Shown here piece after piece: positions 1-64,000 of a stretch of 64,000 bases of DNA (the stretch's first letter is position 1; the number at the start of each line of letters is the position of its first letter). Made by a program: the position numbers and the translations under genes. Below the pieces are notes generated by a model. That model was given only the letters and a program-made list of their open reading frames with translations, was not told the DNA's origin and did no database searches. The stretch covers positions 3,844,001 through 3,908,000 of the forward strand of contig CAKKNE010000003.1 in the NCBI GenBank assembly GCA_918797485.1, in the 5' to 3' direction. The stretch is from Pelagomonas calceolata (lineage: Eukaryota; Sar; Pelagophyceae; Pelagomonadales; Pelagomonadaceae).

Positions 1-195
1 CCAGGCCCTTAATGGCGTGCCGCCGAAGCCGTGAATGAGGACTACCACTACCGGCGCGTGGCCACAAACGCCGTGGGCCCGTGGTCTCCATAAATGGTAG
101 CGCCGCACGCCTAAGTGCAGAGCTTCGACGCAGTTGTGGTCGGTGTCCTGCGCGCGGGCCGCCGCGACGAGGGCTAGCAGGCTGAGATTGCGCAT
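1..195 (-). CDS. Secreted alpha/beta hydrolase, N-terminal part (runs off window)
   Basis: Reading the minus strand from an ATG at 195 gives 65 codons open to the window edge. The product starts MRNLSLLALVAAARA, a short hydrophobic signal peptide, and ends in VVVVLIHGFGGTPLRAW. The hydrophobic strand followed by HGFGG is the first strand and oxyanion-hole turn of the alpha/beta hydrolase fold (lipase, esterase or epoxide-hydrolase type). The catalytic triad lies outside the window, so substrate cannot be given. It is transcribed divergently from the NOL12-like gene, with a copy of the 24-bp promoter motif between them. The start is supported by the signal peptide and by a stopless frame. Family call is fairly secure, exact function unknown. 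Confidence 0.75.
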   Translation of the reverse strand, partial: MRNLSLLALVAAARAQDTDHNCVEALHLGVRRYHLWRPRAHGVCGHAPVVVVLIHGFGGTPLRAW

Positions 196-321
196 GTCTC
201 GCGCTCGGTCGCGTCGAAGGCGTGGGGAGGCCAGAGCAAGGGTTCCGCAGCTGCTCTTCCTAGGCTCTGCCGAGCTCTAAAGCCCCAAATGAGGCTGCCC
301 AAGGCCAAAAACCACAAGGTT

Positions 322-345
322 GCTAGTATGTTACCGGACGCTAGC
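322..345 (+). promoter_or_regulatory. 24-bp GCTAG...GCTAG promoter motif, copy 1
   Basis: GCTAGTATGTTAC, then CGGAC, then GCTAGC. It lies 127 bp from the hydrolase start (195) and 222 bp from the NOL12-like start (567) in a divergent spacer. The rest of the 196-566 spacer shows nothing else I can name. Confidence 0.7.
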
Positions 346-566
346 ATCGCTTTGCAGCACGAAACAAAAAGAGCAGGAAGCGCGGCCGTGATCGCCGCAA
401 ATACACGCGGGAGGGCCGACCGTACGCACGTTGCCGCTGTGCTCAAAAAGAGCGACGAGTTTGCGTCGACTAGCAAATCACTGCACGCTGCACTGCGCTG
501 CAGCGGGCGATACCGCGGCGGAACGCCGGCGACGCGACGTAGACACAACAGGACCACCAGTGAACC

Positions 567-1172
567 ATGGGCCGCTCGCAGCGCAGCAACCGCCCACCAA
601 AAATGGTCACGGAAGCCACATTCGACGTCGAGGCGCGAAAAGATTGGCTCCAAGGGTTCCGGAAGCGGAAGCGCGAGCGGCGCCTCACGGGCCTGGCCCA
701 CGGCGCGCTCAAGGCGCGGAAGCAGAAGCTCGCCGACCGCGCGGCGCGGCGGTCGATGCGGCCGCCGCCGGCGCCCGAGCCCGTCGTCCTGGACGAGGCG
801 CCGGCGACGCGCGAGACCGTCGTGCTCACTGACAGCAATGTCGTGGAGCAGTGGGGCGCCGCGGTCACGGTCACGACCACTGTGGGAGGTTTAGACGTGG
901 ACGCCGAAGACGCGGACGCGGCCGAGGCTTTGTTACGCGGAGCCCACGCTCCGCCTCCGAAAAAACGCGTCGACGCGGCCCAGGTCGAAGCGGGCACGCT
1001 CGAAGCCGCTCGACGAAAGGTCGCCCACCTCGGCGCGCAGTCCGCGAAACGCCAGCGCCGCGCCGCCCGGAAACGGGACGCGAACCCGCATTTCAAGGGC
1101 GGCGGCCGCGGCGCGGCGCGCGCGCTACTGGACGGTGCGGCGGCGAAGCGCGGCGCCAAGCGTAAGAAATAA
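567..1172 (+). CDS. NOL12: NOL12/Rrp17-like nucleolar protein
   Basis: A 201-residue basic protein. Residues about 15-40 carry the NOL12 family signature, FDVEARKDWLQGFRKRKRER, followed by a long basic, helix-prone stretch and a Lys/Arg-rich tail that would act as a nucleolar signal. In yeast the homologue Rrp17 is a 5'-3' exonuclease for large-subunit rRNA processing; that role is carried over from the family and is not visible in the sequence. Length matches the usual 200-230 residues. No intron is needed. The stop at 1172 is only 12 nt from the stop of the convergent WD40 gene, so the two 3' UTRs must overlap. Confidence 0.8.
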   Translation: MGRSQRSNRPPKMVTEATFDVEARKDWLQGFRKRKRERRLTGLAHGALKARKQKLADRAARRSMRPPPAPEPVVLDEAPATRETVVLTDSNVVEQWGAAVTVTTTVGGLDVDAEDADAAEALLRGAHAPPPKKRVDAAQVEAGTLEAARRKVAHLGAQSAKRQRRAARKRDANPHFKGGGRGAARALLDGAAAKRGAKRKK

Positions 1173-1184
1173 GTAGTAGTAGTC

Positions 1185-2450
1185 TTACATCACATTTTTT
1201 GGGTCGGTGGCTTTATCGAAGATCAGTGGTGGCGGCGGCGCCGCCGCGACGGCAGGCGGCGGCGCCACGCGGAAGGCGACGACGTCGCCGCACTCGTAGA
1301 CGGCGGCGACCACGTCGGGGCCAAGCCATCCCAAAAAGGCCGGTCTTTCCGAGGCCCCGGACGGGTGCGCCGCGTCGAGTTGCGGGAACAGGAAGAACTG
1401 CGGTTTCATATCTTCCGGCCGCTGCGGGTGGCCCTGGCCGCCCTTCTTCAGCCGGCCCCGCAGGTTCCAGAGCCGCACCACACCCGTTGAATCGGCGGTG
1501 GCCAGGATCGCGCCGCCCGGCGCCCACGCGACGCACCGCTCGCGCGACCCGTCCTGGAAGCCCAACACCCTAGGGATGTAGTCCGGCCCGTCGCCCCGGT
1601 CCCGTCGATAGGGGTGCGGTGGCCGGTCGCCCGAGAAGTCGAAGCATGCTGCGCGTGCGCCCGTCACCGCAAGAAATGCACCGTCCGCGCTCCAGGCCAG
1701 CGCTTCGCCGTCGCTCTGGCAAAACGACTGGAGCGACGCCGCGAGATCCTCGCCGCCCCAGACCTGGACCGCCCCGTCGAAGGTGCCCGCCGCCACAAAG
1801 TCCCCTCGGGCCAGGAGCGACCGCAGCGGCCTCTGGGAAGCGTAGCGCCAGTTGACCTCGCCGTCGCGCTGCACCAGCACGCAGACGCAGCCGTGCGCGA
1901 CCGCGTAGCCTCGGAACAGACCCGCGGACGCGTCGCAGAGCGCGCGCACCGGCGCCTCGAAGGTTACGGCATGGATCAAATCGCCGGTCAACGAGCAGCA
2001 GTGGACGAGCTTCCCCGCGCTGGCCACGAAGTCGTCGTCGAGCGTAGTGCAGCTTGTCGCCGCGACCTGGCGCGCGCGCTTGCCCGCGACCGCCTCCGGC
2101 GCCACCGCGTGCACGACGGCCAGCGTCCCATCCGTCCGCACGACGCGCGCGCGGCCGTCGTCGAAGGCCGCCACGACCCAGGCCCCATCATGCGAGAAGG
2201 CCATCGCGTTCGGGCCCTCGTCGGCAATTTGCGGCGACCGCGCGGTGATCTCGCCGGCAGTATCCACAAAAACGACGGCGCCGTCGTCCGTCGCCACGGC
2301 GAGGCAGGCGCTCGACTGCGCGACGCAGGCGACGCCGCCGACGTCCGCGCGCCAGCTCACGGCGAGGCCGCCCTTCTGCACCACCGGCCGCGGCGCGGCG
2401 GCCGGCGCCGGTCGCGCGGTCGACGACGGGCCGACGAGCGTGCGGCGCAT
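1185..2450 (-). CDS. WD40-repeat beta-propeller protein
   Basis: A 421-residue single-exon protein. After about 25 Ala/Pro-rich residues come repeated blades with WD40-type turns: ACLAVATDDGAVVFVDTAG, AMAFSHDGAWVVAAFDDGRARVV, DFVAAGTFDGAVQVWGG, ALAWSADGAFLAVTG and CVAWAPGGAILATADSTGVVRLWNL. Six or seven blades fit the length. It is probably a scaffold for a protein complex; partners cannot be read from the sequence. No organelle leader or membrane segment is present. It is divergent from the Sfi1-like gene and convergent with the NOL12-like gene. Confidence 0.75.
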   Translation of the reverse strand: MRRTLVGPSSTARPAPAAAPRPVVQKGGLAVSWRADVGGVACVAQSSACLAVATDDGAVVFVDTAGEITARSPQIADEGPNAMAFSHDGAWVVAAFDDGRARVVRTDGTLAVVHAVAPEAVAGKRARQVAATSCTTLDDDFVASAGKLVHCCSLTGDLIHAVTFEAPVRALCDASAGLFRGYAVAHGCVCVLVQRDGEVNWRYASQRPLRSLLARGDFVAAGTFDGAVQVWGGEDLAASLQSFCQSDGEALAWSADGAFLAVTGARAACFDFSGDRPPHPYRRDRGDGPDYIPRVLGFQDGSRERCVAWAPGGAILATADSTGVVRLWNLRGRLKKGGQGHPQRPEDMKPQFFLFPQLDAAHPSGASERPAFLGWLGPDVVAAVYECGDVVAFRVAPPPAVAAAPPPPLIFDKATDPKNVM

Positions 2451-2832
2451 CTGTGCGGCTCTTCAGTGATGCTCTGGCGTGTCTTGACCGTTCGCACGCT
2501 CGCACGCGGCAGAGATCTCGCGGGGCGTCGAGTAGGCGCGCTACAGGAGCTCGTTTGCTAGGGCGAGACCTGGCGCAACGACGCCAGCAGCCACAGCGCT
2601 GGATATATAGCTTGCGTACCGCCTACACGCCGTTTCGAATCAATGGCTGGCGCTCGTGACGAGCCGTGCGGAGAGCGGCTCGACGCGGTTAAAACGGGTT
2701 TTACACACTGTTCCAAAGCGCTCAGGCGACGACCTAACCGAGGTCCAGCCCACCCACGGTTACGTTGCGATCCAACATTTTGAGCCTACGGTCCGTAACC
2801 CGACCCCGCCAAAATGACAGCAAATCAATCAA
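2451..2832. other. Divergent promoter spacer without the 24-bp motif
   Basis: The 382-bp gap between the WD40 gene (minus) and the Sfi1-like gene (plus). It holds a TATA-like TATATAG near 2604 and no good copy of the GCTAG...GCTAG motif. No coding potential was recognised. Confidence 0.4.
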
Positions 2833-5607
2833 GTGAATAATCACGTCCCAAACGGCGCAGCCCGGGCGCCGCGGCGATGGAGGACGACTACTCTGACATT
2901 GATGTCATACTGTGCAGCCGCAGCGTCCGCCGCAGCCCCCGCAGCCCGCCCCATGATGCCCAACCAAAAAAGCATCGTCGCTCACGCCACGCCGCGCAGG
3001 TACGACCAGGGCCAAGAAAAGGGACGAGAAAGGCTGCGCCTAGGACGTGTCACGCCGTCCGCCGACGAGGTGAAGAGCTTGGCTCAGAGAGCACTGAACC
3101 GGAGAGGCGCCCGCGTCTTCCGGCCCCTCGTCGAAGAGCCCCTCTGGTCTCGAGGCATCAAGGCCGTCGGCGCGGGAAAGATAGAATGGGACCGGCTGCG
3201 CGAACGCTATTTAGATGACGAGTTCGACGAGTTCCGACCCGGAAGAGATAGGTTCCTCGTCGTCGAGTGCGACGAACCCTACACGCCGAAACGAAGGTCT
3301 TCTCAGGTGTCACCACCATCGTCCATCGAGGCGTCATCACCGATAAAACCGCTGCCCGAGTCGCCCGCGTTACATTTCGACGACCGACAGACGGCAATCC
3401 TCGAACGCGCGACGACGGCCTGGATCAATCGTACCGAAGCGACGTCGCCGACTGGTGGTAGATATGTGGCGGCTTTGCGGGCCGCGCGGCACGACGTCGA
3501 CCGACTGCGGGCCGCGCGGACGGTGGCGGGCGTCTTGGAGGACGGCGACGTGCGGCGGATCGTGCGGCGCTTCCGGAGCTGGCGGCGCTCTAGTGGATTG
3601 ATGGAGGCGCGGGCGGCCTTCTCTAAGAGATGTGGAGCCGCGGTCGTGCGGCGGCGTCGTGTAGAGGCGTTCTCTTTGTTGAAGGAGCATGCGGCTTCTG
3701 TGCGAGCGTCGCGCCGCGGTGCCGCGGCGGCGTTATGTGTCGCGGCTTTGAGAAGAGGCGTGCGGCGACAGATGAGGGCCGCGTTTCGTTTTCTGCGCGC
3801 CGCGAGCGCGTCGACGAACACGCAAGTGCGGGCGCTGCGCCACCTCGCCCGGAGCAGCGCCGCGAAACACTGCGCGATGGCCTGGCGGACCTGGATGCGA
3901 GCCGCGTTTCGTCTCACGGGCGCCGCTTCGACACAAGTGCGGGCGCTGCGCCGCCTCGCGCTCAGCAGCGCGGGCAAGCGCCGGGCGATGGCCTGGCGGA
4001 GTTGGTTGCTGGTCGTGCGGCGCGCGACGGTCCTCAAACGCGTCGCGGCCATGATTCGGCGGGAAGCGGCGAGAAATGGGCTGCGGGCTTGGCGCGCGGC
4101 GGCCCGGCGGAGGTCTACAATCGAGGACCGGGCCTTGTCATTACAAAGGCGCGTCGCGGCGACATCAATCAGACGGCGCAAGCGCCGAGCCCTGGCCACC
4201 ATCATAAGTTTCGGGCGACACAATTCCACGCTCCGCCACGTCGCGGCGACGCTGGGCGGCGTTTTGCAGAGGACGCGGCACAAACGGCTCGCGCGCGCGC
4301 TCGCTTCCTTAAAGACCGTGGGCGCGGCGCGCGCTTTACGGAAGCGGACGCTGCGCCGCGTCGCGGCCAGACTCGCCCACGGCCGCGCGCTCCTTGCTTA
4401 CCAGGCCTGGCGCCGCCGCGCGACGCTGGAGAGCCGTTGTACACAAGCTCTCCGAAGCGTCCTGCGGGCCGCGGCCACGATCAACGTGCGGGCCGCCTTC
4501 TTCCTCCTCAGCCGCAACGCGCGGCGCGTCGGCGAGCAGCGGCTCGGGCTGGTCTTCTGCGCCGCGGCCCTCGAGCGGACGCGCGAGCAGCGGCTGCGGC
4601 GGGCGCTGGCGAAGCTTTCCAAGAACGCCGCGGGCCTCAGGGCGGCGACGTCCGTCGCTCTGTGCGTCCTCGCGTCGACACGGGCCAAGCGCGACGCGGC
4701 GTCAATCCTCTGCCGCGGCGCGCTCCGGCGGACGGTCACGGCCCTGCTGCGGCGCGGGCTCACCGCTTTTGTAAAACAAGCGGCCGCGGCGCAGCAGCTC
4801 TGCGCGACCGCTTCGCGTAAACAGGCGGGCGCGGTCATCTGCACCGCAATGGTTCGAAGAACGGCGACCACGCAAATGAAGAGTGCCTTGGTAAGGCTGC
4901 GAAGCCACACCGACCGGTGCGACCGCCGCGTGCGCTCCTTGCGCCGCATCTTAGGCATCGCACGCGACGCGGCGCTCCGAACTGCGGTATGGAGCTGGCG
5001 CGCCAACGTTGGGGTGGTCGGCGTCCTCGCGAAGCAAATTCTCAATCACGAGATCGCCGCGCGCTACCTCGGCGTCGTCAGCCGCGCGTCGAAACGCAAT
5101 TCTACCAAGAGAGCCTGGCGCCGCTGGAGCTGCACGGCCGCGCGCCTGACCGGGCGGAATCGGCTCGTGTGCGCTCTCGCGCAAGACCGGAGAAGTAGGT
5201 CCGCATTTGCCGCCTGGCGGTCTTCGGTAAAGGACGACCGCGCGAAGCGCCTGGGCGTGTTCGTCGGCGTTCTGGTCGGGACGGCGGCGCGCCACATGAA
5301 AGGACGTGGATTGCGGCGCTGCTTCGGCGAACTCAAGATGCGCCAGCGGCGCGGCGGCGCGGCGCGGCGCGTCCTTTTGTTGTTCGCGACGGCGCTCGAG
5401 AGCCGCGTCGAAAAAGCGTTCGATCAGTGGGCGCGGGACGCGTCCTCGCAGAAGCGCCGCGCGGGGCTGCGGCGGCGCCTCGAGGGCCGGTTGCTGGGCC
5501 GGGCCTGGGTGCGCTGGCGCTCTCATGTGGAAGTGGACCGGGAGCTGCGCCTGCTCCAGCGGGGCGTGCGCGCGCTCGCGCGGCCACGCATGCTCGTGGC
5601 CGACTAA
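2833..5607 (+). CDS. Sfi1-like centrin-binding repeat protein
   Basis: A 924-residue very basic protein. From about residue 220 to the end it is made of roughly 30-40-residue helical units carrying an A-W/F-x-x-W motif (AMAWRTWMRAAF, AMAWRSWLLVVRR, GLRAWRAAARR, LLAYQAWRRRA, AWRRWSCTAAR, SAFAAWRSSV, AFDQWARDASS, AWVRWRSHV). This is the architecture of Sfi1 and related centrin-binding proteins of basal bodies and centrosomes, where each unit binds one centrin; that role is inferred. The start is uncertain: ATGs at 2833 and 2953 share the frame, while an ATG at 2877 opens another frame (MEDDYSDIDVILCSRS) that could be a first exon. Two adjacent units (about 3775-4010) are nearly identical and look recently duplicated. 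Confidence 0.65.
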   Translation: MNNHVPNGAARAPRRWRTTTLTLMSYCAAAASAAAPAARPMMPNQKSIVAHATPRRYDQGQEKGRERLRLGRVTPSADEVKSLAQRALNRRGARVFRPLVEEPLWSRGIKAVGAGKIEWDRLRERYLDDEFDEFRPGRDRFLVVECDEPYTPKRRSSQVSPPSSIEASSPIKPLPESPALHFDDRQTAILERATTAWINRTEATSPTGGRYVAALRAARHDVDRLRAARTVAGVLEDGDVRRIVRRFRSWRRSSGLMEARAAFSKRCGAAVVRRRRVEAFSLLKEHAASVRASRRGAAAALCVAALRRGVRRQMRAAFRFLRAASASTNTQVRALRHLARSSAAKHCAMAWRTWMRAAFRLTGAASTQVRALRRLALSSAGKRRAMAWRSWLLVVRRATVLKRVAAMIRREAARNGLRAWRAAARRRSTIEDRALSLQRRVAATSIRRRKRRALATIISFGRHNSTLRHVAATLGGVLQRTRHKRLARALASLKTVGAARALRKRTLRRVAARLAHGRALLAYQAWRRRATLESRCTQALRSVLRAAATINVRAAFFLLSRNARRVGEQRLGLVFCAAALERTREQRLRRALAKLSKNAAGLRAATSVALCVLASTRAKRDAASILCRGALRRTVTALLRRGLTAFVKQAAAAQQLCATASRKQAGAVICTAMVRRTATTQMKSALVRLRSHTDRCDRRVRSLRRILGIARDAALRTAVWSWRANVGVVGVLAKQILNHEIAARYLGVVSRASKRNSTKRAWRRWSCTAARLTGRNRLVCALAQDRRSRSAFAAWRSSVKDDRAKRLGVFVGVLVGTAARHMKGRGLRRCFGELKMRQRRGGAARRVLLLFATALESRVEKAFDQWARDASSQKRRAGLRRRLEGRLLGRAWVRWRSHVEVDRELRLLQRGVRALARPRMLVAD

Positions 5608-5640
5608 TACACTATACACTGGCAAACATACTTACAGGCG

Positions 5641-5676
5641 AGGGGTCAGACAAGGGGTCAGACAAGGGGTCAGACA
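5641..5676. repeat. Three perfect 12-bp tandem copies
   Basis: The unit AGGGGTCAGACA is repeated exactly three times. The stop codon of the neighbouring minus-strand methyltransferase lies inside the third copy, so the array forms the start of its 3' UTR. Confidence 0.9.
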
Positions 5677-6419
5677 GCGGTACCGGCCAGGGCCCACGCG
5701 CCGCCTGGCGAGAGCTGGCGCGCGCCTGCAGCCCGGAGCATGGCCCGCACCCATGGGTTGTTCTGGTGGCTCGAGAAGACCACCTCGCGCCGCGCTAATC
5801 TGGAGACGGCCGCGAACCACGGCCGCGACGCTTCAACGTTGCGGTTCTCCGACGCTACCATTTGAGGCACGCCCGCGAAGGGGATGTAGTACAACACATC
5901 GGAGACGAGCACGACGTCGTACGAATCTGGCCAGCCGTCCGGCAGGGCGAGCGTCGCGGCATCGACGACCTCTACAAAACACCGCGGGCACCGCCGCCGC
6001 GCCCGGCGGACCATCCGCGGGGAGATATCGGCGCCGAAGTGCGCGGCCTGTGATTGCCGCGCGGCGAGCTGCGCGAGGACGAGGCCACGTGAGCACCCAA
6101 GGTCCAGCAACGACGAATAACCGGGGTGCCTTTGATTGATTTGCGCGACGAGCATCGCTTGCGTCCCATTATGTTCGCGCCAGTGGCGCGTCGCGCCGCC
6201 CGCGTGGACGCGGTCCCACACGGCCGGCGTCGGCAGCACGTAGGCGAGCCACACCTCGCCCCGGACCCACGCCTTCGCTAGGACCGCGACGGCTAGCACG
6301 GCGGCGGCGCCGAGGGCGCACCAGAGCCTCCGTCGCGGCCGGCGTCGGGCCGGCGCCGTGTGCTCGACGAGCGCGTCATCATTGGTCGCGGGGTCCGCCG
6401 TGGCGAGGCGCGCCCGCAT
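5670..6419 (-). CDS. Membrane-anchored class I SAM methyltransferase
   Basis: A 249-residue protein. Residues about 30-50 form one transmembrane anchor (LWCALGAAAVLAVAVLAKAWV). The Rossmann methyltransferase core follows: motif I LLDLGCSRG near residue 105, an acidic strand GADISPRM near 129, and motif IV VVLVSDVLYYIPF near 170. It ends with a short basic region and no obvious second domain. The class is clear; the substrate is not. A type II single-pass topology with a lumenal or cytosolic catalytic domain is possible. The stop lies inside the 12-bp tandem repeat. The gap 6420-6704 to the next gene shows nothing recognisable. Confidence 0.75.
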   Translation of the reverse strand: MRARLATADPATNDDALVEHTAPARRRPRRRLWCALGAAAVLAVAVLAKAWVRGEVWLAYVLPTPAVWDRVHAGGATRHWREHNGTQAMLVAQINQRHPGYSSLLDLGCSRGLVLAQLAARQSQAAHFGADISPRMVRRARRRCPRCFVEVVDAATLALPDGWPDSYDVVLVSDVLYYIPFAGVPQMVASENRNVEASRPWFAAVSRLARREVVFSSHQNNPWVRAMLRAAGARQLSPGGAWALAGTAV

Positions 6420-6704
6420 GGTCGCGCGCGGCCTCGCAGAGTGTTGGGTAGTGGTGTTCCGCTCGGCTGGCCACTGGGATCGATGCGCTCGGGCAGCGAT
6501 GAGTGCTCGGGCAGCGTCGCCACCGTGCCCGCAGGCAGAGATGCGCTTGCACCAGGTCCTTAGGACCCTTAGGTCCTCTTGCCTGCCCGGGCCGGCGCGT
6601 GACTCGCGTGAGAATCAGGATCGGGTTTTACTCGAAACCCGCTACGCCCCGGTATCATTCATCCCATGGGGCCGGTTGCGCTTTTCTTTACAACTTGAAG
6701 ATTG

Positions 6705-7622
6705 TTAGGAGGTCAAACGCGACATGGTAGCAAAAGCATCGGCCACCCCTATAAGGGCTGATTGACCGCGGCTCGATCGATCGTCGAAGCGCACCCGCGG
6801 CGCGCGCGCGACGCGGACATGGCTCACGAAGGGCAGGTCCGACGCGCGGAAAGCCAAACGAAAAAGCGCCGCCGCGGCGTCGAGGACGCGCGCGCACATC
6901 AAACGGAGCCGCAGCTGCGTCCCCGTGATCAGGGAGCCGTCGACCACGACGAGCCGTCCGTCGCGCCTGCGAACCAGCGCGTTCCGTTTTGCAAGATCGA
7001 CGAGGAACCAATCCCTCCTTTCGAGCGCCGCCGACAGCGCGACGAGCTCGTCCTCGGGCCAGCTCCGGGCCGGCTCGTAGTCGGGCGCGACGTAGCGCCG
7101 CTGGTGGATGCGCCACCGTTCATGATCCATCCCAAAAGTCTCGGGCGCCTGGGTCACGTTCATGGTACGTAACGCGACGAACCGCTCGTAGGTCCGCCAC
7201 TGCTCGCGCGCGTGCGACCACCACCACACGTAGTGGAGCAGCGAGGCGCGGCCACGGACGCACGGCGCCGTCTCGGCCGCGCAGGGCCCGCGGAGCTGCT
7301 TGACGACGTGCGTGCGGTTGACGGCGTAGACGTCCGCGACGAAGCCCCGGGCGTGGGGCGCGCCGTACTTTTGTTCTAGGTCCGCGCCGCTGTTTGACGT
7401 CGGGATGCAGGGCACTTGGATTGCGACCGCGATCACTAGAATGATGCCGAGCGGCTTGAAAACCGCGCGGAGGACGGTCGCGCCGCGGTCCAAGCATGAT
7501 AGTAATTGGATGAAGCGCGCGTCGGCAGCGTCGAGGTCGCGCGAGGCCGTGCGGAGCGGCCCGTCGCGGCGCGTCGGCGGCCCGCGACACAGGTCCCTGT
7601 CCGGTGTTTTGGGCGGCGTCAT
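6705..7622 (-). CDS. Single-pass membrane protein with divergent kinase-like fold
   Basis: A 305-residue product from the ATG at 7622 (MTPPKTPDRDL); an upstream in-frame ATG at 8060 is rejected because it would lie inside the divergent tetraspanin gene. Residues about 50-72 form one membrane segment (VFKPLGIILVIAVAIQVPCI). The lumenal part contains FVADVYAVNRTHVVKQL, resembling a kinase beta3 Lys strand, and WFLVDLAKRNALVRRRDGRLVVVDGS, resembling a catalytic loop plus a DFG-equivalent acidic motif. The layout recalls secretory-pathway kinases of the FAM69/DIPK type, but the match is mine by eye and remote. Function unknown; an inactive pseudokinase is equally possible. Confidence 0.5.
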   Translation of the reverse strand: MTPPKTPDRDLCRGPPTRRDGPLRTASRDLDAADARFIQLLSCLDRGATVLRAVFKPLGIILVIAVAIQVPCIPTSNSGADLEQKYGAPHARGFVADVYAVNRTHVVKQLRGPCAAETAPCVRGRASLLHYVWWWSHAREQWRTYERFVALRTMNVTQAPETFGMDHERWRIHQRRYVAPDYEPARSWPEDELVALSAALERRDWFLVDLAKRNALVRRRDGRLVVVDGSLITGTQLRLRLMCARVLDAAAALFRLAFRASDLPFVSHVRVARAPRVRFDDRSSRGQSALIGVADAFATMSRLTS

Positions 7623-7797
7623 CCTAGGAGGTCGAGGGGCAGCCTGCACAATCATCTCTGCACAAGGCCATCTCGTCCAGCATTCGTGCGCAAAATCCGC
7701 GGCCGCGCCCGGGCAGCGCCGGCAACGGCTTGGGCAGCCCCGGCAACGTATCGGCTCGCTCCTGGGGCCAATTCTAGCGGCACCGCAGCGCTTCGCA

Positions 7798-7821
7798 GCT
7801 AGCGGCCCGTAAGGCTCTAGG
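7798..7821 (-). promoter_or_regulatory. 24-bp promoter motif, copy 2 (diverged)
   Basis: On the minus strand: CCTAGAGCCTTAC, GGGCC, GCTAGC. It lies between the divergent kinase-like gene (start 7622) and the tetraspanin fusion (start 7916). The spacer also holds GGGCAGCC-type octamers near 7700-7740. Confidence 0.55.
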
Positions 7822-7915
7822 AATGCCCAACGATCGGCAGGGCGCTGGACCGACAGCCGAACCCAAGAAGCTGCCCCAGAGCCACAACAGCCCCAGGCAC
7901 GCCGCCGACGGCGCC

Positions 7916-9388
7916 ATGCGCCTGTATGTGGAGGCCGCGGGCCGCACGGTCCCCCTCGACGTGGGACGACGGACGGACGCGGCGTCTGTACTGCGCAAAC
8001 TCCGGAGGCGACGGATACGCTGCGAACGACTAAGTATAAGAGGCCGGCCCTGGCAAACACAGGAAACCGTGCACCACCTCAACCTCCAACCGAACGACAC
8101 GATACAAGGCTTAGGACGGTTAAGAGGCGGCTGCCTCGAGCACCAGCTCAAGCTCTACATGCGCTGCGTGCACCTCTTCAAGGTCCTCATCGCGTTCTAC
8201 ATGTTCTGCATGGGGGCTGGGATATTGTCTGATCAATCCATCCACCGAGCGTACGGTTCCGTCTACATCTTTTACGGACTTGTGGTCTTCGTGCTCTCAC
8301 TCCTAAAGCCGTGCAACATCGCCCTCGGGCATTATGGGTCGTCGCGACACAACAAGTGCGCTTTGTTAATCATTCTGCTGTTCGATGGATTTGCGATTTT
8401 TGTGCAATTAATAATCGCGGGTTTTTTCCTGGCCGACGGCCGGTACGAGTTGTATGGAGAGAATAGTATCACGGGTCGGAGGATGGACGGCTGCAAAGGG
8501 GCTACTTGTACGGAGGAGGAAAGTCGCAAGCTGCGCGCGGATTGTAATCGGGTCCAAGTGCCCGAAGAATCCGTGTATAGTAAGAGAGACTGCGACGCCT
8601 ATTGGGGGTCGGACCGGACGGCGGGCTTTCGGTTGGCGTGGCTGGCCGAGTACTCGCAGGCCATCCGGTATGGGGGCGACGAAGGAAAAAAAATGGCTCT
8701 GGACGACCTGCAGGGCAAGGGCATGTGCTGCGGCTTCGCGCCGCCCGACAGTTGTGATCGCATCGAGAACGAGGACGAGTATCCCTGTTCGGGCGGGTTC
8801 GAGTTCTCGGGCCGCGCGCTCAGTTGCGAGGGCGTCGGGCGCGACATGCTGAAGCAGCGCGTCAAGTGCTCGCCGAAACTCGCGAACTGGTATCCTTTGG
8901 ACAAGACGTTCAAGGACGAGGCGCCCTGCCAGGCCTACGCCGACGGCGAGACGAAGACGGAGAAGGAAAATTCTCTCGGCTGCCGCACGGACTGGGGCAC
9001 GGGTTTGTGCAACACGTGGGAGGTGACTCCCGACAGTACGGGCTGCGCCGTGCGTATCTCGGCGTCCCGTCGTGTCCATGAGACTCGTGTCCATGAGACG
9101 AGGCCGGGGCTGGTTTCTTTTCCGATTTTGAGATGCTCCGCGCAGGTCTATTACGAAGGGCTCATGAACGGCAAGCTCTACCCGAACGGCTGGATGCTGC
9201 TGGCGACGGTCGGCGTCGAAGGCATGACGATCATCATCGCCTGTTTTTACTGTTGGAAGCGGAAAGATCATGATGTGTTATCCACAGCATATATCTACGA
9301 GGAGCCCTGGGACCCGGTCAAGGAGGGGAAATTGCACGTCGGTTTGCAGGAGGCGGAAGCCATGGGCGGCAATGACGACGACTTCTAA
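7916..9388 (+). CDS. Ubiquitin-like domain fused to a tetraspanin
   Basis: A 458-residue product after removing one 96-nt intron (9050-9145). Residues 1-72 look like a ubiquitin fold: MRLYVEAAGRTVPLDV at the start, LSIRGRPW in the middle, and the ending GLGRLRGG followed by Cys. The rest is tetraspanin-like: hydrophobic segments at about 85-105, 110-130 and 145-170, a large extracellular loop with MCCGF (the CCG signature) and many cysteines, and a fourth segment (GWMLLATVGVEGMTIIIACFYCW) before a short acidic tail. The RGG-Cys junction resembles a deubiquitinase cleavage site in ubiquitin fusions. An in-frame ATG at 7823 is also possible but adds only low-complexity sequence. Role in membrane microdomains is inferred from the tetraspanin family. 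Confidence 0.7.
   Translation: MRLYVEAAGRTVPLDVGRRTDAASVLRKLRRRRIRCERLSIRGRPWQTQETVHHLNLQPNDTIQGLGRLRGGCLEHQLKLYMRCVHLFKVLIAFYMFCMGAGILSDQSIHRAYGSVYIFYGLVVFVLSLLKPCNIALGHYGSSRHNKCALLIILLFDGFAIFVQLIIAGFFLADGRYELYGENSITGRRMDGCKGATCTEEESRKLRADCNRVQVPEESVYSKRDCDAYWGSDRTAGFRLAWLAEYSQAIRYGGDEGKKMALDDLQGKGMCCGFAPPDSCDRIENEDEYPCSGGFEFSGRALSCEGVGRDMLKQRVKCSPKLANWYPLDKTFKDEAPCQAYADGETKTEKENSLGCRTDWGTGLCNTWEVTPDSTGCAVRISASRRVHETRVHETRPGLVSFPILRCSAQVYYEGLMNGKLYPNGWMLLATVGVEGMTIIIACFYCWKRKDHDVLSTAYIYEEPWDPVKEGKLHVGLQEAEAMGGNDDDF
9050..9145 (+). mobile_element. Introner, family B, in the tetraspanin fusion (96-nt GT-AG intron)
   Basis: It starts GTGCGTATCTCGGCGTCC and ends in a TTTTCCGATTTTGAG module and GCGCAG. 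The first 25 bases are identical to the second intron of the ThiO-like gene. Its length is a multiple of three and it has no in-frame stop, so the open frame continues through it; the sequence match to another intron is what identifies it. Confidence 0.85.
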
Positions 9389-9402
9389 TTTGTTCTTTGT
9401 AT

Positions 9403-10047
9403 TTAGGACTCCCGTCGTCCCTCTCTCCTTGCCGCTTCCACCAATTCTTCAAACGCCGCCGCGTCCGTCCGCGCCAGCTGGACGAGCTCCTCTCGCAAAG
9501 ACGCGTGCGGGTCTGGACGTGGCCGGGGCGGCGGCTCCCGCGGCGACGGCGGCGGAAGATCCAAGGGCGTCTGCGGCGGCGACCGCGGCGCTTTCAGGAT
9601 GCCCATGGCCGAGAGGCGCGCGCGCATCGAGTCCACCGCGACGGTCGACTCGCGCACCATTTCCCGCGTCCGCAACGCGCTCCGCTCCTGCGCGAGCGAC
9701 CGCCGCTGGGGCGGACTGCGCGGCGGCGTCGCCTGCGGCGAGGCCGGCGGCCGCGCGGCCACGTCGAGCACATCCCCGTCGCGCGCGACGTCGCCGATGC
9801 GGGATTTCGGCGCGAGCGGCGCACCGCTCACGGGATGTAGTAGGTGCAGCCCCTCGGCTTTCGACGCATCGCCCAGCGCCGCGCCCGCGAAGGCCCGCAG
9901 GACGGCCTGGGCGGTCTTGCGCTTCGGGAGGCGCACTTTTAAGGTGCCGCTGCGGTCGCTGCTCCTTAAAAACACTGTAAACTTGGAGTTGGTGGTTGGC
10001 CTCTGTGGGGACGTGGTCGCCGTCGGCGCGGCGGCCGTGGCGGCCAT
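9403..10047 (-). CDS. Protein with N-terminal ubiquitin-like fold, function unknown
   Basis: A 214-residue protein. Residues about 22-97 (KFTVFLRSSDRSGTLKVRLP ... SRIGDVARDGDVLDV) have the strand-helix-strand spacing of a beta-grasp (ubiquitin-like) domain. A Pro/Ser-rich basic linker follows, and a C-terminal amphipathic helix (SLREELVQLARTDAAAFEEL). No catalytic motif is visible. The stop codons of this gene and the tetraspanin fusion are 14 nt apart, tail to tail. GGGCTGCC octamers sit about 40-80 bp upstream of its start. Confidence 0.5.
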   Translation of the reverse strand: MAATAAAPTATTSPQRPTTNSKFTVFLRSSDRSGTLKVRLPKRKTAQAVLRAFAGAALGDASKAEGLHLLHPVSGAPLAPKSRIGDVARDGDVLDVAARPPASPQATPPRSPPQRRSLAQERSALRTREMVRESTVAVDSMRARLSAMGILKAPRSPPQTPLDLPPPSPREPPPRPRPDPHASLREELVQLARTDAAAFEELVEAARREGRRES

Positions 10048-10246
10048 GCCTGGCCTACGCTGTTTGGTGTGGTGCTTCTGATGACAGTCCGGGCTGCCTG
10101 CGGACCGTCACGGCTGCGAACCGGCTGCCCCTCGTTTTTTTTTGCCCCGCGAAAATTGCAACAAAACGGGTTTTACTGCCCGCGGACCGATTTGTTTTGA
10201 CGAGTGCGCGTAAGGCAGAGCCACAAACAGACAAGTTACTCACTCT

Positions 10247-10762
10247 CTAGGTCCTCCCGACGAAGCGCGGCCGCGGCGGCGGCGCTTCGCCGAGATCCGC
10301 GACCGGCTCCGCCTCCGCGGTGTCGCGCCACCGCTCGCGCGCGTCCAAGGGCACCATGCCCAGCGCGTCGTCCCATACTCGTTGAAACTCCGGCGGCGGC
10401 TGCCGCGCGCAGGCGCCGCGGTCGTGGCGACATCTAACGTACGCGAGTGCGTCCGGAGCGGGCTCCGGCGTCGGCTTCGTAGCCCCGCCGGCGACGAGCG
10501 GCGCGAGCGGCGGCGCGCCCTCGCCCTCGTCGTCGTCGTCGCCCGTGAGCCGCGTCAACAGGTTGCCCGGCGCGGCGAGGAGCGACAGCGCGACGTCGAC
10601 GATGGCCTCCCTATGGTTCACGCCCACCACAACTAAGACGCTTCCTAGGAACGCTTTTTGTTCTGGTAATAAAGGGCCGTTCAAGCGCTCGAGGTACGGC
10701 ACGACGAGCGGGGCTGCTGCGAGCGACACCAGCGCCACGCTCTCGCGCAGCGTTCGCGGCAT
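10247..10762 (-). CDS. Small hydrophobic-N-terminus protein, unknown
   Basis: A 171-residue ORF. The first 70 residues include two hydrophobic stretches (VALVSLAAAPLVVPYL and AFLGSVLVVVGVNHREAIVDVALSLL), then an acidic DDDDEGEG loop and a Pro-rich hydrophilic tail. I do not recognise a family. Codon third positions are strongly G/C, as in neighbouring real genes. Its start codon overlaps, on the other strand, the ATG of a 52-codon ORF (10761-10919) that I do not accept as a gene. Confidence 0.45.
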   Translation of the reverse strand: MPRTLRESVALVSLAAAPLVVPYLERLNGPLLPEQKAFLGSVLVVVGVNHREAIVDVALSLLAAPGNLLTRLTGDDDDEGEGAPPLAPLVAGGATKPTPEPAPDALAYVRCRHDRGACARQPPPEFQRVWDDALGMVPLDARERWRDTAEAEPVADLGEAPPPRPRFVGRT

Positions 10763-10988
10763 GGCTCAAAGTTCTAGTGGTTCACGCAGAGCAGCGACCT
10801 TGTCTAGTCCTCCTCACCCGGACCAGTACGTCTGCGAGGGCGACCTGCTTCAGACCTACTACTGGCGGCGCGGGTCGCGGCCGCACGTCCTCAACGCCGC
10901 CTGGAATTTTAGGGGTTAAGCGCAGCCTCACGCAGTCCCAGCACCGGCTTTTGGCGAGTAATCACTCGCAAAGGCCGTCTACGATTTA

Positions 10989-11012
10989 ACTAGCGTCATG
11001 TAAGACACTAGC
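10989..11012 (-). promoter_or_regulatory. 24-bp promoter motif, copy 3
   Basis: Minus-strand reading GCTAGTGTCTTAC, ATGAC, GCTAGT. It is centred between two divergent starts, 227 bp from the gene at 10762 and 203 bp from the ThiO-like start at 11215. The remainder of 10763-11214 shows no gene. Confidence 0.75.
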
Positions 11013-11214
11013 GAACCTTTGTTTTGCTGAAGCTCAGTGCTGGCACATCAGCGCTAGCAGCTTGGCGCTGTTTAACGCTTTCGACACGCCACAGCACGCC
11101 TGACCTACGAGCGCTGCGCAAGAGCGCTCAGCGAGCAGCGGTGGTTACGCCGCCTACTCGCGCACGCGCCCTGAGCCCGACGAGCGACTGCCCGCGCGGC
11201 GCACGGACGACAAT

Positions 11215-13284
11215 ATGACGCTGCGCTTTGCCCTCCTCGTAACGACCGCGGCCGCACTGCGCCCTACGCAAACGCGCGTCTCGACCACGAAAAAGCTCGA
11301 CGTCGTCGTCGTGGGAGGCGGCATCAGTGGACTAGCGACGGCGTTAGAGCTCGCGAGAAGGGGCCGTTCGGTAAGAGTCGTCAGCCGGGACCTCGCGAAG
11401 AGCGCCACGTTGGCGGCGGGCGGCATGCTCGCGCCCCAGGCGGAGCGATTGGAGGAGGGCCCCCTCCTCGACCTCTGCGTCCAGGCGCGGGAGGCGTGGC
11501 CTAGTTGGTTAGACACGCTCGACGCGCCGCGACCGACGCTGAATGCGGTCGGCGGCTTCGTCTCGCCTTCACTCACACCAGGGTCGTCGATCGAAAGCTG
11601 GCGGCCGCCGTCGAGCGCGGGACCCTCAGAATGGCTCGATGGTAACGCACTGCGGGCCATGGAGCCCTCATTAGGCAACGATGTAAGGGGCGGCTGGTGG
11701 TACCCCCTGGAGACGTGGGTCGATCCTGTACAAACGCACGAGTGTCTCTTGAAGACGTGTGAATCTGCCGGAGTTGAGGTCGTTGTGGACCAAGACGTGG
11801 CCGGTTTGGATCTAGCAAGGGACGGGTCCTGTTCTGCTTTAAGACTCAAGGACGGCTCCTTACTGGAAGCGGCGGATTATTGTGTGGCGGCCGGCGCGTG
11901 GCTGCGGGGTCTATTACCCATCCCGGTCTCGCCCCAAAAGGGCCAGATGCTCTCTTTGAAACCACCTCCATCAAACGACCGCACGGGCGCGCCCGCAAGG
12001 GTCGTGTACGGCGAGGACTGCTACATCATACCGCGCGGTGATCGGGTCGTCATTGGTGCTGACTCAGCGTGAAAGATGAACTTGAAGTTGACGTCGTCGC
12101 GTCGATGGCGTCAACGCGATGCTGCACCGCCTCGACGTCGTCGACGCGGCCGCACGAGAGTCTACGTGTCTCGCGAGGGAGCCGCGGCCGTGTCGCGACA
12201 GTGTCGTTCCCGCGCAGGCGCGACGGTTGAAAATAGTAGTACGATGCATTGTGATGTTGAGGGTGTCCACGCTTTATTGGGGCGTGCCCAAAAACTCTGC
12301 CCCGGCCTCGGACAGTGGCAATTGGATGATGCCTGGGCGGGCCTCCGGCCGACGACGACGGACGGCGCGCCGGTGCGTATCTCGGCGTCCCGTCGTGGAG
12401 AGTCACGCCATCAACTTGTGTCCATCTCACGATGACGTGGGTGGTTTCTTTTTCGATTTTGAGCCGTTTCGCAGGTCTTAGGGAGAACGCGGTGGTCGAA
12501 CCTCTGGGTCTGCGGCGGCTACTGGAGGAATGGGATTCTCCTGGCGCCGACGGCGGCGCGTTTACTGGCGGACGCGATGGATTCGTCGCTCTCGGAAAAA
12601 GACGCTCAACTACTGGATGCTTGTCGCTGGGACCGGTTCTTCGCGCCCGTTTCGTCGGAATCGTCGCGGCTGCGCGAGGGCCACGCGGGGCTCACTTCTG
12701 GGGAACCGGCGGACTTGGATCGGATCGGCTACGGCGCGATCACGGCGGGCGAGGCCGACGCCGGCGGCGCCGCGCGCGCGGCGAACCTGGAAGCGCTCTT
12801 CGGCGGCGGCGTCTCGGCGCCCGAACCGGCGCCGGCCGCGGCGCCGGCCGCGGCGCCGGCCGCGGCGCCGGCCGCGGCGGCGCCGCCGACGCTCGGCGAG
12901 GGCGGCTACGAGGCGGTTCGCGGCGTCGACGGCGCCGCGTCGCGCAAGAGCAACCTCGAGCTCCTGTTCGGCGAGAAGGCCCTCGATTTGCCGGCCGAGG
13001 ACGAGGCCCGGGCGCCCCCGTCGGAAGACGGCGCGGGCGCAGGGTTTCCGAAGGCGGCGCCGGACGAAGATGATGTTATCCTGTCGATGCGCGAGGCTTT
13101 CGCCGACGGCACGTACGGGCCGGAGCTCGTCGAGGGCGCCCTGCCGTCCGATCTATCAGGCCCGACGACGCGGGCGGACGGCATCCAGGGGCTGGTGGAC
13201 CTCCCCGCGCCGAAGGTGCCTTTGCAGGGTCAATCGGCCGCGGACGACCTCTACGCGGCGGTGGCGCGGAATAAGGGGGAGTAG
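11215..13284 (+). CDS. thiO: ThiO-like FAD-dependent glycine oxidase with long C-terminal extension
   Basis: Three exons (11215-12055, 12218-12372, 12475-13284) join in frame to 601 residues. A short hydrophobic leader precedes the FAD dinucleotide fold LDVVVVGGGISGLATALELARRG. Conserved DAO/ThiO landmarks follow: AAGGMLAPQ, the exon junction that restores VVIGATVE, then LDDAWAGLRPTTTDGAPVLG and WVCGGYWRNGILLAPTAA. ThiO oxidises glycine to the imine used for the thiamine thiazole ring; here it is likely organellar. After about residue 375 comes a 230-residue extension unusual for the family: an Ala/Pro repeat and two copies of an N-L-E-x-L-F-G motif. Splice phases agree at both introns, both of which are introners. 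Confidence 0.8.
12056..12217 (+). mobile_element. Introner, family C, first intron of the ThiO-like gene (162 nt)
   Basis: Starts GTGCTGACTCAGCGTGAA, then an AACTTGAAGTTGACG module, and ends CCGCGCAG. Its 3' half (GAGAGTCTACG, GTCTCGCG, GCCGTGTCGCGAC) closely matches the intron at 35828-35949 in an unrelated gene. Confidence 0.85.
12373..12474 (+). mobile_element. Introner, family B, second intron of the ThiO-like gene (102 nt)
   Basis: Begins with the same GTGCGTATCTCGGCGTCC block as the tetraspanin intron and ends with TTTTTCGATTTTGAGCCG and TTTCGCAG. Splicing is phase 0 and joins GAP to VLGRT as in ThiO proteins. Confidence 0.85.
12829..12876 (+). repeat. 12-bp tandem repeat coding for Ala-Pro-Ala-Ala
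   Basis: Four perfect copies of GCGCCGGCCGCG in frame inside the C-terminal extension of the ThiO-like protein, with imperfect copies on both sides. Confidence 0.9.
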
Positions 13285-13408
13285 TTGTATTTCTTCGTGT
13301 CGCGACTCGCGAACCGGCGGCCCTCGAGTCGCTCGACGCCGCCCCACAGTGGCCCCCACTTGGTCCAATAGTACGTGCACGCCGCCGCCGCGACGAAGAG
13401 ACTAGTCC

Positions 13409-14718
13409 TCACTTATCCAGCGGCGGTCTTGACAAAGACCGGTCCTCGTCGACGCGCGGCGGCCTCGACGAACGACTCTTCACGCGCGCCACCAGTTGCT
13501 GCAGCCGATTCCGGTACTCGGCGGGAGCTAGTCGAGCGTCGTCCCCCACGGGCAGGCGCACGGGCCCGTTCTTATAGCTGGGTTCCTCCTCGGTCCCCTT
13601 GAACTGTTGTAACCAAGGGTCGTCCAATGCCCTTCGCGCCGTCGGCCTCCGTTGCGGATCATGGCGCAGCAGCTTCGCAACTAAGCTCTTCGCGCGACAC
13701 GCGGGCTCCTCCTCCATATATGAGAAGGACGGCTCTGCGACTAACGACAACTGCTCTTGCGTGTCCTTGCCCGGGAATATCGGCCTCCCGAGGTACATCT
13801 CCCCGATCACACAACCGACGGCCCACAGGTCCACGGCCGTGCCCCGCCGCGTCTGCAGCCGCTTGAGGAGCTCCGGCGCGCGGTACCAGCGCGTCGCGAC
13901 GCTATAGTCGTCCTCGGCATCATCAGCGACGAAGTCGACGACTGATCTACAGAGCCTGCGGGAGCGATTTCTCTTGAGCCTTACGCCATCGACGCGCGTC
14001 GTCTCCATCAGACGAGGTCGTGTGTGGTCTCTTTGTCGATTTTGAGCCGTTTCGGGGCGTTCCGCGGTCCCGAGTCCACGCCGTCGCCGCGACGCCGTCG
14101 CCGCGAAACATCAAGTTCAACTTCAATGAAGACGCCGACTCGGCGCCCGAAGTCCCCGAGCTTCATGTGCCCGTTCGAGTTCAATAATAAATTAGACGGC
14201 TTGACGTCGCGGTGGACGACGCCCGCGCTGTGCAGGTAAATCAGCGCCTTGAGGAGCTGATACGCGACGTATCTTTTGTGGACATCTTCTAATAAATTAG
14301 CTCTCACGACGCATTCCAGATCCGTCTCCATGTACTCAAAAACTAAGTACACATCATTTCCGGACTTGGACTCGATCACATGCCTCAAACTGATTATGTT
14401 CACGTGGCCTCTTAAACGTAGTAAGTATGAGGCTTCCCTGTAGGTCCTTCTCGCGTCGGAACTCGACGCGAACGCATCAAAACACTTCTTTAGAGCTACG
14501 ACGCGTCTTTTACCTCGTCGTTCCACGCCCTTCCAGACGATTCCGTACGCGCCCCGACCTAACGGTCCCGAGCACACGTCGACTCTCCTCAAAACTCTAC
14601 GGTCCACGTGTTCCAACCTCTTCCGGTCCGCGCGACTCGCTGTCGTCGACGCCGTCGACGCCCGCGAATGGGCACCGTCCGTGTTGATGGCGCGGCCGCG
14701 GCGCGCCCACTCGGCCAT
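13409..14718 (-). CDS. MAPK/CMGC-family protein kinase
   Basis: Two exons (14718-14147 and 13955-13409) join in frame to 372 residues. Landmarks in order: glycine loop GRGAYGIVWKG, beta3 VALKK, catalytic loop HRDVKPSNLLLNSNG, then the DFG region LGDFG joined by splicing to LCRSV, and the P+1 region YSVATRWYRAPELL with DLWAVGCVIGEMYLGRPIF, typical of MAPK/ERK7-like kinases. The activation segment reads AEDDYSVATRWYRAPE: the Thr of the usual T-x-Y is replaced by acidic residues. Start 14718 (MAEWARRG) is chosen; an upstream in-frame ATG at 14943 is possible. The intron has a GC donor. Substrate unknown. Confidence 0.85.
13956..14146 (-). mobile_element. Introner, mosaic B/C, in the MAPK-like gene (191-nt GC-AG intron)
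   Basis: In the sense direction it starts GCGCCGAGTCGGCG, matching the family C start with a GC donor, and includes TTGAAGTTGAACTTGATG. The family B core appears inverted (GAAACGGCTCAAAATCGAC). Only the GC donor keeps the kinase frame through DFG-L. Confidence 0.75.
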
Positions 14719-15101
14719 GACGAACCGCGGTTTCGCGCGTTTCGATGCGCAGCGGTCGCAGGTGTCGCTGAGCGGTGACTCGGCCGCGTCGGCGCGCCGC
14801 GGACCGCTCTCGTCACGTGAGTATCTGGCTTTTTTTCCTCGCTGCGCTGGGGCTGATCGCAGCGCAGGCGTCTCGCGGAGCGTCAGACTCGTCGGCGACC
14901 GAATTAAATGTATGAGAGGGGAGTGCGAGCGCAGTGGCTCCAATCCTGGGACGCCTGGTACGTGCTGTTATAGCACGCCCAGCAGTGAGATGAGACGTGC
15001 GCGACGACGCAAAAACCTTCCACGAAGGAGTCGTCCAGGCGACGAGACGACTCCTCCGGGACGTCTGCGGAGCTCGGAGAGAGCGGCGGGTCCCGCGGTA
15101 C

Positions 15102-15120
15102 GCTAGCTACGGGCGCTAGG
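15102..15120 (+). promoter_or_regulatory. Degenerate copy of the promoter motif
   Basis: GCTAGCTACGGGCGCTAGG keeps both GCTAG ends and the TAC but is about four bases short. It lies 92 bp upstream of the TilS-like start (15194) in the divergent spacer 14719-15193, where I see nothing else. Confidence 0.4.
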
Positions 15121-15193
15121 CACAGCCGCAAAATAGCTCTGTGCCAATCGCATAAATGCCCAAACATGTCTGAGTAGCCTCGCGAAAGAAGCG

Positions 15194-17092
15194 TTGATGT
15201 TTTGGGTCATGCTCCTCCTGGCCCGCCAAGCCAGAGGCTGGCGCGCCGCCACAGCAACACTGCGCCGCCTCACACCGCGCTGCGCGACGTTCGCACCACT
15301 CCCGGAGGACACAACAAAAGACGTCCTCGACTACTGGTTCACCGACGCCGAAGCGAGGCAGCGCTGGTTCGCCAGCACGGCCGCGTTCGACCATCAAGTG
15401 TCAGACCGCTACGCGACCACGCTATCAGCCATCAGCGACGCTGATGAAGCGGACGTAGCAACGTGGGCGGCGACGGCGCCCTTGGATGATGTCTTAGCCC
15501 ACGTGCTGCTCTGGGACCAGGTGTCGCGGCACCTGGCGCGCGTCTCCGACACCGATCCAAGCGCTCTGGGCCCGCTCGCGATGGCGGCATCAAGAGCTAC
15601 ATTAAGCAGAGCCGACGACCTGAATGCGGAGCGCCAGGCCTTTTTGCTCATGCCGCTGCGGCACAGCTTCGACCGTCGTATTCTCGAGGACGAAGTGCTC
15701 CCGCTGTCGCGGAGGTGCTGACTCAGAGCAAAATGAACTTGAACTTGACGTGGTCGCGGCGATGGCGTCCTCGCGATGCCACTTCGCGTCGATGGCGTCT
15801 TCATGATCACATGAGAGTGCACGCGTCGCGCGAATGTACACAGAGGCAGTTTCGCGACGGCGTCCGTGCCACACAGGTGGGCCAAGGATGCTCAGGACTC
15901 CGAACGAGGCGTCTGGCGCCGCTTCGACGCCGCACTATGTAGGGCTTTACTGAAACTGAAGACCAAGGACGGCCGTCCACAGGAGACAGACAAGCCGGCG
16001 AGTTGGGAACCCTTCTCTACTTTACTAGCATCGTCACCTCCGTTCCGCGCGGACGCTTTTGATGTGAAACCCGACGCCGTCGGTTCATTAGCAGCGCACA
16101 AGGCCGCCAAGAAGTTTTTACTAGAAAGACTCGAGGATAGTAACACCACAAAACTAATCTGCTCGCTGTCTGGAGGCGTCGACTCCGTCGTGCTCACGTA
16201 TTTAGTATCCCGATTGCTACGGACGACGCCCGCGCTCAAACATTTGTCGCTGGAGGCCGTGCACGTCGACTACGGGAACCGCGACACTTCGAGAGATGAA
16301 GCAGAGTTTGTACAAGCATATGCATCGTGGCTCGGCGTGCCGCTCTGGCTGCGATCTATCGATATTCTACAAAAGAGCGGCGATAATGTCGAGAGGGCGG
16401 CCTACGAAAGTGTCACGCGCGACGCGCGTTTTTGGACGTACGAAGAGGCCTGTGGGAGCGACGGCGTCGTGTTGTTAGGACACAACCGCGACGACACCTT
16501 CGAGAACCTCTTCGCCAACATCAATAGGAGGCAGCACTACGATCAGTTAAGAGGCATGACTGCTGTCAGCGAAGAGCGCGGCGTGAGGACGTGGCGTCCA
16601 CTACTCGCAATAGACAAATCTATGATTTATGACGCCGCCTCTGCTTTAAAGCTACCGCATCTCGCGGACTCGACGGACCCGGCGTGTCAAAGAGGCGTGT
16701 TTCGGGATCGCTGGCTTCCGGTCGTGCGCGACCGGCAGCCGCTCTTGTTACCTGGCTTAGAGGCGTTGGCGGACCACGTGTCGTTTCTCACGGAGGTCTG
16801 GCGCGAGAAGTGTTCAGAGTACGTCTCGACGTGCGAGCGGTTCGGTGGCGGCGCGTCGCTGCCCGTCGAAAGTTGGATGTGCGACGCGCCGTCGTCGTTC
16901 TGGGTCGACGTGTTAAGACGGCTGGAGGCGCCGCACCGGCCCTCGAACAAAGCGCTGGAGAACCTCCAGAGCTGGTTAAGGAGGCAGCGTGCGGCGCGAC
17001 GGTCGTCGACCTGCGAGCTCGGGGCTGTCATGCGCGCCGAGTACGTTCCGGACGAGGACGTGCTCCGCGTGTACTTCCTGGACGAGACTTAA
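15194..17092 (+). CDS. DUF924 domain fused to a TilS-like PP-loop ATPase
   Basis: Two exons (15194-15714, 15877-17092) join in frame to 578 residues. An Arg/Ala-rich leader suggests organelle import. Residues about 40-210 match DUF924 (VLDYWFTDAEARQRWF ... HVLLWDQVSRHL ... LLMPLRHSFD). After residue about 290 comes an N-type ATP-pyrophosphatase domain with SGGVDSVVLTYL, the conserved HVDYGNR strand, LGHNRDDTFEN and WRPLLAIDKSMIY. This fits tRNA(Ile) lysidine synthetase (TilS), which makes lysidine at C34 of an organellar or bacterial tRNA(Ile); the exact substrate is inferred. DUF924 is usually a stand-alone protein, so the fusion is unusual. The splice replaces a premature stop and restores SRRWAKDAQ. 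Confidence 0.75.
15715..15876 (+). mobile_element. Introner, family C, in the DUF924-TilS gene (162 nt)
   Basis: Starts GTGCTGACTCAGAGC, has the AATGAACTTGAACTTGACG module and CACATGAGAGTGCACGCG, and ends GCCACACAG. Same module order as the ThiO and hydrolase introns. Confidence 0.85.
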
Positions 17093-17263
17093 GCGTGTTT
17101 ATTGACATAGTCTTGGCGACGCGCGGTGTCTCCAGGGGCCCCACCCACTAGTCCTACTAGTAGCACCGTGGTCGGCCACTGACTCGGAAGACATAGTCTG
17201 CTCGATGGCGTGGGGGGTCCCCTCGACGCCATCGACGCGAACAGCTCGATAACACAGATAATC

Positions 17264-18523
17264 TTACTTGTATGAGTGCCTCGACGAATCATCAAAAGTG
17301 CGCAACGTCCCGACCGTGTGTTGGCCCGGCGACGCGGAGAGCGCGTCGAGCGACGGCCCGCCCGCGAACGTGCCGACGGACTCGTCGAAGGACACGTAGG
17401 ACGCCGCGTCGTCGACGACGAGCGGTTCGAGCTTCTTTCCCCTCTTCACGGCGCCGCGCAGCTGCTCGGCCTCGGCCTTTTTCCGGGCCCGTTCCTCGGT
17501 CGCCTCGGCCCGCGACCGCGTTACCGCGTCCTTGCGCGCGCGGTCCTCGTCGCGCTTGACCCGTTGTTTTTCCGCGTCGCGGCCGGAGCGGGCGACGGCG
17601 GCCCTCCTCGCCTTCTCCTCATCAAGGCGCGCCCGGCGCGACCGCGGCGTCTCCTGGCTCACAGGGCGTTGCTTGGGCGTCTTGGCGCCTTGTTTGCGCG
17701 ACGCCGCCGCCGCACCCCGACGGGCGGGACTCAACCGCTCGACGGGCGGCTGCTCCGGCCGCGCCCGGAGCCGCTTCGTCGGACTGGGCAGCGGCGGCGC
17801 CGGCATCCACCCTCGATCCGCGTCCCAGCGGTCAAAGGCCCAGGGCCGGTTGCGGTCCATCTGCTTGTTCTGGCGCAGGTCCCGCTTTTCCTCGCGCTGC
17901 AAATACTCGTGCTCGACCAAAATCTGGGCCCGTTCGTCATGGGAGATGTGTGCTAGTTGTCGAGCTATCGCCTCTTCGTCCCTTTTAAGCAAACGTTTCC
18001 CTCCGATGGGAGGGGGCGCTCGATGCGTGATCAGCGGCAGGCAAAACGGGTTGCGCCGCCCAATATCGAAGCCGAATTGGATCGGCGGGTCTAACAGCTC
18101 AAGATCTCGCATGTCGTCCCGCAACACCAGAAGTAAGTTCTCGCCTCGGTGTAAGAAGGCCCGTTCTCCCACGGAGACGCGCCACGACCTCACCGCAGCG
18201 ACAATTGTTAATGTTATGGATCGTAGAGCTATCAGCGTCTTCAAGGCCTCAACCTTGGACCACGGCCTTCTCTCAGCCTCCGCGTCCCGGTACTCCGAGA
18301 TCTTCTGGAGTAAGGCGCTCCTTCTTACTACCAATGACACAATCTCGAGCTCGGCGTGGTCCGTCTGCTCGACAGACGTGTAGTAGACCCTTGGCTTGAT
18401 CACTCCGTATTGGACCTTCTTCGGCGGTCTGATCTTCCTCCGTTCTATGCGGAACCGGTCGCTTTTGTCGATGTATTGGACGTCGGCGTAGGGCTGCAGT
18501 AGACCACCACCAACTAGGGGCAT
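17264..18523 (-). CDS. Unknown protein with basic coiled-coil tail
   Basis: A 419-residue product from the ATG at 18523 (MPLVGGGLLQPYADVQYIDK). Residues about 60-170 are a mixed helical region (VEALKTLIALRSITLTIVAAVR; ENLLLVLRDDMRDLELLDPP), followed by a long Arg/Glu/Lys-rich stretch with coiled-coil character and a Ser-rich end. I do not recognise a family. At the 3' end, codon TAC is followed by AAGTAAGA, which could be a donor site, and the downstream sequence carries an introner-like GCGTCGATGGCGTC module, so a short last exon may be missing. The coordinate given ends at the first stop. Confidence 0.55.
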   Translation of the reverse strand: MPLVGGGLLQPYADVQYIDKSDRFRIERRKIRPPKKVQYGVIKPRVYYTSVEQTDHAELEIVSLVVRRSALLQKISEYRDAEAERRPWSKVEALKTLIALRSITLTIVAAVRSWRVSVGERAFLHRGENLLLVLRDDMRDLELLDPPIQFGFDIGRRNPFCLPLITHRAPPPIGGKRLLKRDEEAIARQLAHISHDERAQILVEHEYLQREEKRDLRQNKQMDRNRPWAFDRWDADRGWMPAPPLPSPTKRLRARPEQPPVERLSPARRGAAAASRKQGAKTPKQRPVSQETPRSRRARLDEEKARRAAVARSGRDAEKQRVKRDEDRARKDAVTRSRAEATEERARKKAEAEQLRGAVKRGKKLEPLVVDDAASYVSFDESVGTFAGGPSLDALSASPGQHTVGTLRTFDDSSRHSYK

Positions 18524-18931
18524 GTTGCGGCTGCCCCACGCGCCGGCTGCGTCGCGCGGGCGTTTGCGTCGCGTTACGGCTGCCCTACGTACACACGCTG
18601 CGCTCACACGAGCCTACGCACTGCCCCGGGACGGCGTTAGCGCTGGCTTCGCGGAGGCTAGGGTGCGGGGCATCTGCGGTTGGGCATGCCTGATGGCTTT
18701 ATATGAGTCTTTCGACGAGTGTCTGGCAGACTGGACGCGTGTTGCAAGATGGGGAGATGGGGGATCGATCAAAAAGCGCCGAGCGCCTCTCGCAAATCGC
18801 ATCCAATTACGACGCGCCTAGGACCGCGCACGTTGATCACGGTACGGCAGCACTGCTGAGACACGCATTTGTTGACGCCCACCCGCGCGCGAGCGCCAAT
18901 TCTCGCCGCGTGCCGATATCCACATTGCCGC

Positions 18932-19042
18932 GCTGTGGAAGCAATCAATTTAAACTCGGAAGCCAAACCGCGCCGCAACTCAAAAAAGCTGTGGAAGCAA
19001 TCAATTTAAACTCGGAAGCCAAACCGCGCCCAACTCAAAAAA
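18932..19042 (+). repeat. Tandem duplication of about 56 bp directly before a start codon
   Basis: The segment 18932-18987 is repeated at 18988-19042 with one base deleted. It is AT-richer than its surroundings and ends three bases before nothing else: the ATG of the oxygenase follows at 19043. The remaining divergent spacer 18524-18931 has GGCTGCCC octamers near the minus-strand start and no recognised gene. Confidence 0.9.
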
Positions 19043-22000
19043 ATGTGGGGCGACGAGGAGGAGATGTTCTACGGCATCCCGAAGCGCAAGCCGGGCAAGC
19101 CCCGCAACGACGGCGCGGGCACCTTCTTCGGCGACCTTAAGGCCGCGGTGAAGAAGACGGACAGCGCCGGCGCGTTCGCGGCCTGCGGCCACGACTCGCA
19201 GCTGCCGGCGCCGCGCCTGCGCGTCGACGGCCTCGACGCGCCGCTGGCGGTACCGGTGCCGGCGTCGCAGGCGGCCGCGCTCGTGTCCATCGCCGAGCGG
19301 GCCGCGTTCGGCCGCGGCGAGGCGACGATCGTCGACGAGACGGTCCGCAAGGCCATGAAGATCCCCGGCGCGCGGTGCCGCTTCGACAACGCGGCTTGGG
19401 CGCCGGCCCTCGAACGGCTCGTGCAGAAGGCGCGGCGCGCGCTCGGCGTCGTGCCGCGGGTCCGCGCGGAGCTCCACGATTTATTAGTGTACGAGGCGGG
19501 CGGCCACTTCTCGCCCCACCGCGACTCGGAGAAGCAGCCGGGCATGTTCGGCACGCTCGTCGTGACGCTGCCGTCGGCGCATACCGGCGGCGCCCTCGAG
19601 GTGCGCCACGAGGGCGAGACCGTGCGCTTCGAGTCCGCCTACGGCGGTGACGGGCCCGCGCCGTCGCTGAGCATCAAGCAGATGAAGCAGACGATCTCGG
19701 AGGCGGGCCTGGCCGTCGCGGACTTGCTGGAGAAGCAGGACGTCGTCGCGCGCTTCGCCCAAGCCAAGGAGCGCCTCGCCGAGGCCGAGCGGCGCCGCGC
19801 GGGCCCCTTCGACGAGGCCGCGGCGACGCGCGAGGCGAAGAAGCTCAAGGTCGTCGAGCTGCGCGCCGCGCTCGAGGCCGCGGGCGCCGACACGAAGGGC
19901 CTCAAGGCCGCGCTCGTCGAGCGGCTCGTCGCCACGCAGCGCGCGGCCGCGGCCGCGGCCGCGCTGCCCCAGGCGGGCTGGTGCGCCTTCTACGCGGACT
20001 GCGAGCACGAGATCCGCACCGTCGAGTCGGGCTACCGCGTCGCGCTCACGTACAACTTGATTCACGCGGGTGGCGAGGCGCCCGTCCCGCCGCCCCAGGA
20101 CGCCGCCGCGGCGTCCCTCAAGACGCTCGCCGCGCGGTGGACCGCTGGCACCCACGACCAGCCGCCCGACAAGGTCTGCCACTTCCTCAAGCACTCGTAC
20201 ACGAAGCCGGCCCTCGAGGGCGGCGGCTGGCACGCGCTCAAGGGCGAGGACGCGGCGCTCGCCGAGGCCCTGCACGGCTCCGGGGCCTACGACGTCTTCG
20301 CCTGCACCGTCGAGCAGGAGGAGCACGGGTGCGCCGCGTCCGAGGAGATCGGCGACCTCGAGACGACCTACGGCGTCTGGGCGACGCCCGCGGCCGCCGC
20401 CGTGCCCGACGCCGTCAGGAAGCTGCTGCCGAAGCTCCGCTTCGACGAGGCCGAGTACACGGACAAGAACTACTTCTGCAAGATCAAGGCGTACCAGGAG
20501 GACGGGGGCTTCGACACGGGCAACGAGGGCGCGCCGTACTCGAAGTGGTACAAGGCCACGGCGCTCGTCTTCTGGCCCAAGGCGCGCCGCGTCCGTGGCC
20601 CGGTGTCTTTCTGTCCTACCGTGACGGCGTGAAACCGTCGAGTCCCGCGCAGGTGCCCATGCTCGGCCTCGGCGCGTCGCTCCGGCTCCTCGACGCGGCG
20701 ATCAAGGGCGACGCGGCCGCGCACGCGGGCTACGAGAGCGCCGGCGCCATGGCCGCGGCCTGCGCCGCGCTCGCGACCGCGAAGCGAACCGCGGGCAAGG
20801 GCCTCGCGGAGGTCGTCTGCTGCCTGGCGCGCGACGGCGTGCCCGCCGCCGTCCTCGTCGACTTCGTCGGCGACTCGCTCGAGCTCGCGCGCCTCGTCCA
20901 ACGAAAGGAAGGCTATTATTCAAGCGTCAGCACGGACGCGAGCTGGAACGGGGCCACGGTCGCGAACGCGCTCTGCGCCGGGCGCGATCGCCTCCTGGCC
21001 GACCACAGCACGACGGTGAACGCGCTGCAGTTGCCGCCCGGCGCGAGTGTCTGTTTGGCGCAGTTCGGCCATTCGCACACGCAGTTCGAGGCCGCGTTCA
21101 CGAAGGCGATGCGCCGCGCGGCGACGACGTCGGAGGCTGGCGCGTTCGCCGCCTTCCGGATCCTGCGCGCCCTCGCCGACACCACGAGCTCGTACACGGG
21201 CGAATCGGCGGCGCGCCTCGTCGACGTGGTCGGCGACGTCCTCGTGCAGGCGCTCGCGGTGACGTTTCCGCTGCGCCAAATTACGGTACCGGCCTACTAC
21301 CGCAACGACGCCGCGCGGGCCGCCACCTACGTCACGGAAGAGACGGAGAAAGCACGCAAGGAGGCCAAGGACGCCGCGGCCGTGACGCTCACGGCCGCGC
21401 TATCGGCGCTCGCGGTCCCCGGCGCTACGACGGCGCGCTGCCTCGCGGCGGCGGCGCCGGTCGTCTGCGCGAACGCGGCCCGCTTCGACGGCATCGTCGC
21501 CGTGCCCGCGGCCGTGGCACCGCTCCTCGGCGGCGCCCGGCGCAACGTGCTCGAGCCGGCGGCGGTCTCGGCCCTCGAGGCGATCGCGGCCGCGGCGGCC
21601 ACGGCAACGGCGCCGGCCGGGGCGTTAACCGGGGAAGAGAAATGGACGCGAGGCGATGCGCCGGGTCAGGAGAAGGTCGAGTCCATGCTCATTACTCTCG
21701 CCGCGACCGGCGGCGCGGGGCGCCGGGCCGCCTTGTTCGACGAGGAAGACGCCTGGACCGTCGTCCGGGCGGCGTCGTCGGTCCTCTCGGGTGGGCTCTC
21801 CAACGCCGTGTATGATCGTACTGGCCGCGGCCAGTACAGCTCGAAGACGCTGGCGAAGGTCGTTAACGACGACCTGTCGCTGCCGCGCGTCCTCCTCGCG
21901 GCGATGGCGCGCGTGCCGACCGTCACGGCCGAGCGCTGGTCGCGGTCGCCCGTGCTCGAATTACCGCGCGACGCGCTCGCGGCCGCGTTCACCGCGCTCC

Positions 22001-22644
22001 GCGCGTGCGAGCGCCGCGGCGCTACGGGCCAGCTCGACGCGCTCGCGGCCCTCGTGGCGCGGACGCCGGCCTTCGATCCGCTCCGGGCGGTGGCGCCCGC
22101 CATCGAGAAGCTCGCGGACGTGAGCAAGCTCCCCTGCCCCCTCGACACAGAGGTCCGGGCGTCGGCCGCGCTCAAGGCGTTGTGCTCCCTCACGCTCGCG
22201 CCGCTGCGCACGGCCACGGTGGCGCCGCCGCCGCTCAAGGACTGGAAGCTGACCGTCGACCTGGGGCTTGGCAAGGGTTGGAAGATCAAGAACATGGAAG
22301 AGTTCTTCGCCGACCCGGTCGCCGATAAGAAGACCCTCTCCATTCGGGACGACGACGAGGAGCGCATGGCGCGGAAGCTCGAAGAGCTCCAGAGCCCCGA
22401 CGCGTTCACGACCACGCGCACCGAGTCCCGCTACGGTCCCCGCCTCGAGATTGCCAAGGTCCCCGCCGGCCAGGCGCCCAAGGAGGACATCCGCGCGCGC
22501 ATCGCATCCGAGGAGCTGCGCGCCAAGGACCTCGCCACGCTCCGCACGTTGGAGGGCCTCCTGCCGCAGCCGTCGGGACCGCCCACGGCCGGGGACTCGT
22601 CCAGCGACGACGAGCCGGAGAAGAAGAAGCAGCGCTCCCTCTGA
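19043..22644 (+). CDS. Large 2OG-Fe(II) oxygenase with internal SAP domain
   Basis: Two exons (19043-20590, 20653-22644) join in frame to 1179 residues. Residues about 140-195 are a prolyl-hydroxylase-type jelly-roll core, VRAELHDLLVYEAGGHFSPHRDSEK-like, with His159 and Asp161 as probable iron ligands, and TLVVTLPSAHTGGALEV. Residues about 270-300 match a SAP DNA-binding helix pair (LKVVELRAALEAAGADTKGLKAAL). The segment WCAFYADCEHEIRTVESGYR and VALTYNL resembles the second part of large fungal and algal 2OG oxygenases. The C-terminal 660 residues are Ala-rich helices ending in an acidic and basic tail. Substrate unknown; a nuclear protein target is a guess based on SAP. Confidence 0.7.
20591..20652 (+). 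other. Ordinary 62-nt intron of the 2OG oxygenase gene
   Basis: GTCCGTGGCC to CCCGCGCAG. Splicing is phase 0 and joins KARR to VPMLG. It is the only intron in the window without a clear introner end or core, so it may be older or a decayed copy. Confidence 0.75.
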
Positions 22645-22857
22645 GCCGAATAAGTGTCCAGTGCTTGTGTCTAGCTGATCCGGTGCGACCCGAATTGTAG
22701 CTCCATTTTTTTTGGGAGACGAGGATGAGAAGAGAGCATTGGCCGTAAAGTGAGACGATATGCGCGTGCGTATAAGCGCGGATGTTTCGACACCTTTCTT
22801 CTTCGTCACGAGCATCGATCGGCCGTAGCGCTGCAGAGGCCTGAAAACTGTAACCCT

Positions 22858-24154
22858 ATGCGTGCGCGAGACTTCCGATCCGCGCAGGCCAATTTCATTA
22901 GCGTGGTCGTCGCCACGGTCGGAGCAGCTGGACTCACGGTAGGCTCTGTCATGAGCGCGGCCAAGGCGAAGGCGGAGACTGCGAAGTCGCAGGGAGATGT
23001 CATCTTCGACAAGGCCTCAAGTGGTGCTATCCGGAATCGCACGAGCTTTATGCACGACGCCAAAAACGAACTCAACGACCTGTTTGAGTACATGCGCAAG
23101 TTCGAGCGCGAAACAGGCGTGAAGCTGATTATTGTTGCTTTCGTGGACGACCTGGACCGCTGCATCGGTGGCGACAAAATATTGAAGATGCTCGAAGCGG
23201 TTCAACTGCTGCTCAGCATCCACGCGGCCCCGGTGATCACCTTCCTCGCCATCGATCCACGTGCGAGTTCGGCGTCATTTGGGGATCTCCTGAGGCAGGA
23301 TCGACGCGACCGTCCACGCGCGCAGGTATCGTCGTGTCGTCGATAGAAGAAAGCTTCACGGAGGTCATGCGGAACACGCACGTGACGGGCTGGGAGCTCG
23401 ACGCGGCGCAGACTTTCGGTGCCTTCATCGCTCGCGCACGTCGTCGCGAAGCCGCGCCAGCTTCAGCACACATAGGTACCTAGACAAAATCCTCCAGTTT
23501 CCTGTGTCGCTGCAGCAGCCTCCAGCACACAAGATTCGGAACTACGTAGCACATGTTGTGGATCCGGTCGTCGTCAAAGATGCAGCGACGGATGCGGATG
23601 GGTTCTACCATTGGCTCGCTGGCCTCGATTTCGATAGTGATAAGCAGATTATCGTGTTTCCTGAAGACGACAAAGTCTATAACAGAAATGGTCTGTTGTT
23701 TGAATACGCGCGCGAGTTGCATGCGATGAGTGGGAACGCAGGGATATTTTCCATTGATAACCCCGTTTTCCAAGAAATCAGAATACAAATTGATTCAAAA
23801 TCTCGCTTCCAACCCGACGAAATAGTCGTTCGGGGGAGCTTACCTCTTAACGGCAAGGCGAAAATTTGGGCGGACGGCCACTAGGACATTGTCGGCAAGG
23901 CGGACGATGAACATCTTTGTCTGCTCAAGTACTCATTCAATCTGACGCCGGCTATTCGCGAAGAACTTTCGAAGGAACTCAGCTCGATGCTCACAGAGCG
24001 CGAGCCGCACTTCGGTAATGAACTCACCCTGCGTTCGGAGTCGGTTGAGCACAAAAGCTCTTATGTGATGAAGCCCCGGCGCACCTCGACCATAGCGAAG
24101 ACGGAAGACACTGCGACGGCGAGCCCTAGCGACGCACCCCCGGAAGGGTCGTAG
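22858..24154 (+). pseudogene. Broken KAP-family P-loop NTPase relic
   Basis: Pieces in more than one frame resemble the KAP NTPase domain. The best piece carries a helix-strand LIIVAFVDDLDRC, the Walker B region of KAP proteins, followed by KILKMLEAVQLLL and VITFLAIDPR. About 150 bp downstream YLDKILQFPVSLQ matches the KAP motif after Walker B. The frame changes between these pieces and an in-frame stop precedes a further 90 codons, so several breaks are present and no intact product is expected unless unusual introns exist. Base composition is visibly lower in G+C than in the neighbours, which suggests transfer or loss of constraint. The flanks 22645-22857 and 24155-24313 hold nothing I recognise. 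Confidence 0.6.
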
Positions 24155-24313
24155 GCTGATCACGCGGGTCCCTCCCGCGATGCCGACTGGCTAAGTAGAG
24201 TTCCTAAACACGGACATACTAGATACCGATCGATACGATACGTTACACTCGGCCAGCGCGCGGCCCGGGCTTACAACGAAACCTGCCGGGCAACACCAGC
24301 GTCGCGTCAACGT

Positions 24314-27300
24314 CTATTTCTTCTTGAGCACCTTCTTGGGCTTGGCGTTGTTCGCGTCCGCGACGGGCTTCTTGCCACCCTTGCCCTTGGCCTGGCCGCG
24401 GCCGCCCCGACCGCGGCCGCGGCCATTGTCCCGACCGCGCCCGCGCCCCTCTCGGCCCCGCCCGCGCCCGTCGCGCCCGCGCCCCCGGCCCGACCGAAGG
24501 GCCGCGCCGCCGACGCTATTCCGACCGGTACCGATCAAGCGCCGTTGTTCGGCCGCTAAAACATCCCGCGCCGCGTCCGCCGCCTTGCGCAGCCTCACTG
24601 ATAAAGGCGCCCGCGCCACCGTCGCACTTAACGCCGCCCGCAAGCGCAATCGCAGCACCAGCAGCTTGTCTAGGATATTATCGTCCATCGCGTACCGCAG
24701 CCACCCGTCGATGAGTAGCGTGCTACCGCTTCGAGCCACGTCGGAATGGCACAGTAGAGCCAGCGTCAGCGGCGCGCAGGGCTGGTTCGTGGCCAGTTTC
24801 AGGCCCGTTCGAAAGGCCGCGTCACTTTCAAGTAACGCCCCGAAACATAAAAGTTGGGGCGTCGACCCCTCGTGCGGGTTGCAAGACGCGAACGGCGACT
24901 CGCGATCCCCCGCCAACGACTGGTTGTGCACTCGACATGACGCGCCCTGCTTCGACGCGTACTGCCCTTTCCCAGGATCTCTCGCGGCGACGTTCGGGTG
25001 AAGAGCCACGCACGCCACGGCGTCGAGACAGCCGTCGTCGCACGGCGCGTTGATCGACTTCGAGGGCACCTCTCGCTCGAGCTGGGCGGCCGCATTTTCG
25101 ACCATTCTTAGGGTCGCAAAGCCGAGCGAATGCTTCCGGCAGTACTGGCTCTTCTGCGCGCCCGCACTCGCGAAGCCGGCCGCCGCATTTCGTAAGGCAG
25201 CAACATCAGATCTAGACGCGCCGCCCAATTCCCTTCGGGATCGATTCCTCTCGAAGCCGTCCTTCCCGGCCTTCGAGACCTGCGCGCGACAGACATGTGA
25301 TCTCGGCGTTCTGAAGTGTCCGCAGGACTCGTCTCCATCAGAGAAAGCGATGGTCCGAATTCGAGCCGATTCGGACAGAGACTCGGTCCGAACGGCCCCA
25401 AAATCGGAAGAGAGACACTGTACACGCACAAATGGATCTTTGCCGTCCATGCAGCAGACGGCCCGGAACGCGTCCGCGCTCCGCGCGCCGCACAATAAAC
25501 GGCCGTAGCACGCGGCTAAAGCCGGTCGCGGGTCCAGCGGGAGGTGCGCCAAAGCAGCACCTAATGGCGTCGCCAATTCATCATCCGAATACAACGCGCC
25601 CATCGCGATCAGCGACCGCACGGCGTGCTCGACCGCACTTTCGCGCGGCGCGTTCAGCGCCCTTCCGAGAAAATCTCTAGCCGTCCACGACGCCTCGTCT
25701 ATGACCGAGGAAGGCATGACCCGCAGGGCCGTCGCATGGAGACACAGGCCCTCCAAATTCAACCGCAGGAGCTCGGAAGGTCGACTCACCTCCATGACCT
25801 CGTGCCTTCGCCGCGTATAGAGCCGGAAGCAGACACCTGGTCTCGTTCTACCCGCTCGGCCTCTTCGTTGGTTCGCGGACGCTTGCGAGACGTAGCCCGC
25901 GCGGAGCACCGAGGCGCCTGCGCGGTGACGACGCGGTCACAGGGACGTCGCGCCGATGGCGTGCGGCGCCCCTCCCCGCCGTCGCCGCGACGCGTCGACG
26001 GCGTCGTGACGCCATCGACGCGACCTTGAAGTTCGGAAACGTTCGGAGCATCGCGGTCGCTCGACTCGGTCTGAACGGCCTCAAAATCGCATAAAAAACC
26101 ACCCAGCGCCATGATTCTAGGAAACGACGTCGCACGACCCACTCAAACCGCGAACGGTCCACGTTGAAGTCAAGTTCAACACACTGAGTCAGCGCCCAAA
26201 TGGTCGTCGTATTTTACAATTTTCTCGAGCCCAGCATCGATCACGAAACTGACGTCGGGGATCGTCACGGACGTCTCCGCCACGTTCGTCGCGAGCACGA
26301 CCTTCCACTGCTTTGGGTCGGACGGCGGGCGGAAGGCGTCGCGCTGCTTGCTCGACTCGATGCTGCCGTGGAGCGGGACGACCCACAGCGACGCCGCGAC
26401 GGATGACTCCTCCAATTTATCTTGGCACCGCTCGATGTCGTGCCAGCCGGACACAAACACCAGTATAGCACCCTTGTCGTATGAGCTATAAAGTATGTAC
26501 TCCACGAGGGCCGCGACGAGGTCCGGATCCAGCGTCTGGTCGTCGACCGACCGCTGGTACTGCCGCACCAACGCGTCGCCCTCGGCGTCCGCGTGGACCT
26601 GCTTGCCGCCCGCCGAGACCCGGTTCACCGCGCGCTCGTCGTCCTCATAGGACGTAGCCGTAAAGTCGACCTCAGTTTCAACAACCTCTTCCTCGAGGTC
26701 CCTCGTGCGGAGCATCTCGGCGAGCACGGCGGCGTCGTCGTCGCCCGTCACGGCGTCGCTGCTCGCCACGGGCTCGCCGAAACATTCCGCGGCATGATCT
26801 CCCAGTTCTTCCACAGAACCGAAGCCCGCGCGACCGCACATGGCGCACTTCAATCCGGCATCTAAAACTTTTGAGGCCTCGAGGACCTCCTTCTTGAAGT
26901 CCTGGTCGTCGGTCTTGAGGGCTTCCGCTCGAGAATTCATGTCCGCTGCCAGTGTGACGTACCTGCGTTCGGCGTTGTCTCGCGGTGCTGCGGCGCCTTC
27001 ACGCCATCGCCGCGACGCGTCGCCGACTCCAGCGTCGCGTCGACGGCGTGGCGATCATCGGACGCCGCTACGCGCTTCGTCTGCTTGAGCACGTCCTCGA
27101 GGAAGAACGTCGTGACGGGATAGTTCGTGCCGCCCATGGAGCACGACGGGCACCCGCCAAAATAGTCGCCGAGCTTCTGCAGGCCCAAAGTTGCCGACAT
27201 GAGCACTAATTTTAACGGAGGCGGCGCTACGTCAGGTGATGCGTCATACGCTTCTCTCCGTCGCGCTACTAACTCCCGCAACGCCACGAGCAAGAACTCC

Positions 27301-28190
27301 GTGTCCCGGTCCTCCTCGTGGACCTCGTCCAGCAAAAAGTGCGTGTACGACACGAGGTCGGGGTCGGAGCCGAGCTTCCGCAGCAACACTCCGGGCGTCG
27401 CGAACAACAACCGTGTCTTGGCCGAGAACGAGGACTCGAAGCGCACTTGGTACCCGACGGTCGAGCCGCAGGTCTCGCCCCTCTCGGCAGCGACGCGCTC
27501 GGCCACGGCGATCGCTGAGAGTCGCCTAGGCTGCGAACAGGCAATACTCGCCTCACACGCCGACGCGTCGAACAAAAACTGGGGCACCTGCGTGCTCTTC
27601 CCACATCCCGTCTCGCCCGCGACGAGCACCACATCGTGCCTCTTTACCAAATCGACGACCTTGGAGCGCGCCTCCCAGGCCGGCAGCTTCTGACGCGCTT
27701 TACGCATGGCCGACGGCGCCGTCGCGCACTCCGGCTTCGTTTTGGCGTAGTCGATGACCGCGGCTCTCGACTTGTGGCGGTTTTTGACGTTTCTCAGCGT
27801 ACTGCGAACGGTGCCCGGTTCCGGGCTTGGTTTCGCGTCCGCGACTCGCCCTTCCCTCGCATCATTGAGTTCCTCTGGCGTGGGAGGGTGGGCCCTGAAG
27901 TGGGCGTCGAGGACGACGGCCGCGTCCTTGGCTAAGTCTAGTCTAGGAGCATCCTCAGCTAAAGCCACAACTCTTTGAGGTTTCCACACAGTTAAAAAGC
28001 GCTCGGCCCCTTTGCCCTGTGATTTTGTCTTGAGGCCTAATTTGGGGGCGTGGGCGTGGACGAAGCGGCGCTCTTCACTCGTGAGCGTCGGCGGGAATTG
28101 GAGTTCTCTATTGGCGCTTCGGCAGAATCCATCCAACTGCTTCTCTATTTTAATCCGCCAGGTCTCGCGGCCGGGCGTGAAGCCGGACAT
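24314..28190 (-). CDS. R3H-DEAH box RNA helicase with zinc-finger insert
   Basis: Four exons (28190-27064, 26962-26196, 25917-25424, 25279-24314) join in frame to 1117 residues. Order: R3H domain (LTSEERRFVHAHAPKLGL ... GKGAERFLTV), helicase motif I AGETGCGKST, Ia SQPRRLSAIAVAERVA, II LLDEVHEE (DEVH), III LMSATL. Then an unusual Cys-x2-Cys...His-x3-Cys finger (CAMCGRAGFGSVEELGDHAAEC) sits before motif IV (GAILVFVSGWHDIE), motif V TNVAETSVTIPDV and motif VI QRRGRAGRTRPG. A winged-helix/ratchet region and a Gly-Arg repeat tail follow. This resembles DHX36/YTHDC2-type helicases. The ATG at 28190 is preferred to one at 28358, which lies in the promoter motif. Confidence 0.85.
25280..25423 (-). 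mobile_element. Introner with family B core, third DEAH intron (144 nt, stopless)
   Basis: GTACAGTGTCTC to GCGCGCAG, with CGATTTTGGGGCCGTTCGG inside. It is a multiple of three and has no in-frame stop. Removing it joins KDPFVR to VSKAG, as expected for a DEAH ratchet region. Confidence 0.75.
25918..26195 (-). mobile_element. Introner, mosaic B/C, second DEAH intron (278-nt GC-AG)
   Basis: Starts GCGCTGACTCAGTGTG (family C end with a GC donor) followed by TTGAACTTGACTTCAACG, then the family B core CGATTTTGAGGCCGTTCAG, ending CACCGCGCAG. It joins KYDDHLG to ASVLRAG. Confidence 0.8.
26963..27063 (-). mobile_element. Probable introner, first DEAH intron (101 nt)
   Basis: GTCCGATGATCGCC to CGAACGCAG. 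It contains the GCCGTCGACGCGACG and CGGCGATGGCGT modules common in the other introners but no complete known end. The donor was chosen to keep frame (phase 2). Confidence 0.55.
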
Positions 28191-28357
28191 CGTGTTCGCT
28201 GCGTGCTCTGGTTTCGGCTGCGGCAGCGTACGCTCCCGTTTCGCGCGCTCAGGCTTGCCGGCACGAATGGCTGGTCCAAGAGCAGGTCTTTGACGATCCC
28301 AGCGATGCGCGCCGATGGCTGCGCGGTGCTCGCGTCTAAGCCGGGCTAAAAGCTGCA

Positions 28358-28381
28358 ACTAGCGTATGTAAAGACACTAGC
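28358..28381 (-). promoter_or_regulatory. 24-bp promoter motif, copy 4
   Basis: Minus-strand reading GCTAGTGTCTTTAC, ATAC, GCTAGT, 168 bp upstream of the DEAH helicase start. The rest of the 28191-28668 gap has no accepted gene. Confidence 0.75.
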
Positions 28382-28668
28382 TTTACAGACACTTTTTCTT
28401 TTGACGACGTCGAGCTAACGATCCCCGGCACACGGCGCGAGGTCGATATAACGCAAGACTAGTTAGGTGAAGACCATTAAGCCATACCGCCGCCGCCGCT
28501 CCAAAAAAGACGAAGTCAACACTGCATACGCGACTCGGACCTGTAGTACAAGACGGGACAATCTGAAGAAGCGCATTTTGAGTAAACCCCTGTAATATTA
28601 TAGGCGTCGCCCCGAGCCTTGGAATGATTACGCGCATAAGTAAACGCAAATCATCGAATTAAGAAGAA

Positions 28669-30120
28669 CTACAGCGCCACCTCCCGGTAGTCCGTATCCG
28701 ACAGCGATCTTCTACGAGGAGACATCGGGTTCTCCGTCGGTTCCACCCAGCGCGGCGGCCTGGATGGGGCCAACCTACAAAATCGCCGGTACAAGATCGG
28801 GTCCGCCCCTTCCAGACCGCGCGGCCGGTCCGCGTAACAGAGGATCGTCGCTTGCGCCGTCGACGCGAGGGGCTCCAGGGCAATGCTGGAAATGACCCAG
28901 CCGCAGAGGAAGGCGCCTCCGACACTCAGGACGGGCGGCGCCTCGACGCTGTCGATCGAGTGGAGCGCGGCGCAGATGATTGCGGTCGAGGCACCGACGA
29001 AGGCAGCACACGCGCGGCAGCCCCTTACGACAGCGTCGCCGTCCAATAACTCCGTGAGCTCCTGGTGGATAATGACACCATCAACATCTCTAGCTGCCGC
29101 AGAAAACGCCTTGCCTCTGAGGAGAGCCCGTCCTAAGCATGCTTCCCGCCGTCGTCGTTTTGTGGACGGGGCGAGGCCGTCGACACTCAAAGCTCGTAGC
29201 AGTTCCATGGGAGGGCACACTAGCGCCGCCTTGGCTATCGTTCCCAATGAATAGGTACATGCTCTTCGTATCAACGGTTTGAGACTATCACCCTCGCCGG
29301 CCAACCGCCGCTCGAGGTCCGCCGCCACCACGGCTCGAACAGCTAATCGCCACGCCTGGCACGTCCAGGCGGCGTGGGCCAGCACCAGAATCACATACGC
29401 GTCGTTGCCGTCTCGCAGGACGCCGGCCACGAGCAAGAAATGGAGTGCTTGCGCCGCCGTCGCTATTATCGAAACGCGGGGCCAGGGCACGAGGCGCGAT
29501 AAAGCGACGGTCGCCAAAACGTAGCTACTGTCATTTACAGCCTTCCGCCTCGACAGGTACAGAGCAAGGGCCAAGAATGCAAAGGTCACGCATAATAGAG
29601 CCCAGGGTATCGAATGGGTCCTCTCGACCCGTACCCCGCAGAGCAAAGCTAGTGCTGTCACCACAAGTATTGCTGGAGCGTGGGAGGCGTTTAATGCGTT
29701 TCCAGCAGAATCATCACTTAGCGACGCTAATGAAGCCATGACAGCAACTAACGCCCAGGCGACAATTGGTGAGGCGTCCACGGACCGCGCTTTGAGTACC
29801 ATAACACCCACGGCGCCCAGCGCCTGCAACGCAAAGACAAACGCCCAAACTCTATCTCGGGCCGTCTTCGGCTCCTTGAGGACCGGGCCCCCTCGAGGTG
29901 AGGGAGGCGGTCTTCCATCAATATAGCCTCCAGAGGTCACGCGGACTAAAGGTCTCGGCGGCGACACGAGGCCCTGCTCTTCGGGATCGTCCGTCGCCGT
30001 GTCGACCTGCAGCGAGGCTAATCTAGCGATGTCGCCGGCCTCGCGGACAAAATCAACGTCGTCGTTGTCGCCGTGGAAGAGGGACTCGGTTGCGCCCTCG
30101 GGCGACTGGGGCTCCTCCAT
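28669..30120 (-). CDS. Choline-transporter-like (CTL/SLC44) membrane protein
   Basis: A 483-residue product from the ATG at 30120 (MEEPQSPEGATESLF). An acidic, Pro-rich cytosolic N-terminus of about 110 residues is followed by about ten hydrophobic segments (for example VWAFVFALQALGAVGVMVL, VVTALALLCGV, ALLCVTFAFLALALYL). The C-terminal half has YSLGTIAKAALVCPPMELLRAL and a late CYADRPRG segment before a Ser/Arg tail, which resembles the CTL/Pns1 family. Those proteins move choline or related cations or lipids; the substrate here is inferred. Single exon. GGGCTGCC octamers lie 10-80 bp upstream of the start. Confidence 0.6.
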   Translation of the reverse strand: MEEPQSPEGATESLFHGDNDDVDFVREAGDIARLASLQVDTATDDPEEQGLVSPPRPLVRVTSGGYIDGRPPPSPRGGPVLKEPKTARDRVWAFVFALQALGAVGVMVLKARSVDASPIVAWALVAVMASLASLSDDSAGNALNASHAPAILVVTALALLCGVRVERTHSIPWALLCVTFAFLALALYLSRRKAVNDSSYVLATVALSRLVPWPRVSIIATAAQALHFLLVAGVLRDGNDAYVILVLAHAAWTCQAWRLAVRAVVAADLERRLAGEGDSLKPLIRRACTYSLGTIAKAALVCPPMELLRALSVDGLAPSTKRRRREACLGRALLRGKAFSAAARDVDGVIIHQELTELLDGDAVVRGCRACAAFVGASTAIICAALHSIDSVEAPPVLSVGGAFLCGWVISSIALEPLASTAQATILCYADRPRGLEGADPILYRRFCRLAPSRPPRWVEPTENPMSPRRRSLSDTDYREVAL

Positions 30121-30794
30121 GGCTGCTGCCGGTGCTGCCAAGCCCTTTGAAGGGAGCAGGTCTGCCTTGGGGCTGCCGGTACGTGCCTTGGGGCTGCCGC
30201 AGCGGTGGCGCTTTGAGGTGTACACGGCCGGGGCAGGTCGCACGCGGTTGTGGCGTGGCCCGGGACGACGGCTTCGGGCAGCAGCGCCCGATGCCTTCTC
30301 TTTTTTTTGACATGCATCTACCGCGCGGGTTTTGCCGCGACGCGCGCGACGGCGTTTGCGGTGCCAGGTAAGCGTCAGCGGAGGCGCCACGGGCTACCGC
30401 GGGAGCCCCGCCACCTCGGAGGAGGGGACACGCGCCGCCGCGTAAGCGGCTCGCGGCTTGGGCTTTGCACCGGCGGCCGCGCGGGAGCTCTCTCGCGCGA
30501 TTCTTGCGCCCGTACGCGCCGACAGCGAGTCTGTCCTCACGGGTTTTACAGGTGCAGATTTGTTGCTTCTGGGCAATCAGGCGCTCCAGGCCCAGTCTGA
30601 GGCCACCTGACCGTATAGACATAACTCACAACAAAGACGGACACGCGTGGTTGCCAAGAACCGTGCAAAAAGCCCTGGTCTGCTGAGATTCAGCCCTGAG
30701 AGCAGGTCAGATATTTTTAACCTGCGGCATCCGGAGGGCGGCGCCCCGCTAATTCAATCGTAATCGTCGCACCACCGCTCGCCCTACCACCACC
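30121..30794. other. Divergent spacer without a recognised gene
   Basis: A 674-bp gap between the choline-transporter-like gene (minus) and a small plus-strand gene. It contains two GGGGCTGCCG octamer copies (near 30170 and 30190) and no 24-bp motif. ORFs crossing it look like shadows. Confidence 0.4.
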
Positions 30795-31121
30795 ATGAGC
30801 GCGGCCGGCGACCGGCGGCTCGACGACGCGCACGAGGCCGACCGGCGGACCGTCCGCGCCGTCGACGACGCGCTCCTCCGCGCCTTCTGCGCCGTCCAGG
30901 CGCTCTGCGCCGGGGCCATCGGCGTGGCCTACCCGGCCGTGCTCTGCGCCCTGGCGACGTGGATCTTCATCTTCACGGGCATCGTGGTTTGCAGAGAACT
31001 GATGCACCCGGGCCTCCCTCACATCGTGCACGCTCGTATCGCTCTCGTTCTCAGACCACTCATGCTCAGTCTCAGCTTCAGAATCCATCCGTCGTGCGTA
31101 GCCAGGCGCGCGACTTACTAA
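30795..31121 (+). CDS. Small membrane protein, unknown (3' end uncertain)
   Basis: A 108-residue ORF with a favourable start context (CACCACCATGAG). Residues 1-28 are charged, then residues about 30-68 form one or two membrane segments (AFCAVQALCAGAIGVAYPAV and LCALATWIFIFTGIVVC). Codon third positions are almost all G or C up to about codon 65 and then become mixed, which suggests that coding ends or splices near GGCATCGTG (about 30990). An ORF on the opposite strand (30717-31127) encodes an acidic start but has poorer codon bias. No family recognised. Confidence 0.4.
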   Translation: MSAAGDRRLDDAHEADRRTVRAVDDALLRAFCAVQALCAGAIGVAYPAVLCALATWIFIFTGIVVCRELMHPGLPHIVHARIALVLRPLMLSLSFRIHPSCVARRATY

Positions 31122-31147
31122 GAGCAAAACTTAGGCCCAAAGTTGGT

Positions 31148-31171
31148 CCTAGCGTCCGGTAAGACACTAGC
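31148..31171 (-). promoter_or_regulatory. 24-bp promoter motif, copy 5
   Basis: Minus-strand reading GCTAGTGTCTTAC, CGGAC, GCTAGG, 190 bp upstream of the gene starting at 31361. A 15-bp direct duplication (GCCTGCTCTCCGGTG) lies between the two, at about 31319-31348. Confidence 0.75.
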
Positions 31172-31360
31172 CATCATAAGCGGGTGGGAGGACCTGAGGC
31201 TGCCGCTGGCGCAGCGCTGGCTATTCGACTCGAGGATCGCGCATCAGTGCTCTATCAGCCACCTCGCAACCGCTCACGAGCCCTGTGCTCACGCCATCGC
31301 GCTGCGGTCGACAACCAGTGCCTGCTCTCCGGTGCCTGCTCTCCGGTGCACTCAAGCCAT

Positions 31361-32431
31361 ATGGAGCCGAAGCCATGCGACAACAATGCTGAAAGTACCG
31401 CGCTGGACCAAGAACTGGACGAGCTGACCTTAGGACCCGACACCGACCGCGTCATGGCTGTGCTCTCCTTAAAGCTGGCGCAGATCAGTCCTATGTCGCG
31501 CGCCAAGCTGACGCATTGCTCCCGCACGACTCGCGAGGTGGTCCTCGAGGCCTGCCCGCTGCCGCTGCAGAGCTGGGTCGCCTCGCCGAACAAAGGGATC
31601 CTCTACGAGGAGCCCCGCGCCTGGCAGGCGCACTGCTATGCCGTGTGCTGGCACGTGCAAGGTCATGAATATATGGAGCCCCGGGCGGCGGGGTGCCCGT
31701 CGGTCGCGCCGTGCGCGCGCGGCGACGGCGCGGGGCTATGGCCGCCGTATCTGGAACGACCGAGCGGCGACGAGGGCCTGCACCTGCGCGGCGGCGTGCT
31801 CATCCTAGCCGCGAGCGACGAGCTCGACTACAAGCGGGAGTATTACGAGGAGCAGCGCGCACTGCTCCCGCACGAGCGTAGCGGGTCGAGGGTCTCGCCG
31901 GTGCCCACCCTCGCGGTCACGCTGCACTGCCCCGCCTTTTCGGAGGTGTACATCCGGTCCGAGGCCGCCAAGGCCGCGTGGGGCCGGTGGGAGGCCTACT
32001 GCGAGGCGAACAACGTCCCCAACATCCGCGGACGGTGCCCCCAGTGTCCCTTCCTCTGGCTCTACCCCCGGGCCGTCCTGGTCAAGATCTGCAGCTTCGC
32101 CGTCGAATACGGCTGCATGATCGACTGGGTCCTTGCGGTCGTGGCACTGGCGCGGGGGGAGGAGTTCTGGGAGCGCGGCGACCGCGAGCCCATCACGTGG
32201 GCGTGGCTCGAGAACAACGTCCTCTTGAACGACTTGAAGTACGATCACGCCGTGCGGCCCGACCTGGTCGAGCAGGGCTACGACAAGAACTACGTGATGC
32301 TCGACTCGGTCCCGGAGGCGCTGCGGGACTTCCTGCGGCGCAAATGGAAGTGCAAGTGGGCCCAGGCCGAGTACGACGACCGCATGCAGTTCATCAAGTC
32401 GAAGCAGGAAATCTTCCAGTTCTTCAGCTGA
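31361..32431 (+). CDS. Unknown globular protein
   Basis: A 356-residue product from the ATG at 31361 (MEPKPCDNNAEST); a more upstream in-frame ATG at 31184 is considered too close to the promoter motif. Residues about 30-65 (RVMAVLSLKLAQISPMSRAKLTHCSRTTREVVLEA) are helical and recall an F-box or similar adaptor helix pair, but I cannot confirm this. The rest is rich in Trp, Tyr and Cys (CPQCPFLWLYPRAVLVKICSF, MIDWVLAVVALARG). No membrane segment or catalytic motif is certain. It ends 42 nt from the convergent ankyrin gene. Confidence 0.5.
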   Translation: MEPKPCDNNAESTALDQELDELTLGPDTDRVMAVLSLKLAQISPMSRAKLTHCSRTTREVVLEACPLPLQSWVASPNKGILYEEPRAWQAHCYAVCWHVQGHEYMEPRAAGCPSVAPCARGDGAGLWPPYLERPSGDEGLHLRGGVLILAASDELDYKREYYEEQRALLPHERSGSRVSPVPTLAVTLHCPAFSEVYIRSEAAKAAWGRWEAYCEANNVPNIRGRCPQCPFLWLYPRAVLVKICSFAVEYGCMIDWVLAVVALARGEEFWERGDREPITWAWLENNVLLNDLKYDHAVRPDLVEQGYDKNYVMLDSVPEALRDFLRRKWKCKWAQAEYDDRMQFIKSKQEIFQFFS

Positions 32432-32473
32432 GCGCCGCCCGCCGAGGTGTGTGTTAATACATGTTACCTAGAT

Positions 32474-33139
32474 CTAAATGAACGCGTCCTCCTCGTCCCC
32501 GCCGTCGTCCTCGCCGAACGACGTCGGCTCCGTCGTCTCGGCAGGTGGCGCGGCGGGCGCGGCGTCGGGCACAGGCGCGGCAGCGGCGGGCGCGGCGTGC
32601 GCGGCCCGGAAGAGCGCGACGAGCTCGGCGTTGTCCTTCACGAGGTCCCGCGCGCTCTCCCCTTTCCGCGTCTTGAGCGCGCGGTTCGCGCCCGCGTCGA
32701 TGAGCGCCTCGATTACTGGTCCGTTTGCGGCCGCCGCCGCGATGTGCAGAGCTGTTTTCCCGGTGCGCTCGCAGGCCGCATCCACGGGGGGGCCCGCCGC
32801 CAACAGACAAGCTACACAATCCGCGCCCTTCTTCGCCGCGAAATGCAAAGCCGTCATGTTGTCCACGGCGCCCAGCGCGACGTCCGCGCCCGCGGCGACG
32901 AGCGCCTCGAGCGCGGCCGTTTGCCCCGCCCAGGCCGCGAGATGCAGGGGCGTCCGCGCGTGCTCGTCGCGCGCATTGATGTCCGGCTTCGTTTGTAGTA
33001 ATTCAGTGATGGCCGCGGCGTCTCCAGTTCGCGCCGCCGCGTGCAAGGGCGTGGTGGCGCCCCGCGGCGCGGCGTCGCTGGCGGCGGGCCGCCGCTTGTG
33101 GGCGGTCTTCTTCTTGAATGAGCGCTTCTTCGGCGCCAT
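32474..33139 (-). CDS. Ankyrin-repeat protein
   Basis: A 221-residue protein from the ATG at 33139. A basic N-terminus (MAPKKRSFKKKTAHKRR) could be a nuclear signal. Four or five ankyrin repeats follow, with consensus starts ATTPLHAAARTGDAAAITELL, ARTPLHLAAWAGQTAALEALV, NMTALHFAAKKGADCVACLL, GKTALHIAAAAANGPVIEALI and a last half-repeat. The end is an Ala/Pro/Glu-rich acidic tail. Ankyrin repeats bind protein partners; the partner is unknown. Earlier in-frame ATGs are ignored because they lie in the promoter. Confidence 0.85.
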   Translation of the reverse strand: MAPKKRSFKKKTAHKRRPAASDAAPRGATTPLHAAARTGDAAAITELLQTKPDINARDEHARTPLHLAAWAGQTAALEALVAAGADVALGAVDNMTALHFAAKKGADCVACLLAAGPPVDAACERTGKTALHIAAAAANGPVIEALIDAGANRALKTRKGESARDLVKDNAELVALFRAAHAAPAAAAPVPDAAPAAPPAETTEPTSFGEDDGGDEEDAFI

Positions 33140-33299
33140 CGATGCTGAGCAGCAGGTGCCAAAATGCCACTGTGGGGTTAGCGCTGCCAAACCGCTGGAC
33201 TGGCTGGACTGGTCGCGTGCACAGGTGCGTCGACGGCGTAAAAATGATCTGTTACTGTATCGCAGCGGGCAAAAAAGCAGGCGCCGCGCGGCCGCATGT

Positions 33300-33323
33300 G
33301 CTAGCGGCATGTAAGACACTAGC
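33300..33323 (-). promoter_or_regulatory. 24-bp promoter motif, copy 6
   Basis: Minus-strand reading GCTAGTGTCTTAC, ATGCC, GCTAGC, in the divergent spacer 33140-33531, 161 bp from the ankyrin start and 209 bp from the hydrolase start. Three GGGCTGCC octamers lie between the motif and 33532. Confidence 0.8.
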
Positions 33324-33531
33324 CAGAAAGCCAAAACGAGTTTGCGCCGCGGCTACCGAGAAAGAAGCAGCTTCAGGAGGGCTGCCCGTAGTCGCGTGCT
33401 AGATCTTGGCCGCGCAACTGAGCCTCGCGATCTCTCGGCTCCGCCCGGCGGCGCGGAACCGGTTGGGTGCCAGGGGCTGCCCACGATAGCGCGACGCCAG
33501 ACAAGGGCTGCCCGGCAGTAGACCCGTGAAA

Positions 33532-36500
33532 ATGCTCGCCTTCTTCGGCTTCGGCAGCAGCACTAGCGACGACACCGAGGCCCCGGCGCCCGCTCCGTCA
33601 ATGCTCGACGCTCTGCTCGGCACGCCCACGAAGCCAGCAGACGAGATCGACACGCTCGCGGCATTGCACACGAAATTCCGGGACGACCTCGCTAGTGCGC
33701 CCCTAGATGATTTGAGAAAGGCGGCGAACGAGGCCGCTTCTTTATCTGCAAACGATAGGGCGGCCGGAGGGTGGCGGCTCGACGCGGCGGCGCGCTTGCG
33801 GGCCGAGCCCGAGGTCGAAAACCGCATCAGGGACGAGTCCGAGACCTACGGCGGCTTCTCGCCATTCTCGCCGCCGCGCGAGGCCTGGCGCGCGTACGCC
33901 TCTCCACTGAATGACTCGCCGGGCGCTCTCAGGCGAGATTCTCCGACATCGAAAGCACGTGTGACCCAAGTGGACGGCAAGCGCTGGGGCGAGCTGCGCG
34001 TCTTCCCCTCGGATGACGCTCTGACGCCGTCGCGGTGGCGCGTGGCGAACGCCGACGCTGATGGCTTCGACGAAGTGGGCGATACACCACCAGTGCGCGA
34101 GGGCACACTGAAAAACTGCATTGTGCATTTCCTGGATGGCTCGCACTTGACCGTGGGCGTAGCTAGACATGACCGGTGCTCGGACGTTATTGGCGCGGTC
34201 GCTTCCCGACTAGGTATCGGCCCCCGCGCGTCTGGTGCATTAGCTTTATATGCGGGCAGAGGCGACGCATCTAGAGGTAGATCTAGACTGGAGCGACGAG
34301 TGCCCCCACATGCGGCCATGCTGCCGCTTTGTGATACACAACGAGTCGCGTTGATCTTGGCCGTTCGACTATTTACGGCGCCGTTGCACGACGCCGCACT
34401 AAGAGCTCTACGCGGCTCACAGACCGCGTCGCGAGAAGACCAGGCCGTCGGGCGACTCGTCCTCGCGCAGACGACGGCCCAAGTGATGAGAAGAGGCTAC
34501 GCGCGCCTACCGCGACTCGTCGCGAGATCACCAAGTAGAGCATCATCGTCGTCGTCCTTCGCCCTGTCACCTCTATCTCATTTGTCGGACAGCGAGAGCG
34601 ATAGTGATGACGACGACGTTGATGTGTGGGGGAGTGTTGCTGCATCCGGCAAATTGGCGGCGCCGACGCGGTTGCGACTAGGCGCTCTACGATTGTGGTC
34701 GCGAGCGCGAGATGTGACATCGAGGAGTGGCGGCGACGAAGTCGAGGCCTGCCATGCGTTAGTCAGAGATCTTGGTTTGCAACCCTTCTGTCCCGTGCCG
34801 CTACCTTCTCCATCAGAGCTGTTGGAAGAAGTAACACAGTTACTACGACGACGGGACCAGCTCGCGTCCTTCGCGCCCGACGAGTCCGACGACGCGACGG
34901 CCGACGTCGACCTGGAGATCGAAGGGGCCGACAGCTTGTTGAGGCACGATACGCCCGAGGCCTCGTACGTCGAGCTGCTCGCTCGATCACCGTTCCACGG
35001 CGCGACGTTGTTTGGCGGTGTGGATGATGCGAGGTTGGCCATTTCGCGGCGGGGCTGCGCCGTGCTCACGGGCGACGGCGCCGCGCGCGAGCTCGACGTC
35101 CCGCTCGACAGCGCGAGGCGGTGGCGCGTCATCAACCACTCTCTACTTTTAGAGAGAGAAACACCGGTCCAGAAGTGGCCCTTACAGTGTTCGAGGATCG
35201 CGAGAGATCCCGCGGCGCCGCAACCATCTTCATGGTACTCGCCACCGCCAACACCAACACTCAAATCCCCGAAGCCGCCGCCGATAACAAAACACGTCTG
35301 CGGCGTCGATGCGACGCAGGGCGCGCCCGGCGGCGCGGCCGAGGCCTGTGCCCTCCTCGACGACTATGCTCTCTGTGACTTGGCCGAGAGTCCGCCAGCT
35401 TTTGGGTGGGAGTCGCCGGACGCCCAGGGCCGGACGGCCGCCGACCGGAAGAACGACCGGCGGCAGGCCGAGCTCCAAGGCGAAAGTAGGGAGGAGGCTC
35501 TGCGGCGAGAGAAAGCTAGTGCACCTTTGTTCGGTGGTTTTTATGATGCTTTAGTTGCCGCGGTCGTCCGGCCACCTCGCTTCGAATATGATCCTCGCTT
35601 GCTAGGACCGTCGTCGTTCAGCTTCGGGGGCAGGAGGTACCACCGCCACGATATAATAATTGAAAACGAAAGAGGTCTAAGGTTGCACGGCTCGCACTGG
35701 CGGTCTTGTGACGAAGAGCGGTGCCCCTGTGTCGTTTTTGGCCACGCCAACTCCGCAAGTAGGGCGCAGGCCTGCCACTACCTTTCCTTGGTTTTGGGAC
35801 TGGGGTGTTCGTTGTTCGCTTTTGACTGTGCTGCCTCAGCGTGAAGAATGAGCTTCAACTTGATGCCGCGTCGCGTTGACGACGTCGATGCGGCCGCATG
35901 AGAGTCTACGCGTCTCGCGGCCGTGTCGCGACGCCGTCGTTCGACGCAGGTGCCGGGAGCGGGCTGAGCGACGGGGCCTTCGTCACGCTAGGGTACCGGG
36001 AAGCGCGAGATGTCCGATGTGTGCTCGAGTGGCTCTCGAAGCGGAAAGATGTCTCAGCTTTAGCTTTATGGGGCCAGAGCATGGGTGCTGCTCTGTGTGG
36101 AAATCAACCAGTGCGTCGGGTGCGCTGGCTCCGTCGAGCGGTGAGGAACCGGCATCGCCACGCCATCGAGCAGGCGTGAACGCGCCGTGAAATTTTGATT
36201 TCCACACAGGTGCTGCTGCGGCGTTGTACTACCAAGGGTTTGCGGCACAAGAGTCGGGCGTCTGGCCTTCACTAAGCTGCGTCGTGCTCGACTCTCCTTA
36301 CTCCGATTTTACGGAGCTGGCCGCGCACGTGGCCTCCGAAAGGAAAGCAGTGTTCGGCGGCTTTTCGCTGCCGAAGTTCGTCCTCGATTTACTACTAGCA
36401 TCATTAGATGCTTCGGTCGACGCTCGGGCGGGTCTCAGGCCGACGCAGCATTTATCCCCAGTGAAGCATGCTCCACACTGCGACGCGCCGGCGCTGTTCG

Positions 36501-36835
36501 TGCGCGCGCGGCGCGACCCGCTGATCGCGCAAGAGCACGTGGAATCGTTGGCCAAGAAGTACAAGGGCCCGCGCACGTTAGCCTTGGTCGAGGGCTCGCA
36601 CTCGTCGCCGCGCGACGTGGACGCGCGTCGGTTCGTGGCTCGCTTCCTGGCGAGGCACCTGCCGCTGCCGCCCATCGCCAAAAGACCACCGTCCGCGACC
36701 GCGGAGCGCCACCTGCAGTGCGCGCCCTGGTCGCGCGTTCGCACGGAGTTCGCGACGCCATCACCTAAGTCGCGGTCGCGGTCCATGCCGCCGCAACCGT
36801 CTTCGCTCGACTCGTCGCCGGCGTCGCCGCGGTGA
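33532..36835 (+). CDS. Alpha/beta hydrolase with ubiquitin/FERM-like N-terminal domain
   Basis: Three exons (33532-35827, 35950-36084, 36210-36835) join in frame to 1018 residues. Residues about 190-280 (LKNCIVHFLDGSHLTVGVARHD ... VIGAVASRLGI) look like a ubiquitin-related FERM F1 lobe. A long Ser/Asp-rich linker follows. The C-terminal hydrolase begins with CPCVVFGHANSASR, then FAFDCAGSGLSDG across intron 1, the nucleophile elbow LWGQSMGAAAALYYQG across intron 2 (catalytic Ser), an acid strand near DAPALFVRARRDPLI and the catalytic His in LVEGSHSSPRD. The elbow reads as a normal family motif only if intron 2 is spliced at the target duplication. Substrate unknown. Confidence 0.75.
35828..35949 (+). 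mobile_element. Introner, family C, first hydrolase intron (122 nt)
   Basis: GTGCTGCCTCAGCGTGAAG, a CTTCAACTTGATG module, then GCGGCCGCATGAGAGTC and GTTCGACGCAG. Nearly the same 3' half as the ThiO first intron, in an unrelated gene. Confidence 0.85.
36093..36209 (+). mobile_element. Introner A1 in the hydrolase catalytic elbow (117 bp)
   Basis: Ends CTGTGTGGAAATCAA and TTGATTTCCACACAG are perfect inverted repeats. The 8-bp target GTGCTGCT is duplicated exactly at 36085-36092 and 36210-36217. The scarless intron is 36085-36209 and restores GQSMGAAAALYY. Confidence 0.95.
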
Positions 36836-36920
36836 TCTTTTTGGTAAGTTAGTACAGTAGTTCTTACGCGGCCTGCCCCGACGCCTGTTCTGTCACGGTC
36901 TACTAGTGACTTGAATTGAA

Positions 36921-39011
36921 TTACGGCGGCGCCAGCTTCTCGACATCTGGGTCGCCGCGCACGGTCCCTTCGTCCCGTGGGTCGGCGCCCTCCGTACTAG
37001 CTGGCTCGCCGCTGTACGCGTCCGATGACCGGCGCGACACGGGAGCGCTGCCGCCGTCCTGCCGGGGCGGCCGGCCGTCGCCGTCCGAGCGCCTCCGCGG
37101 CGGCGGGTCCTCGTCGGGGGGCGGCGTCCGCGGCGGCGAGCGCTTCTTCCGGCGCGCGGAGGGCGTATCTGGCCCACCTGGCCGCCGCGGAGAGTCGCCT
37201 CGCGGCGGCGTCCGCGGCGGCGACTTATTCCGCCGCGGCAGCTCCGTCTCGCGCCCGGCGAGGAGCTCCGCGGCCCGGTCCTGCGCGGCCTCGGTCCGCG
37301 GCGTCCCGCGCCGCGACTGCAGCGGCGTCGGCGTGTCCGGTTGCCCCGGAAACCTAGCTGGAGGCTCGTCGTCGACGTCGGCCAAAGCGACGGCGGTAGC
37401 TAATTCGCGCGCCGAATCCTCGACGGCGTCCAATCTTTCGGTCAAGTGTTGCCAAACGTGCTTCAGGCGGCGCACGTGCAAAGCCTCGAAGCCGTCATTT
37501 ATAACGTATTGGTTCGCCGAATTCGTGTTGGCGCCCCTCCCGCCCGACACGCTCTGGAAGCGCGGATCACTCATACCACCAGAGCGGGCCGCGCCCCACA
37601 GCCCGGCCGTGGGGTTCGCGGCGGCGTTGACGACCTGTGTGCAACTCCATTTCACGGGCGCCCACGCCATCGACGCGACGATAACCTAGTTGATTTCCGC
37701 GCAGGTGACGACGTTCGCGTGGAACGGAAATAGGGGAGAGCCCGGCTTGCAGCAGTACACGAGTAGAGCCTGCACGAGGAACTCCGCGACGACGAGACAC
37801 CCGTCGAAGGCCATGTCTTTATCTGCGGGACGAGCTACGGTCGCGGCGATGAGCGCCACGGGCCAGACCGCGCTCCACCCGACGATCAGGCCGAACAGCA
37901 CCTGGTAGAACTCTCTTTTTGATGCCATGAATCTATCTGATTGCTGGAGCAGTCTTGCAATGACGATGGCGCCGGCGACGACGCGCAGACCGACCAGACC
38001 CCGCCCCGGCGCCGTCTCTCGTAGTGACGGCGACGTCGAGTGCTTGTAGGTAGAGACGTACCTGCGCGGCGCGACGCCGTCGAGGCGACCCCGTCAAGCT
38101 CGAGTTCATTTTCGGCGCCGCGTCCCGTACCAGCCCCAGATGCATGCCGCCGCTATACTATAAGTCGTGATCAGTAACGCGACGCGGATGCGGCCCCGGA
38201 CGGCTATTTTTCGGCGAACAATCCGCCAGCCCTCGGCACATAAAGCCAGCGCTAATAACACGCCGCAGTCCGCGACCAGTGAAAACGCCATCGCCGCGTT
38301 TACGAGCTTCGGCGCGCCCTTGCCGTCGTTCGCGTAGATGGCGTGGTGGAGCATCCTAAACCATATAGACAGCGCCGCGACCCACACGCTCCTCATCAAA
38401 ATTCGACACGTCGCGTGCCTTTTGTCCTCTCGTACTAATAAACCTTCGACCGCACATGACAACCCAACAAAGAGCGCATACAATGCCGCGAACACGCCGT
38501 ACAACACGTTCGCGCCCCGCTCGTCGCGGCCGTGCTCGGACGCTCCATCTCGGAAGGTCATGTCGTATTCCACTTCAACAGGACCGTAGCACCGCTTCGA
38601 AAACTCCGCATTGCAGGAAAACTGGTCCACACAAATGGCGTTGCACGACGCGTTGAAGTTCGCTATTACAATATGCACGAAGGTCTGGCCCGACTCGACC
38701 GCGAACTTCAAACTACCGGAAGAAGTGGTACCAGGCGCGAGCACGACCTCGGAATCAGCTCGCTCGAAGCGCTTCTGCAGGCTCATGGCCTGGTAGGCCT
38801 TCTTGTCGACCTTCTCTCGGAAACTCTTCTGGTCTTTACTGCCGTAGATGTACATCCGCGTGCCGCCCGTCGTTTTTACGGAGTAGTCTAGTGTGCTTCG
38901 CCCTTCAAAGCAGAACCTTTCAACGACGACCCAGGGCTCTCGTCGTTGGATCTTGGTCCTGCCCGTGCGGTAGGCGCTTCCTACGGTGAGGAGGAGGAGG
39001 AGGGTGCGCAT
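36921..39011 (-). CDS. GPR180/TMEM145-like multi-pass membrane protein
   Basis: Three exons (39011-38131, 38061-37713, 37634-36921) join in frame to 647 residues. A signal peptide (MRTLLLLLTVGSAYR) is followed by a lumenal domain of about 150 residues with paired cysteines (CNAICVDQFSC), then about seven membrane segments (GVFAALYALFVGLSC, ILMRSVWVAALSIWF, AAMAFSLVADCGVLLALALC, VALLITTYSIAAACIWGW, then across intron 1 VGLRVVAGAIVIARLL, FYQVLFGLIVGWSAVW, CLVVAEFLVQALLVYCC) and a Pro/Arg-rich cytosolic tail. This layout fits the GPR180/intimal-thickness-receptor and GOST-like group, thought to act in the Golgi; that is inference. Taken alone, the three ORFs look like separate genes. Confidence 0.75.
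37635..37704 (-). mobile_element. Introner A7, second intron of the GPR180-like gene (70 bp, decayed ends)
   Basis: Sense ends are CTGCGCGGAAATCAAC and GTTGCACACAG. The target is GTCGTCAC on one side and GTCGTCAA on the other (seven of eight match). Intron 37635-37712 splices phase 0. Confidence 0.8.
38062..38130 (-). mobile_element. Introner, family C short form, first intron of the GPR180-like gene (69 nt)
   Basis: GTACGGGACGCGGCGCCG, then AAAATGAACTCGAGCTTGACG, matching the TilS intron, ending GCCGCGCAG. Flanks share GTACG. Confidence 0.7.
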
Positions 39012-39488
39012 GCTGTGGCTTCTGTGGTGTCTGCAGCGGTGCCGTCGTCGAGCTAGGGGTGCGGGCGAGTTATGACCGCATGGCTGCGGCTGCCCGACGG
39101 CGTACTATGCGCGTCCCAGGCGTGCACGCGTCGTTGTTGGAGCAGTTTGGCAGAATGGCGTGCCGGGTTTCTCTGCGTCTTCCAGCGCGGCTCTTTGGCG
39201 CACGGGCCCGTTTGGAGACGTCTCCCGAAGAGTCCTGGGGAGTATTTCGGGCTTCGGGTACATTGCGCGATGACTCGATCTCACAGCTTTTGTCGAGCTG
39301 GAGCATATTGCATCGGCCTGCAGCCAGCCACGCTGCATTACAGGTCCTGCTCTGTGCCGGAAGCGCATCTATACACCGTACCTCAACAGCGGTGCATCGA
39401 TTCCAGCGCCCCGCAACGGCGTACACTGATACACCACTGACCACACACGCCAAAGCCGAGCTCGCAACGCTCCGCCTAGACAGCAACA
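39012..39488. other. Divergent spacer between GPR180-like gene and VTE4
   Basis: A 477-bp gap with no 24-bp motif. One GGCTGCCC octamer lies near 39090. ORFs across it are not accepted because none shows a domain or a good start. Confidence 0.4.
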
Positions 39489-40586
39489 ATGCTCAGACGC
39501 CTGACACTGCTCCTGAGCGGCGCCGCGGCCTTCGTGGCGCGGCCGTCGTTACGCGTTGTAAAACAAAAACGCACGACGCCGCAGATGGTCCTCGCGCCCG
39601 CCGCCGCGCAAGTTGTGAGAGTAGGAATCCCGACGGTCGTCGCCGCCGTCGCCGGTGTTTTGATCAAGCAGCGCCTGGACCGACCGAGCCGACCGTACGA
39701 AGACGGTTCAGTGGGACGAGAGTACGACGCCTGGACAAGAGAAGGCATTCTCGAGCACTACTGGGGCGAGCACATCCACCTAGGGTACTATACGGACGAC
39801 GAGCTCGACCGAAAATGGTTCGGCTCGAAGTCTCTAGGCTTCCTGAAGAAGAATTTTATTGAGGCCAAATATAACTTCACACAGCGTATGTTGGATTGGG
39901 GCGGTATTACTGGCATGCAGAACGCCAAAATCCTAGATGTAGGATGTGGTATTGGCGGGACGACGCGCTACATGGCCAACCTGTTACCCAATTCTAACAT
40001 TACGGGCATCACGTTATCCCCGGAGCAGGCCAAAAGAGCCACGGACCTCGCTGCCGAAAGAAATGTCCCGAACGCCCAGTTCCAGGTCATGGACGCGCTG
40101 GCCATGGACTTTCCGGACAGTTCCTTCGATGTGGTCTGGGGCTGCGAGAGCGGCGAGCACATGCCGGACAAAAAAAAGTATGTGCAAGAAATGGCGCGCG
40201 TCCTAAAACCGGGCGGCAAGATGGTGATTGCCACCTGGTGCCAGCGCGACAATTCGACCCAGTCCTTCACGGAAGAAGAGGAGAAATCTTTAGATTTTCT
40301 TTATTCCGAGTGGACGCACCCGTACTTCATCAGCATCAAGGACTACGCCGACTTACTAAATGGGAACGGCATGAAAGCCGTGGAGACGGACGACTGGTGG
40401 AAAAATACCATAGCTTCCTGGCGCCACTCGATCTGGGTCGGCGTCTTCGACCCGTGGCCCGTGGTCCGGGCCGGGCCGCGCATGTGGTGGAAGTGTCTCA
40501 GAGATGGCATTTGTCTCGAAAGGATGCACCGGGCCTTCGACCGCAAACTCATGGCCTACGGCATGATCCGGGGGGTCAAGGCCTAA
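39489..40586 (+). CDS. VTE4: Gamma-tocopherol methyltransferase (plastid)
   Basis: A 365-residue single-exon protein. The first 60 residues form a plastid-type leader: a hydrophobic stretch (LTLLLSGAAAFVARP, with an AFVARP motif like the ASAFAP cleavage site of heterokont plastid proteins) and a basic region. The SAM methyltransferase core has motif I ILDVGCGIGGTTRYMA, GITLSPEQAKRATDLA, and VWGCESGEHMPDKKKYVQEMARVLKPGG, the last characteristic of tocopherol and MPBQ methyltransferases. It would methylate gamma- to alpha-tocopherol in the plastid. An MPBQ or sarcosine-type methyltransferase is less likely. Codon bias matches the neighbours. Confidence 0.85.
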   Translation: MLRRLTLLLSGAAAFVARPSLRVVKQKRTTPQMVLAPAAAQVVRVGIPTVVAAVAGVLIKQRLDRPSRPYEDGSVGREYDAWTREGILEHYWGEHIHLGYYTDDELDRKWFGSKSLGFLKKNFIEAKYNFTQRMLDWGGITGMQNAKILDVGCGIGGTTRYMANLLPNSNITGITLSPEQAKRATDLAAERNVPNAQFQVMDALAMDFPDSSFDVVWGCESGEHMPDKKKYVQEMARVLKPGGKMVIATWCQRDNSTQSFTEEEEKSLDFLYSEWTHPYFISIKDYADLLNGNGMKAVETDDWWKNTIASWRHSIWVGVFDPWPVVRAGPRMWWKCLRDGICLERMHRAFDRKLMAYGMIRGVKA

Positions 40587-40618
40587 GGAGACCTAAACTT
40601 ACGTCGGGGTGTGGGGGG

Positions 40619-42034
40619 CTAGCCGGCCTTCTTCGCGAAGAAACAATCCGAGGCGGCGCAGCCGGGGTCGCGATGCCAGTGGTCGACAAGATCAGGATCA
40701 CTGTCGTTGAGAAAAGCGCCGGCGAACCCATTCGTCGGGTGGCCGTTGACGTATATCCGCGTGCGCGTTCCGCACATGCATCCCGGCAAACCCAGAATCC
40801 AAATGAGCCCCGACTCCTCGTACTGGTCCTGGTTGAGCGCCTTCTTCTTTGTGCAGAGAAAGGACGTAAACGGCCAAAGCGCCACGAACGGATTGAAACC
40901 GATGCCGCACCACTTGCCCGCGAGGTCCCTCGTCTCGACCTTGTGGAACGCCCGTTTCTGCGAGGTCCGGCGTTTTTTGTAGCAACCGTTGGCAGTTCCG
41001 TCAGCCGAGAACGTCATTAAATTACTGTTCGGATCCGGGTTGAACGGCGGGTTCTGCGAGTTGAGAAATGCATTGGTGCCCGGGTTGCGCGTCCGGACCG
41101 CGCCTTCCGCTACCGGTCCGATACAAGGAGGAAAAAATACACAGCCCGTACGCCACGTCTCGATTGTGTCGGCTCCGAGCGGCACCACGGTCATCGAGTT
41201 GCAAAAACAAAACGGAGCAAGACACGGGGCGAAATAATCTCCGCTAATCTCGTCCGTGCTCAGCAGCCCGTCGCGCCGCGGGCCGGTGTAGAGTTCCTCC
41301 GGCGCGGGCGGCGGCGGGCGACCGGCCCACTTCCATGGGTCGAGGCCTCGGCTCGGCAGCGTGACGCGGTAGACCGCTATTTGGTCCCAAGCTCTGTCCT
41401 GGACAATATCGTCGACGACGCCCTCGAAGTCGGCGAAGCGGATGTTTTCATGCATTGTTTGGTCGCCACCCCCCCTTCGCCCATATACACCATATCGACC
41501 ATATTTTGTAGACGCCGTCCCGGCGACAGAGCCGTGCCGCTGATAGCTCGTGTCGTCCGGGCTGGCGGACCAGGAAAAGCCCCAAACTGTTACTCTCCGG
41601 CGGTTATTATCAGTGCCTCGTATCTCCGAGAAGTAGCTGATCGCGAGAATGCCGCTCGACGCATTAGTCCGCACGAGCTCGTCGACGAGCCGGCCGAGGG
41701 CGACGCGGACCATGGTTTCTCTGTTTCTCTCAGCTTTGCACTTGTCACGCGAGGGATCCTCGGCTTCAAGCTTGATGGGCATTGCGCGGTCGTCGCGTTT
41801 CTCGTTCCAGCGCCCGAGGGACTCGAGCGAGCCGCGGCCGCCTTCGTCGGCCAGCCCGTCGAGCATGGCCAGGGTCTGGTCGACGACGCCGCGGGCCGCG
41901 CCGCCGGAGGAGGCCCCGGGCTGCGCCGTGACCACGCCCACGACCACGCCCGACGCCGGCGCGGGCTGCTCCGTGACCACGCCCACGACCACTCCCGACG
42001 CCGCGGGCTGCTCCTCCACCGGGACCACCCGCAT
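40619..42034 (-). CDS. Cys-rich protein of unknown function
   Basis: A 471-residue product from the ATG at 42034 (MRVVPVEEQ). The first 60 residues contain two near-identical copies of SGVVVGVVT-x-QPA, a recent tandem duplication. The C-terminal half is rich in Cys, Trp and Phe: DYFAPCLAPFCFCNSMTVVP, CVFFPPCIGPV, DLAGKWCGIGFNPFVALWPF and WILGLPGCMCGTRTRIYVNG. The repeated W-C-G and C-x-C patterns suggest a folded, possibly membrane-associated domain. I do not recognise a family. The stop lies 32 nt from that of VTE4, tail to tail. Confidence 0.55.
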   Translation of the reverse strand: MRVVPVEEQPAASGVVVGVVTEQPAPASGVVVGVVTAQPGASSGGAARGVVDQTLAMLDGLADEGGRGSLESLGRWNEKRDDRAMPIKLEAEDPSRDKCKAERNRETMVRVALGRLVDELVRTNASSGILAISYFSEIRGTDNNRRRVTVWGFSWSASPDDTSYQRHGSVAGTASTKYGRYGVYGRRGGGDQTMHENIRFADFEGVVDDIVQDRAWDQIAVYRVTLPSRGLDPWKWAGRPPPPAPEELYTGPRRDGLLSTDEISGDYFAPCLAPFCFCNSMTVVPLGADTIETWRTGCVFFPPCIGPVAEGAVRTRNPGTNAFLNSQNPPFNPDPNSNLMTFSADGTANGCYKKRRTSQKRAFHKVETRDLAGKWCGIGFNPFVALWPFTSFLCTKKKALNQDQYEESGLIWILGLPGCMCGTRTRIYVNGHPTNGFAGAFLNDSDPDLVDHWHRDPGCAASDCFFAKKAG

Positions 42035-42289
42035 CTCGCTGCGGCACCGTCTGCGCAAGCGGCACGGCTGCCGTAACAGCGACCAACGCCGCCCTACCGG
42101 GCGGCCAACAGAGCCGCTCCGCTCGGCGTTTAACAAGGGCGCTGGCGCCTCTGCTGTTCTGGGGCAGCACCTGGCGGCGCTGCGCGCCCCCAGATCTTTC
42201 CACCGCCGCGGACGGAAGAAGGCTCAACGAGTCGTGTCATGATTCCCCGGGCGACTGGACCAGGGTGCTCGAGCAGTCTAGGCTCAACG

Positions 42290-43078
42290 TTAGAATATCG
42301 TTAGGACCTCCTCCTCGACACTACACGGAAACGCCCGGATGCGCTGGCACAGGTCCGTATGCGACGACGACGCCTCGGCCGAACACCGCTCCGAGCAGAA
42401 GAAAGCACAAGCGCAGACACAAGCCGGCGCCCCCGGCCGGCCGCACGTGAAGCACCGCTGCTTCACCAAAATGGACACGCCGCAGAAGGACCGCTGGCAC
42501 TGGAAGGCCAGCTCGCATAGGGAATTTCGCTCGTCGTCGTCGTGTCGCAACTGCACCAGCGCGTAGTCGTTGCCCCGGATGCGGCGCGGCGAGACGCAGA
42601 CGACGCGCAAATTGTGCTGATAATATCGCAACAACTGGGACGTGTACTCCGACGCGTTGTACGCGTCGAAGGCCTTGTCGCGTGCATGGTAGTAGAGAGC
42701 CAGGGTGTCGGGGTCCCGACTCCCGTCGAACTCCGCCAAGAGCTGGTGGTGCCTTTCTAAAGTCTTCGGTTCCCGTTGTACTTCGTCCACTAATTGTAAA
42801 TTGCCCCGTTTCACGGCGAGTTTGCGGCCGCTGCCGTCGAGCGCGACGGCCCAGCGCCCGTCGCTCGGTTCGCCCAGCGTGCCGAGCTTGCCGTTGTGCT
42901 GCTTCGCGGCCTTGAGGCCGACGACCTTGACGCGCGCGCCCTGTTTCCAGCGCGGATCGACGGGCTCTTTTGGAATACACTCGGCCGCGTGGTCGCCGAG
43001 CGCTTCCAGGCTCGGGAAGCCCGGCGTCTTGCACGTGGGGCACGTGAAGGGGCGGTCGTTCAGGTCTAACGCTGCCAT
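42290..43078 (-). CDS. MYND-type zinc-finger protein with N-terminal C2HC finger
   Basis: A 262-residue protein from the ATG at 43078 (MAALDLNDRPFTCPTC). Residues about 12-33 hold CPTCKTPGFPSLEALGDHAAEC, a Cys2-His-Cys finger nearly the same as the insert in the DEAH helicase 15 kb away. A small beta-rich domain (ARVKVVGLKAAKQHNGKLGTLGE) follows, and the C-terminus carries CFTCGRPGAPACVCACAFFCSERC, a MYND-like finger ending in HTDLC. MYND fingers bind proline-rich partners. Its role is not known. Confidence 0.65.
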   Translation of the reverse strand: MAALDLNDRPFTCPTCKTPGFPSLEALGDHAAECIPKEPVDPRWKQGARVKVVGLKAAKQHNGKLGTLGEPSDGRWAVALDGSGRKLAVKRGNLQLVDEVQREPKTLERHHQLLAEFDGSRDPDTLALYYHARDKAFDAYNASEYTSQLLRYYQHNLRVVCVSPRRIRGNDYALVQLRHDDDERNSLCELAFQCQRSFCGVSILVKQRCFTCGRPGAPACVCACAFFCSERCSAEASSSHTDLCQRIRAFPCSVEEEVLTIF

Positions 43079-43291
43079 CGCTTGCGCGCTTGCGCTGCGT
43101 CGACGGCGTGCCGCAGCGTGCAAGGGCTTGTACGCGTGCTTATTGGCGCTGGCGGTGCGCTTTCTGGCCACAGGACTCGAAAATGAGGTCAGATGGACTG
43201 CTTCGCGAGTTGTGTGGCCAGCACAATGCCGTGCAGGCTCTGTGAGGCCAAAAAACACAAAAAATGTGCCGGAGAGCCTTTTTGCGCTTGA

Positions 43292-43321
43292 TTCGGGTTC
43301 TGTGGGTTCGGGTTCTGTGGG
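43292..43321. repeat. Two tandem copies of a 15-bp unit
   Basis: TTCGGGTTCTGTGGG is repeated exactly at 43292-43306 and 43307-43321 in the spacer upstream of the MYND gene. Confidence 0.85.
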
Positions 43322-43434
43322 TCACTTTTGGTCACTTCGCGTTTGTACTGCGCTCCGCCGTGCCCAGTAACGACGCGCGAACACACAATCAAACTCCTCC
43401 TCCCTCCGCGCCAATTTCGCGTCGCGGGGGCCCT

Positions 43435-43452
43435 CTCAAATTGCAATTTGAG
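43435..43452. repeat. Perfect 18-bp AT-rich palindrome
   Basis: CTCAAATTGCAATTTGAG equals its own reverse complement, and is followed by a second hairpin (GAGTC, 8 nt, GACTC). It sits about 90 bp before the tiny plus-strand gene in a GC-rich region. Candidate dimer-binding site or cruciform. No gene is accepted in 43079-43544. Confidence 0.8.
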
Positions 43453-43544
43453 TCTCAGTTTTGACTCTCAATTGAGTTACTGGGTCCATCGACATCAATC
43501 ATGCCGCCGCGTCGCCCAACAAGAACACGCCGCGTCGCAGGTCC

Positions 43545-43897
43545 ATGGCGATTGCCGCGATCGCCGCCGTCCCCTTCGTGCTCTGCTGTGTGGAAATCAA
43601 CCAGTGCGTCGGGTGCACAGTGCACCCGACAATTCTTCACGAAGTCATTTCTCGGCGATGACGCGGCCGTCCTGGCTCGCTCGAGCGGCGAGGAACCGGC
43701 ATCGCCACGCCATCGAGCTGGCGCTGCGTCGATGGCGTGGAGGACGACGCGATGATTCAGCACGAACGCGCCGTAAAATTTTGATTTCCACACAGGTGCT
43801 CTGCGCCGCGGCCGCGACGAGCGTGACGCTGAGCCTCGCCATGTGCTTTGGCTTCGACCCCGCCAAGACCGTAGAAAGCTACTTCCCCTGCTGCTGA
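43545..43897 (+). CDS. Tiny membrane protein (two exons)
   Basis: Exons 43545-43577 and 43796-43897 join in frame to 44 residues: a hydrophobic start MAIAAIAAVPFV joined by splicing to LCAAAATSVTLSLAMCFGF and ending DPAKTVESYFPCC. Nearly all of it is one membrane segment with a Cys-Cys end. The frame is open upstream to 43476, so an earlier exon is possible. The intron is a clean family A introner whose orientation and target duplication require plus-strand splicing, which is good evidence that the locus is transcribed. The stop is one base before the ATG of the next gene. Confidence 0.5.
43586..43795 (+). mobile_element. Introner A2 (210 bp)
   Basis: Perfect CTGTGTGGAAATCAA and TTGATTTCCACACAG ends. 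The target GTGCTCTG is duplicated exactly at 43578-43585 and 43796-43803. The longest family A copy here; its inner GTGCACAGTGCACCCG may mark a nested insertion or duplication. Confidence 0.95.
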
Positions 43898-43898
43898 G

Positions 43899-44474
43899 AT
43901 GGTCCGCGTGAAGAAACGACCCCGCGAGGGCCACACCCGGCCGCTCGGTGAACCGGCGTACAAAACCGAATTGGCTCGCGTCCACATTGTCGAGCGGTAT
44001 CCGCCGGCTCTGACGCCGCCGCGGCCCCCGCGCCGACCTCGCGCAACGCGTGAGTCGCGCGAATGTTGGGAGAACACCGCGGACCGACACTGGGTCACGG
44101 GCGTCGGCTGGAAGCCGGGGCCGAAGCCCGCGGCCGGCGAGTCGCGGACCGCGCGCGCGACGCGCCCAAATGGAGATCCCCGGCGCCGGCCGGCGCCGAC
44201 GCGTGGCCCGGAGGATCCCGACCGCAGGGGCCGCGCGACGAAGAAGCCGCGGGCAGCACAGTCCAAGTTCGCCGTCGGCCGCGTCGTCGCCGAGGCCGCG
44301 GAGCCGCACAGCGCCCTGGAGGTTGTGGCCGTCGCGGACGGCCTCTACACGCTCCGCTACCGCACGGACGACGCCTGGCGCGGCCACGAGATCACGCGCG
44401 CCGCGGACGAGCTCGTCCCGTTCGGATTCCTCCCCAAGCGGGCGAAGCCGACGACGAATTACCGCGAAGCCTAA
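43899..44474 (+). CDS. Basic protein with a Tudor-like C-terminal domain
   Basis: A 191-residue protein. The first 120 residues are Arg/Pro-rich and probably disordered. Residues about 125-180 (KFAVGRVVAEAAEPHSALEV ... DGLYTLRYRTDD ... RAADELVPFGF) have the short five-strand pattern of Tudor or chromo-barrel domains that bind methylated residues; this is an inference from pattern only. The ATG follows the stop of the tiny membrane protein by one base. The stop at 44474 is one base from the stop of the convergent cupin-like gene. Confidence 0.55.
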   Translation: MVRVKKRPREGHTRPLGEPAYKTELARVHIVERYPPALTPPRPPRRPRATRESRECWENTADRHWVTGVGWKPGPKPAAGESRTARATRPNGDPRRRPAPTRGPEDPDRRGRATKKPRAAQSKFAVGRVVAEAAEPHSALEVVAVADGLYTLRYRTDDAWRGHEITRAADELVPFGFLPKRAKPTTNYREA

Positions 44475-44475
44475 G

Positions 44476-45810
44476 TTAGACGCCTAACTCCGACGACGAC
44501 GACTCGTCCAACAAATCCTCGGGGTGCGGCGCCGGACTGCTGAGCTCGTCCTGGTCGTTGTCGCGCCCTTTCCTTGGGGACGGCGCAAACCCATAAATCA
44601 GCAACGTGCTCGCGTCCTTCGCGCGGAGGCCGCGGTAGTAGCCCGCCGGGAGATACACAACGTCCCCCGCGTCCACATGAAAATCGACGCCGTGTTGCGC
44701 ACCGTCCAAAGGAGCGAGCGCGTCGGCGTCGCGCTCGACGTCGACTCTTAACAAATCGCCCGCCGATAAAGGCAGCTCCCGCGCCGACGACGGCGGCGCG
44801 CAGCGCAGCGCGAACGACCCGGCACAGCACACAACGATGACCTCCCGCAAATGTCGAGACGGCGGCGCCGCGCCGTCCGCGGGGTACAATTGTAACACCG
44901 TACTCGTGGGACTTCCGAGGTGGAAGTCCGGCGCCGTCCTACTTAAGGCAGAGGCGGCTTCGCCTAAAGCGTCACAGGACGCCGTTACAATGTGGCGGTC
45001 CCGATTAGATAAAGCCTCCTCGACGCGCATCGACCTTGAGGAAGGGGCGTAGAGCCGCCCGCCGTCTCTCAACTGAACACTGTGCTCCCGCACGTCGACG
45101 ATTGATGCGGGAGCCACTTTCCGCAGCGTCGCGTCGTCACCTAAGGCTCTCATAGCAGACCCGAAGGCGTCGTCGCGCCGCGCGCGCCCTCGCATCACGA
45201 ACGGGGCGTGGGTCTGGACCGCCTCGACGAGGCCCTCCGGTTCCGTACTACAATTCCAGAACCTCGGGGCCAGGCCGGCCGCGGCGCAGGCGGATAAAGA
45301 ACGGACCACGGACAGCTTCTCGCCGTTGCACACTAACGCGTGGAGTTCTCTGCGAGCACCCGCGGACGACGCGTTCCGTGCCACGGCACACTTGGCGGTT
45401 CTGTTCAGGAGAGGCAAATGGTCCTCGGCCAGCCCGCGGTGCGCCAACACGTCCCTCAAACACGCGTCGAAGGAAGCTCTTTCAGTAGGTAATAATGATC
45501 GAGCGAAGGAGGCCGTCCGCCGCCGCGATTTCTTTCGGAGTGGTGAATCGGTGGCGCGCTTCCTCCTCCCACTACCCGACGAGTCCGAGTCCAGGGAATC
45601 ACCTACTGACGTAGGAGAGCCTCTTCGGATGTCGTCCTCGCGGCGCACGTCCAGGGCGCGATGAATCTCGTCCGCCGTAGCTCTTAGGCGCGCGTCGCCC
45701 CTCAGCTGGGCCAGGTCCGCGTTCGCGTGGCCCGACGCCAGGATCGGCAGCTCCTGGAGGTCCGCGACCCGATACACGGCCGTGGGCCTTCTCAACACGT
45801 GAGTGGCCAT
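44476..45810 (-). CDS. Cupin/JmjC-like protein
   Basis: A 444-residue product from the ATG at 45810 (MATHVLRRPTAVYR). The first half is charged and Ser-rich with a basic KKSRRR patch. The C-terminal half has a double-stranded beta-helix pattern: VLQLYPADGAAPPSRHLREV, VIVVCCAGSFALRC, ELPLSAGDLLRVDV and FHVDAGDVVYLPAGYYRGL, the last resembling the G-D-x-x-Y-x-P-x-G-x-x-H strand of JmjC/cupin_8 proteins with Arg in place of His. A missing iron ligand would mean a non-enzymatic role. Upstream in-frame ATGs are in the promoter. Confidence 0.55.
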   Translation of the reverse strand: MATHVLRRPTAVYRVADLQELPILASGHANADLAQLRGDARLRATADEIHRALDVRREDDIRRGSPTSVGDSLDSDSSGSGRRKRATDSPLRKKSRRRTASFARSLLPTERASFDACLRDVLAHRGLAEDHLPLLNRTAKCAVARNASSAGARRELHALVCNGEKLSVVRSLSACAAAGLAPRFWNCSTEPEGLVEAVQTHAPFVMRGRARRDDAFGSAMRALGDDATLRKVAPASIVDVREHSVQLRDGGRLYAPSSRSMRVEEALSNRDRHIVTASCDALGEAASALSRTAPDFHLGSPTSTVLQLYPADGAAPPSRHLREVIVVCCAGSFALRCAPPSSARELPLSAGDLLRVDVERDADALAPLDGAQHGVDFHVDAGDVVYLPAGYYRGLRAKDASTLLIYGFAPSPRKGRDNDQDELSSPAPHPEDLLDESSSSELGV

Positions 45811-46236
45811 GTCGCGCGTGGTTCGCCGAGCGGGGGTCGCTGCGCGCGTGCCGGGTGGGTTTGGCTTCTTCGCGGCCGGGAAGATTTTGCTGCCCGGCGA
45901 GCGCGCTGCCGCCGCGCGGGGGTGCCGGCGGGTGCGTAGCGTAGTAGGGACAACTGCCCCACCGAATTTGTGCTGCCTCGATCGCCGCGGACCGAGAGAG
46001 AGGGCAATGATACTCGGCGAAGCGAAGCAGAGCTGGTGGGCCTGCCTGAGAGATTTGAAGGGCGCGCGCCAAAAAAAAAGTTGAAGGCGCGCACGGCCGG
46101 CGAGGCGTGCCAGGTCTGCGGGGACGGCTGCGGCGCCGGCGGCGCGTGGGGTTGCCGCACATGGCACGTCGACGGCGCGCGTCGATGGGCGTTCGTCGAT
46201 GGCGTCGAGGAGCCCGGACGCCGTCGACGTTACACA
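45811..46236 (-). other. Gap with possible extra 3' exon of the J-PDZ gene
   Basis: Right at the J-PDZ stop, the minus strand reads GGC then GTAAGTCTG, a strong donor, followed by introner-type CGACGCCATCGACG modules and, 130 nt on, an acceptor-like CCCCGCAG. A further short exon may exist, but I could not fix its end. Confidence 0.3.
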
Positions 46237-47211
46237 CTACAGACTTACGCCCGACGACGACGCGCGCCGCCGCGGCCGGTAAAAAGCGAGCACGCACGGC
46301 CCCGTCCGCTCCCGCGCCTTCTTCACAAAGGCCACGCAGCGGTCGAAGCCGTGGCCGCGCAGGTCGTCGCCGTTCACGCTTACAAGCGTGTCGCCCTTGC
46401 GGACACCCAGGTCCGCGGCAGCACCGGCCACGGACGCCACGACGCAGGCCTCGTCGCCGTCGGAAGCCGTCTTCGCCGCGAGCTCGAGGCCCATGGGCCC
46501 CTCTTCAAACGTGCAGGCGATGCGCGTCGGGTCGCGTTCCTCTCTTTTTACAGGCTTCTCGAAGAACGACGTCCGCTCTTCGACAACGACCTCCCCGCGC
46601 CGCGCGCGCCGTTCTCGAAGGACGCGCCGGTGCGCGGCGAAGTCCGACGTGCGCCGTTGGGAGGCCCTATCAAGCGTCCGTCGTCGCTCTTCGTCGACGG
46701 ACTGGAGACGTTTTTGCCGCGCCTTGCCCTTTATTTCTAAAGTCTCGGCGCTCCGGCGGTCGCTCTTGGTATTCATCGCGAGCGTCTCGCCGACGGCCTT
46801 CTGCCAGGCGCGCTTGGCTGCTTTGGCCCTTCGCTCTCGCGCCGTGCGCTCGTCGTCCTCCGTCGGCGCTGCGTTCGACGCGGACGGGGCCCGCTCGGCC
46901 GCGAAGGCCCGCCTCCTTTCTGATGTTTCGAGGCGCTCGAAGGCCCAGCCGAGCGCCTGGAAGAGCTCCGTGGAATCCCATTTGTTTTTGTCGGGATGGA
47001 ACCGGAGGGCCCTCTTTTTGTAAGCCTTCTTGACGGCGGCGTCGTCCGCCTTTGTAGGGGAGAGCCCTAAGCAGGCGTAGGGGTCGGCGTCGAGCTGTTT
47101 TAGGAGTGATGTCGCGTCGGCGCCATCCTGCAGGCGCTTGGCCGCGGCGTCGAGGGGGTCTGCCTTCTTGCTCATGGCTTTCGGCTTCGGCAGCCTTATG
47201 GGCCGCGGCAT
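46237..47211 (-). CDS. J-domain plus PDZ-domain protein
   Basis: A 324-residue protein. The J domain spans about residues 44-105 (DPYACLGLSPTKADDAAVKK, KKRALRFHPDKNKWDS) with the HPD tripeptide that stimulates Hsp70 ATPase. A long basic, helical linker (residues 110-220) follows, then a PDZ domain from about 235 (ACTFEEGPMGLELAAKT ... VVASVAGAAADLGVRKGDTLVSVNGDDL) with a GLEL carboxylate-binding loop. A J-PDZ combination would tether Hsp70 to C-terminal peptide targets; that is inferred. A further exon may follow the stop. Confidence 0.8.
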   Translation of the reverse strand: MPRPIRLPKPKAMSKKADPLDAAAKRLQDGADATSLLKQLDADPYACLGLSPTKADDAAVKKAYKKRALRFHPDKNKWDSTELFQALGWAFERLETSERRRAFAAERAPSASNAAPTEDDERTARERRAKAAKRAWQKAVGETLAMNTKSDRRSAETLEIKGKARQKRLQSVDEERRRTLDRASQRRTSDFAAHRRVLRERRARRGEVVVEERTSFFEKPVKREERDPTRIACTFEEGPMGLELAAKTASDGDEACVVASVAGAAADLGVRKGDTLVSVNGDDLRGHGFDRCVAFVKKARERTGPCVLAFYRPRRRASSSGVSL

Positions 47212-47713
47212 GGCCTCTCAGCTATCCGAACAGCGTTGTTCTCTCGTCTAGCGCCACTCCTTGGGGCAGCAGGGGCTGCCCAGCTGGCTGTCCAGCTGCG
47301 CTCAGAGGCTGTCTGTGCGGCGTTTTGGAGCCGCAGGGCGATGATCCGATCGCTTGCGCCTTGTGGACGACGCGTGCGGCCGTGCGGTTGCGCGGACGCC
47401 GTGGGGCAGCTAGGAATGGGCAGCATCGAACGGCCGAGCCTCGGTCGAACCCGTACAGAATAGGCGCCGGCTGCGAGACTCCGGGACGTTTCCGCGTCCT
47501 CCCGGATACGTGGGACGCGCCTGGGATGCGGCTCGTTCGTCGTTCACTTTCAAAGTTCGGGCTGCCCGTCTGTGCTGCCAATCGAGAGGCGCCGCCTTTG
47601 TCGCGACAGCCACGGTCGCATCGCTGCGGGACTCGCCGTCGGCACCACGCCGCCAGCGCGCGAGGGCTGCCCGAGCCCTCTACGCCATCGACGCGGCGCC
47701 TGCTCGACAGCAG
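47212..47713. promoter_or_regulatory. Divergent promoter with GGGCTGCC octamers
   Basis: Spacer between the J-PDZ gene (minus) and the TPR gene (plus). GGGCTGCC occurs near 47272, 47561 and 47667. An introner-like tract (CGCCATCGACGCGGCG, then CGACAGCAG) ends right at the TPR start codon and may be a 5' UTR intron. There is no 24-bp motif. Confidence 0.45.
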
Positions 47714-48529
47714 ATGGCAGCCTTAGCCGGCCGCGAGGACCCCCTGTCCTTCGAGGCCCTGGCCCAGCGCGCCGCGCGCGCCGCGAAAGGCTCCGACGAC
47801 CCGTTAATTGCCGAGCTCGGCGTGCTGGAAGAATTGCAGAGCCTGCGGCTGAAAGGCGCCTCGACACGGTTAGAAGAGGCCGAGAAGCGCAAGGCCAAAG
47901 GCAACGCCGCATTTCAACAGGGCGAGACCGACAAAGCCATGCGAGCTTATTTGGAGGCGTTGTGGCTCTTGCGACCATTACCGGCCTTCGACTCCATGCC
48001 GCCCTGCGACCGGAGCCTGCCGTGCGGCTCCGAGGCGGCCGCGTTTCTAGGGGAAAGAGCCGACGGTCTGAGTCCGAAGCACAAGCTGTTACGGGCATTG
48101 CACGGCAACGTCTGCGCCTGCGCGTTGAAGCGCGAGGACTGGGCGCTCGCTGTGTTAAGTGCGGAGCACGTCCTCACGGCAAAGACGTGCCCGACGAAGG
48201 AGTGGCGGCTGGCCGTGCGGCGGCGCGCGAAGGCCGTTAACGAAAGAGGTGTCGGTGAGGTGGAATGGACCCAGGCGGCACCACCCGTGCCCGCGCCGGT
48301 GGAACCGGCAAAAAGGTCGAAGCTGGCCACGGGCTTCTTCGCCTCCTCGAAGACGTCGAAGCTCGGCGAGACGCGGGAACCCACACCGAAAAGGAGGCCG
48401 CGGAACCCGGTGGAGGAGGAGGCGATGGAGCGCGACGAGGCCCTCCACGACTACGCGCGGCGCGTGGCTTCCGGCCACGCGTATAAACCGGGCGAGCATC
48501 CGGAGGACGGGAAGGACGTGGCGTTCTGA
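47714..48529 (+). CDS. TPR-repeat protein
   Basis: A 271-residue product from the ATG at 47714 (MAALAGREDPLSFEAL). Residues about 55-170 form two or three TPR-type helix pairs (AEKRKAKGNAAFQQGETDKA followed by MRAYLEALWLL; ALHGNVCACALKREDWALAVLSAEHVL; WRLAVRRRAKAVNERG), like the TPR module of FKBP and Hsp90 co-chaperones. A basic, Pro-rich tail with GHAYKPGEHPEDGKDV ends the protein. Likely binds a chaperone or another partner. In-frame sequence upstream of 47714 is low complexity and not accepted. Confidence 0.7.
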   Translation: MAALAGREDPLSFEALAQRAARAAKGSDDPLIAELGVLEELQSLRLKGASTRLEEAEKRKAKGNAAFQQGETDKAMRAYLEALWLLRPLPAFDSMPPCDRSLPCGSEAAAFLGERADGLSPKHKLLRALHGNVCACALKREDWALAVLSAEHVLTAKTCPTKEWRLAVRRRAKAVNERGVGEVEWTQAAPPVPAPVEPAKRSKLATGFFASSKTSKLGETREPTPKRRPRNPVEEEAMERDEALHDYARRVASGHAYKPGEHPEDGKDVAF

Positions 48530-48615
48530 GTAAGTGTTTTTGTTTGCTAGTCGTCCGCGGCCGGTCTTAGGCGGTGCTGAGGCGCGCTGAAGCCCGTTCG
48601 CGCATCTCGATCACT

Positions 48616-48638
48616 GCTAGTGTCTTACGGCTGCTAGC
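48616..48638 (+). promoter_or_regulatory. 24-bp promoter motif, copy 7 (23 bp)
   Basis: GCTAGTGTCTTAC, GGCT, GCTAGC, 203 bp upstream of the SNF2 start. Nothing else is seen in the spacer 48530-48840. Confidence 0.8.
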
Positions 48639-48840
48639 TAACACGCAGATCGTCCCTCCTCTTGCACGCGGTTCCGCTGCTCACAGGAGTTGAGTTGAGC
48701 AACGCGCGTTACGCTACGCTGGTAGCACAGCGTCGTTGAGTCGCTGGCCGAAGGGCGTTTACATACGCGCGATTTTGAAGCAGTTACAAGCAGCAAGGTT
48801 GCAGGAGGGCTGTAAACGCAGCACGCGGACGCATTGAAAC

Positions 48841-51800
48841 ATGGACACGGCTGCGACTGAGCGCGAGCGGGCGCTGGAGCAGCGCGTGAAAGAGCTGGAG
48901 CGGGAAAACGCGTTACTGAAAACCACGCCGCCGGCGCTGTCCGCGCCGCCCGCGGCGCCGAAACCCAAAAGAAAGTGTATCCTGGACGACAGTGATTCGG
49001 ACTCCGACGGCGGCGAGGACGGCGGCGAGGCGGCCGTGCCGGTGACGCAGTCGCCGCGGCCGCGGAAGAAGCCCAAGAGCGACCCGCTCGCCGACGAGGA
49101 CACGTTCGAGTTCCCGTGCGGCGACTGGCAGCGCCTCACGCCCGCCGAATCCGACCGCTTCGTCCAGCGCCTGTTGAAGGAGCGGGGCTTCGGCTTCGAT
49201 CTGCTGCCGCACCAGTTCCTCGCCGCGAGGCGTGCGGCGGGCCTGCCGGACCGGTGGCCGACGGCGCTCGTCGACGGCCGCGTCGACGCGACGGTCGCCC
49301 AGGCGCCGCTCACGGAGAAGATTCATCCGGAGAAGCGGCACTTCATCCTAGCCGACGAGATGGGCCTCGGTAAGACGGTCGAGGCGCTCGCCGCCGCCGA
49401 GCTGCGGCGCGCCGTGCCCTGGGCCATCGGCTTCGGGGCGGCGCCGCGCGCGGTCGCCGTCGTCGCGCCGAACGCTGGCGTGCTGGACTGTGTGGAAATC
49501 AAAATTTTACGGCGCGTTCGCGTCGTCCTCGTGCACCCGTCGCACTGGTTGATTTCCACACAGGTGCTGGACCAGTGGGTCGCGCACATCGGCCGCGCCG
49601 GCGGAGACGTGTTCGTCTACGCGGGCGCCGCCCGCGAGAAGCTGGAGGCGCGGCTCGCCCTCTACGCGAAGCAGCCGGCCGAGCGCGCCAAGCGCGGCGA
49701 CCGGACGCTCTACGTCGTCATGGACCGCTACGGGCTCCAGACCGCGGTCAAGCACGCCGTGGACTTCTCGGCTCCGAAGGCCTGTGCCTTATTTCCCGAC
49801 GTGGCGACCGACGACCTCCTGCGCCTCGGGGTCCTGAAGATGGCGAAGCAGGACCCGCGCAAGTTCAAGGAGAAGCTCGACGCCGGCGACTTCGGCGCGC
49901 TGCCGCCCGGCCTCATCGACTCGGTGCAGCTCGAGAAGGGAGGCACCGACGATGAGTCGACGATGATCAGCGACATCGTGCAGCGGACGCGGCCCGCCGA
50001 GGACCGCGGGTACACCTTCGACCTCGCCATCGTCGACGAGGCGCACCTCCTCAAGAACGACGGGGCACTCTGGGGCATCGGCGCGGCGCTCGTCGGCCAC
50101 GCCTCGCGGCGCTTCCTCGCGGTCACGGGCACGCCCTTCAACAACAGCTACGGCGACATCGCGGCGCTGATCCGCTACGGCCAGGGCAACACGCACGCGT
50201 GGGGCCGCCTCGAGACGTGGCACGACGCTACCTGGGACAAGAAGAACGGTTGTCCCTACCCGAACGCGCAGATCGTCGCCAACACGCGCGAGTGGCGCGT
50301 GGACCACATCACGTGCCGGTCCAAGGCGGTCACGCTCCGGGGCCTCCCGCCCAAGACCGTGAAGTCCGAAGCCTTCGAGCTCATGAAGTCGATCGGCGAC
50401 GTCAAGATCGCCGACGCCGCGGCCGCGATCGCGGCGAACGTCAAGGTCCAGCCGCTCGAGTCGACGGCGTACCTCATCTACGAGCACAAGGCCTTCCGCT
50501 ACTACTGCGAGTTCGCGGCCGTGTGCATCGCGATGACCATGGGCCCGCGCACGCCGGCGCTCAAGGCGACTTGGCAGCGCCTGATGGTGCTCGCCTGCGG
50601 CAACATCACGTGCGCGAAGACCGCGCTCGTCCACCCCGTGTGTCCGCGCGAGGGCCGCTCCATCACGGCCGCTTTCGTGGGCCGGAAACACACGATGAAG
50701 GCGTGCGCGCTGTGCGGCGACATCTGCCAGACGGCCAAGGTCGCGGCCGACATGCTCTCGACGGTCATCAACCGTGGCGACTTTGTGGGAGATCCCGTCG
50801 GCGGCCCGCAGGAGGAGCTCTCGCAGGAGGAGCTCGTCGCGCGGCTCGCGGTCGACGACCTCGCGGGCGCCGACGACATCGCCGCCGTCGACGGCAAGAC
50901 GACGGCCGACGAGCACGAGAAGCCGACGGCCTACGACGACGACGACGAAAGAGACGGCCTCGTGACGCTGCCGAAGCCGTTCTGCTGCCTCGAGCACCGC
51001 GCGCACCGGCGCTGCTACCAGGCGCTCGAGCGCGCGGGCAAGCTCGGCATCGCCGACGCGTGCCCATTCTGCGACGACCTGTGTGGAAATCAAAATTTGG
51101 GCGCCCCACATCTCAGGATAACCTAGCTCACTGATTGATTCCACACAGGCGACGACCTGAAGAAGCGCCTGAAGATGGGCGCGGAGCCGGCCGGCGTCGC
51201 GGCGCCGCGGCTCTACTGCAAGGACGTCGCGTTCGGAGGCTTCGCGCCGACGACGAAGATGCTGCGCGCCTTCGCCGCGGTCGAGGAGGCCTGCGGCAAG
51301 AAGGGCGACAAGATGATTATCTTCGGCGGCAACAAGGCCTCCCTGGACCTGATCGAGGCCGCGCTGATCCACGAGCCCGAGTTCGAGGCCATCGGCTGCT
51401 TCCGCTACGACGGAGACATCTCGCAAGAATGCCGGAACCGCGCGCTGCGCCGGTTCAAGGCGGCGCCGCGCGGCGCGGTGCTCCTCACGACCGTCCAGAC
51501 GTCGGGCGTCGGTCTCAATATAACGGAAGCGAACCACGTCCTGTTCCTGGACCGGTGGTTTAATCCGACGACCCACGACCAGGCCATGGACCGCACGCAC
51601 CGCTACGGCCAGAAGAAGCCCGTCGAGGTGACGTTTCTGGATTGCGAGGACTCGGTCGACAAGGTCATGCGCATCATCGACGAGTACAAGTCGCAGAACG
51701 CCAAGGTCGCGACGGCGAACGAGGGCGACCTGCCGGGCCTCGCGGCGAAGAAGGTCTCGTGGAAGATGCTCTGCGGCGTCGTCAAGGACACGTTCAAGGA

Positions 51801-52263
51801 GATCTTCGACGCGCGCGCCGAGAAGATGGGCATCACGCGGCTGCTCGCCACGACCTACGACAACGCCGGCGCCGGCCACGGCGGCGGGCCGGTGCCCTTC
51901 GACTACGGCGCCGCCGTCGGCGACCCCTGGGCGCCCCCCCTCGCCCGGCGCGCCGTCCCAGTCGACTGGAAGCCGGCCAAGCGCGAGCCCAAGGCCAAGG
52001 CGCGCGACGACGTCGTCATGATCACGCCGCCGCGCGCGGCCGCGCCGGCCGTCATCGACCTGCGCGGCGACTCGGACGTCGAGATGATTGCTGCGCCGGC
52101 GCCGGCGCCGCAGGCGCCGATCGAGATCGACTCGGACGAGGGGCCGTCGCCCATCGCCGTCGACGCCGACGGCGCGCCGTGGACGTGTGCGCGCTGCACG
52201 TACGCCGAGAACCGGCCGTGCTTCCTCTGCTGCGAGATGTGCGGCGGGGAACGCGCCTCCTGA
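48841..52263 (+). CDS. SNF2-family ATPase with RING and RanBP2 zinc fingers
   Basis: Three exons (48841-49479, 49564-51070, 51149-52263) join in frame to 1086 residues. A short N-terminal coiled coil precedes an acidic linker. The ATPase has motif I DEMGLGKT, Ia VVAPNAGVLDQW, motif II IVDEAHLLKND (DEAH) and motif III AVTGTPFNN. A RING-like finger (CALCGDIC ... CCLEHRAHRRCY ... CPFCDD) is inserted between the lobes as in Rad5/SHPRH/HLTF proteins. The second lobe has TSGVGLNITEANHVLFLDRW and QAMDRTHRYGQKKPVE. The C-terminus is a RanBP2 finger (WTCARCTYAENRP ... CEMCGG). Likely a chromatin or DNA-repair translocase with ubiquitin-ligase activity. Both introns are family A introners. Confidence 0.85.
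49488..49563 (+). mobile_element. Introner A3, inverted relative to A1/A2 (76 bp, stopless)
   Basis: Perfect CTGTGTGGAAATCAA ends; target GTGCTGGA duplicated at 49480-49487 and 49564-49571. Its interior is the reverse complement of the A1/A2 interior. The scarless intron 49480-49563 (84 nt) has no stop, so unspliced RNA stays in frame. Confidence 0.95.
51079..51148 (+). mobile_element. Introner A4 in the last RING cysteine codon (70 bp)
   Basis: Ends CTGTGTGGAAATCAA and TTGATTCCACACAG (one base lost). The target GCGACGAC is duplicated at 51071-51078 and 51149-51156. Scarless splicing would use a GC donor (51071-51148). Confidence 0.95.
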
Positions 52264-52314
52264 GCCCATGTCCTGTGTAAAGATACAATCATGAACTTAT
52301 ACACATACACGCGC

Positions 52315-53223
52315 TCACCCGAAGGGTCCGCGGCGACGTTTGAAGCCGCCGCCGCCGCCCCCACCGAAGCGTCCGCCGAAACGCCTCATGAACGCGGCGA
52401 AGTCCGGGCCGTCCGGCCGCTCTTTCACGTTGTCATAGAATACGTGATGTGACGGTGTGCATCCGCACTTCGCGTCTTTAGCTCCGCATTGATAACAGAA
52501 CTGGTAGCCGCAGCGACATTTCATTTTATCGCAACCGCTCGCTTTGACGACGCCCGCGCCGCACCGCTCGCACCGCCGCACGCCCGCGTCCCTCAGATAC
52601 TGTCGCGACGCCTCGTCCATGTCTCCGCGCGTATCGCAGGGCCCCGAGTGCCACGGCTTGCCGCAGGCGAGACAACTCACCAACCCGCAGCGTCCGCAAT
52701 TTAATCTAGGTGGGCCGTCGGCCGGCGTCCACGACACGACGAAGCCGCAGTCGGGCGCCGGGCACCGGTAGAGATCCGGCACCGCGTCGACCGCTTTGTC
52801 GAGTGAGAGGCGCGCCGCTCGGTCCGCCGCGCGCGGGCCCGCTATCGCGCGGATGTCGACTAACGCTAGTGGTGTGCGGCACCCGCTCTCGGGACACAAA
52901 CAACCGTCGCGGTCGGAGGCATCGACTAACCTCTTGGCGCATTCCCGGTGCACCTCGTGACCGCACGCCCTCAGCTTGACGCCGTCCGCCGCGTCGACGT
53001 CGCACAAACATATAGCACAGGTGCCGCCGCCGCGCGCCGCCTCGACGTCGTCGGTGCGTCGGCGTTTCGCGCGGGTGTCGTCGTCCTCCGAGTCCGACGA
53101 GGCGAGTTCTAGAGGCGCGTCGGCCTTGCCCGTGCCGGCCACGATGCGCGGCGAGTCGTCGGGCGAGACCTGGGCCGGCTCCTCGACGGCGTCGACGTCG
53201 ATGGCGGACGACAGGGACGCCAT
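52315..53223 (-). CDS. RBR-type E3 ubiquitin ligase (RING-IBR-RING)
   Basis: A 302-residue single-exon protein. An acidic N-terminus (residues 1-65) is followed by RING1 (CAICLCDVDAADGVKLRACG, HEVHRECAKRLV, CPESGC), the IBR (LYRCPAPDCGFVV, LNCGRCGLVSCLACGKPWHSGPC) and RING2 (RRCERCGAGVVKASGCDKMKCRCGY-like, FCYQCG). The Cys in SGCDKMKC aligns with the catalytic Cys that accepts ubiquitin in parkin/HHARI-type ligases. It ends in a Gly/Arg-rich tail. Substrates unknown. It lies tail-to-tail with the SNF2 gene (51 nt apart). Confidence 0.85.
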   Translation of the reverse strand: MASLSSAIDVDAVEEPAQVSPDDSPRIVAGTGKADAPLELASSDSEDDDTRAKRRRTDDVEAARGGGTCAICLCDVDAADGVKLRACGHEVHRECAKRLVDASDRDGCLCPESGCRTPLALVDIRAIAGPRAADRAARLSLDKAVDAVPDLYRCPAPDCGFVVSWTPADGPPRLNCGRCGLVSCLACGKPWHSGPCDTRGDMDEASRQYLRDAGVRRCERCGAGVVKASGCDKMKCRCGYQFCYQCGAKDAKCGCTPSHHVFYDNVKERPDGPDFAAFMRRFGGRFGGGGGGGFKRRRGPFG

Positions 53224-53488
53224 AGCTCGCCGCGCGCGATCTTACGCGGCAGTACGGTGCTGCGGCAGTCTTTGCCAAACGTCTTGTCCACTGATGCCCG
53301 CGCTGGGGGCCAAAATGGGCTGTGGACAAAGGAATGCTCTGCGAGCTATTTAAGCCTACGCAGCCAATAGCCGTGCGATTTGAAGCCTTGATGGGCTGGT
53401 GCACTCTATGAAGAGTGTGTAGCTCGGATTTGAGACGCAGCCACGCCGTCGGGGCCGAGATAAAGCTGTCCACAGAGGGCTATCGTGG

Positions 53489-53512
53489 TCTAGCGGCCTG
53501 TAACACACTAGC
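53489..53512 (-). promoter_or_regulatory. 24-bp promoter motif, copy 8
   Basis: Minus-strand reading GCTAGTGTGTTAC, AGGCC, GCTAGA, 266 bp upstream of the RBR ligase. Nothing else is seen in the spacer 53224-53532. Confidence 0.7.
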
Positions 53513-53532
53513 AGCAAATTTAGAACAGTATA

Positions 53533-55041
53533 CTAAAGCTCCCGCCCCCGCGAGAACAGGTCCTCCTCCGACGGCTTCGATGATGATCGCCCCCACCGCC
53601 CACGGTTGGGACATTGCCGCGGGCACCGCGCCTTGTCCGCGGACGTGCGACAAGGTGACCGTCTACAGGACACGTGGCCGTCCAACACTGAAGAAGGAGC
53701 ATTTGCCGTCACCGTAACATCCCTCTCAGAAGTCACGACGTGGCTCTTGACGATAATACCTTCCGGTAGGGCCACGCGGTCGCCGGACGCTCTATCCCTG
53801 TCGTCTATCCTTTCATGAGCCGTCGCGAGACAAAAAGAAAACCGATGCGTCGGGAACGTTCCCGACCGAAATTCAGCACCGGGCCTCAACTTCGCGATGA
53901 CCTTGCCGTAGCCGTCGTCGTGCGGGTCGTGCCTGTGTCGGAATCAAAGTTCTCACGTCGACGCGACGCCTGGTTGATTTCCACACCGAGCCCTGCCAGT
54001 ACAACACGACGTCCGCCTTCACACTATTACGAAACGTGACGTCGACCTTCAGTTGGGACGTGGCCCAGGTCTCGAAGGCGTTGGACGATCGTCTCCGGAA
54101 GAAGTGAGTAACAACGTCCCTCGCGCGTAACGAAGCCCCGCGTTTGATGGACACGAACGTCGGACATTGGTTTTGGTCAGTAGCAGCACCGTCCGCGCCC
54201 AGCTTCTTCGCGAGCTTCAGCGCGTCGTCAGAAGAAGGCTTGTTCGGACTGATATCAGTTTTGAAATAGCGCACGTGCGCGTCCCACCTTCTATCGCCGT
54301 GTTTAGAATCATCCAGATCGACGAGCGGGTAGGGGAAGCGGAGCTCCCGATCCAGTCGATCCTCACAACTTCCACTCGTGTAGAAGGCGTGGAACACATG
54401 CTTGGAAGCTGTTCCCGTATCAGGATTAAGGGCAGCTTTTCGTAACCGTGACAAGGACGAGATCCTTCCAACTAATCTCTGAGCCTTGACGACTTGGGGA
54501 GGTAAAGGCGGCGGCTGCCGCGGCGGTGGCGGCCGTCGCCGCGGTGGCGCGCGCGGCCTCTGACCGAAGCCGGACGACTGGAAGTTGAAATTGAAGCCCG
54601 ACCTGTGAGGAAATCAAAATTTCACGGCACCTTCGTGCTGAATCCTCGCGTCGACCTCCACGCCATCGACGTGTTGCCGGATGATTTCCACACCGAGCCC
54701 GACCCGCCAAACCCGCCCCCGCCGAAGCCACCGGGCTGCGGCCTTCTTTGAGGCTTGCCGAAGGTCTGGTCGTACTGGCGCCGCTTCGTCGGATCAGACA
54801 ACACATCATGGGCCTCCGCAACTAGTGCAAATTTCTTGGCGGCTTTTTCATCCCCCGGATTCTTGTCGGGGTGGTACTTTTTGGCCGCGTTGCGGTACGC
54901 GGTCTTCAGCTCCTTCTCGGAGAAGCCCTTTTTCAATTTCAAAAGTTTGTAGTAGTCGGTCTTCGTGTCGCCGGGGTGCTTCGGGTTGCTGCTCGCGGTT
55001 TGTAGTGCTGCGAGCAGTAGTGCTGCGGCGAGGGCGCGCAT
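53533..55041 (-). CDS. Secretory-pathway J-protein with C-terminal VHL-beta-like domain
   Basis: Three exons (55041-54704, 54602-53997, 53932-53533) join in frame to 447 residues. A signal peptide (MRALAAALLLAALQTASS) precedes a J domain (DYYKLLKLKKGFSEKELKTA, KKYHPDKNPGD) and a Gly/Phe-rich linker that runs across intron 1 (GFGGSGFNFNFQSSGFG). The middle has RDVVTHFF and CPTFVSIKRG, perhaps a degenerate thioredoxin-like fold. The end (VDVTFRNSVKADVVLYWHDP, LRPGAEFRSGTFPTHRFSF) resembles the beta domain of VHL-like proteins. Probably an ER Hsp70 co-chaperone; the C-terminal call is tentative. Introns are family A copies. Confidence 0.75.
53933..53988 (-). mobile_element. Introner A5, decayed (56 bp)
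   Basis: Sense ends CGGTGTGGAAATCAACC and TTTGATTCCGACACAG. Flanks GCAGGGCT and GCACGACC match at only part of the eight positions, so it is the oldest-looking family A copy. The frame-keeping intron 53933-53996 has a GC donor. Confidence 0.75.
54603..54695 (-). mobile_element. Introner A6 (93 bp)
   Basis: Sense ends CGGTGTGGAAATCATCC and TTGATTTCCTCACAG. The target GTCGGGCT is duplicated exactly at 54696-54703 and 54595-54602. Scarless intron 54603-54703. Confidence 0.9.
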
Positions 55042-55246
55042 CGATACGGCTCGTCGACGGCGCACGCGTGCGCGTCGGCTGGGTTGTTGGGCAGCAGGCT
55101 GGGAGTGCTTGTGCCGACCTCGGTTTCGCCTTCGACGCGTGCGCGGCAGCACGACGATAGGGAGAGCAGGCCTGGAGAGTGCCAAGATGGAGCGAGATGT
55201 GCCTAGCTTTCAAACTAGCCACGCGTCGGCTGCGGCCAAAAAGCTT

Positions 55247-55269
55247 GCTAGTGCCTTACCGCCGCTAGC
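55247..55269 (+). promoter_or_regulatory. 24-bp promoter motif, copy 9 (23 bp)
   Basis: GCTAGTGCCTTAC, CGCC, GCTAGC, in the divergent spacer 55042-55437, 206 bp from the J-protein start and 169 bp from the transporter start. Confidence 0.75.
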
Positions 55270-55437
55270 TAGCTCCGGCGCGCCAAAATCTGGGCTTGGT
55301 ATACGCCGCTGGGCAATATCAAGCAAGATTAAACGTACACAGTCCGTCGACAAGTAGCCAGGCCAGAGACTGAGACGAAGAGCCCGTCCCCAGCTGCGCT
55401 ACAAAGCGAGCACACAGCTGTACCGGCCGCCCGCTGG

Positions 55438-56872
55438 ATGATTGGCAAATCCCGGACGTGCGCGGTGCTGGCGTTGGCGCAACTCACGGGCGCCGTCGCG
55501 ACGATGAAATTAAGGAGCGGCCTGAAGATGACCGCGTCTGGAGGCGGTACAAAACTGCGGATGCCGCAGCCGGCCACGCTGGCCACGTCTGCAGCTCTAG
55601 TGTCGACGGGCGCCGTGTTCATACGGTCCAAAATGACACAAACAGCCGTAACAGTAGCAGCGAACCCGAAGATGGCCGAGGGCCTGGCCTACTCCTTCGC
55701 CGCGCTGTGCGGCAACACCGCCGCTTCACTGTTAAGGAAGCAAGTCTCACGAAGCTCAAAGGTGAAGCCCGCGGAACAAGTGGGCCTCGCGACGGCATTG
55801 CAGGGCGTCGTCGCCTGCGCCTACTGCGCCCAGCAGGGGCTATTTTCGACAGCAGTCACCTCAGCATTCTTAATACCAGCGGTCGGCTCCGCGGTCCTCA
55901 ACGCCCTCACAAAAACGCTGGAGACCAAGGCCTACGCCATCACGGACGTGTCGTTGTGTGCGCCCTTTTTAGCTTTTGATCCGGTCATGCAGTTTTTGCT
56001 GCCGGTCCGCGACGCGGCGTCCCGTTTCACGCCGTCGACGCGCGTCGTCTCCAGGAATGATGGAAGTGGGTGGTTTCTTTTCTGATTTTGAGCCGTTTCG
56101 GACCGCGTCGGGCCCGTCGCGGCGTGTCAGAGAGACAGCGATCACATCGATGGCGTCTTCACGAGACAGCGCCGCCGCGACGCCGTCGTCACGACCACAC
56201 GAGAGCCGACGCGTCGCGTGAGTGGACGGAGGCGGTCTCGCGAGACGGTATCAATCAACACAGGCGCTCTTCGCGCCGCTGGCCTGCCGAGCCTTTGGTA
56301 TTGGATGTGGATTAACAGCACAATTCCCGCCCTACCACCCTTTAGCTGTTGTTTGTGTGGGCACTGGAGCTTACTTATTAGCGTCAGTGGCCGCGAAAGC
56401 CGCAAAAACAGCGAAAAAGCAAGACTCGAAGGTCGACAGTAGAACGGCCTACGGCCTGCCCATCGGCGCCTGGATGATCCTGGGCAACTGCGCGATTTAT
56501 TCGATCACTTCCAGACTAGATAAATTAGCAGTTCTCGCGGCAGGAAAAACGCTGTACTACGCCTACGGCCGCGTCATCATGGCCTCGACGTGCTTCCTGG
56601 GCGTGAGGCCGGGCAAAGAGGCCGTCCGGGAGCTGACGCAGCCCAAAGTCGCTTCGTTAGTTCTGGCGACGTGTGCCGCGGAGGCCGTCTACATGCTCGC
56701 GTTGTATCAAGCTTTTGCGTGCATCTCGCCGGTCTACGTCACGGCGATCAAACGGGGCGGCGGCGTGCTGCTCGCTTCTTTTGCCTCCATGTTCTTTTTT
56801 AAAGAACCTCTGGCCGGCCGGGGCTTCCCGATCGCGGCGATCGTTGCTGGGGTTGTGGCGCTGTGCCTTTGA
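55438..56872 (+). CDS. EamA/DMT-type membrane transporter
   Basis: Two exons (55438-56004, 56264-56872) join in frame to 391 residues. A basic leader with KMTASGGG may target an organelle. About nine hydrophobic segments follow, including PATLATSAALVSTGAVFI, VTSAFLIPAVGSAVLNAL, FLAFDPVMQFLLP joined by splicing to ALFAPLACRAFG, and the typical last pair VYVTAIKRGGGVLLASFASM and FFKEPLAGRGFPIAAIVAG. That closing pair is the EamA signature of drug/metabolite transporters. Substrate unknown. Without splicing, exon 1 stops 20 codons into the intron. Confidence 0.75.
56005..56263 (+). mobile_element. Introner, mosaic B/C, in the EamA transporter (259 nt)
   Basis: GTCCGCGACGCGGCGTCCCG to ATCAACACAG. 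It contains the family B core (TTTTCTGATTTTGAGCCG) and a family C 3' tract (CACACGAGAGCCGACGCGTC). Phase 0 splice. Confidence 0.8.
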
Positions 56873-56959
56873 AGCGAGTAAGGAGGAGTCAACTCGCTTC
56901 CATGTCGTCGCGGCGGCGGCGTTGAGGGGTTCTCTCGATGGGATTGGGTTTTCTCATTT

Positions 56960-56983
56960 GCTAGTGTCTTACAGGACGCTAGG
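56960..56983 (+). promoter_or_regulatory. 24-bp promoter motif, copy 10
   Basis: GCTAGTGTCTTAC, AGGAC, GCTAGG, 278 bp upstream of the double-SANT gene. Nothing else is seen in the spacer 56873-57260. Confidence 0.8.
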
Positions 56984-57260
56984 AGATTAGGCGCTTCAAT
57001 GTTGGCTTGAAGCGATCGCTGTCAGCCCAGCCGGCCAGCGCGCATAAATAGATACGCGCGAAGGAAACTCGCAGCGCAGCAGATCCCAGCGCGGAGCTCC
57101 CGCAGCACACCACACCCCAAAACAGGGAGAGCCTTGTGCCCCTCTCGCAGCAAGGCGAGACCCCGTGCAGCGCGGGCGAGTCAGACGCCGCCCGTGAAGT
57201 CAGGGCGAGCAAGGAGCAGCCTCAACACGCCGCGCGGCCGATCCAGGAGCCAAAGCCAGC

Positions 57261-58439
57261 ATGTCGGGCCCGCCCCGCGGCTATCCTTATGGATACGCCC
57301 CACCGGGCTACTACGCGGCGCCGCCGGGCTACGTCCTCGCGCCGCCGCCGGCCTACGCGCCGCCGCCGCCGCGCGTCGTCGTGCGCCAGACGCCGACGGC
57401 GAATGTGGTACATGTACCACCCCCGAGACCGTCGGGCGACCCCCTGCGCGCGAGCCTCGAAAAGAATTCGAGGCCCTTCTTCTGGACCCAAGATGAAGAA
57501 CAGAATCTGCGGGCTCTTGTAGGCGCTTTAGGGACGTCGCAATGGGCCACAGTTGCGGAGCGACTCGGTACGAAACGATCCGCCGCAGCGGTGGAACAAA
57601 GGTGGCGCGAGCACCACGCTCGCTTGCAAGGTTCCAGACCACCAGCACCTCGAGTCATCGTGCGCGGTTCGACAGGACAGCCGTCGAGGTGGTCCGCCGG
57701 CGAGGACGCCCTCCTGAAGCAATTGGTGAACGAAAACGGCATTGGGAAATGGGAGCTCATCTCCCGAAGGTTGGGGACGAACCGGCACCCGCAGGACGTG
57801 GAGAGGCGGTGGCGCGAGTCCTTTGCTGCCGCTGCTCCTCGCAGTGCGCCTCGCCGGAAGCAGTCCGGTACATCAGTACCTCAAGTTGATGGGGTGCTGC
57901 AGGCCGGTTTAGATGTCGCAAGGGGCGAGTTTGATGTAACAAAACCGACAAGAGGTACTGATACTGATGCCAACAAGCTCGCGCACGTCCTTATTAGATT
58001 AGATGATGCTCTCACCGATTTGGCGAAGGACAGCCACGCTTTGCTCGTGCGGCGCGACGAGGCGGCGCGCAAAAAGCTTGAATGTATTAAAAAGCTCGAG
58101 GAGGCGCATCAATGTCAAAAAGCTGAACTGATATTGGCGCAGTCGCGCGTGAATGAAGAAGGAGGCCAGGCCGTGCTCGACGCGGTGGATGCGCACTGGG
58201 CGCGCGTGTATCGGAGCCACTCTCGTAGACTGGAGACGGCGCGCGCCGACCTGGCGCGCGTGGAAGATGCTCTGGTGGATGCTTTAGGCAAGATGGAGGG
58301 TGGTGGGAAGGTCGGCTCCAAGGCCGTGTATTTACTCCCGAAGCCGGCGCCGGCGCCCCGCTCCAACGGTCTTCCGCCGGCGAAGCGGGCGCGATCGGAC
58401 GAGGTGGTGTTCCTCGGGACGCGCGCGGCCGCCGTGTGA
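57261..58439 (+). CDS. Double SANT/MYB-domain protein
   Basis: A 392-residue single-exon protein. The N-terminus is Pro/Tyr/Gly-rich (GYPYGYAPPGYYAAPPGY). Two SANT/MYB repeats follow: WTQDEEQNLRALVGALGTSQ with WATVAERLGTKRSAAAVEQRW, then WSAGEDALLKQLVNENGIGK with WELISRRLGTNRHPQDVERRW. Each has the regularly spaced Trp residues. A C-terminal helical coiled coil (LLVRRDEAARKKLECIKKLE and so on) may dimerise. Likely a DNA- or chromatin-binding regulator; the target sequence is not known. Confidence 0.8.
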   Translation: MSGPPRGYPYGYAPPGYYAAPPGYVLAPPPAYAPPPPRVVVRQTPTANVVHVPPPRPSGDPLRASLEKNSRPFFWTQDEEQNLRALVGALGTSQWATVAERLGTKRSAAAVEQRWREHHARLQGSRPPAPRVIVRGSTGQPSRWSAGEDALLKQLVNENGIGKWELISRRLGTNRHPQDVERRWRESFAAAAPRSAPRRKQSGTSVPQVDGVLQAGLDVARGEFDVTKPTRGTDTDANKLAHVLIRLDDALTDLAKDSHALLVRRDEAARKKLECIKKLEEAHQCQKAELILAQSRVNEEGGQAVLDAVDAHWARVYRSHSRRLETARADLARVEDALVDALGKMEGGGKVGSKAVYLLPKPAPAPRSNGLPPAKRARSDEVVFLGTRAAAV

Positions 58440-58462
58440 ATAATGTTCGAAACACATATTAC

Positions 58463-59212
58463 TCAGAAGTAGCCCGGCAGGACCTCCTTCACCTCGACGT
58501 CGTACACGAGTGAAACGCCGTCGGGCACGTCGACTCCGGGCGGCGCCAGATTCTTGGGCACGAGGAGCCGTCGTTTGCCTCCCGTCTTCATGCCCTTGAT
58601 GCCCTGCTCTACCCCTTCGCAGAGCACGTTCTGGAAGGGCCGCTGACCTAATTTAAAGGCGACCGGCTTGGCATCAGCAGTCGAGTCAAAAATCACCTTG
58701 TCGCCGATGGACACGCGGATCGCGAGGCCTATCACCGAGCCGGGCAGGCTCACGGCGTCGCCCGCGCGGCCCACGAGACTCTCGGTGTATTTCAAACCAG
58801 AAGGCAGCGTCACAATTTCATTGGCGCCGGCGACGGGTTCTTGAGTGCCAAGAGCCTTGATGATCTCGTCGCCCTCCACGACGAGCAAGATGCCGAAGAT
58901 GGCCAGTCCGCCGGCCAGGCCGAACCTCCTACTAAGACCGCGCGTCGCCGTGAGCACCGGATCAAATTGGTTAAAGCCGGGGCCCTCCGAGGAGTCCACA
59001 AGCTTCGTGACGTCGTAGCGCGCCGGGCGGGCCGGGGCCGGCGCGGCGGGCGCCTCCTCGGGCGCTTCGACAGCGTCGTCTGTTGCTTCGTCGGGCGCCG
59101 ACCGCGGCTGCAGGTCGTAGCGGCGCGGCGGCACGACGAGGGACCGGCGCGACCGCGGCAGCTGGTAGGCGCGGGTGCAAGCTAAGAGCGCGAAGAGCAG
59201 GGTCGCACGCAT
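58463..59212 (-). CDS. FKBP-type peptidyl-prolyl isomerase, plastid type
   Basis: A 249-residue product from the ATG at 59212 (MRATLLFALLACTRAYQLPR). A signal peptide plus an Arg-rich transit-like region suggests plastid import. A possible membrane segment (GLAGGLAIFGILLVV) follows. The FKBP domain begins with VTLPSGLKYTESLVGRAGDA and has VIFDSTADAKPVAFKLGQRP, GVEQGIKGMKTGGKRRLLVP and VSLVYDVEVKEV, the normal order of FKBP strands. Several active-site aromatics look substituted, so catalysis may be weak. It is 23 nt tail-to-tail from the SANT gene. Confidence 0.8.
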   Translation of the reverse strand: MRATLLFALLACTRAYQLPRSRRSLVVPPRRYDLQPRSAPDEATDDAVEAPEEAPAAPAPARPARYDVTKLVDSSEGPGFNQFDPVLTATRGLSRRFGLAGGLAIFGILLVVEGDEIIKALGTQEPVAGANEIVTLPSGLKYTESLVGRAGDAVSLPGSVIGLAIRVSIGDKVIFDSTADAKPVAFKLGQRPFQNVLCEGVEQGIKGMKTGGKRRLLVPKNLAPPGVDVPDGVSLVYDVEVKEVLPGYF

Positions 59213-59394
59213 GGCGATGGTGAGGCACTGCTGTGAGAGGTGGTGTAATTGAACGTGCCTTTGTGACGCACAGAATTGTGCGAAGCTCGCAGCACTTCGT
59301 CTATGATTGATGGCTGATGTCTTCGCGTCGCAAGACGTCGCACAGCGGGTTGTGACGAGCGCTAAGCGGACACTGATGCCCAAAGTTGAGGCGA

Positions 59395-59418
59395 CCTAGC
59401 GTGATCAAACATACTAGC
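59395..59418 (-). promoter_or_regulatory. 24-bp promoter motif, copy 11 (diverged core)
   Basis: Minus-strand reading GCTAGTATGTTTGATCAC, GCTAGG, in the divergent spacer, 183 bp from the FKBP start and 70 bp from the MYND start. A GGGCTGCC octamer follows at about 59456. Confidence 0.6.
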
Positions 59419-59487
59419 ATTGTGGTCTCCTGAACGCTTTGATTGCATCGTATAGGGCTGCCCCCGAGCGAGTTGACCACATACAAG

Positions 59488-60660
59488 ATGATCCTCACGC
59501 AGTGCGCCGTCTGCGCCACCGAGCTTGGCTTGTCATTGGGCAAGAAATGCGGCCGCTGCAGCACGCGCTACTGTGGGCCCGAATGCCAGGTGCAGCATTG
59601 GAAAGAAGGCGGGCACGACACGCTCTGCAAGAAAATAAAAAAGGCAGGCGGCGCCGAACAGTACAACGCAAATGAGAAGTACACGGAGGCCGTATTTCAC
59701 GCGGCGGCAGCGTGCGCCGAGGACACGAAGGGCCAGACGTGCTTCATCTGCACGCAAGCATTGCATTGGAAGACGAAAGAGGGCCTCGTGCGCGGGTGCG
59801 CGTGCCGTGGGACGGCGGGCTTTGCGCACGTGTCGTGCTTGGCGGAGCAGGCGAAGATTTTGTTCGCGGAGGCCGAGGAGAACAATTTGGACGACGATGT
59901 GATTTATGAGAGGTTCAGTAAGTGGTACGCGTGCAGCTTGTGCGAGCAGGAGTACCACGGTGTCGTGCGGTGCGCGCTCGGGTGGGCGTGCTGGAAGACA
60001 TACTTGGGGCGGCCGGAGGAGGACTACGCTCGGAGAATGGCGATGAACGCGCTTGGGAACGGATTATTTGAGGCTAGAGTCCCCAAGGACTCGTTGTCCG
60101 TGCGAGAGGCCGAGTTGTCTATACTGCGGCGCGTTGGCGCGCCAGAAGAGCTCATTCTCGCCACGCAGAGCAATCTTGCGAGTACGTATGAATTTGTTGG
60201 ACGGCGTGAAGAGGCTGCAACCATGCTTCGAGACGTATACTCCGGAACTTTGAAGCTATACGGCGAAGAACATAGAGAAACGCTCATAGCAGCCAACAAC
60301 TATGCGGCGTCCCTTGAAACGCTACAACGCTACCAAGAAGCCAGGTCACTGCTGCGCAAAACGATTCCCGTGGCACGACGCATCCTCGGAGAGAGTGATC
60401 GAATCACGCTCACGATGAGAAAGATTTTTGCGACGGCGCTCTACGAAGACGACAGCTCCACGCTCGACGATCTCCGCGAGGCCAAGACGACGCTCGAGGA
60501 ATCGGAACGGACCGCGCGGCGCGTGTTCGGCGGCGCACACCCGCTCGTGCTGGCGCTGAAAGGCTCCATGCGGCTGGCACGAGAAGTGCTCCGCGCCCGC
60601 GAGGCGCCCGAAGTCCTCCAAACGGCCGACGACCTCGCCGCCCATTTTGATAGCTTGTAA
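59488..60660 (+). CDS. MYND + RINGv + TPR protein
   Basis: A 390-residue product from the ATG at 59488 (MILTQCAVCATELGL). Residues 6-47 are a MYND finger (CAVC, CGRCSTRYCGPECQ, HWKEGGHDTLC). A RING-variant (RINGv) finger follows (CFICTQALH, GCACRGTAGFAHVSCL, WYACSLCEQEYHG). The rest is four or five TPR-like helix pairs of kinesin-light-chain type (LATQSNLASTYEFVGRREEA, LIAANNYAASLETLQRYQEA). I recall this arrangement as an expanded family in pelagophyte algae; that is memory, not tested. Probably a ubiquitin-ligase adaptor. Confidence 0.75.
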   Translation: MILTQCAVCATELGLSLGKKCGRCSTRYCGPECQVQHWKEGGHDTLCKKIKKAGGAEQYNANEKYTEAVFHAAAACAEDTKGQTCFICTQALHWKTKEGLVRGCACRGTAGFAHVSCLAEQAKILFAEAEENNLDDDVIYERFSKWYACSLCEQEYHGVVRCALGWACWKTYLGRPEEDYARRMAMNALGNGLFEARVPKDSLSVREAELSILRRVGAPEELILATQSNLASTYEFVGRREEAATMLRDVYSGTLKLYGEEHRETLIAANNYAASLETLQRYQEARSLLRKTIPVARRILGESDRITLTMRKIFATALYEDDSSTLDDLREAKTTLEESERTARRVFGGAHPLVLALKGSMRLAREVLRAREAPEVLQTADDLAAHFDSL

Positions 60661-60759
60661 GGTGATACTTGCTAGTAAGTAAAAATTGCCCTTACTCCAC
60701 TGCCACCGTGATCTGGCACGGCGTGTCGAAGCATCCCCGGGGGCCGCGTAAAAACACAC

Positions 60760-62451
60760 TTACCCGACCGGCGGCGGCAGCATTGGCCGCCGCCGCTTCC
60801 GCCGCCGCGCGCGCGGCTCCGGCGTTCTCAAGTCCAACACGTTCTCCTCGCGGTGCGAGATCTGCACGGGCGCGCGCGCCGCGAAGTAGCCCTTGAGGCC
60901 TTTCCGTTGTTGGTTCGGCGCCCGCTGCGCGACCCGTCGTAGGGCATCATCAAACCGCACGGGGCGCAGCGCGCAGTCGGCGCACGCCGTCAGGACGTCA
61001 CGCTCCTGCAAGGGTCCGGCCGCCGCCGCGAGGGCGTCCAGGGCGTTCCGCGCGAGTCGAGCGGCACATGCGAACGCGTCGCAGGCCACGGCGGGCGCCG
61101 CGTGGTACGCGAATCGGTCGATGGCTTCGATGGCCAAAGGCTTGGAATCGGGTGCGGCGAACTGGACGACCAGCGGCGGCGGGATGGTGTCGAAGCCCGC
61201 GACGGCCCGATGTAAAGTTTGGAGAGCGCCGGTCTCCATACTTGTAAGTTGCCGTTCACATGTCGGCAGCGACACGTAGAGCCGCCCCCTTAGTATAACG
61301 ACGAGCACGCCGCAGGGGTCCCGCCCCTGCAAGCGGTGGCGCAACGCTGACGAAGCGGCCCGCGACCCACTTATACTCGTCGGAAACGCGGAAGCGTGCT
61401 CCCGCATGAGCGACGACACGTTGGCCCCATCAAACACGGGCCCGCCCCTTCGAAACGCGAAGAAGTCCGGCACCCGGGCGTTGGCGGGCAGGACCACCGT
61501 CGCGTTCGGCGCGGAATCAGGCGGCAGGGCCCTGAGAGCGCATCGTGCGCCTGATAGTCCGAGGGCGCGGCTCCAGGCGCCGCGCACGCCGGCCGCCGAG
61601 GACAGCCCCGCGGCCCACCACGGCTTGCGCTCGCCGGACCAGTGGAGCACGCCGTTTCCAACAGTTCCGTTCGCCAATCCGCGCGCGCAGCCGTGGCCGC
61701 CGCCGACCTGGCAGTTCCATGCTATTGATAGGCGCTCGAATTTACCGCCCGTAGCTAGTACGAGCGGCGGGTTCGTCCCGAGCGTAAACGCTTCAGTTTT
61801 CAGATTGAGTTCAAGCCACCGCTCCACGCGCTCCGTCAGCTTCTGCTCCGCCCACCGTCGTAAGTCATAAACCACAACCCCGGCGTTAAACGCGTCCAGC
61901 GCGTCGACGTCGACGCGCGTCTCCCAGAGCAGCTCGAGCGCGTCGGGATTGCTACAATTTAAGAAGTGAGTGCCGCACGCCTTCTTCTCGCGCGCGACGG
62001 CGGCCACGGCGTTCCTACCTCTGGTAAGTGCGTTGCGGACCATGCTCGTGATGTCTCCAATGACGACGGTGTCGCTGTCGAGCCACAGAGCCTTGTCCAC
62101 ATTATCGGGTAGTATCTCTCGGAGGTAGAAGCGCGCGTAGTTCAACGCGTGCGCGAGATAGCCCTTCTTGCCGTGCCGCACCGATACGAGCCGGGCGACC
62201 CTGCGATCCTCCCAGGGCACGACGCGCCAGTCTTCTTGTGGCAGCGCGCATCGTAGGGCCGCCTGGAAATCATGGACGTCCTTTTGTTGGACGATAACGT
62301 GGACCTGGACTTGATTAAGAGCGCCTTCGAACACCGATCGGACGCAGGCCACAACCCCTAGCGCGTGGGAGCCGCTGCCGGCCACCACCACATGAGTTTT
62401 GTCGTCTGAGGCGGTGGCTGCCGCGGCCAGCAGCACGAGTGCGAACCGCAT
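60760..62451 (-). CDS. GT8-family glycosyltransferase, secretory
   Basis: A 563-residue single-exon protein. A cleavable signal peptide (MRFALVLLAAAATASDD) is followed by a GT-A fold: THVVVAGSGSHALGVVACVR, DKALWLDSDTVVIGDI (the DxD metal-binding motif), FNAGVVVYDLRRW and VLHWSGERKPW, the four landmarks of GT8 enzymes such as glycogenin- and GAUT-type transferases. The last 250 residues are unrelated to the core and end in a basic RRRKRRRP tail. It probably adds a hexose or uronic acid in the Golgi or ER; donor and acceptor are unknown. Confidence 0.8.
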   Translation of the reverse strand: MRFALVLLAAAATASDDKTHVVVAGSGSHALGVVACVRSVFEGALNQVQVHVIVQQKDVHDFQAALRCALPQEDWRVVPWEDRRVARLVSVRHGKKGYLAHALNYARFYLREILPDNVDKALWLDSDTVVIGDITSMVRNALTRGRNAVAAVAREKKACGTHFLNCSNPDALELLWETRVDVDALDAFNAGVVVYDLRRWAEQKLTERVERWLELNLKTEAFTLGTNPPLVLATGGKFERLSIAWNCQVGGGHGCARGLANGTVGNGVLHWSGERKPWWAAGLSSAAGVRGAWSRALGLSGARCALRALPPDSAPNATVVLPANARVPDFFAFRRGGPVFDGANVSSLMREHASAFPTSISGSRAASSALRHRLQGRDPCGVLVVILRGRLYVSLPTCERQLTSMETGALQTLHRAVAGFDTIPPPLVVQFAAPDSKPLAIEAIDRFAYHAAPAVACDAFACAARLARNALDALAAAAGPLQERDVLTACADCALRPVRFDDALRRVAQRAPNQQRKGLKGYFAARAPVQISHREENVLDLRTPEPRARRRKRRRPMLPPPVG

Positions 62452-62648
62452 GGCTGCTCAGGGCTTGGGGCGCATCGCTACGAGTGCGGTGTCCATCGCT
62501 GCGGCAGCGTGGTCCGTGCTTGGGGCTGCCTTTTGCCAAGCACAGCTGCATGCAAAAAAGTTTTAGGTTGCGGGTTTGAATCAGCTCGCGCGAGCACTCC
62601 GTTTTCGTGCCGTTGAGCGCTTTCAGAGCTGCCACTGACGCATGTCGC

Positions 62649-62668
62649 GCTAGTATGTCTAAGCTAGT
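62649..62668 (+). promoter_or_regulatory. Degenerate copy of the promoter motif
   Basis: GCTAGTATGTCTAAGCTAGT, four bases short but with both GCTAG ends, in the middle of the divergent spacer 62452-62881 (198 bp and 214 bp from the two starts). Confidence 0.45.
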
Positions 62669-62881
62669 TTGTCCTGGACAAAACGATTGTCTGTTTTGAG
62701 CTAGACTGGGCCACCTCGGACAGCCGGCAGGCCGGCGGTCGTCTCATATCGGCTGCGATACCGGTCGCGGCTTGCTGCTCGTCCCGCACGGGCGGTGAGG
62801 CAGTGAAACTGTTTTAACAGACGAGTGGGCCCGCAGCAGTAAAAACCGGCGCGCGCAGCGCAGCGCACGCGGCAAACAACC

Positions 62882-64000
62882 ATGTCAGGCCTCCGCCGGA
62901 AACCGCTTACCCCCAAAAGCCCAAATGTCGCCGCCGCCGCACCGCCCAAGTCGCGCTCGCCCGTGCGCCGGCGCCCCTCGCCACCCTCAAAACAAGCCGG
63001 CGACCCGCTCCAGCTCCAGGCGCGCCTGGCCGCCTCGGAGATGAAGCGCGCGCAGCTCGAGCGCGAGAACGCTCTACTAAAAAACGACGCGGAAAAAAAG
63101 GCGGCGACGATCGCCACGCTGCGCGCCGAGCTCGCGGCGGCGCGGCGCGCGGCCGTCGCCGCCGCGGCGCCGGCGCCGGCCGCCGCGGCAGCGGCGGCGG
63201 CCGCCGTCCGGGCGCCGCCGGTCGCGTCGGTGAGCTCCGACGACTCCGCCGATGTTGTACCACCGCCGCTGCCGCCGCCCGCGGACTTTGCGGCGGGTGC
63301 CCTGAGCGGCCGCGTGAACCCCACGGGCGCGGTCCTCGACGGCCGCCACGCGCCGCGCGCGTCGAGCGCGCTTTACGTGCCCGCCAAGCTCGCGGCGCCC
63401 ACAAAGGCCGCGCCGGCGTCGCCCGACGTCCGCGTGCTCGCCGAGGGCTTCGTGCCCATCGAGGCCGAGGTCGAGGCCGCCGTCGAGCCGCTGCCGCCGC
63501 CGCCCGCGGAGGCGCCGCCGGCCAGGACGCTCCGGCGGTCGCCCCGCGCGCCCACGCCGCCGCCGCCGCCACCGGCCGACGCCGCCGAGGCGCCACCGCC
63601 GCAGAAGGCCAAGCGCGCCACCGCGGCGCCGCCGCCCAAGGCGCCGCGCCGGTCGCCGCGCGCCCCTACACCGCCGCCGGCCGCCGAGGCGCCGCCACCG
63701 CCACCGAAGGTCCAGCAGCGCATCCCCAAGAAGGCGGCGGCGCGGCGGCGGCGCAGCGTGCGCCTCGCGCGGGCCGACGCCGACGAGTCGCCCGCCGCGG
63801 CGGACGAGCCCCCGCCCGCGCCGACGCCGGCGAAGCCGGCGTCGGAGGAACCCACGCCGACGCCTACACCGGCCAAAGCGAAGCCGGCGTCGGCGAGGAA
63901 AGCGCCTGCGGACGCGCCCGCGCCCACGCCGGCCAAAACAACGCCCGCGCCGACGCCCACGCCGGCCAAGTCCGCGAAGAAGAGGGTCGTTATCCGAGCG
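62882..64000 (+). CDS. Pro/Ala-rich protein with N-terminal coiled coil (3' end outside window)
   Basis: An ORF of 373 codons from the ATG at 62882 (MSGLRRKPLTPKSPNV) stays open to the window edge. Residues about 40-80 form a coiled coil (LQARLAASEMKRAQLERENA followed by LLKNDAEKKAATIATLRAEL). The rest is low complexity: an Ala run, then repeated RRSPRAPTPPPPP units and Thr-Pro-Ala-Lys repeats. The motif DFAAGALSGRVNP near residue 135 is the only globular-looking part. No family recognised. Minus-strand ORFs over this region are its shadow. Confidence 0.6.
   Translation, partial: MSGLRRKPLTPKSPNVAAAAPPKSRSPVRRRPSPPSKQAGDPLQLQARLAASEMKRAQLERENALLKNDAEKKAATIATLRAELAAARRAAVAAAAPAPAAAAAAAAAVRAPPVASVSSDDSADVVPPPLPPPADFAAGALSGRVNPTGAVLDGRHAPRASSALYVPAKLAAPTKAAPASPDVRVLAEGFVPIEAEVEAAVEPLPPPPAEAPPARTLRRSPRAPTPPPPPPADAAEAPPPQKAKRATAAPPPKAPRRSPRAPTPPPAAEAPPPPPKVQQRIPKKAAARRRRSVRLARADADESPAAADEPPPAPTPAKPASEEPTPTPTPAKAKPASARKAPADAPAPTPAKTTPAPTPTPAKSAKKRVVIRA

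Follow-up and report, generated by a model that had tools for sequence, protein, structure and literature searches.

This locus raises the question of whether a word of 22–24 letters, recurring in the spacers between its genes, is a genuine promoter element and, if so, what might read it. The window, by which we mean the whole stretch of 64,000 nucleotides analyzed here, belongs to the 32.4-Mb genome of Pelagomonas calceolata (8 contigs), which has 16,667 annotated genes and was scanned as a whole. The exact 13-mer GCTAGTGTCTTAC was found 1,741 times genome-wide (869 forward, 872 reverse), and its reversed control gave 0 and 0. The full motif was detected 2,374 times with ≤3 mismatches, versus 2 for the control. 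Within the window, nine matches to the 13-mer were obtained at ≤2 mismatches against 0.66 expected, a number reached in 0 of 100 shuffles. Full sites were identified by a two-spacing consensus scan with a cut-off of ≤4 mismatches, which returned exactly the 11 coordinates given in the initial annotation (Table 1); five of them carry the exact 13-mer and four more differ from it by 1–2 letters. When a 304-kb sample, with gene models from our own simple gene finder, was scanned at ≤4 mismatches, 40 matches were obtained versus 4 in three shuffles combined. The motif was hence confirmed as real. Its predicted total is approximately 2,400–6,000 sites, the upper value being an extrapolation from 57 sites in the 304 kb. 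Two short forms had also been proposed, of which that at 62649 scores as a member of the family, and that at 15102 is doubtful, its spacing of 13 lying outside the scored spacings.

Table 1. Motif sites, short forms and occurrences of the second promoter word in the window.
Feature	Position	Strand	CTAG–CTAG spacing	Context
Motif site	322..345	+	18	Divergent spacer 196-602
Motif site	7798..7821	-	18	Divergent spacer 7623-7915
Motif site	10989..11012	-	18	Divergent spacer 10763-11214
Doubtful short form	15102..15119	.	13	Divergent spacer 14719-15196; outside scored family
Motif site	28358..28381	-	18	Tandem spacer 28191-28668; oriented like downstream R3H-domain gene
Motif site	31148..31171	-	18	Inside predicted intron 30987-31366
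Motif site	33300..33323	-	18	Divergent spacer 33140-33531
Motif site	48616..48638	+	17	Tandem spacer 48530-48840; upstream of SNF2-related-domain gene
Motif site	53489..53512	-	18	Tandem spacer 53224-53532; upstream of RING/IBR gene
Motif site	55247..55269	+	17	Divergent spacer 55042-55437
Motif site	56960..56983	+	18	Tandem spacer 56873-57260; upstream of Myb-domain gene
Motif site	59395..59418	-	18	Divergent spacer 59213-59487; 4 mismatches
Short-form motif site	62649..62668	+	14	Divergent spacer 62452-62881
AAAACCCG	2695..2702	-		Divergent spacer without motif
AAAACCCG	6622..6629	-		Tandem spacer without motif
AAAACCCG	10167..10174	-		Tandem spacer without motif
AAAACCCG	30326..30333	-		Divergent spacer 30121-30794
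AAAACCCG	30540..30547	-		Divergent spacer 30121-30794; 620 bp from motif site 31148

The 57 sites of the 304-kb sample are placed very selectively. They occupy 37/69 divergent and 15/51 tandem spacers and only 1/66 convergent ones, so that 52/120 promoter spacers bear the motif versus 1/66 (Fisher p = 3e-11). None was found in 236 kb of coding sequence, two lie inside predicted introns, and the lone convergent spacer is 1,943 bp long. Equal frequency in coding sequence or 3' spacers, which the initial annotation had named as evidence against a promoter element, was looked for, and the motif was absent or nearly absent there; the claim that it avoids the space between convergent genes also holds in the window (0/13 spacers). 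The distances to the start codon, put at 70–280 bp, were 81–289 bp for ten of the window's 11 full sites (all but 31148, whose surrounding intron we think is a wrong gene model). The statement that most gene spacers carry the motif is too strong, as it occupies 11/27 promoter spacers of the window, or at most 13/27 when 31148 and 15102 are added, and 68/120 of those in the sample are without it; the motif is therefore not universal.

As had been noticed in the window, the motif occurs in either orientation and often midway between divergent genes. Its mean fractional offset from the middle of divergent spacers was 0.105 versus 0.235 for uniform placement (n = 38 sites), and 0 of 20,000 simulations gave an equally low value. 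In tandem spacers, 15/16 sites lie 141–364 bp from the ATG, with 11 in the same orientation as the gene and 5 opposite (p = 0.21). Strict sets leaned to the gene's strand (9/11, and 10/12 at a score ≥9), but neither the relaxed set (11/16) nor that pooled with further loci (11/18) showed a significant bias, so that no orientation rule is claimed. In divergent spacers, the site lies slightly farther from the gene toward which it points than from the other (median 211 versus 183.5 bp), a weak difference (Wilcoxon p = 0.08, Mann-Whitney p = 0.03). The AT fraction is 0.49 in the 40 bp before the motif center, 0.43 in the preceding 40 bp and approximately 0.35 beyond, forming a local AT peak with a CpG dip; the motif itself contributes to the peak. 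No clear nucleosome-type periodicity was seen by eye in the AT and CpG profiles around the sites.

The best form of the motif is TTGCTAGTGTCTTAC-N2-5-CGCTAGC, of which N4 is the commonest and N0 short forms are also present. Among the 100 sites listed, 99 pair a CTAGT with a CTAGC, making the two halves unequal, and the CTAG–CTAG spacing is 18 (70 sites), 17 (17), 16 (6), 14 (4), 19 (2) or 27 (1). Complementarity at the symmetric inner pairs 7-16 (30/99 versus 31.8 shuffled) and 9-14 is no higher than in shuffles; that at 8-15 is in excess by 2.6 sd (64/99 versus 54.8, sd 3.6), and that at 10-13 by 2.3 sd. Beyond the 24 bases, the flanks add little except two preceding T's and one following A/T, information being low outside about −2 to +24, and one subfamily of 34 exact copies extends 7 bases further to GGGATGCCTAGTGTCTTAC. 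The binding of a dimer had been proposed in the initial annotation from the spacing of the two CTAG blocks. These blocks are present, but neither equivalent halves nor a fixed spacing was found among the 100 listed sites, and the fixed unlike half-sites, weak inner symmetry and varying spacing weaken the argument. Binding of a simple homodimer to two equivalent halves is unlikely, and a lopsided complex or multi-domain protein would fit better. The original reading of a conserved promoter element thus stands, without its "most" spacers and with its dimer argument weakened.

A second word, AAAACCCG, was present in 18/68 promoter spacers of the 304-kb sample without the motif and in 0/52 of those bearing it (p = 1.3e-5, which is optimistic because the word was chosen after inspecting enriched words). 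It was likewise found within 350 bp of none of 19 further motif sites (0/19). Five further copies of the word lie in coding sequence, and in a single convergent spacer of 1,943 bp the two words stand 1,314 bp from each other. Should the first exon predicted at 30795 be an error, one spacer of the window would likewise hold the pair, separated by 620 bp, and the p-value would become 2e-4. This mutual exclusion suggests two alternative promoter classes, a motif type and a AAAACCCG type.

The frequency of the motif, its placement between gene starts in the sample and its position at divergent midpoints point to a probable docking site for a widely used gene-switch protein. We consider it reasonably probable that one candidate abundant protein or fixed complex binds it as a general promoter factor akin to Reb1 and Abf1 of yeast; like the sites of such factors, it occurs in many unrelated promoters at a preferred central position. 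The candidate factor would bind at the mid-point of short intergenic regions and keep nucleosomes off, and the promoter so opened would serve one or both genes starting approximately 150–290 bp away. The left half CTAGTGTCTTAC may act as the rigid recognition core, with the right CTAG contacted in addition at a distance that can vary slightly; another factor, reading AAAACCCG, would probably do the same job at other promoters. Protein binding, nucleosome exclusion and an effect on transcription are all things that we infer from the arrangement of the DNA. A more specific version, still tentative, is a two-way promoter code, in which a factor for the unequal CTAG pair, perhaps lineage-specific and serving many bidirectional promoters, alternates with a non-overlapping AAAACCCG factor. 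The former may be a tamed transposase, or a member of some other DNA-binding family in which no promoter factor is known.

The strongest competitor is a site for a regulated transcription factor, for example of the day-night or cell cycle, with a large specific regulon. The presence of the motif in 52/120 promoter spacers rather than all would agree with this, and promoter elements of Phytophthora infestans can mark regulated classes, according to the part of that study available to us (PMC3599244). The genes beside the window sites, however, are of mixed kinds, encoding Nop25, a weak tetraspanin match, an FAD oxidoreductase, R3H, ankyrin, SNF2-related, RING/IBR, Myb, FKBP and TPR/MYND proteins and a glycosyltransferase 8, with several lacking a Pfam match. 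Genes bearing the motif and those lacking it did not differ in codon bias (85 versus 92 genes, p = 0.66), GC3, gene length or exon number; their upstream spacer length differed slightly (p = 0.035). These mixed families and the equal codon bias point to no obvious single regulon, and the constant central position and exclusion of AAAACCCG resemble architecture instead, making the regulated factor rather unlikely. If the motif were instead a boundary or insulator in chromatin, or a site linked to replication, lying between divergent genes only incidentally, its midway position and both orientations would be explained. This reading is less probable again, as the motif also occupies tandem spacers at the ATG distances given above and leaves convergent spacers nearly empty, though a boundary would be equally useful there.

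A motif scan of genome contigs gave five contigs, all filed under marine bacterial MAGs, which were taken as misbinned pelagophyte DNA because parts of them match the P. calceolata genome at approximately 82–96%. The origin of two is less sure, a good match covering only about 1.6 of 8 kb (L010) and 0.3 of 3.9 kb (L013). The five served as relatives for comparison with the P. calceolata genome, and are not a random sample since they were located by the motif search itself. A scored counterpart was found in the latter genome at 8/9 scored sites of these contigs, and the ninth (L012:462) has a sub-threshold CTAG pair only. The motif core was 22/24 identical in L009, with ungapped flanks of 5/24 and 2/22, and 23/24 in L011, with flanks of 13/24 and 7/24. 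Some turnover was also observed between relatives, as the orthologous sites L012:5353 and L038:3603 differ in orientation and spacing, and the relative carries a short form at L012:7636, orthologous to L038:1348. An insertion of ~160 bp in L012, related to a dispersed repeat, adjoins a motif site and is missing at that place in the P. calceolata genome. This ~160-bp repeat lies beside some motif sites and was not counted as part of the motif.

That insertion, together with the imperfect inverted repeat, the near-identical copies in thousands and the 34-copy subfamily, might suggest a small mobile element spread by transposition, of which the motif would be a relic or one terminus. This is very improbable, as the little flank information beyond the motif argues against a larger conserved unit, the sites stay put in the related contigs, the 236 kb of coding sequence is free of them and no target-site duplication was seen by eye; a currently mobile unit is largely refuted. 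An RNA hairpin in 5' leaders, to which the partly pairing arms (position pair 8-15) might point, is the least credible of all, because the motif stands in both orientations relative to genes in tandem spacers and the neighboring stem pairs 7-16 and 9-14 complement no better than shuffles. A viral origin or use was also considered and set aside, since exact-pattern scans of viral contigs did not find the motif.

No named motif like this one was found in the literature searched, as the initial annotation had supposed, nor any promoter motif for a pelagophyte's own genes; in the main text of the P. calceolata genome paper, neither the word motif nor the word promoter appears. Flies and vertebrates have promoter motifs such as DRE/BEAF, M1BP, ZNF143 and NRF1, which belong to bidirectional promoters or to alternative classes of promoter, and we know of no resemblance of the present sequence to them. 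In the stramenopile P. infestans, the core promoter elements INR, FPR and DPEP were likewise found by over-representation and define more than one promoter class, although, in the portion of that source available to us, they are 7-base patterns near the transcription start with an orientation bias, and INR+FPR is apparently absent from a diatom (PMC3599244). The present motif is long, lies approximately 200 bp from the ATG in either orientation, does not match those elements in sequence as given in that portion, and showed no significant bias in tandem spacers (11:5, p = 0.21). One P. infestans HSF binds TTCTAGAA, which also contains CTAG, as given in the excerpt at hand (PMC11267843), but an HSF site was rejected because the CTAG of the present motif lacks flanking GAA/TTC units. 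The early promoter motif AAAAATGA of the Aureococcus giant virus AaV, as quoted in the section of the source available (PMC5917014), comes from the pelagophyte field but is viral and unrelated in sequence.

Hi-C data exist for P. calceolata, according to the available part of PMC9481584, and these and existing RNA data could be re-read against the ~2,400–6,000 predicted sites. Since the motif is long, frequent and well placed, it offers a direct handle, and a single DNA bait could be enough to identify the binding protein. The mutual exclusion of the two words would make promoter-class evolution testable far from yeast and animals. In yeast, Reb1, Abf1 and Rap1 are general regulatory factors that keep nucleosomes off and open promoters. 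The P. calceolata motif differs from their sites in sequence and in its length of ~22 bp with two unequal halves at slightly flexible spacing. It resembles them, as they appear in the accessible parts of the sources, in being a strong motif of many unrelated promoters, including divergent ones (PMC7618759, PMC6602560), and in the use of alternative factors at different promoters, for which the motif and AAAACCCG would be the putative counterparts here.

Scanning the window with the motif consensus at its two spacings, allowing at most 4 mismatches, returned exactly the 11 full sites that the initial annotation had placed there and none other. The exact 13-mer used as a search string is present at 5 of these 11 sites, and with up to 2 mismatches it gave 9 matches in the window against 0.66 expected from shuffles. 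Two short forms (copies with a reduced CTAG-to-CTAG spacing) had also been claimed; that at 62649 is borne out and belongs to a class that recurs elsewhere, whereas that at 15102 lies beyond the scored spacings. The motif occupies 11 of the 27 promoter spacers (divergent and tandem) of the window and none of its 13 convergent spacers, and hence the statement that most gene spacers carry it was too broad. The searched genome comprises 32,445,274 bases in 8 contigs, with the window at G000:C3:3844001-3908000. For Pelagomonas calceolata, PMC9481584 describes 16,667 genes, six nuclear contigs (32.4 Mb), and a plastid and a mitochondrial contig. Across the whole genome, the forward and reverse counts (reversed control in brackets) are 869 and 872 for the 13-mer (0 and 0), 703 and 676 for CTAGTGTCTTAC-N4-CGCTAG (0), 1,134 and 1,213 for CTAGTGTCTTAC followed by CTAG after 0-24 bases (0), and 1,220 and 1,154 for the full word with up to 3 mismatches (2 and 0). 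CTAGYR-N10-YRCTAG pairs number 2,410 (reversed control 64). Site positions were listed for the first 100 matches, nearly all on contig 1.

Placement relative to genes was evaluated on 304 kb, adding to the window 240 kb of own-genome DNA outside it (200 kb of contig 1 and 10 kb each of contigs 2, 4, 5 and 6), in which 195 genes were predicted by a purpose-written gene finder that took its training data from the same sample and made no use of the motif. A strict set of sites (at most 4 mismatches, n = 40) was found in 26 of 69 divergent, 11 of 51 tandem and 1 of 66 convergent spacers; 2 sites lay in predicted introns and none in coding sequence. A relaxed set (score ≥6 of 11 for CTAG pairs at spacings of 14 or 16-20, n = 57) occupied 37/69, 15/51 and 1/66 of these spacers, respectively, again with 2 intron sites. 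The contrast between promoter-containing and convergent spacers is strong (Fisher p 3e-11), and the claimed absence from coding sequence (0 relaxed sites in 236 kb) and near-absence between convergent genes were reproduced. Both intron sites lie close to the 5' end of a gene model, and the sole convergent spacer with a site, of 1,943 bp, may contain a hidden gene. Within divergent spacers the sites are central, as had been described, their mean offset being 0.105 of the spacer length compared with 0.235 for random placing (n = 38 sites). Such spacers have a median length of 396 bp with the motif versus 495 bp without it.

A logo built from 31 type-A matches (spacing 18, two shorter forms included) reads TT-GCTAGTGTCTTAC-A-G/T-G-M-CGCTAGC-W, with little information beyond about -2 to +24. 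Among the first 100 CTAGYR-N10-YRCTAG pairs listed, 99 combine one CTAGT with one CTAGC, while equivalent, independent halves would be expected to give about half such pairs. Symmetric positions showed no excess over shuffles at pairs 7-16 (30/99, shuffled 31.8) and 9-14 (69/99, 68.9), and an excess at 8-15 (64/99 vs 54.8, sd 3.6), 10-13 (76/99 vs 71.9, sd 1.8) and 11-12 (4/99 vs 0.6, sd 0.7). With CTAGTGTCTTAC fixed, the second CTAG of 100 listed sites follows at 18 in 70, 17 in 17, 16 in 6, 14 in 4, 19 in 2 and 27 in 1, and never at 15. This distribution suggests a rigid core of ~12 bp in one half and, in the other, a putative second contact with slight play. The argument for a dimer on equal halves is weakened by the unlike halves and the variable spacing. 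An extended form, GGGATGCCTAGTGTCTTAC, constitutes a subfamily of 34 exact copies with GGGATGC immediately upstream. The copies of the related contig L012 and of L038, the own-genome sequence facing it, also have a third CTAG, 10 bp upstream.

Elsewhere, the full word was found in only five contigs (L009-L013), in marine bacterial MAGs. Because parts of them align with own-genome sequence at roughly 82-96%, they have apparently been misbinned and derive from one or more relatives; the GTDB representative genomes appear to be contaminated, L009-L013 apparently being at least partly pelagophyte DNA. Their MAGs are labeled as Spirochaeta (MED672, ERR599032_bin.133) and a proteobacterium (ERR599052_bin.23). 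Separately, a search with one window protein gave 9 relatives with E-values of 1e-20 or lower, one of them from the pelagophyte Chrysophaeum taylorii (41% identity), in keeping with the class of the window. Nine sites were scored, one each in L009, L010, L011 and L013 and five in L012, and 8 of the 9 have a scored counterpart in the own genome, a proportion from a non-random sample selected by the motif, to be compared with 52 of 120 promoter spacers carrying it in the own sample. The strongest case is L009, in which the core is retained and flank likeness is at chance level. The reversed site at L012:5353 possibly reflects an in-place inversion between the motif's own arms. A dispersed repeat of ~157 bp, listed at 39 places in the own genome, starts with TTAC(A/G)GTGCTAGGACTAGTGGGCGG about 20-50 bp past a predicted stop codon in 4 of 5 placed copies (window 17115, C1b and two in L012); one copy of the relative adjoins a motif site at which the own genome has no repeat.

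Coordinates of motif sites, the second promoter word and the dispersed repeat
Feature	Coordinates	Own-genome counterpart	Observation
Short form	window 62649		spacing 14
Short form	window 15102		spacing 13
Extended form	C4:4554082-4554100		
Related site	L009		core 22/24; ungapped flanks 5/24 and 2/22
Related site	L011		core 23/24; flanks 13/24 and 7/24
Related site	L013		24/24; surroundings better conserved
Related site	L010		24/24; surroundings better conserved
Related site	L012:2199	spacing 19	one inserted base
Related site	L012:4291	spacing 16	spacing 16
Related site	L012:5353	L038:3603	counterpart reversed, one base longer
Related site	L012:7636	L038:1348, full site	short form, spacing 14
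Related site	L012:462	CTAG pair only, score 5	
AAAACCCG	window 2695, 6622, 10167, 30326, 30540		17 more intergenic sites in sample
~157-bp repeat	L012:299-455		
~157-bp repeat	L012:2037-2198		
~157-bp repeat	C6:2246149-2246304		own-genome example

Promoters without the CTAG motif are marked by a second word, AAAACCCG, which was among the CTAG-free words enriched in all upstream regions taken unsplit (23 vs 2.7 expected). It is present in 0 of 52 motif spacers and 18 of 68 motif-less spacers, or, per gene, in 0/89 with the motif and 23/102 without, and none was detected within 350 bp of another 19 motif sites, 11 of them own and 8 from related contigs. GGCTGCCC/GGCAGCCC is enriched in both promoter classes, with GGCTGCCC equally present in each (24/89 genes with the motif and 25/102 without). 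The 29 copies of AAAACCCG in the sample comprise 11 divergent, 10 tandem, 5 coding-sequence, 2 edge and 1 convergent. The 1,943-bp convergent spacer contains both words, 1,314 bp apart, and at 30.1-31.4 kb of the window they are separated by 620 bp, in one spacer if the small first exon predicted there is an error; counting it as shared gives an exclusion p of 2e-4. The distance from AAAACCCG to the ATG is 57-389 bp, and 150-270 in 16 of 24 cases, within the 400 bp searched. A T follows in 11 of 22 intergenic sites, and copies are sometimes doubled, paired or inverted. The word is reminiscent of telo-box or Reb1-like sites.

Of the window's 41 genes, 40 were scanned in part against Pfam. Those adjoining motif sites matched Nop25, FAD oxidoreductase, R3H, ankyrin, SNF2-related, RING/IBR, Myb, FKBP, TPR/MYND and glycosyltransferase 8; a tetraspanin match fell below its cut-off, and several had no Pfam match. 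Codon bias did not differ between 85 genes with the motif and 92 without. The mixed neighbors and equal codon bias are weak evidence for a general role. We consider it rather probable that a general promoter factor acts at the motif and an alternative factor at AAAACCCG, for which we infer binding, nucleosome exclusion and an effect on transcription. The former would bind at the center of short intergenic regions and hold them open with nucleosomes excluded, and AAAACCCG promoters would be served by the latter.

The only paper matching the 13-mer string was PMC3709272, which concerns diphthamide genes, and a prior description of the motif was not found in the literature searched, whose coverage excludes most subscription papers. 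The oomycete INR, FPR and DPEP, as given in parts of PMC3599244, are unlike the motif in sequence, length and position, and the giant-virus promoter motif in excerpts of PMC5917014 is unrelated. Without being claimed as a member of their class, the motif would be similar in function to the yeast Reb1, Abf1 and Rap1 sites (cf. PMC7618759 and PMC6602560).
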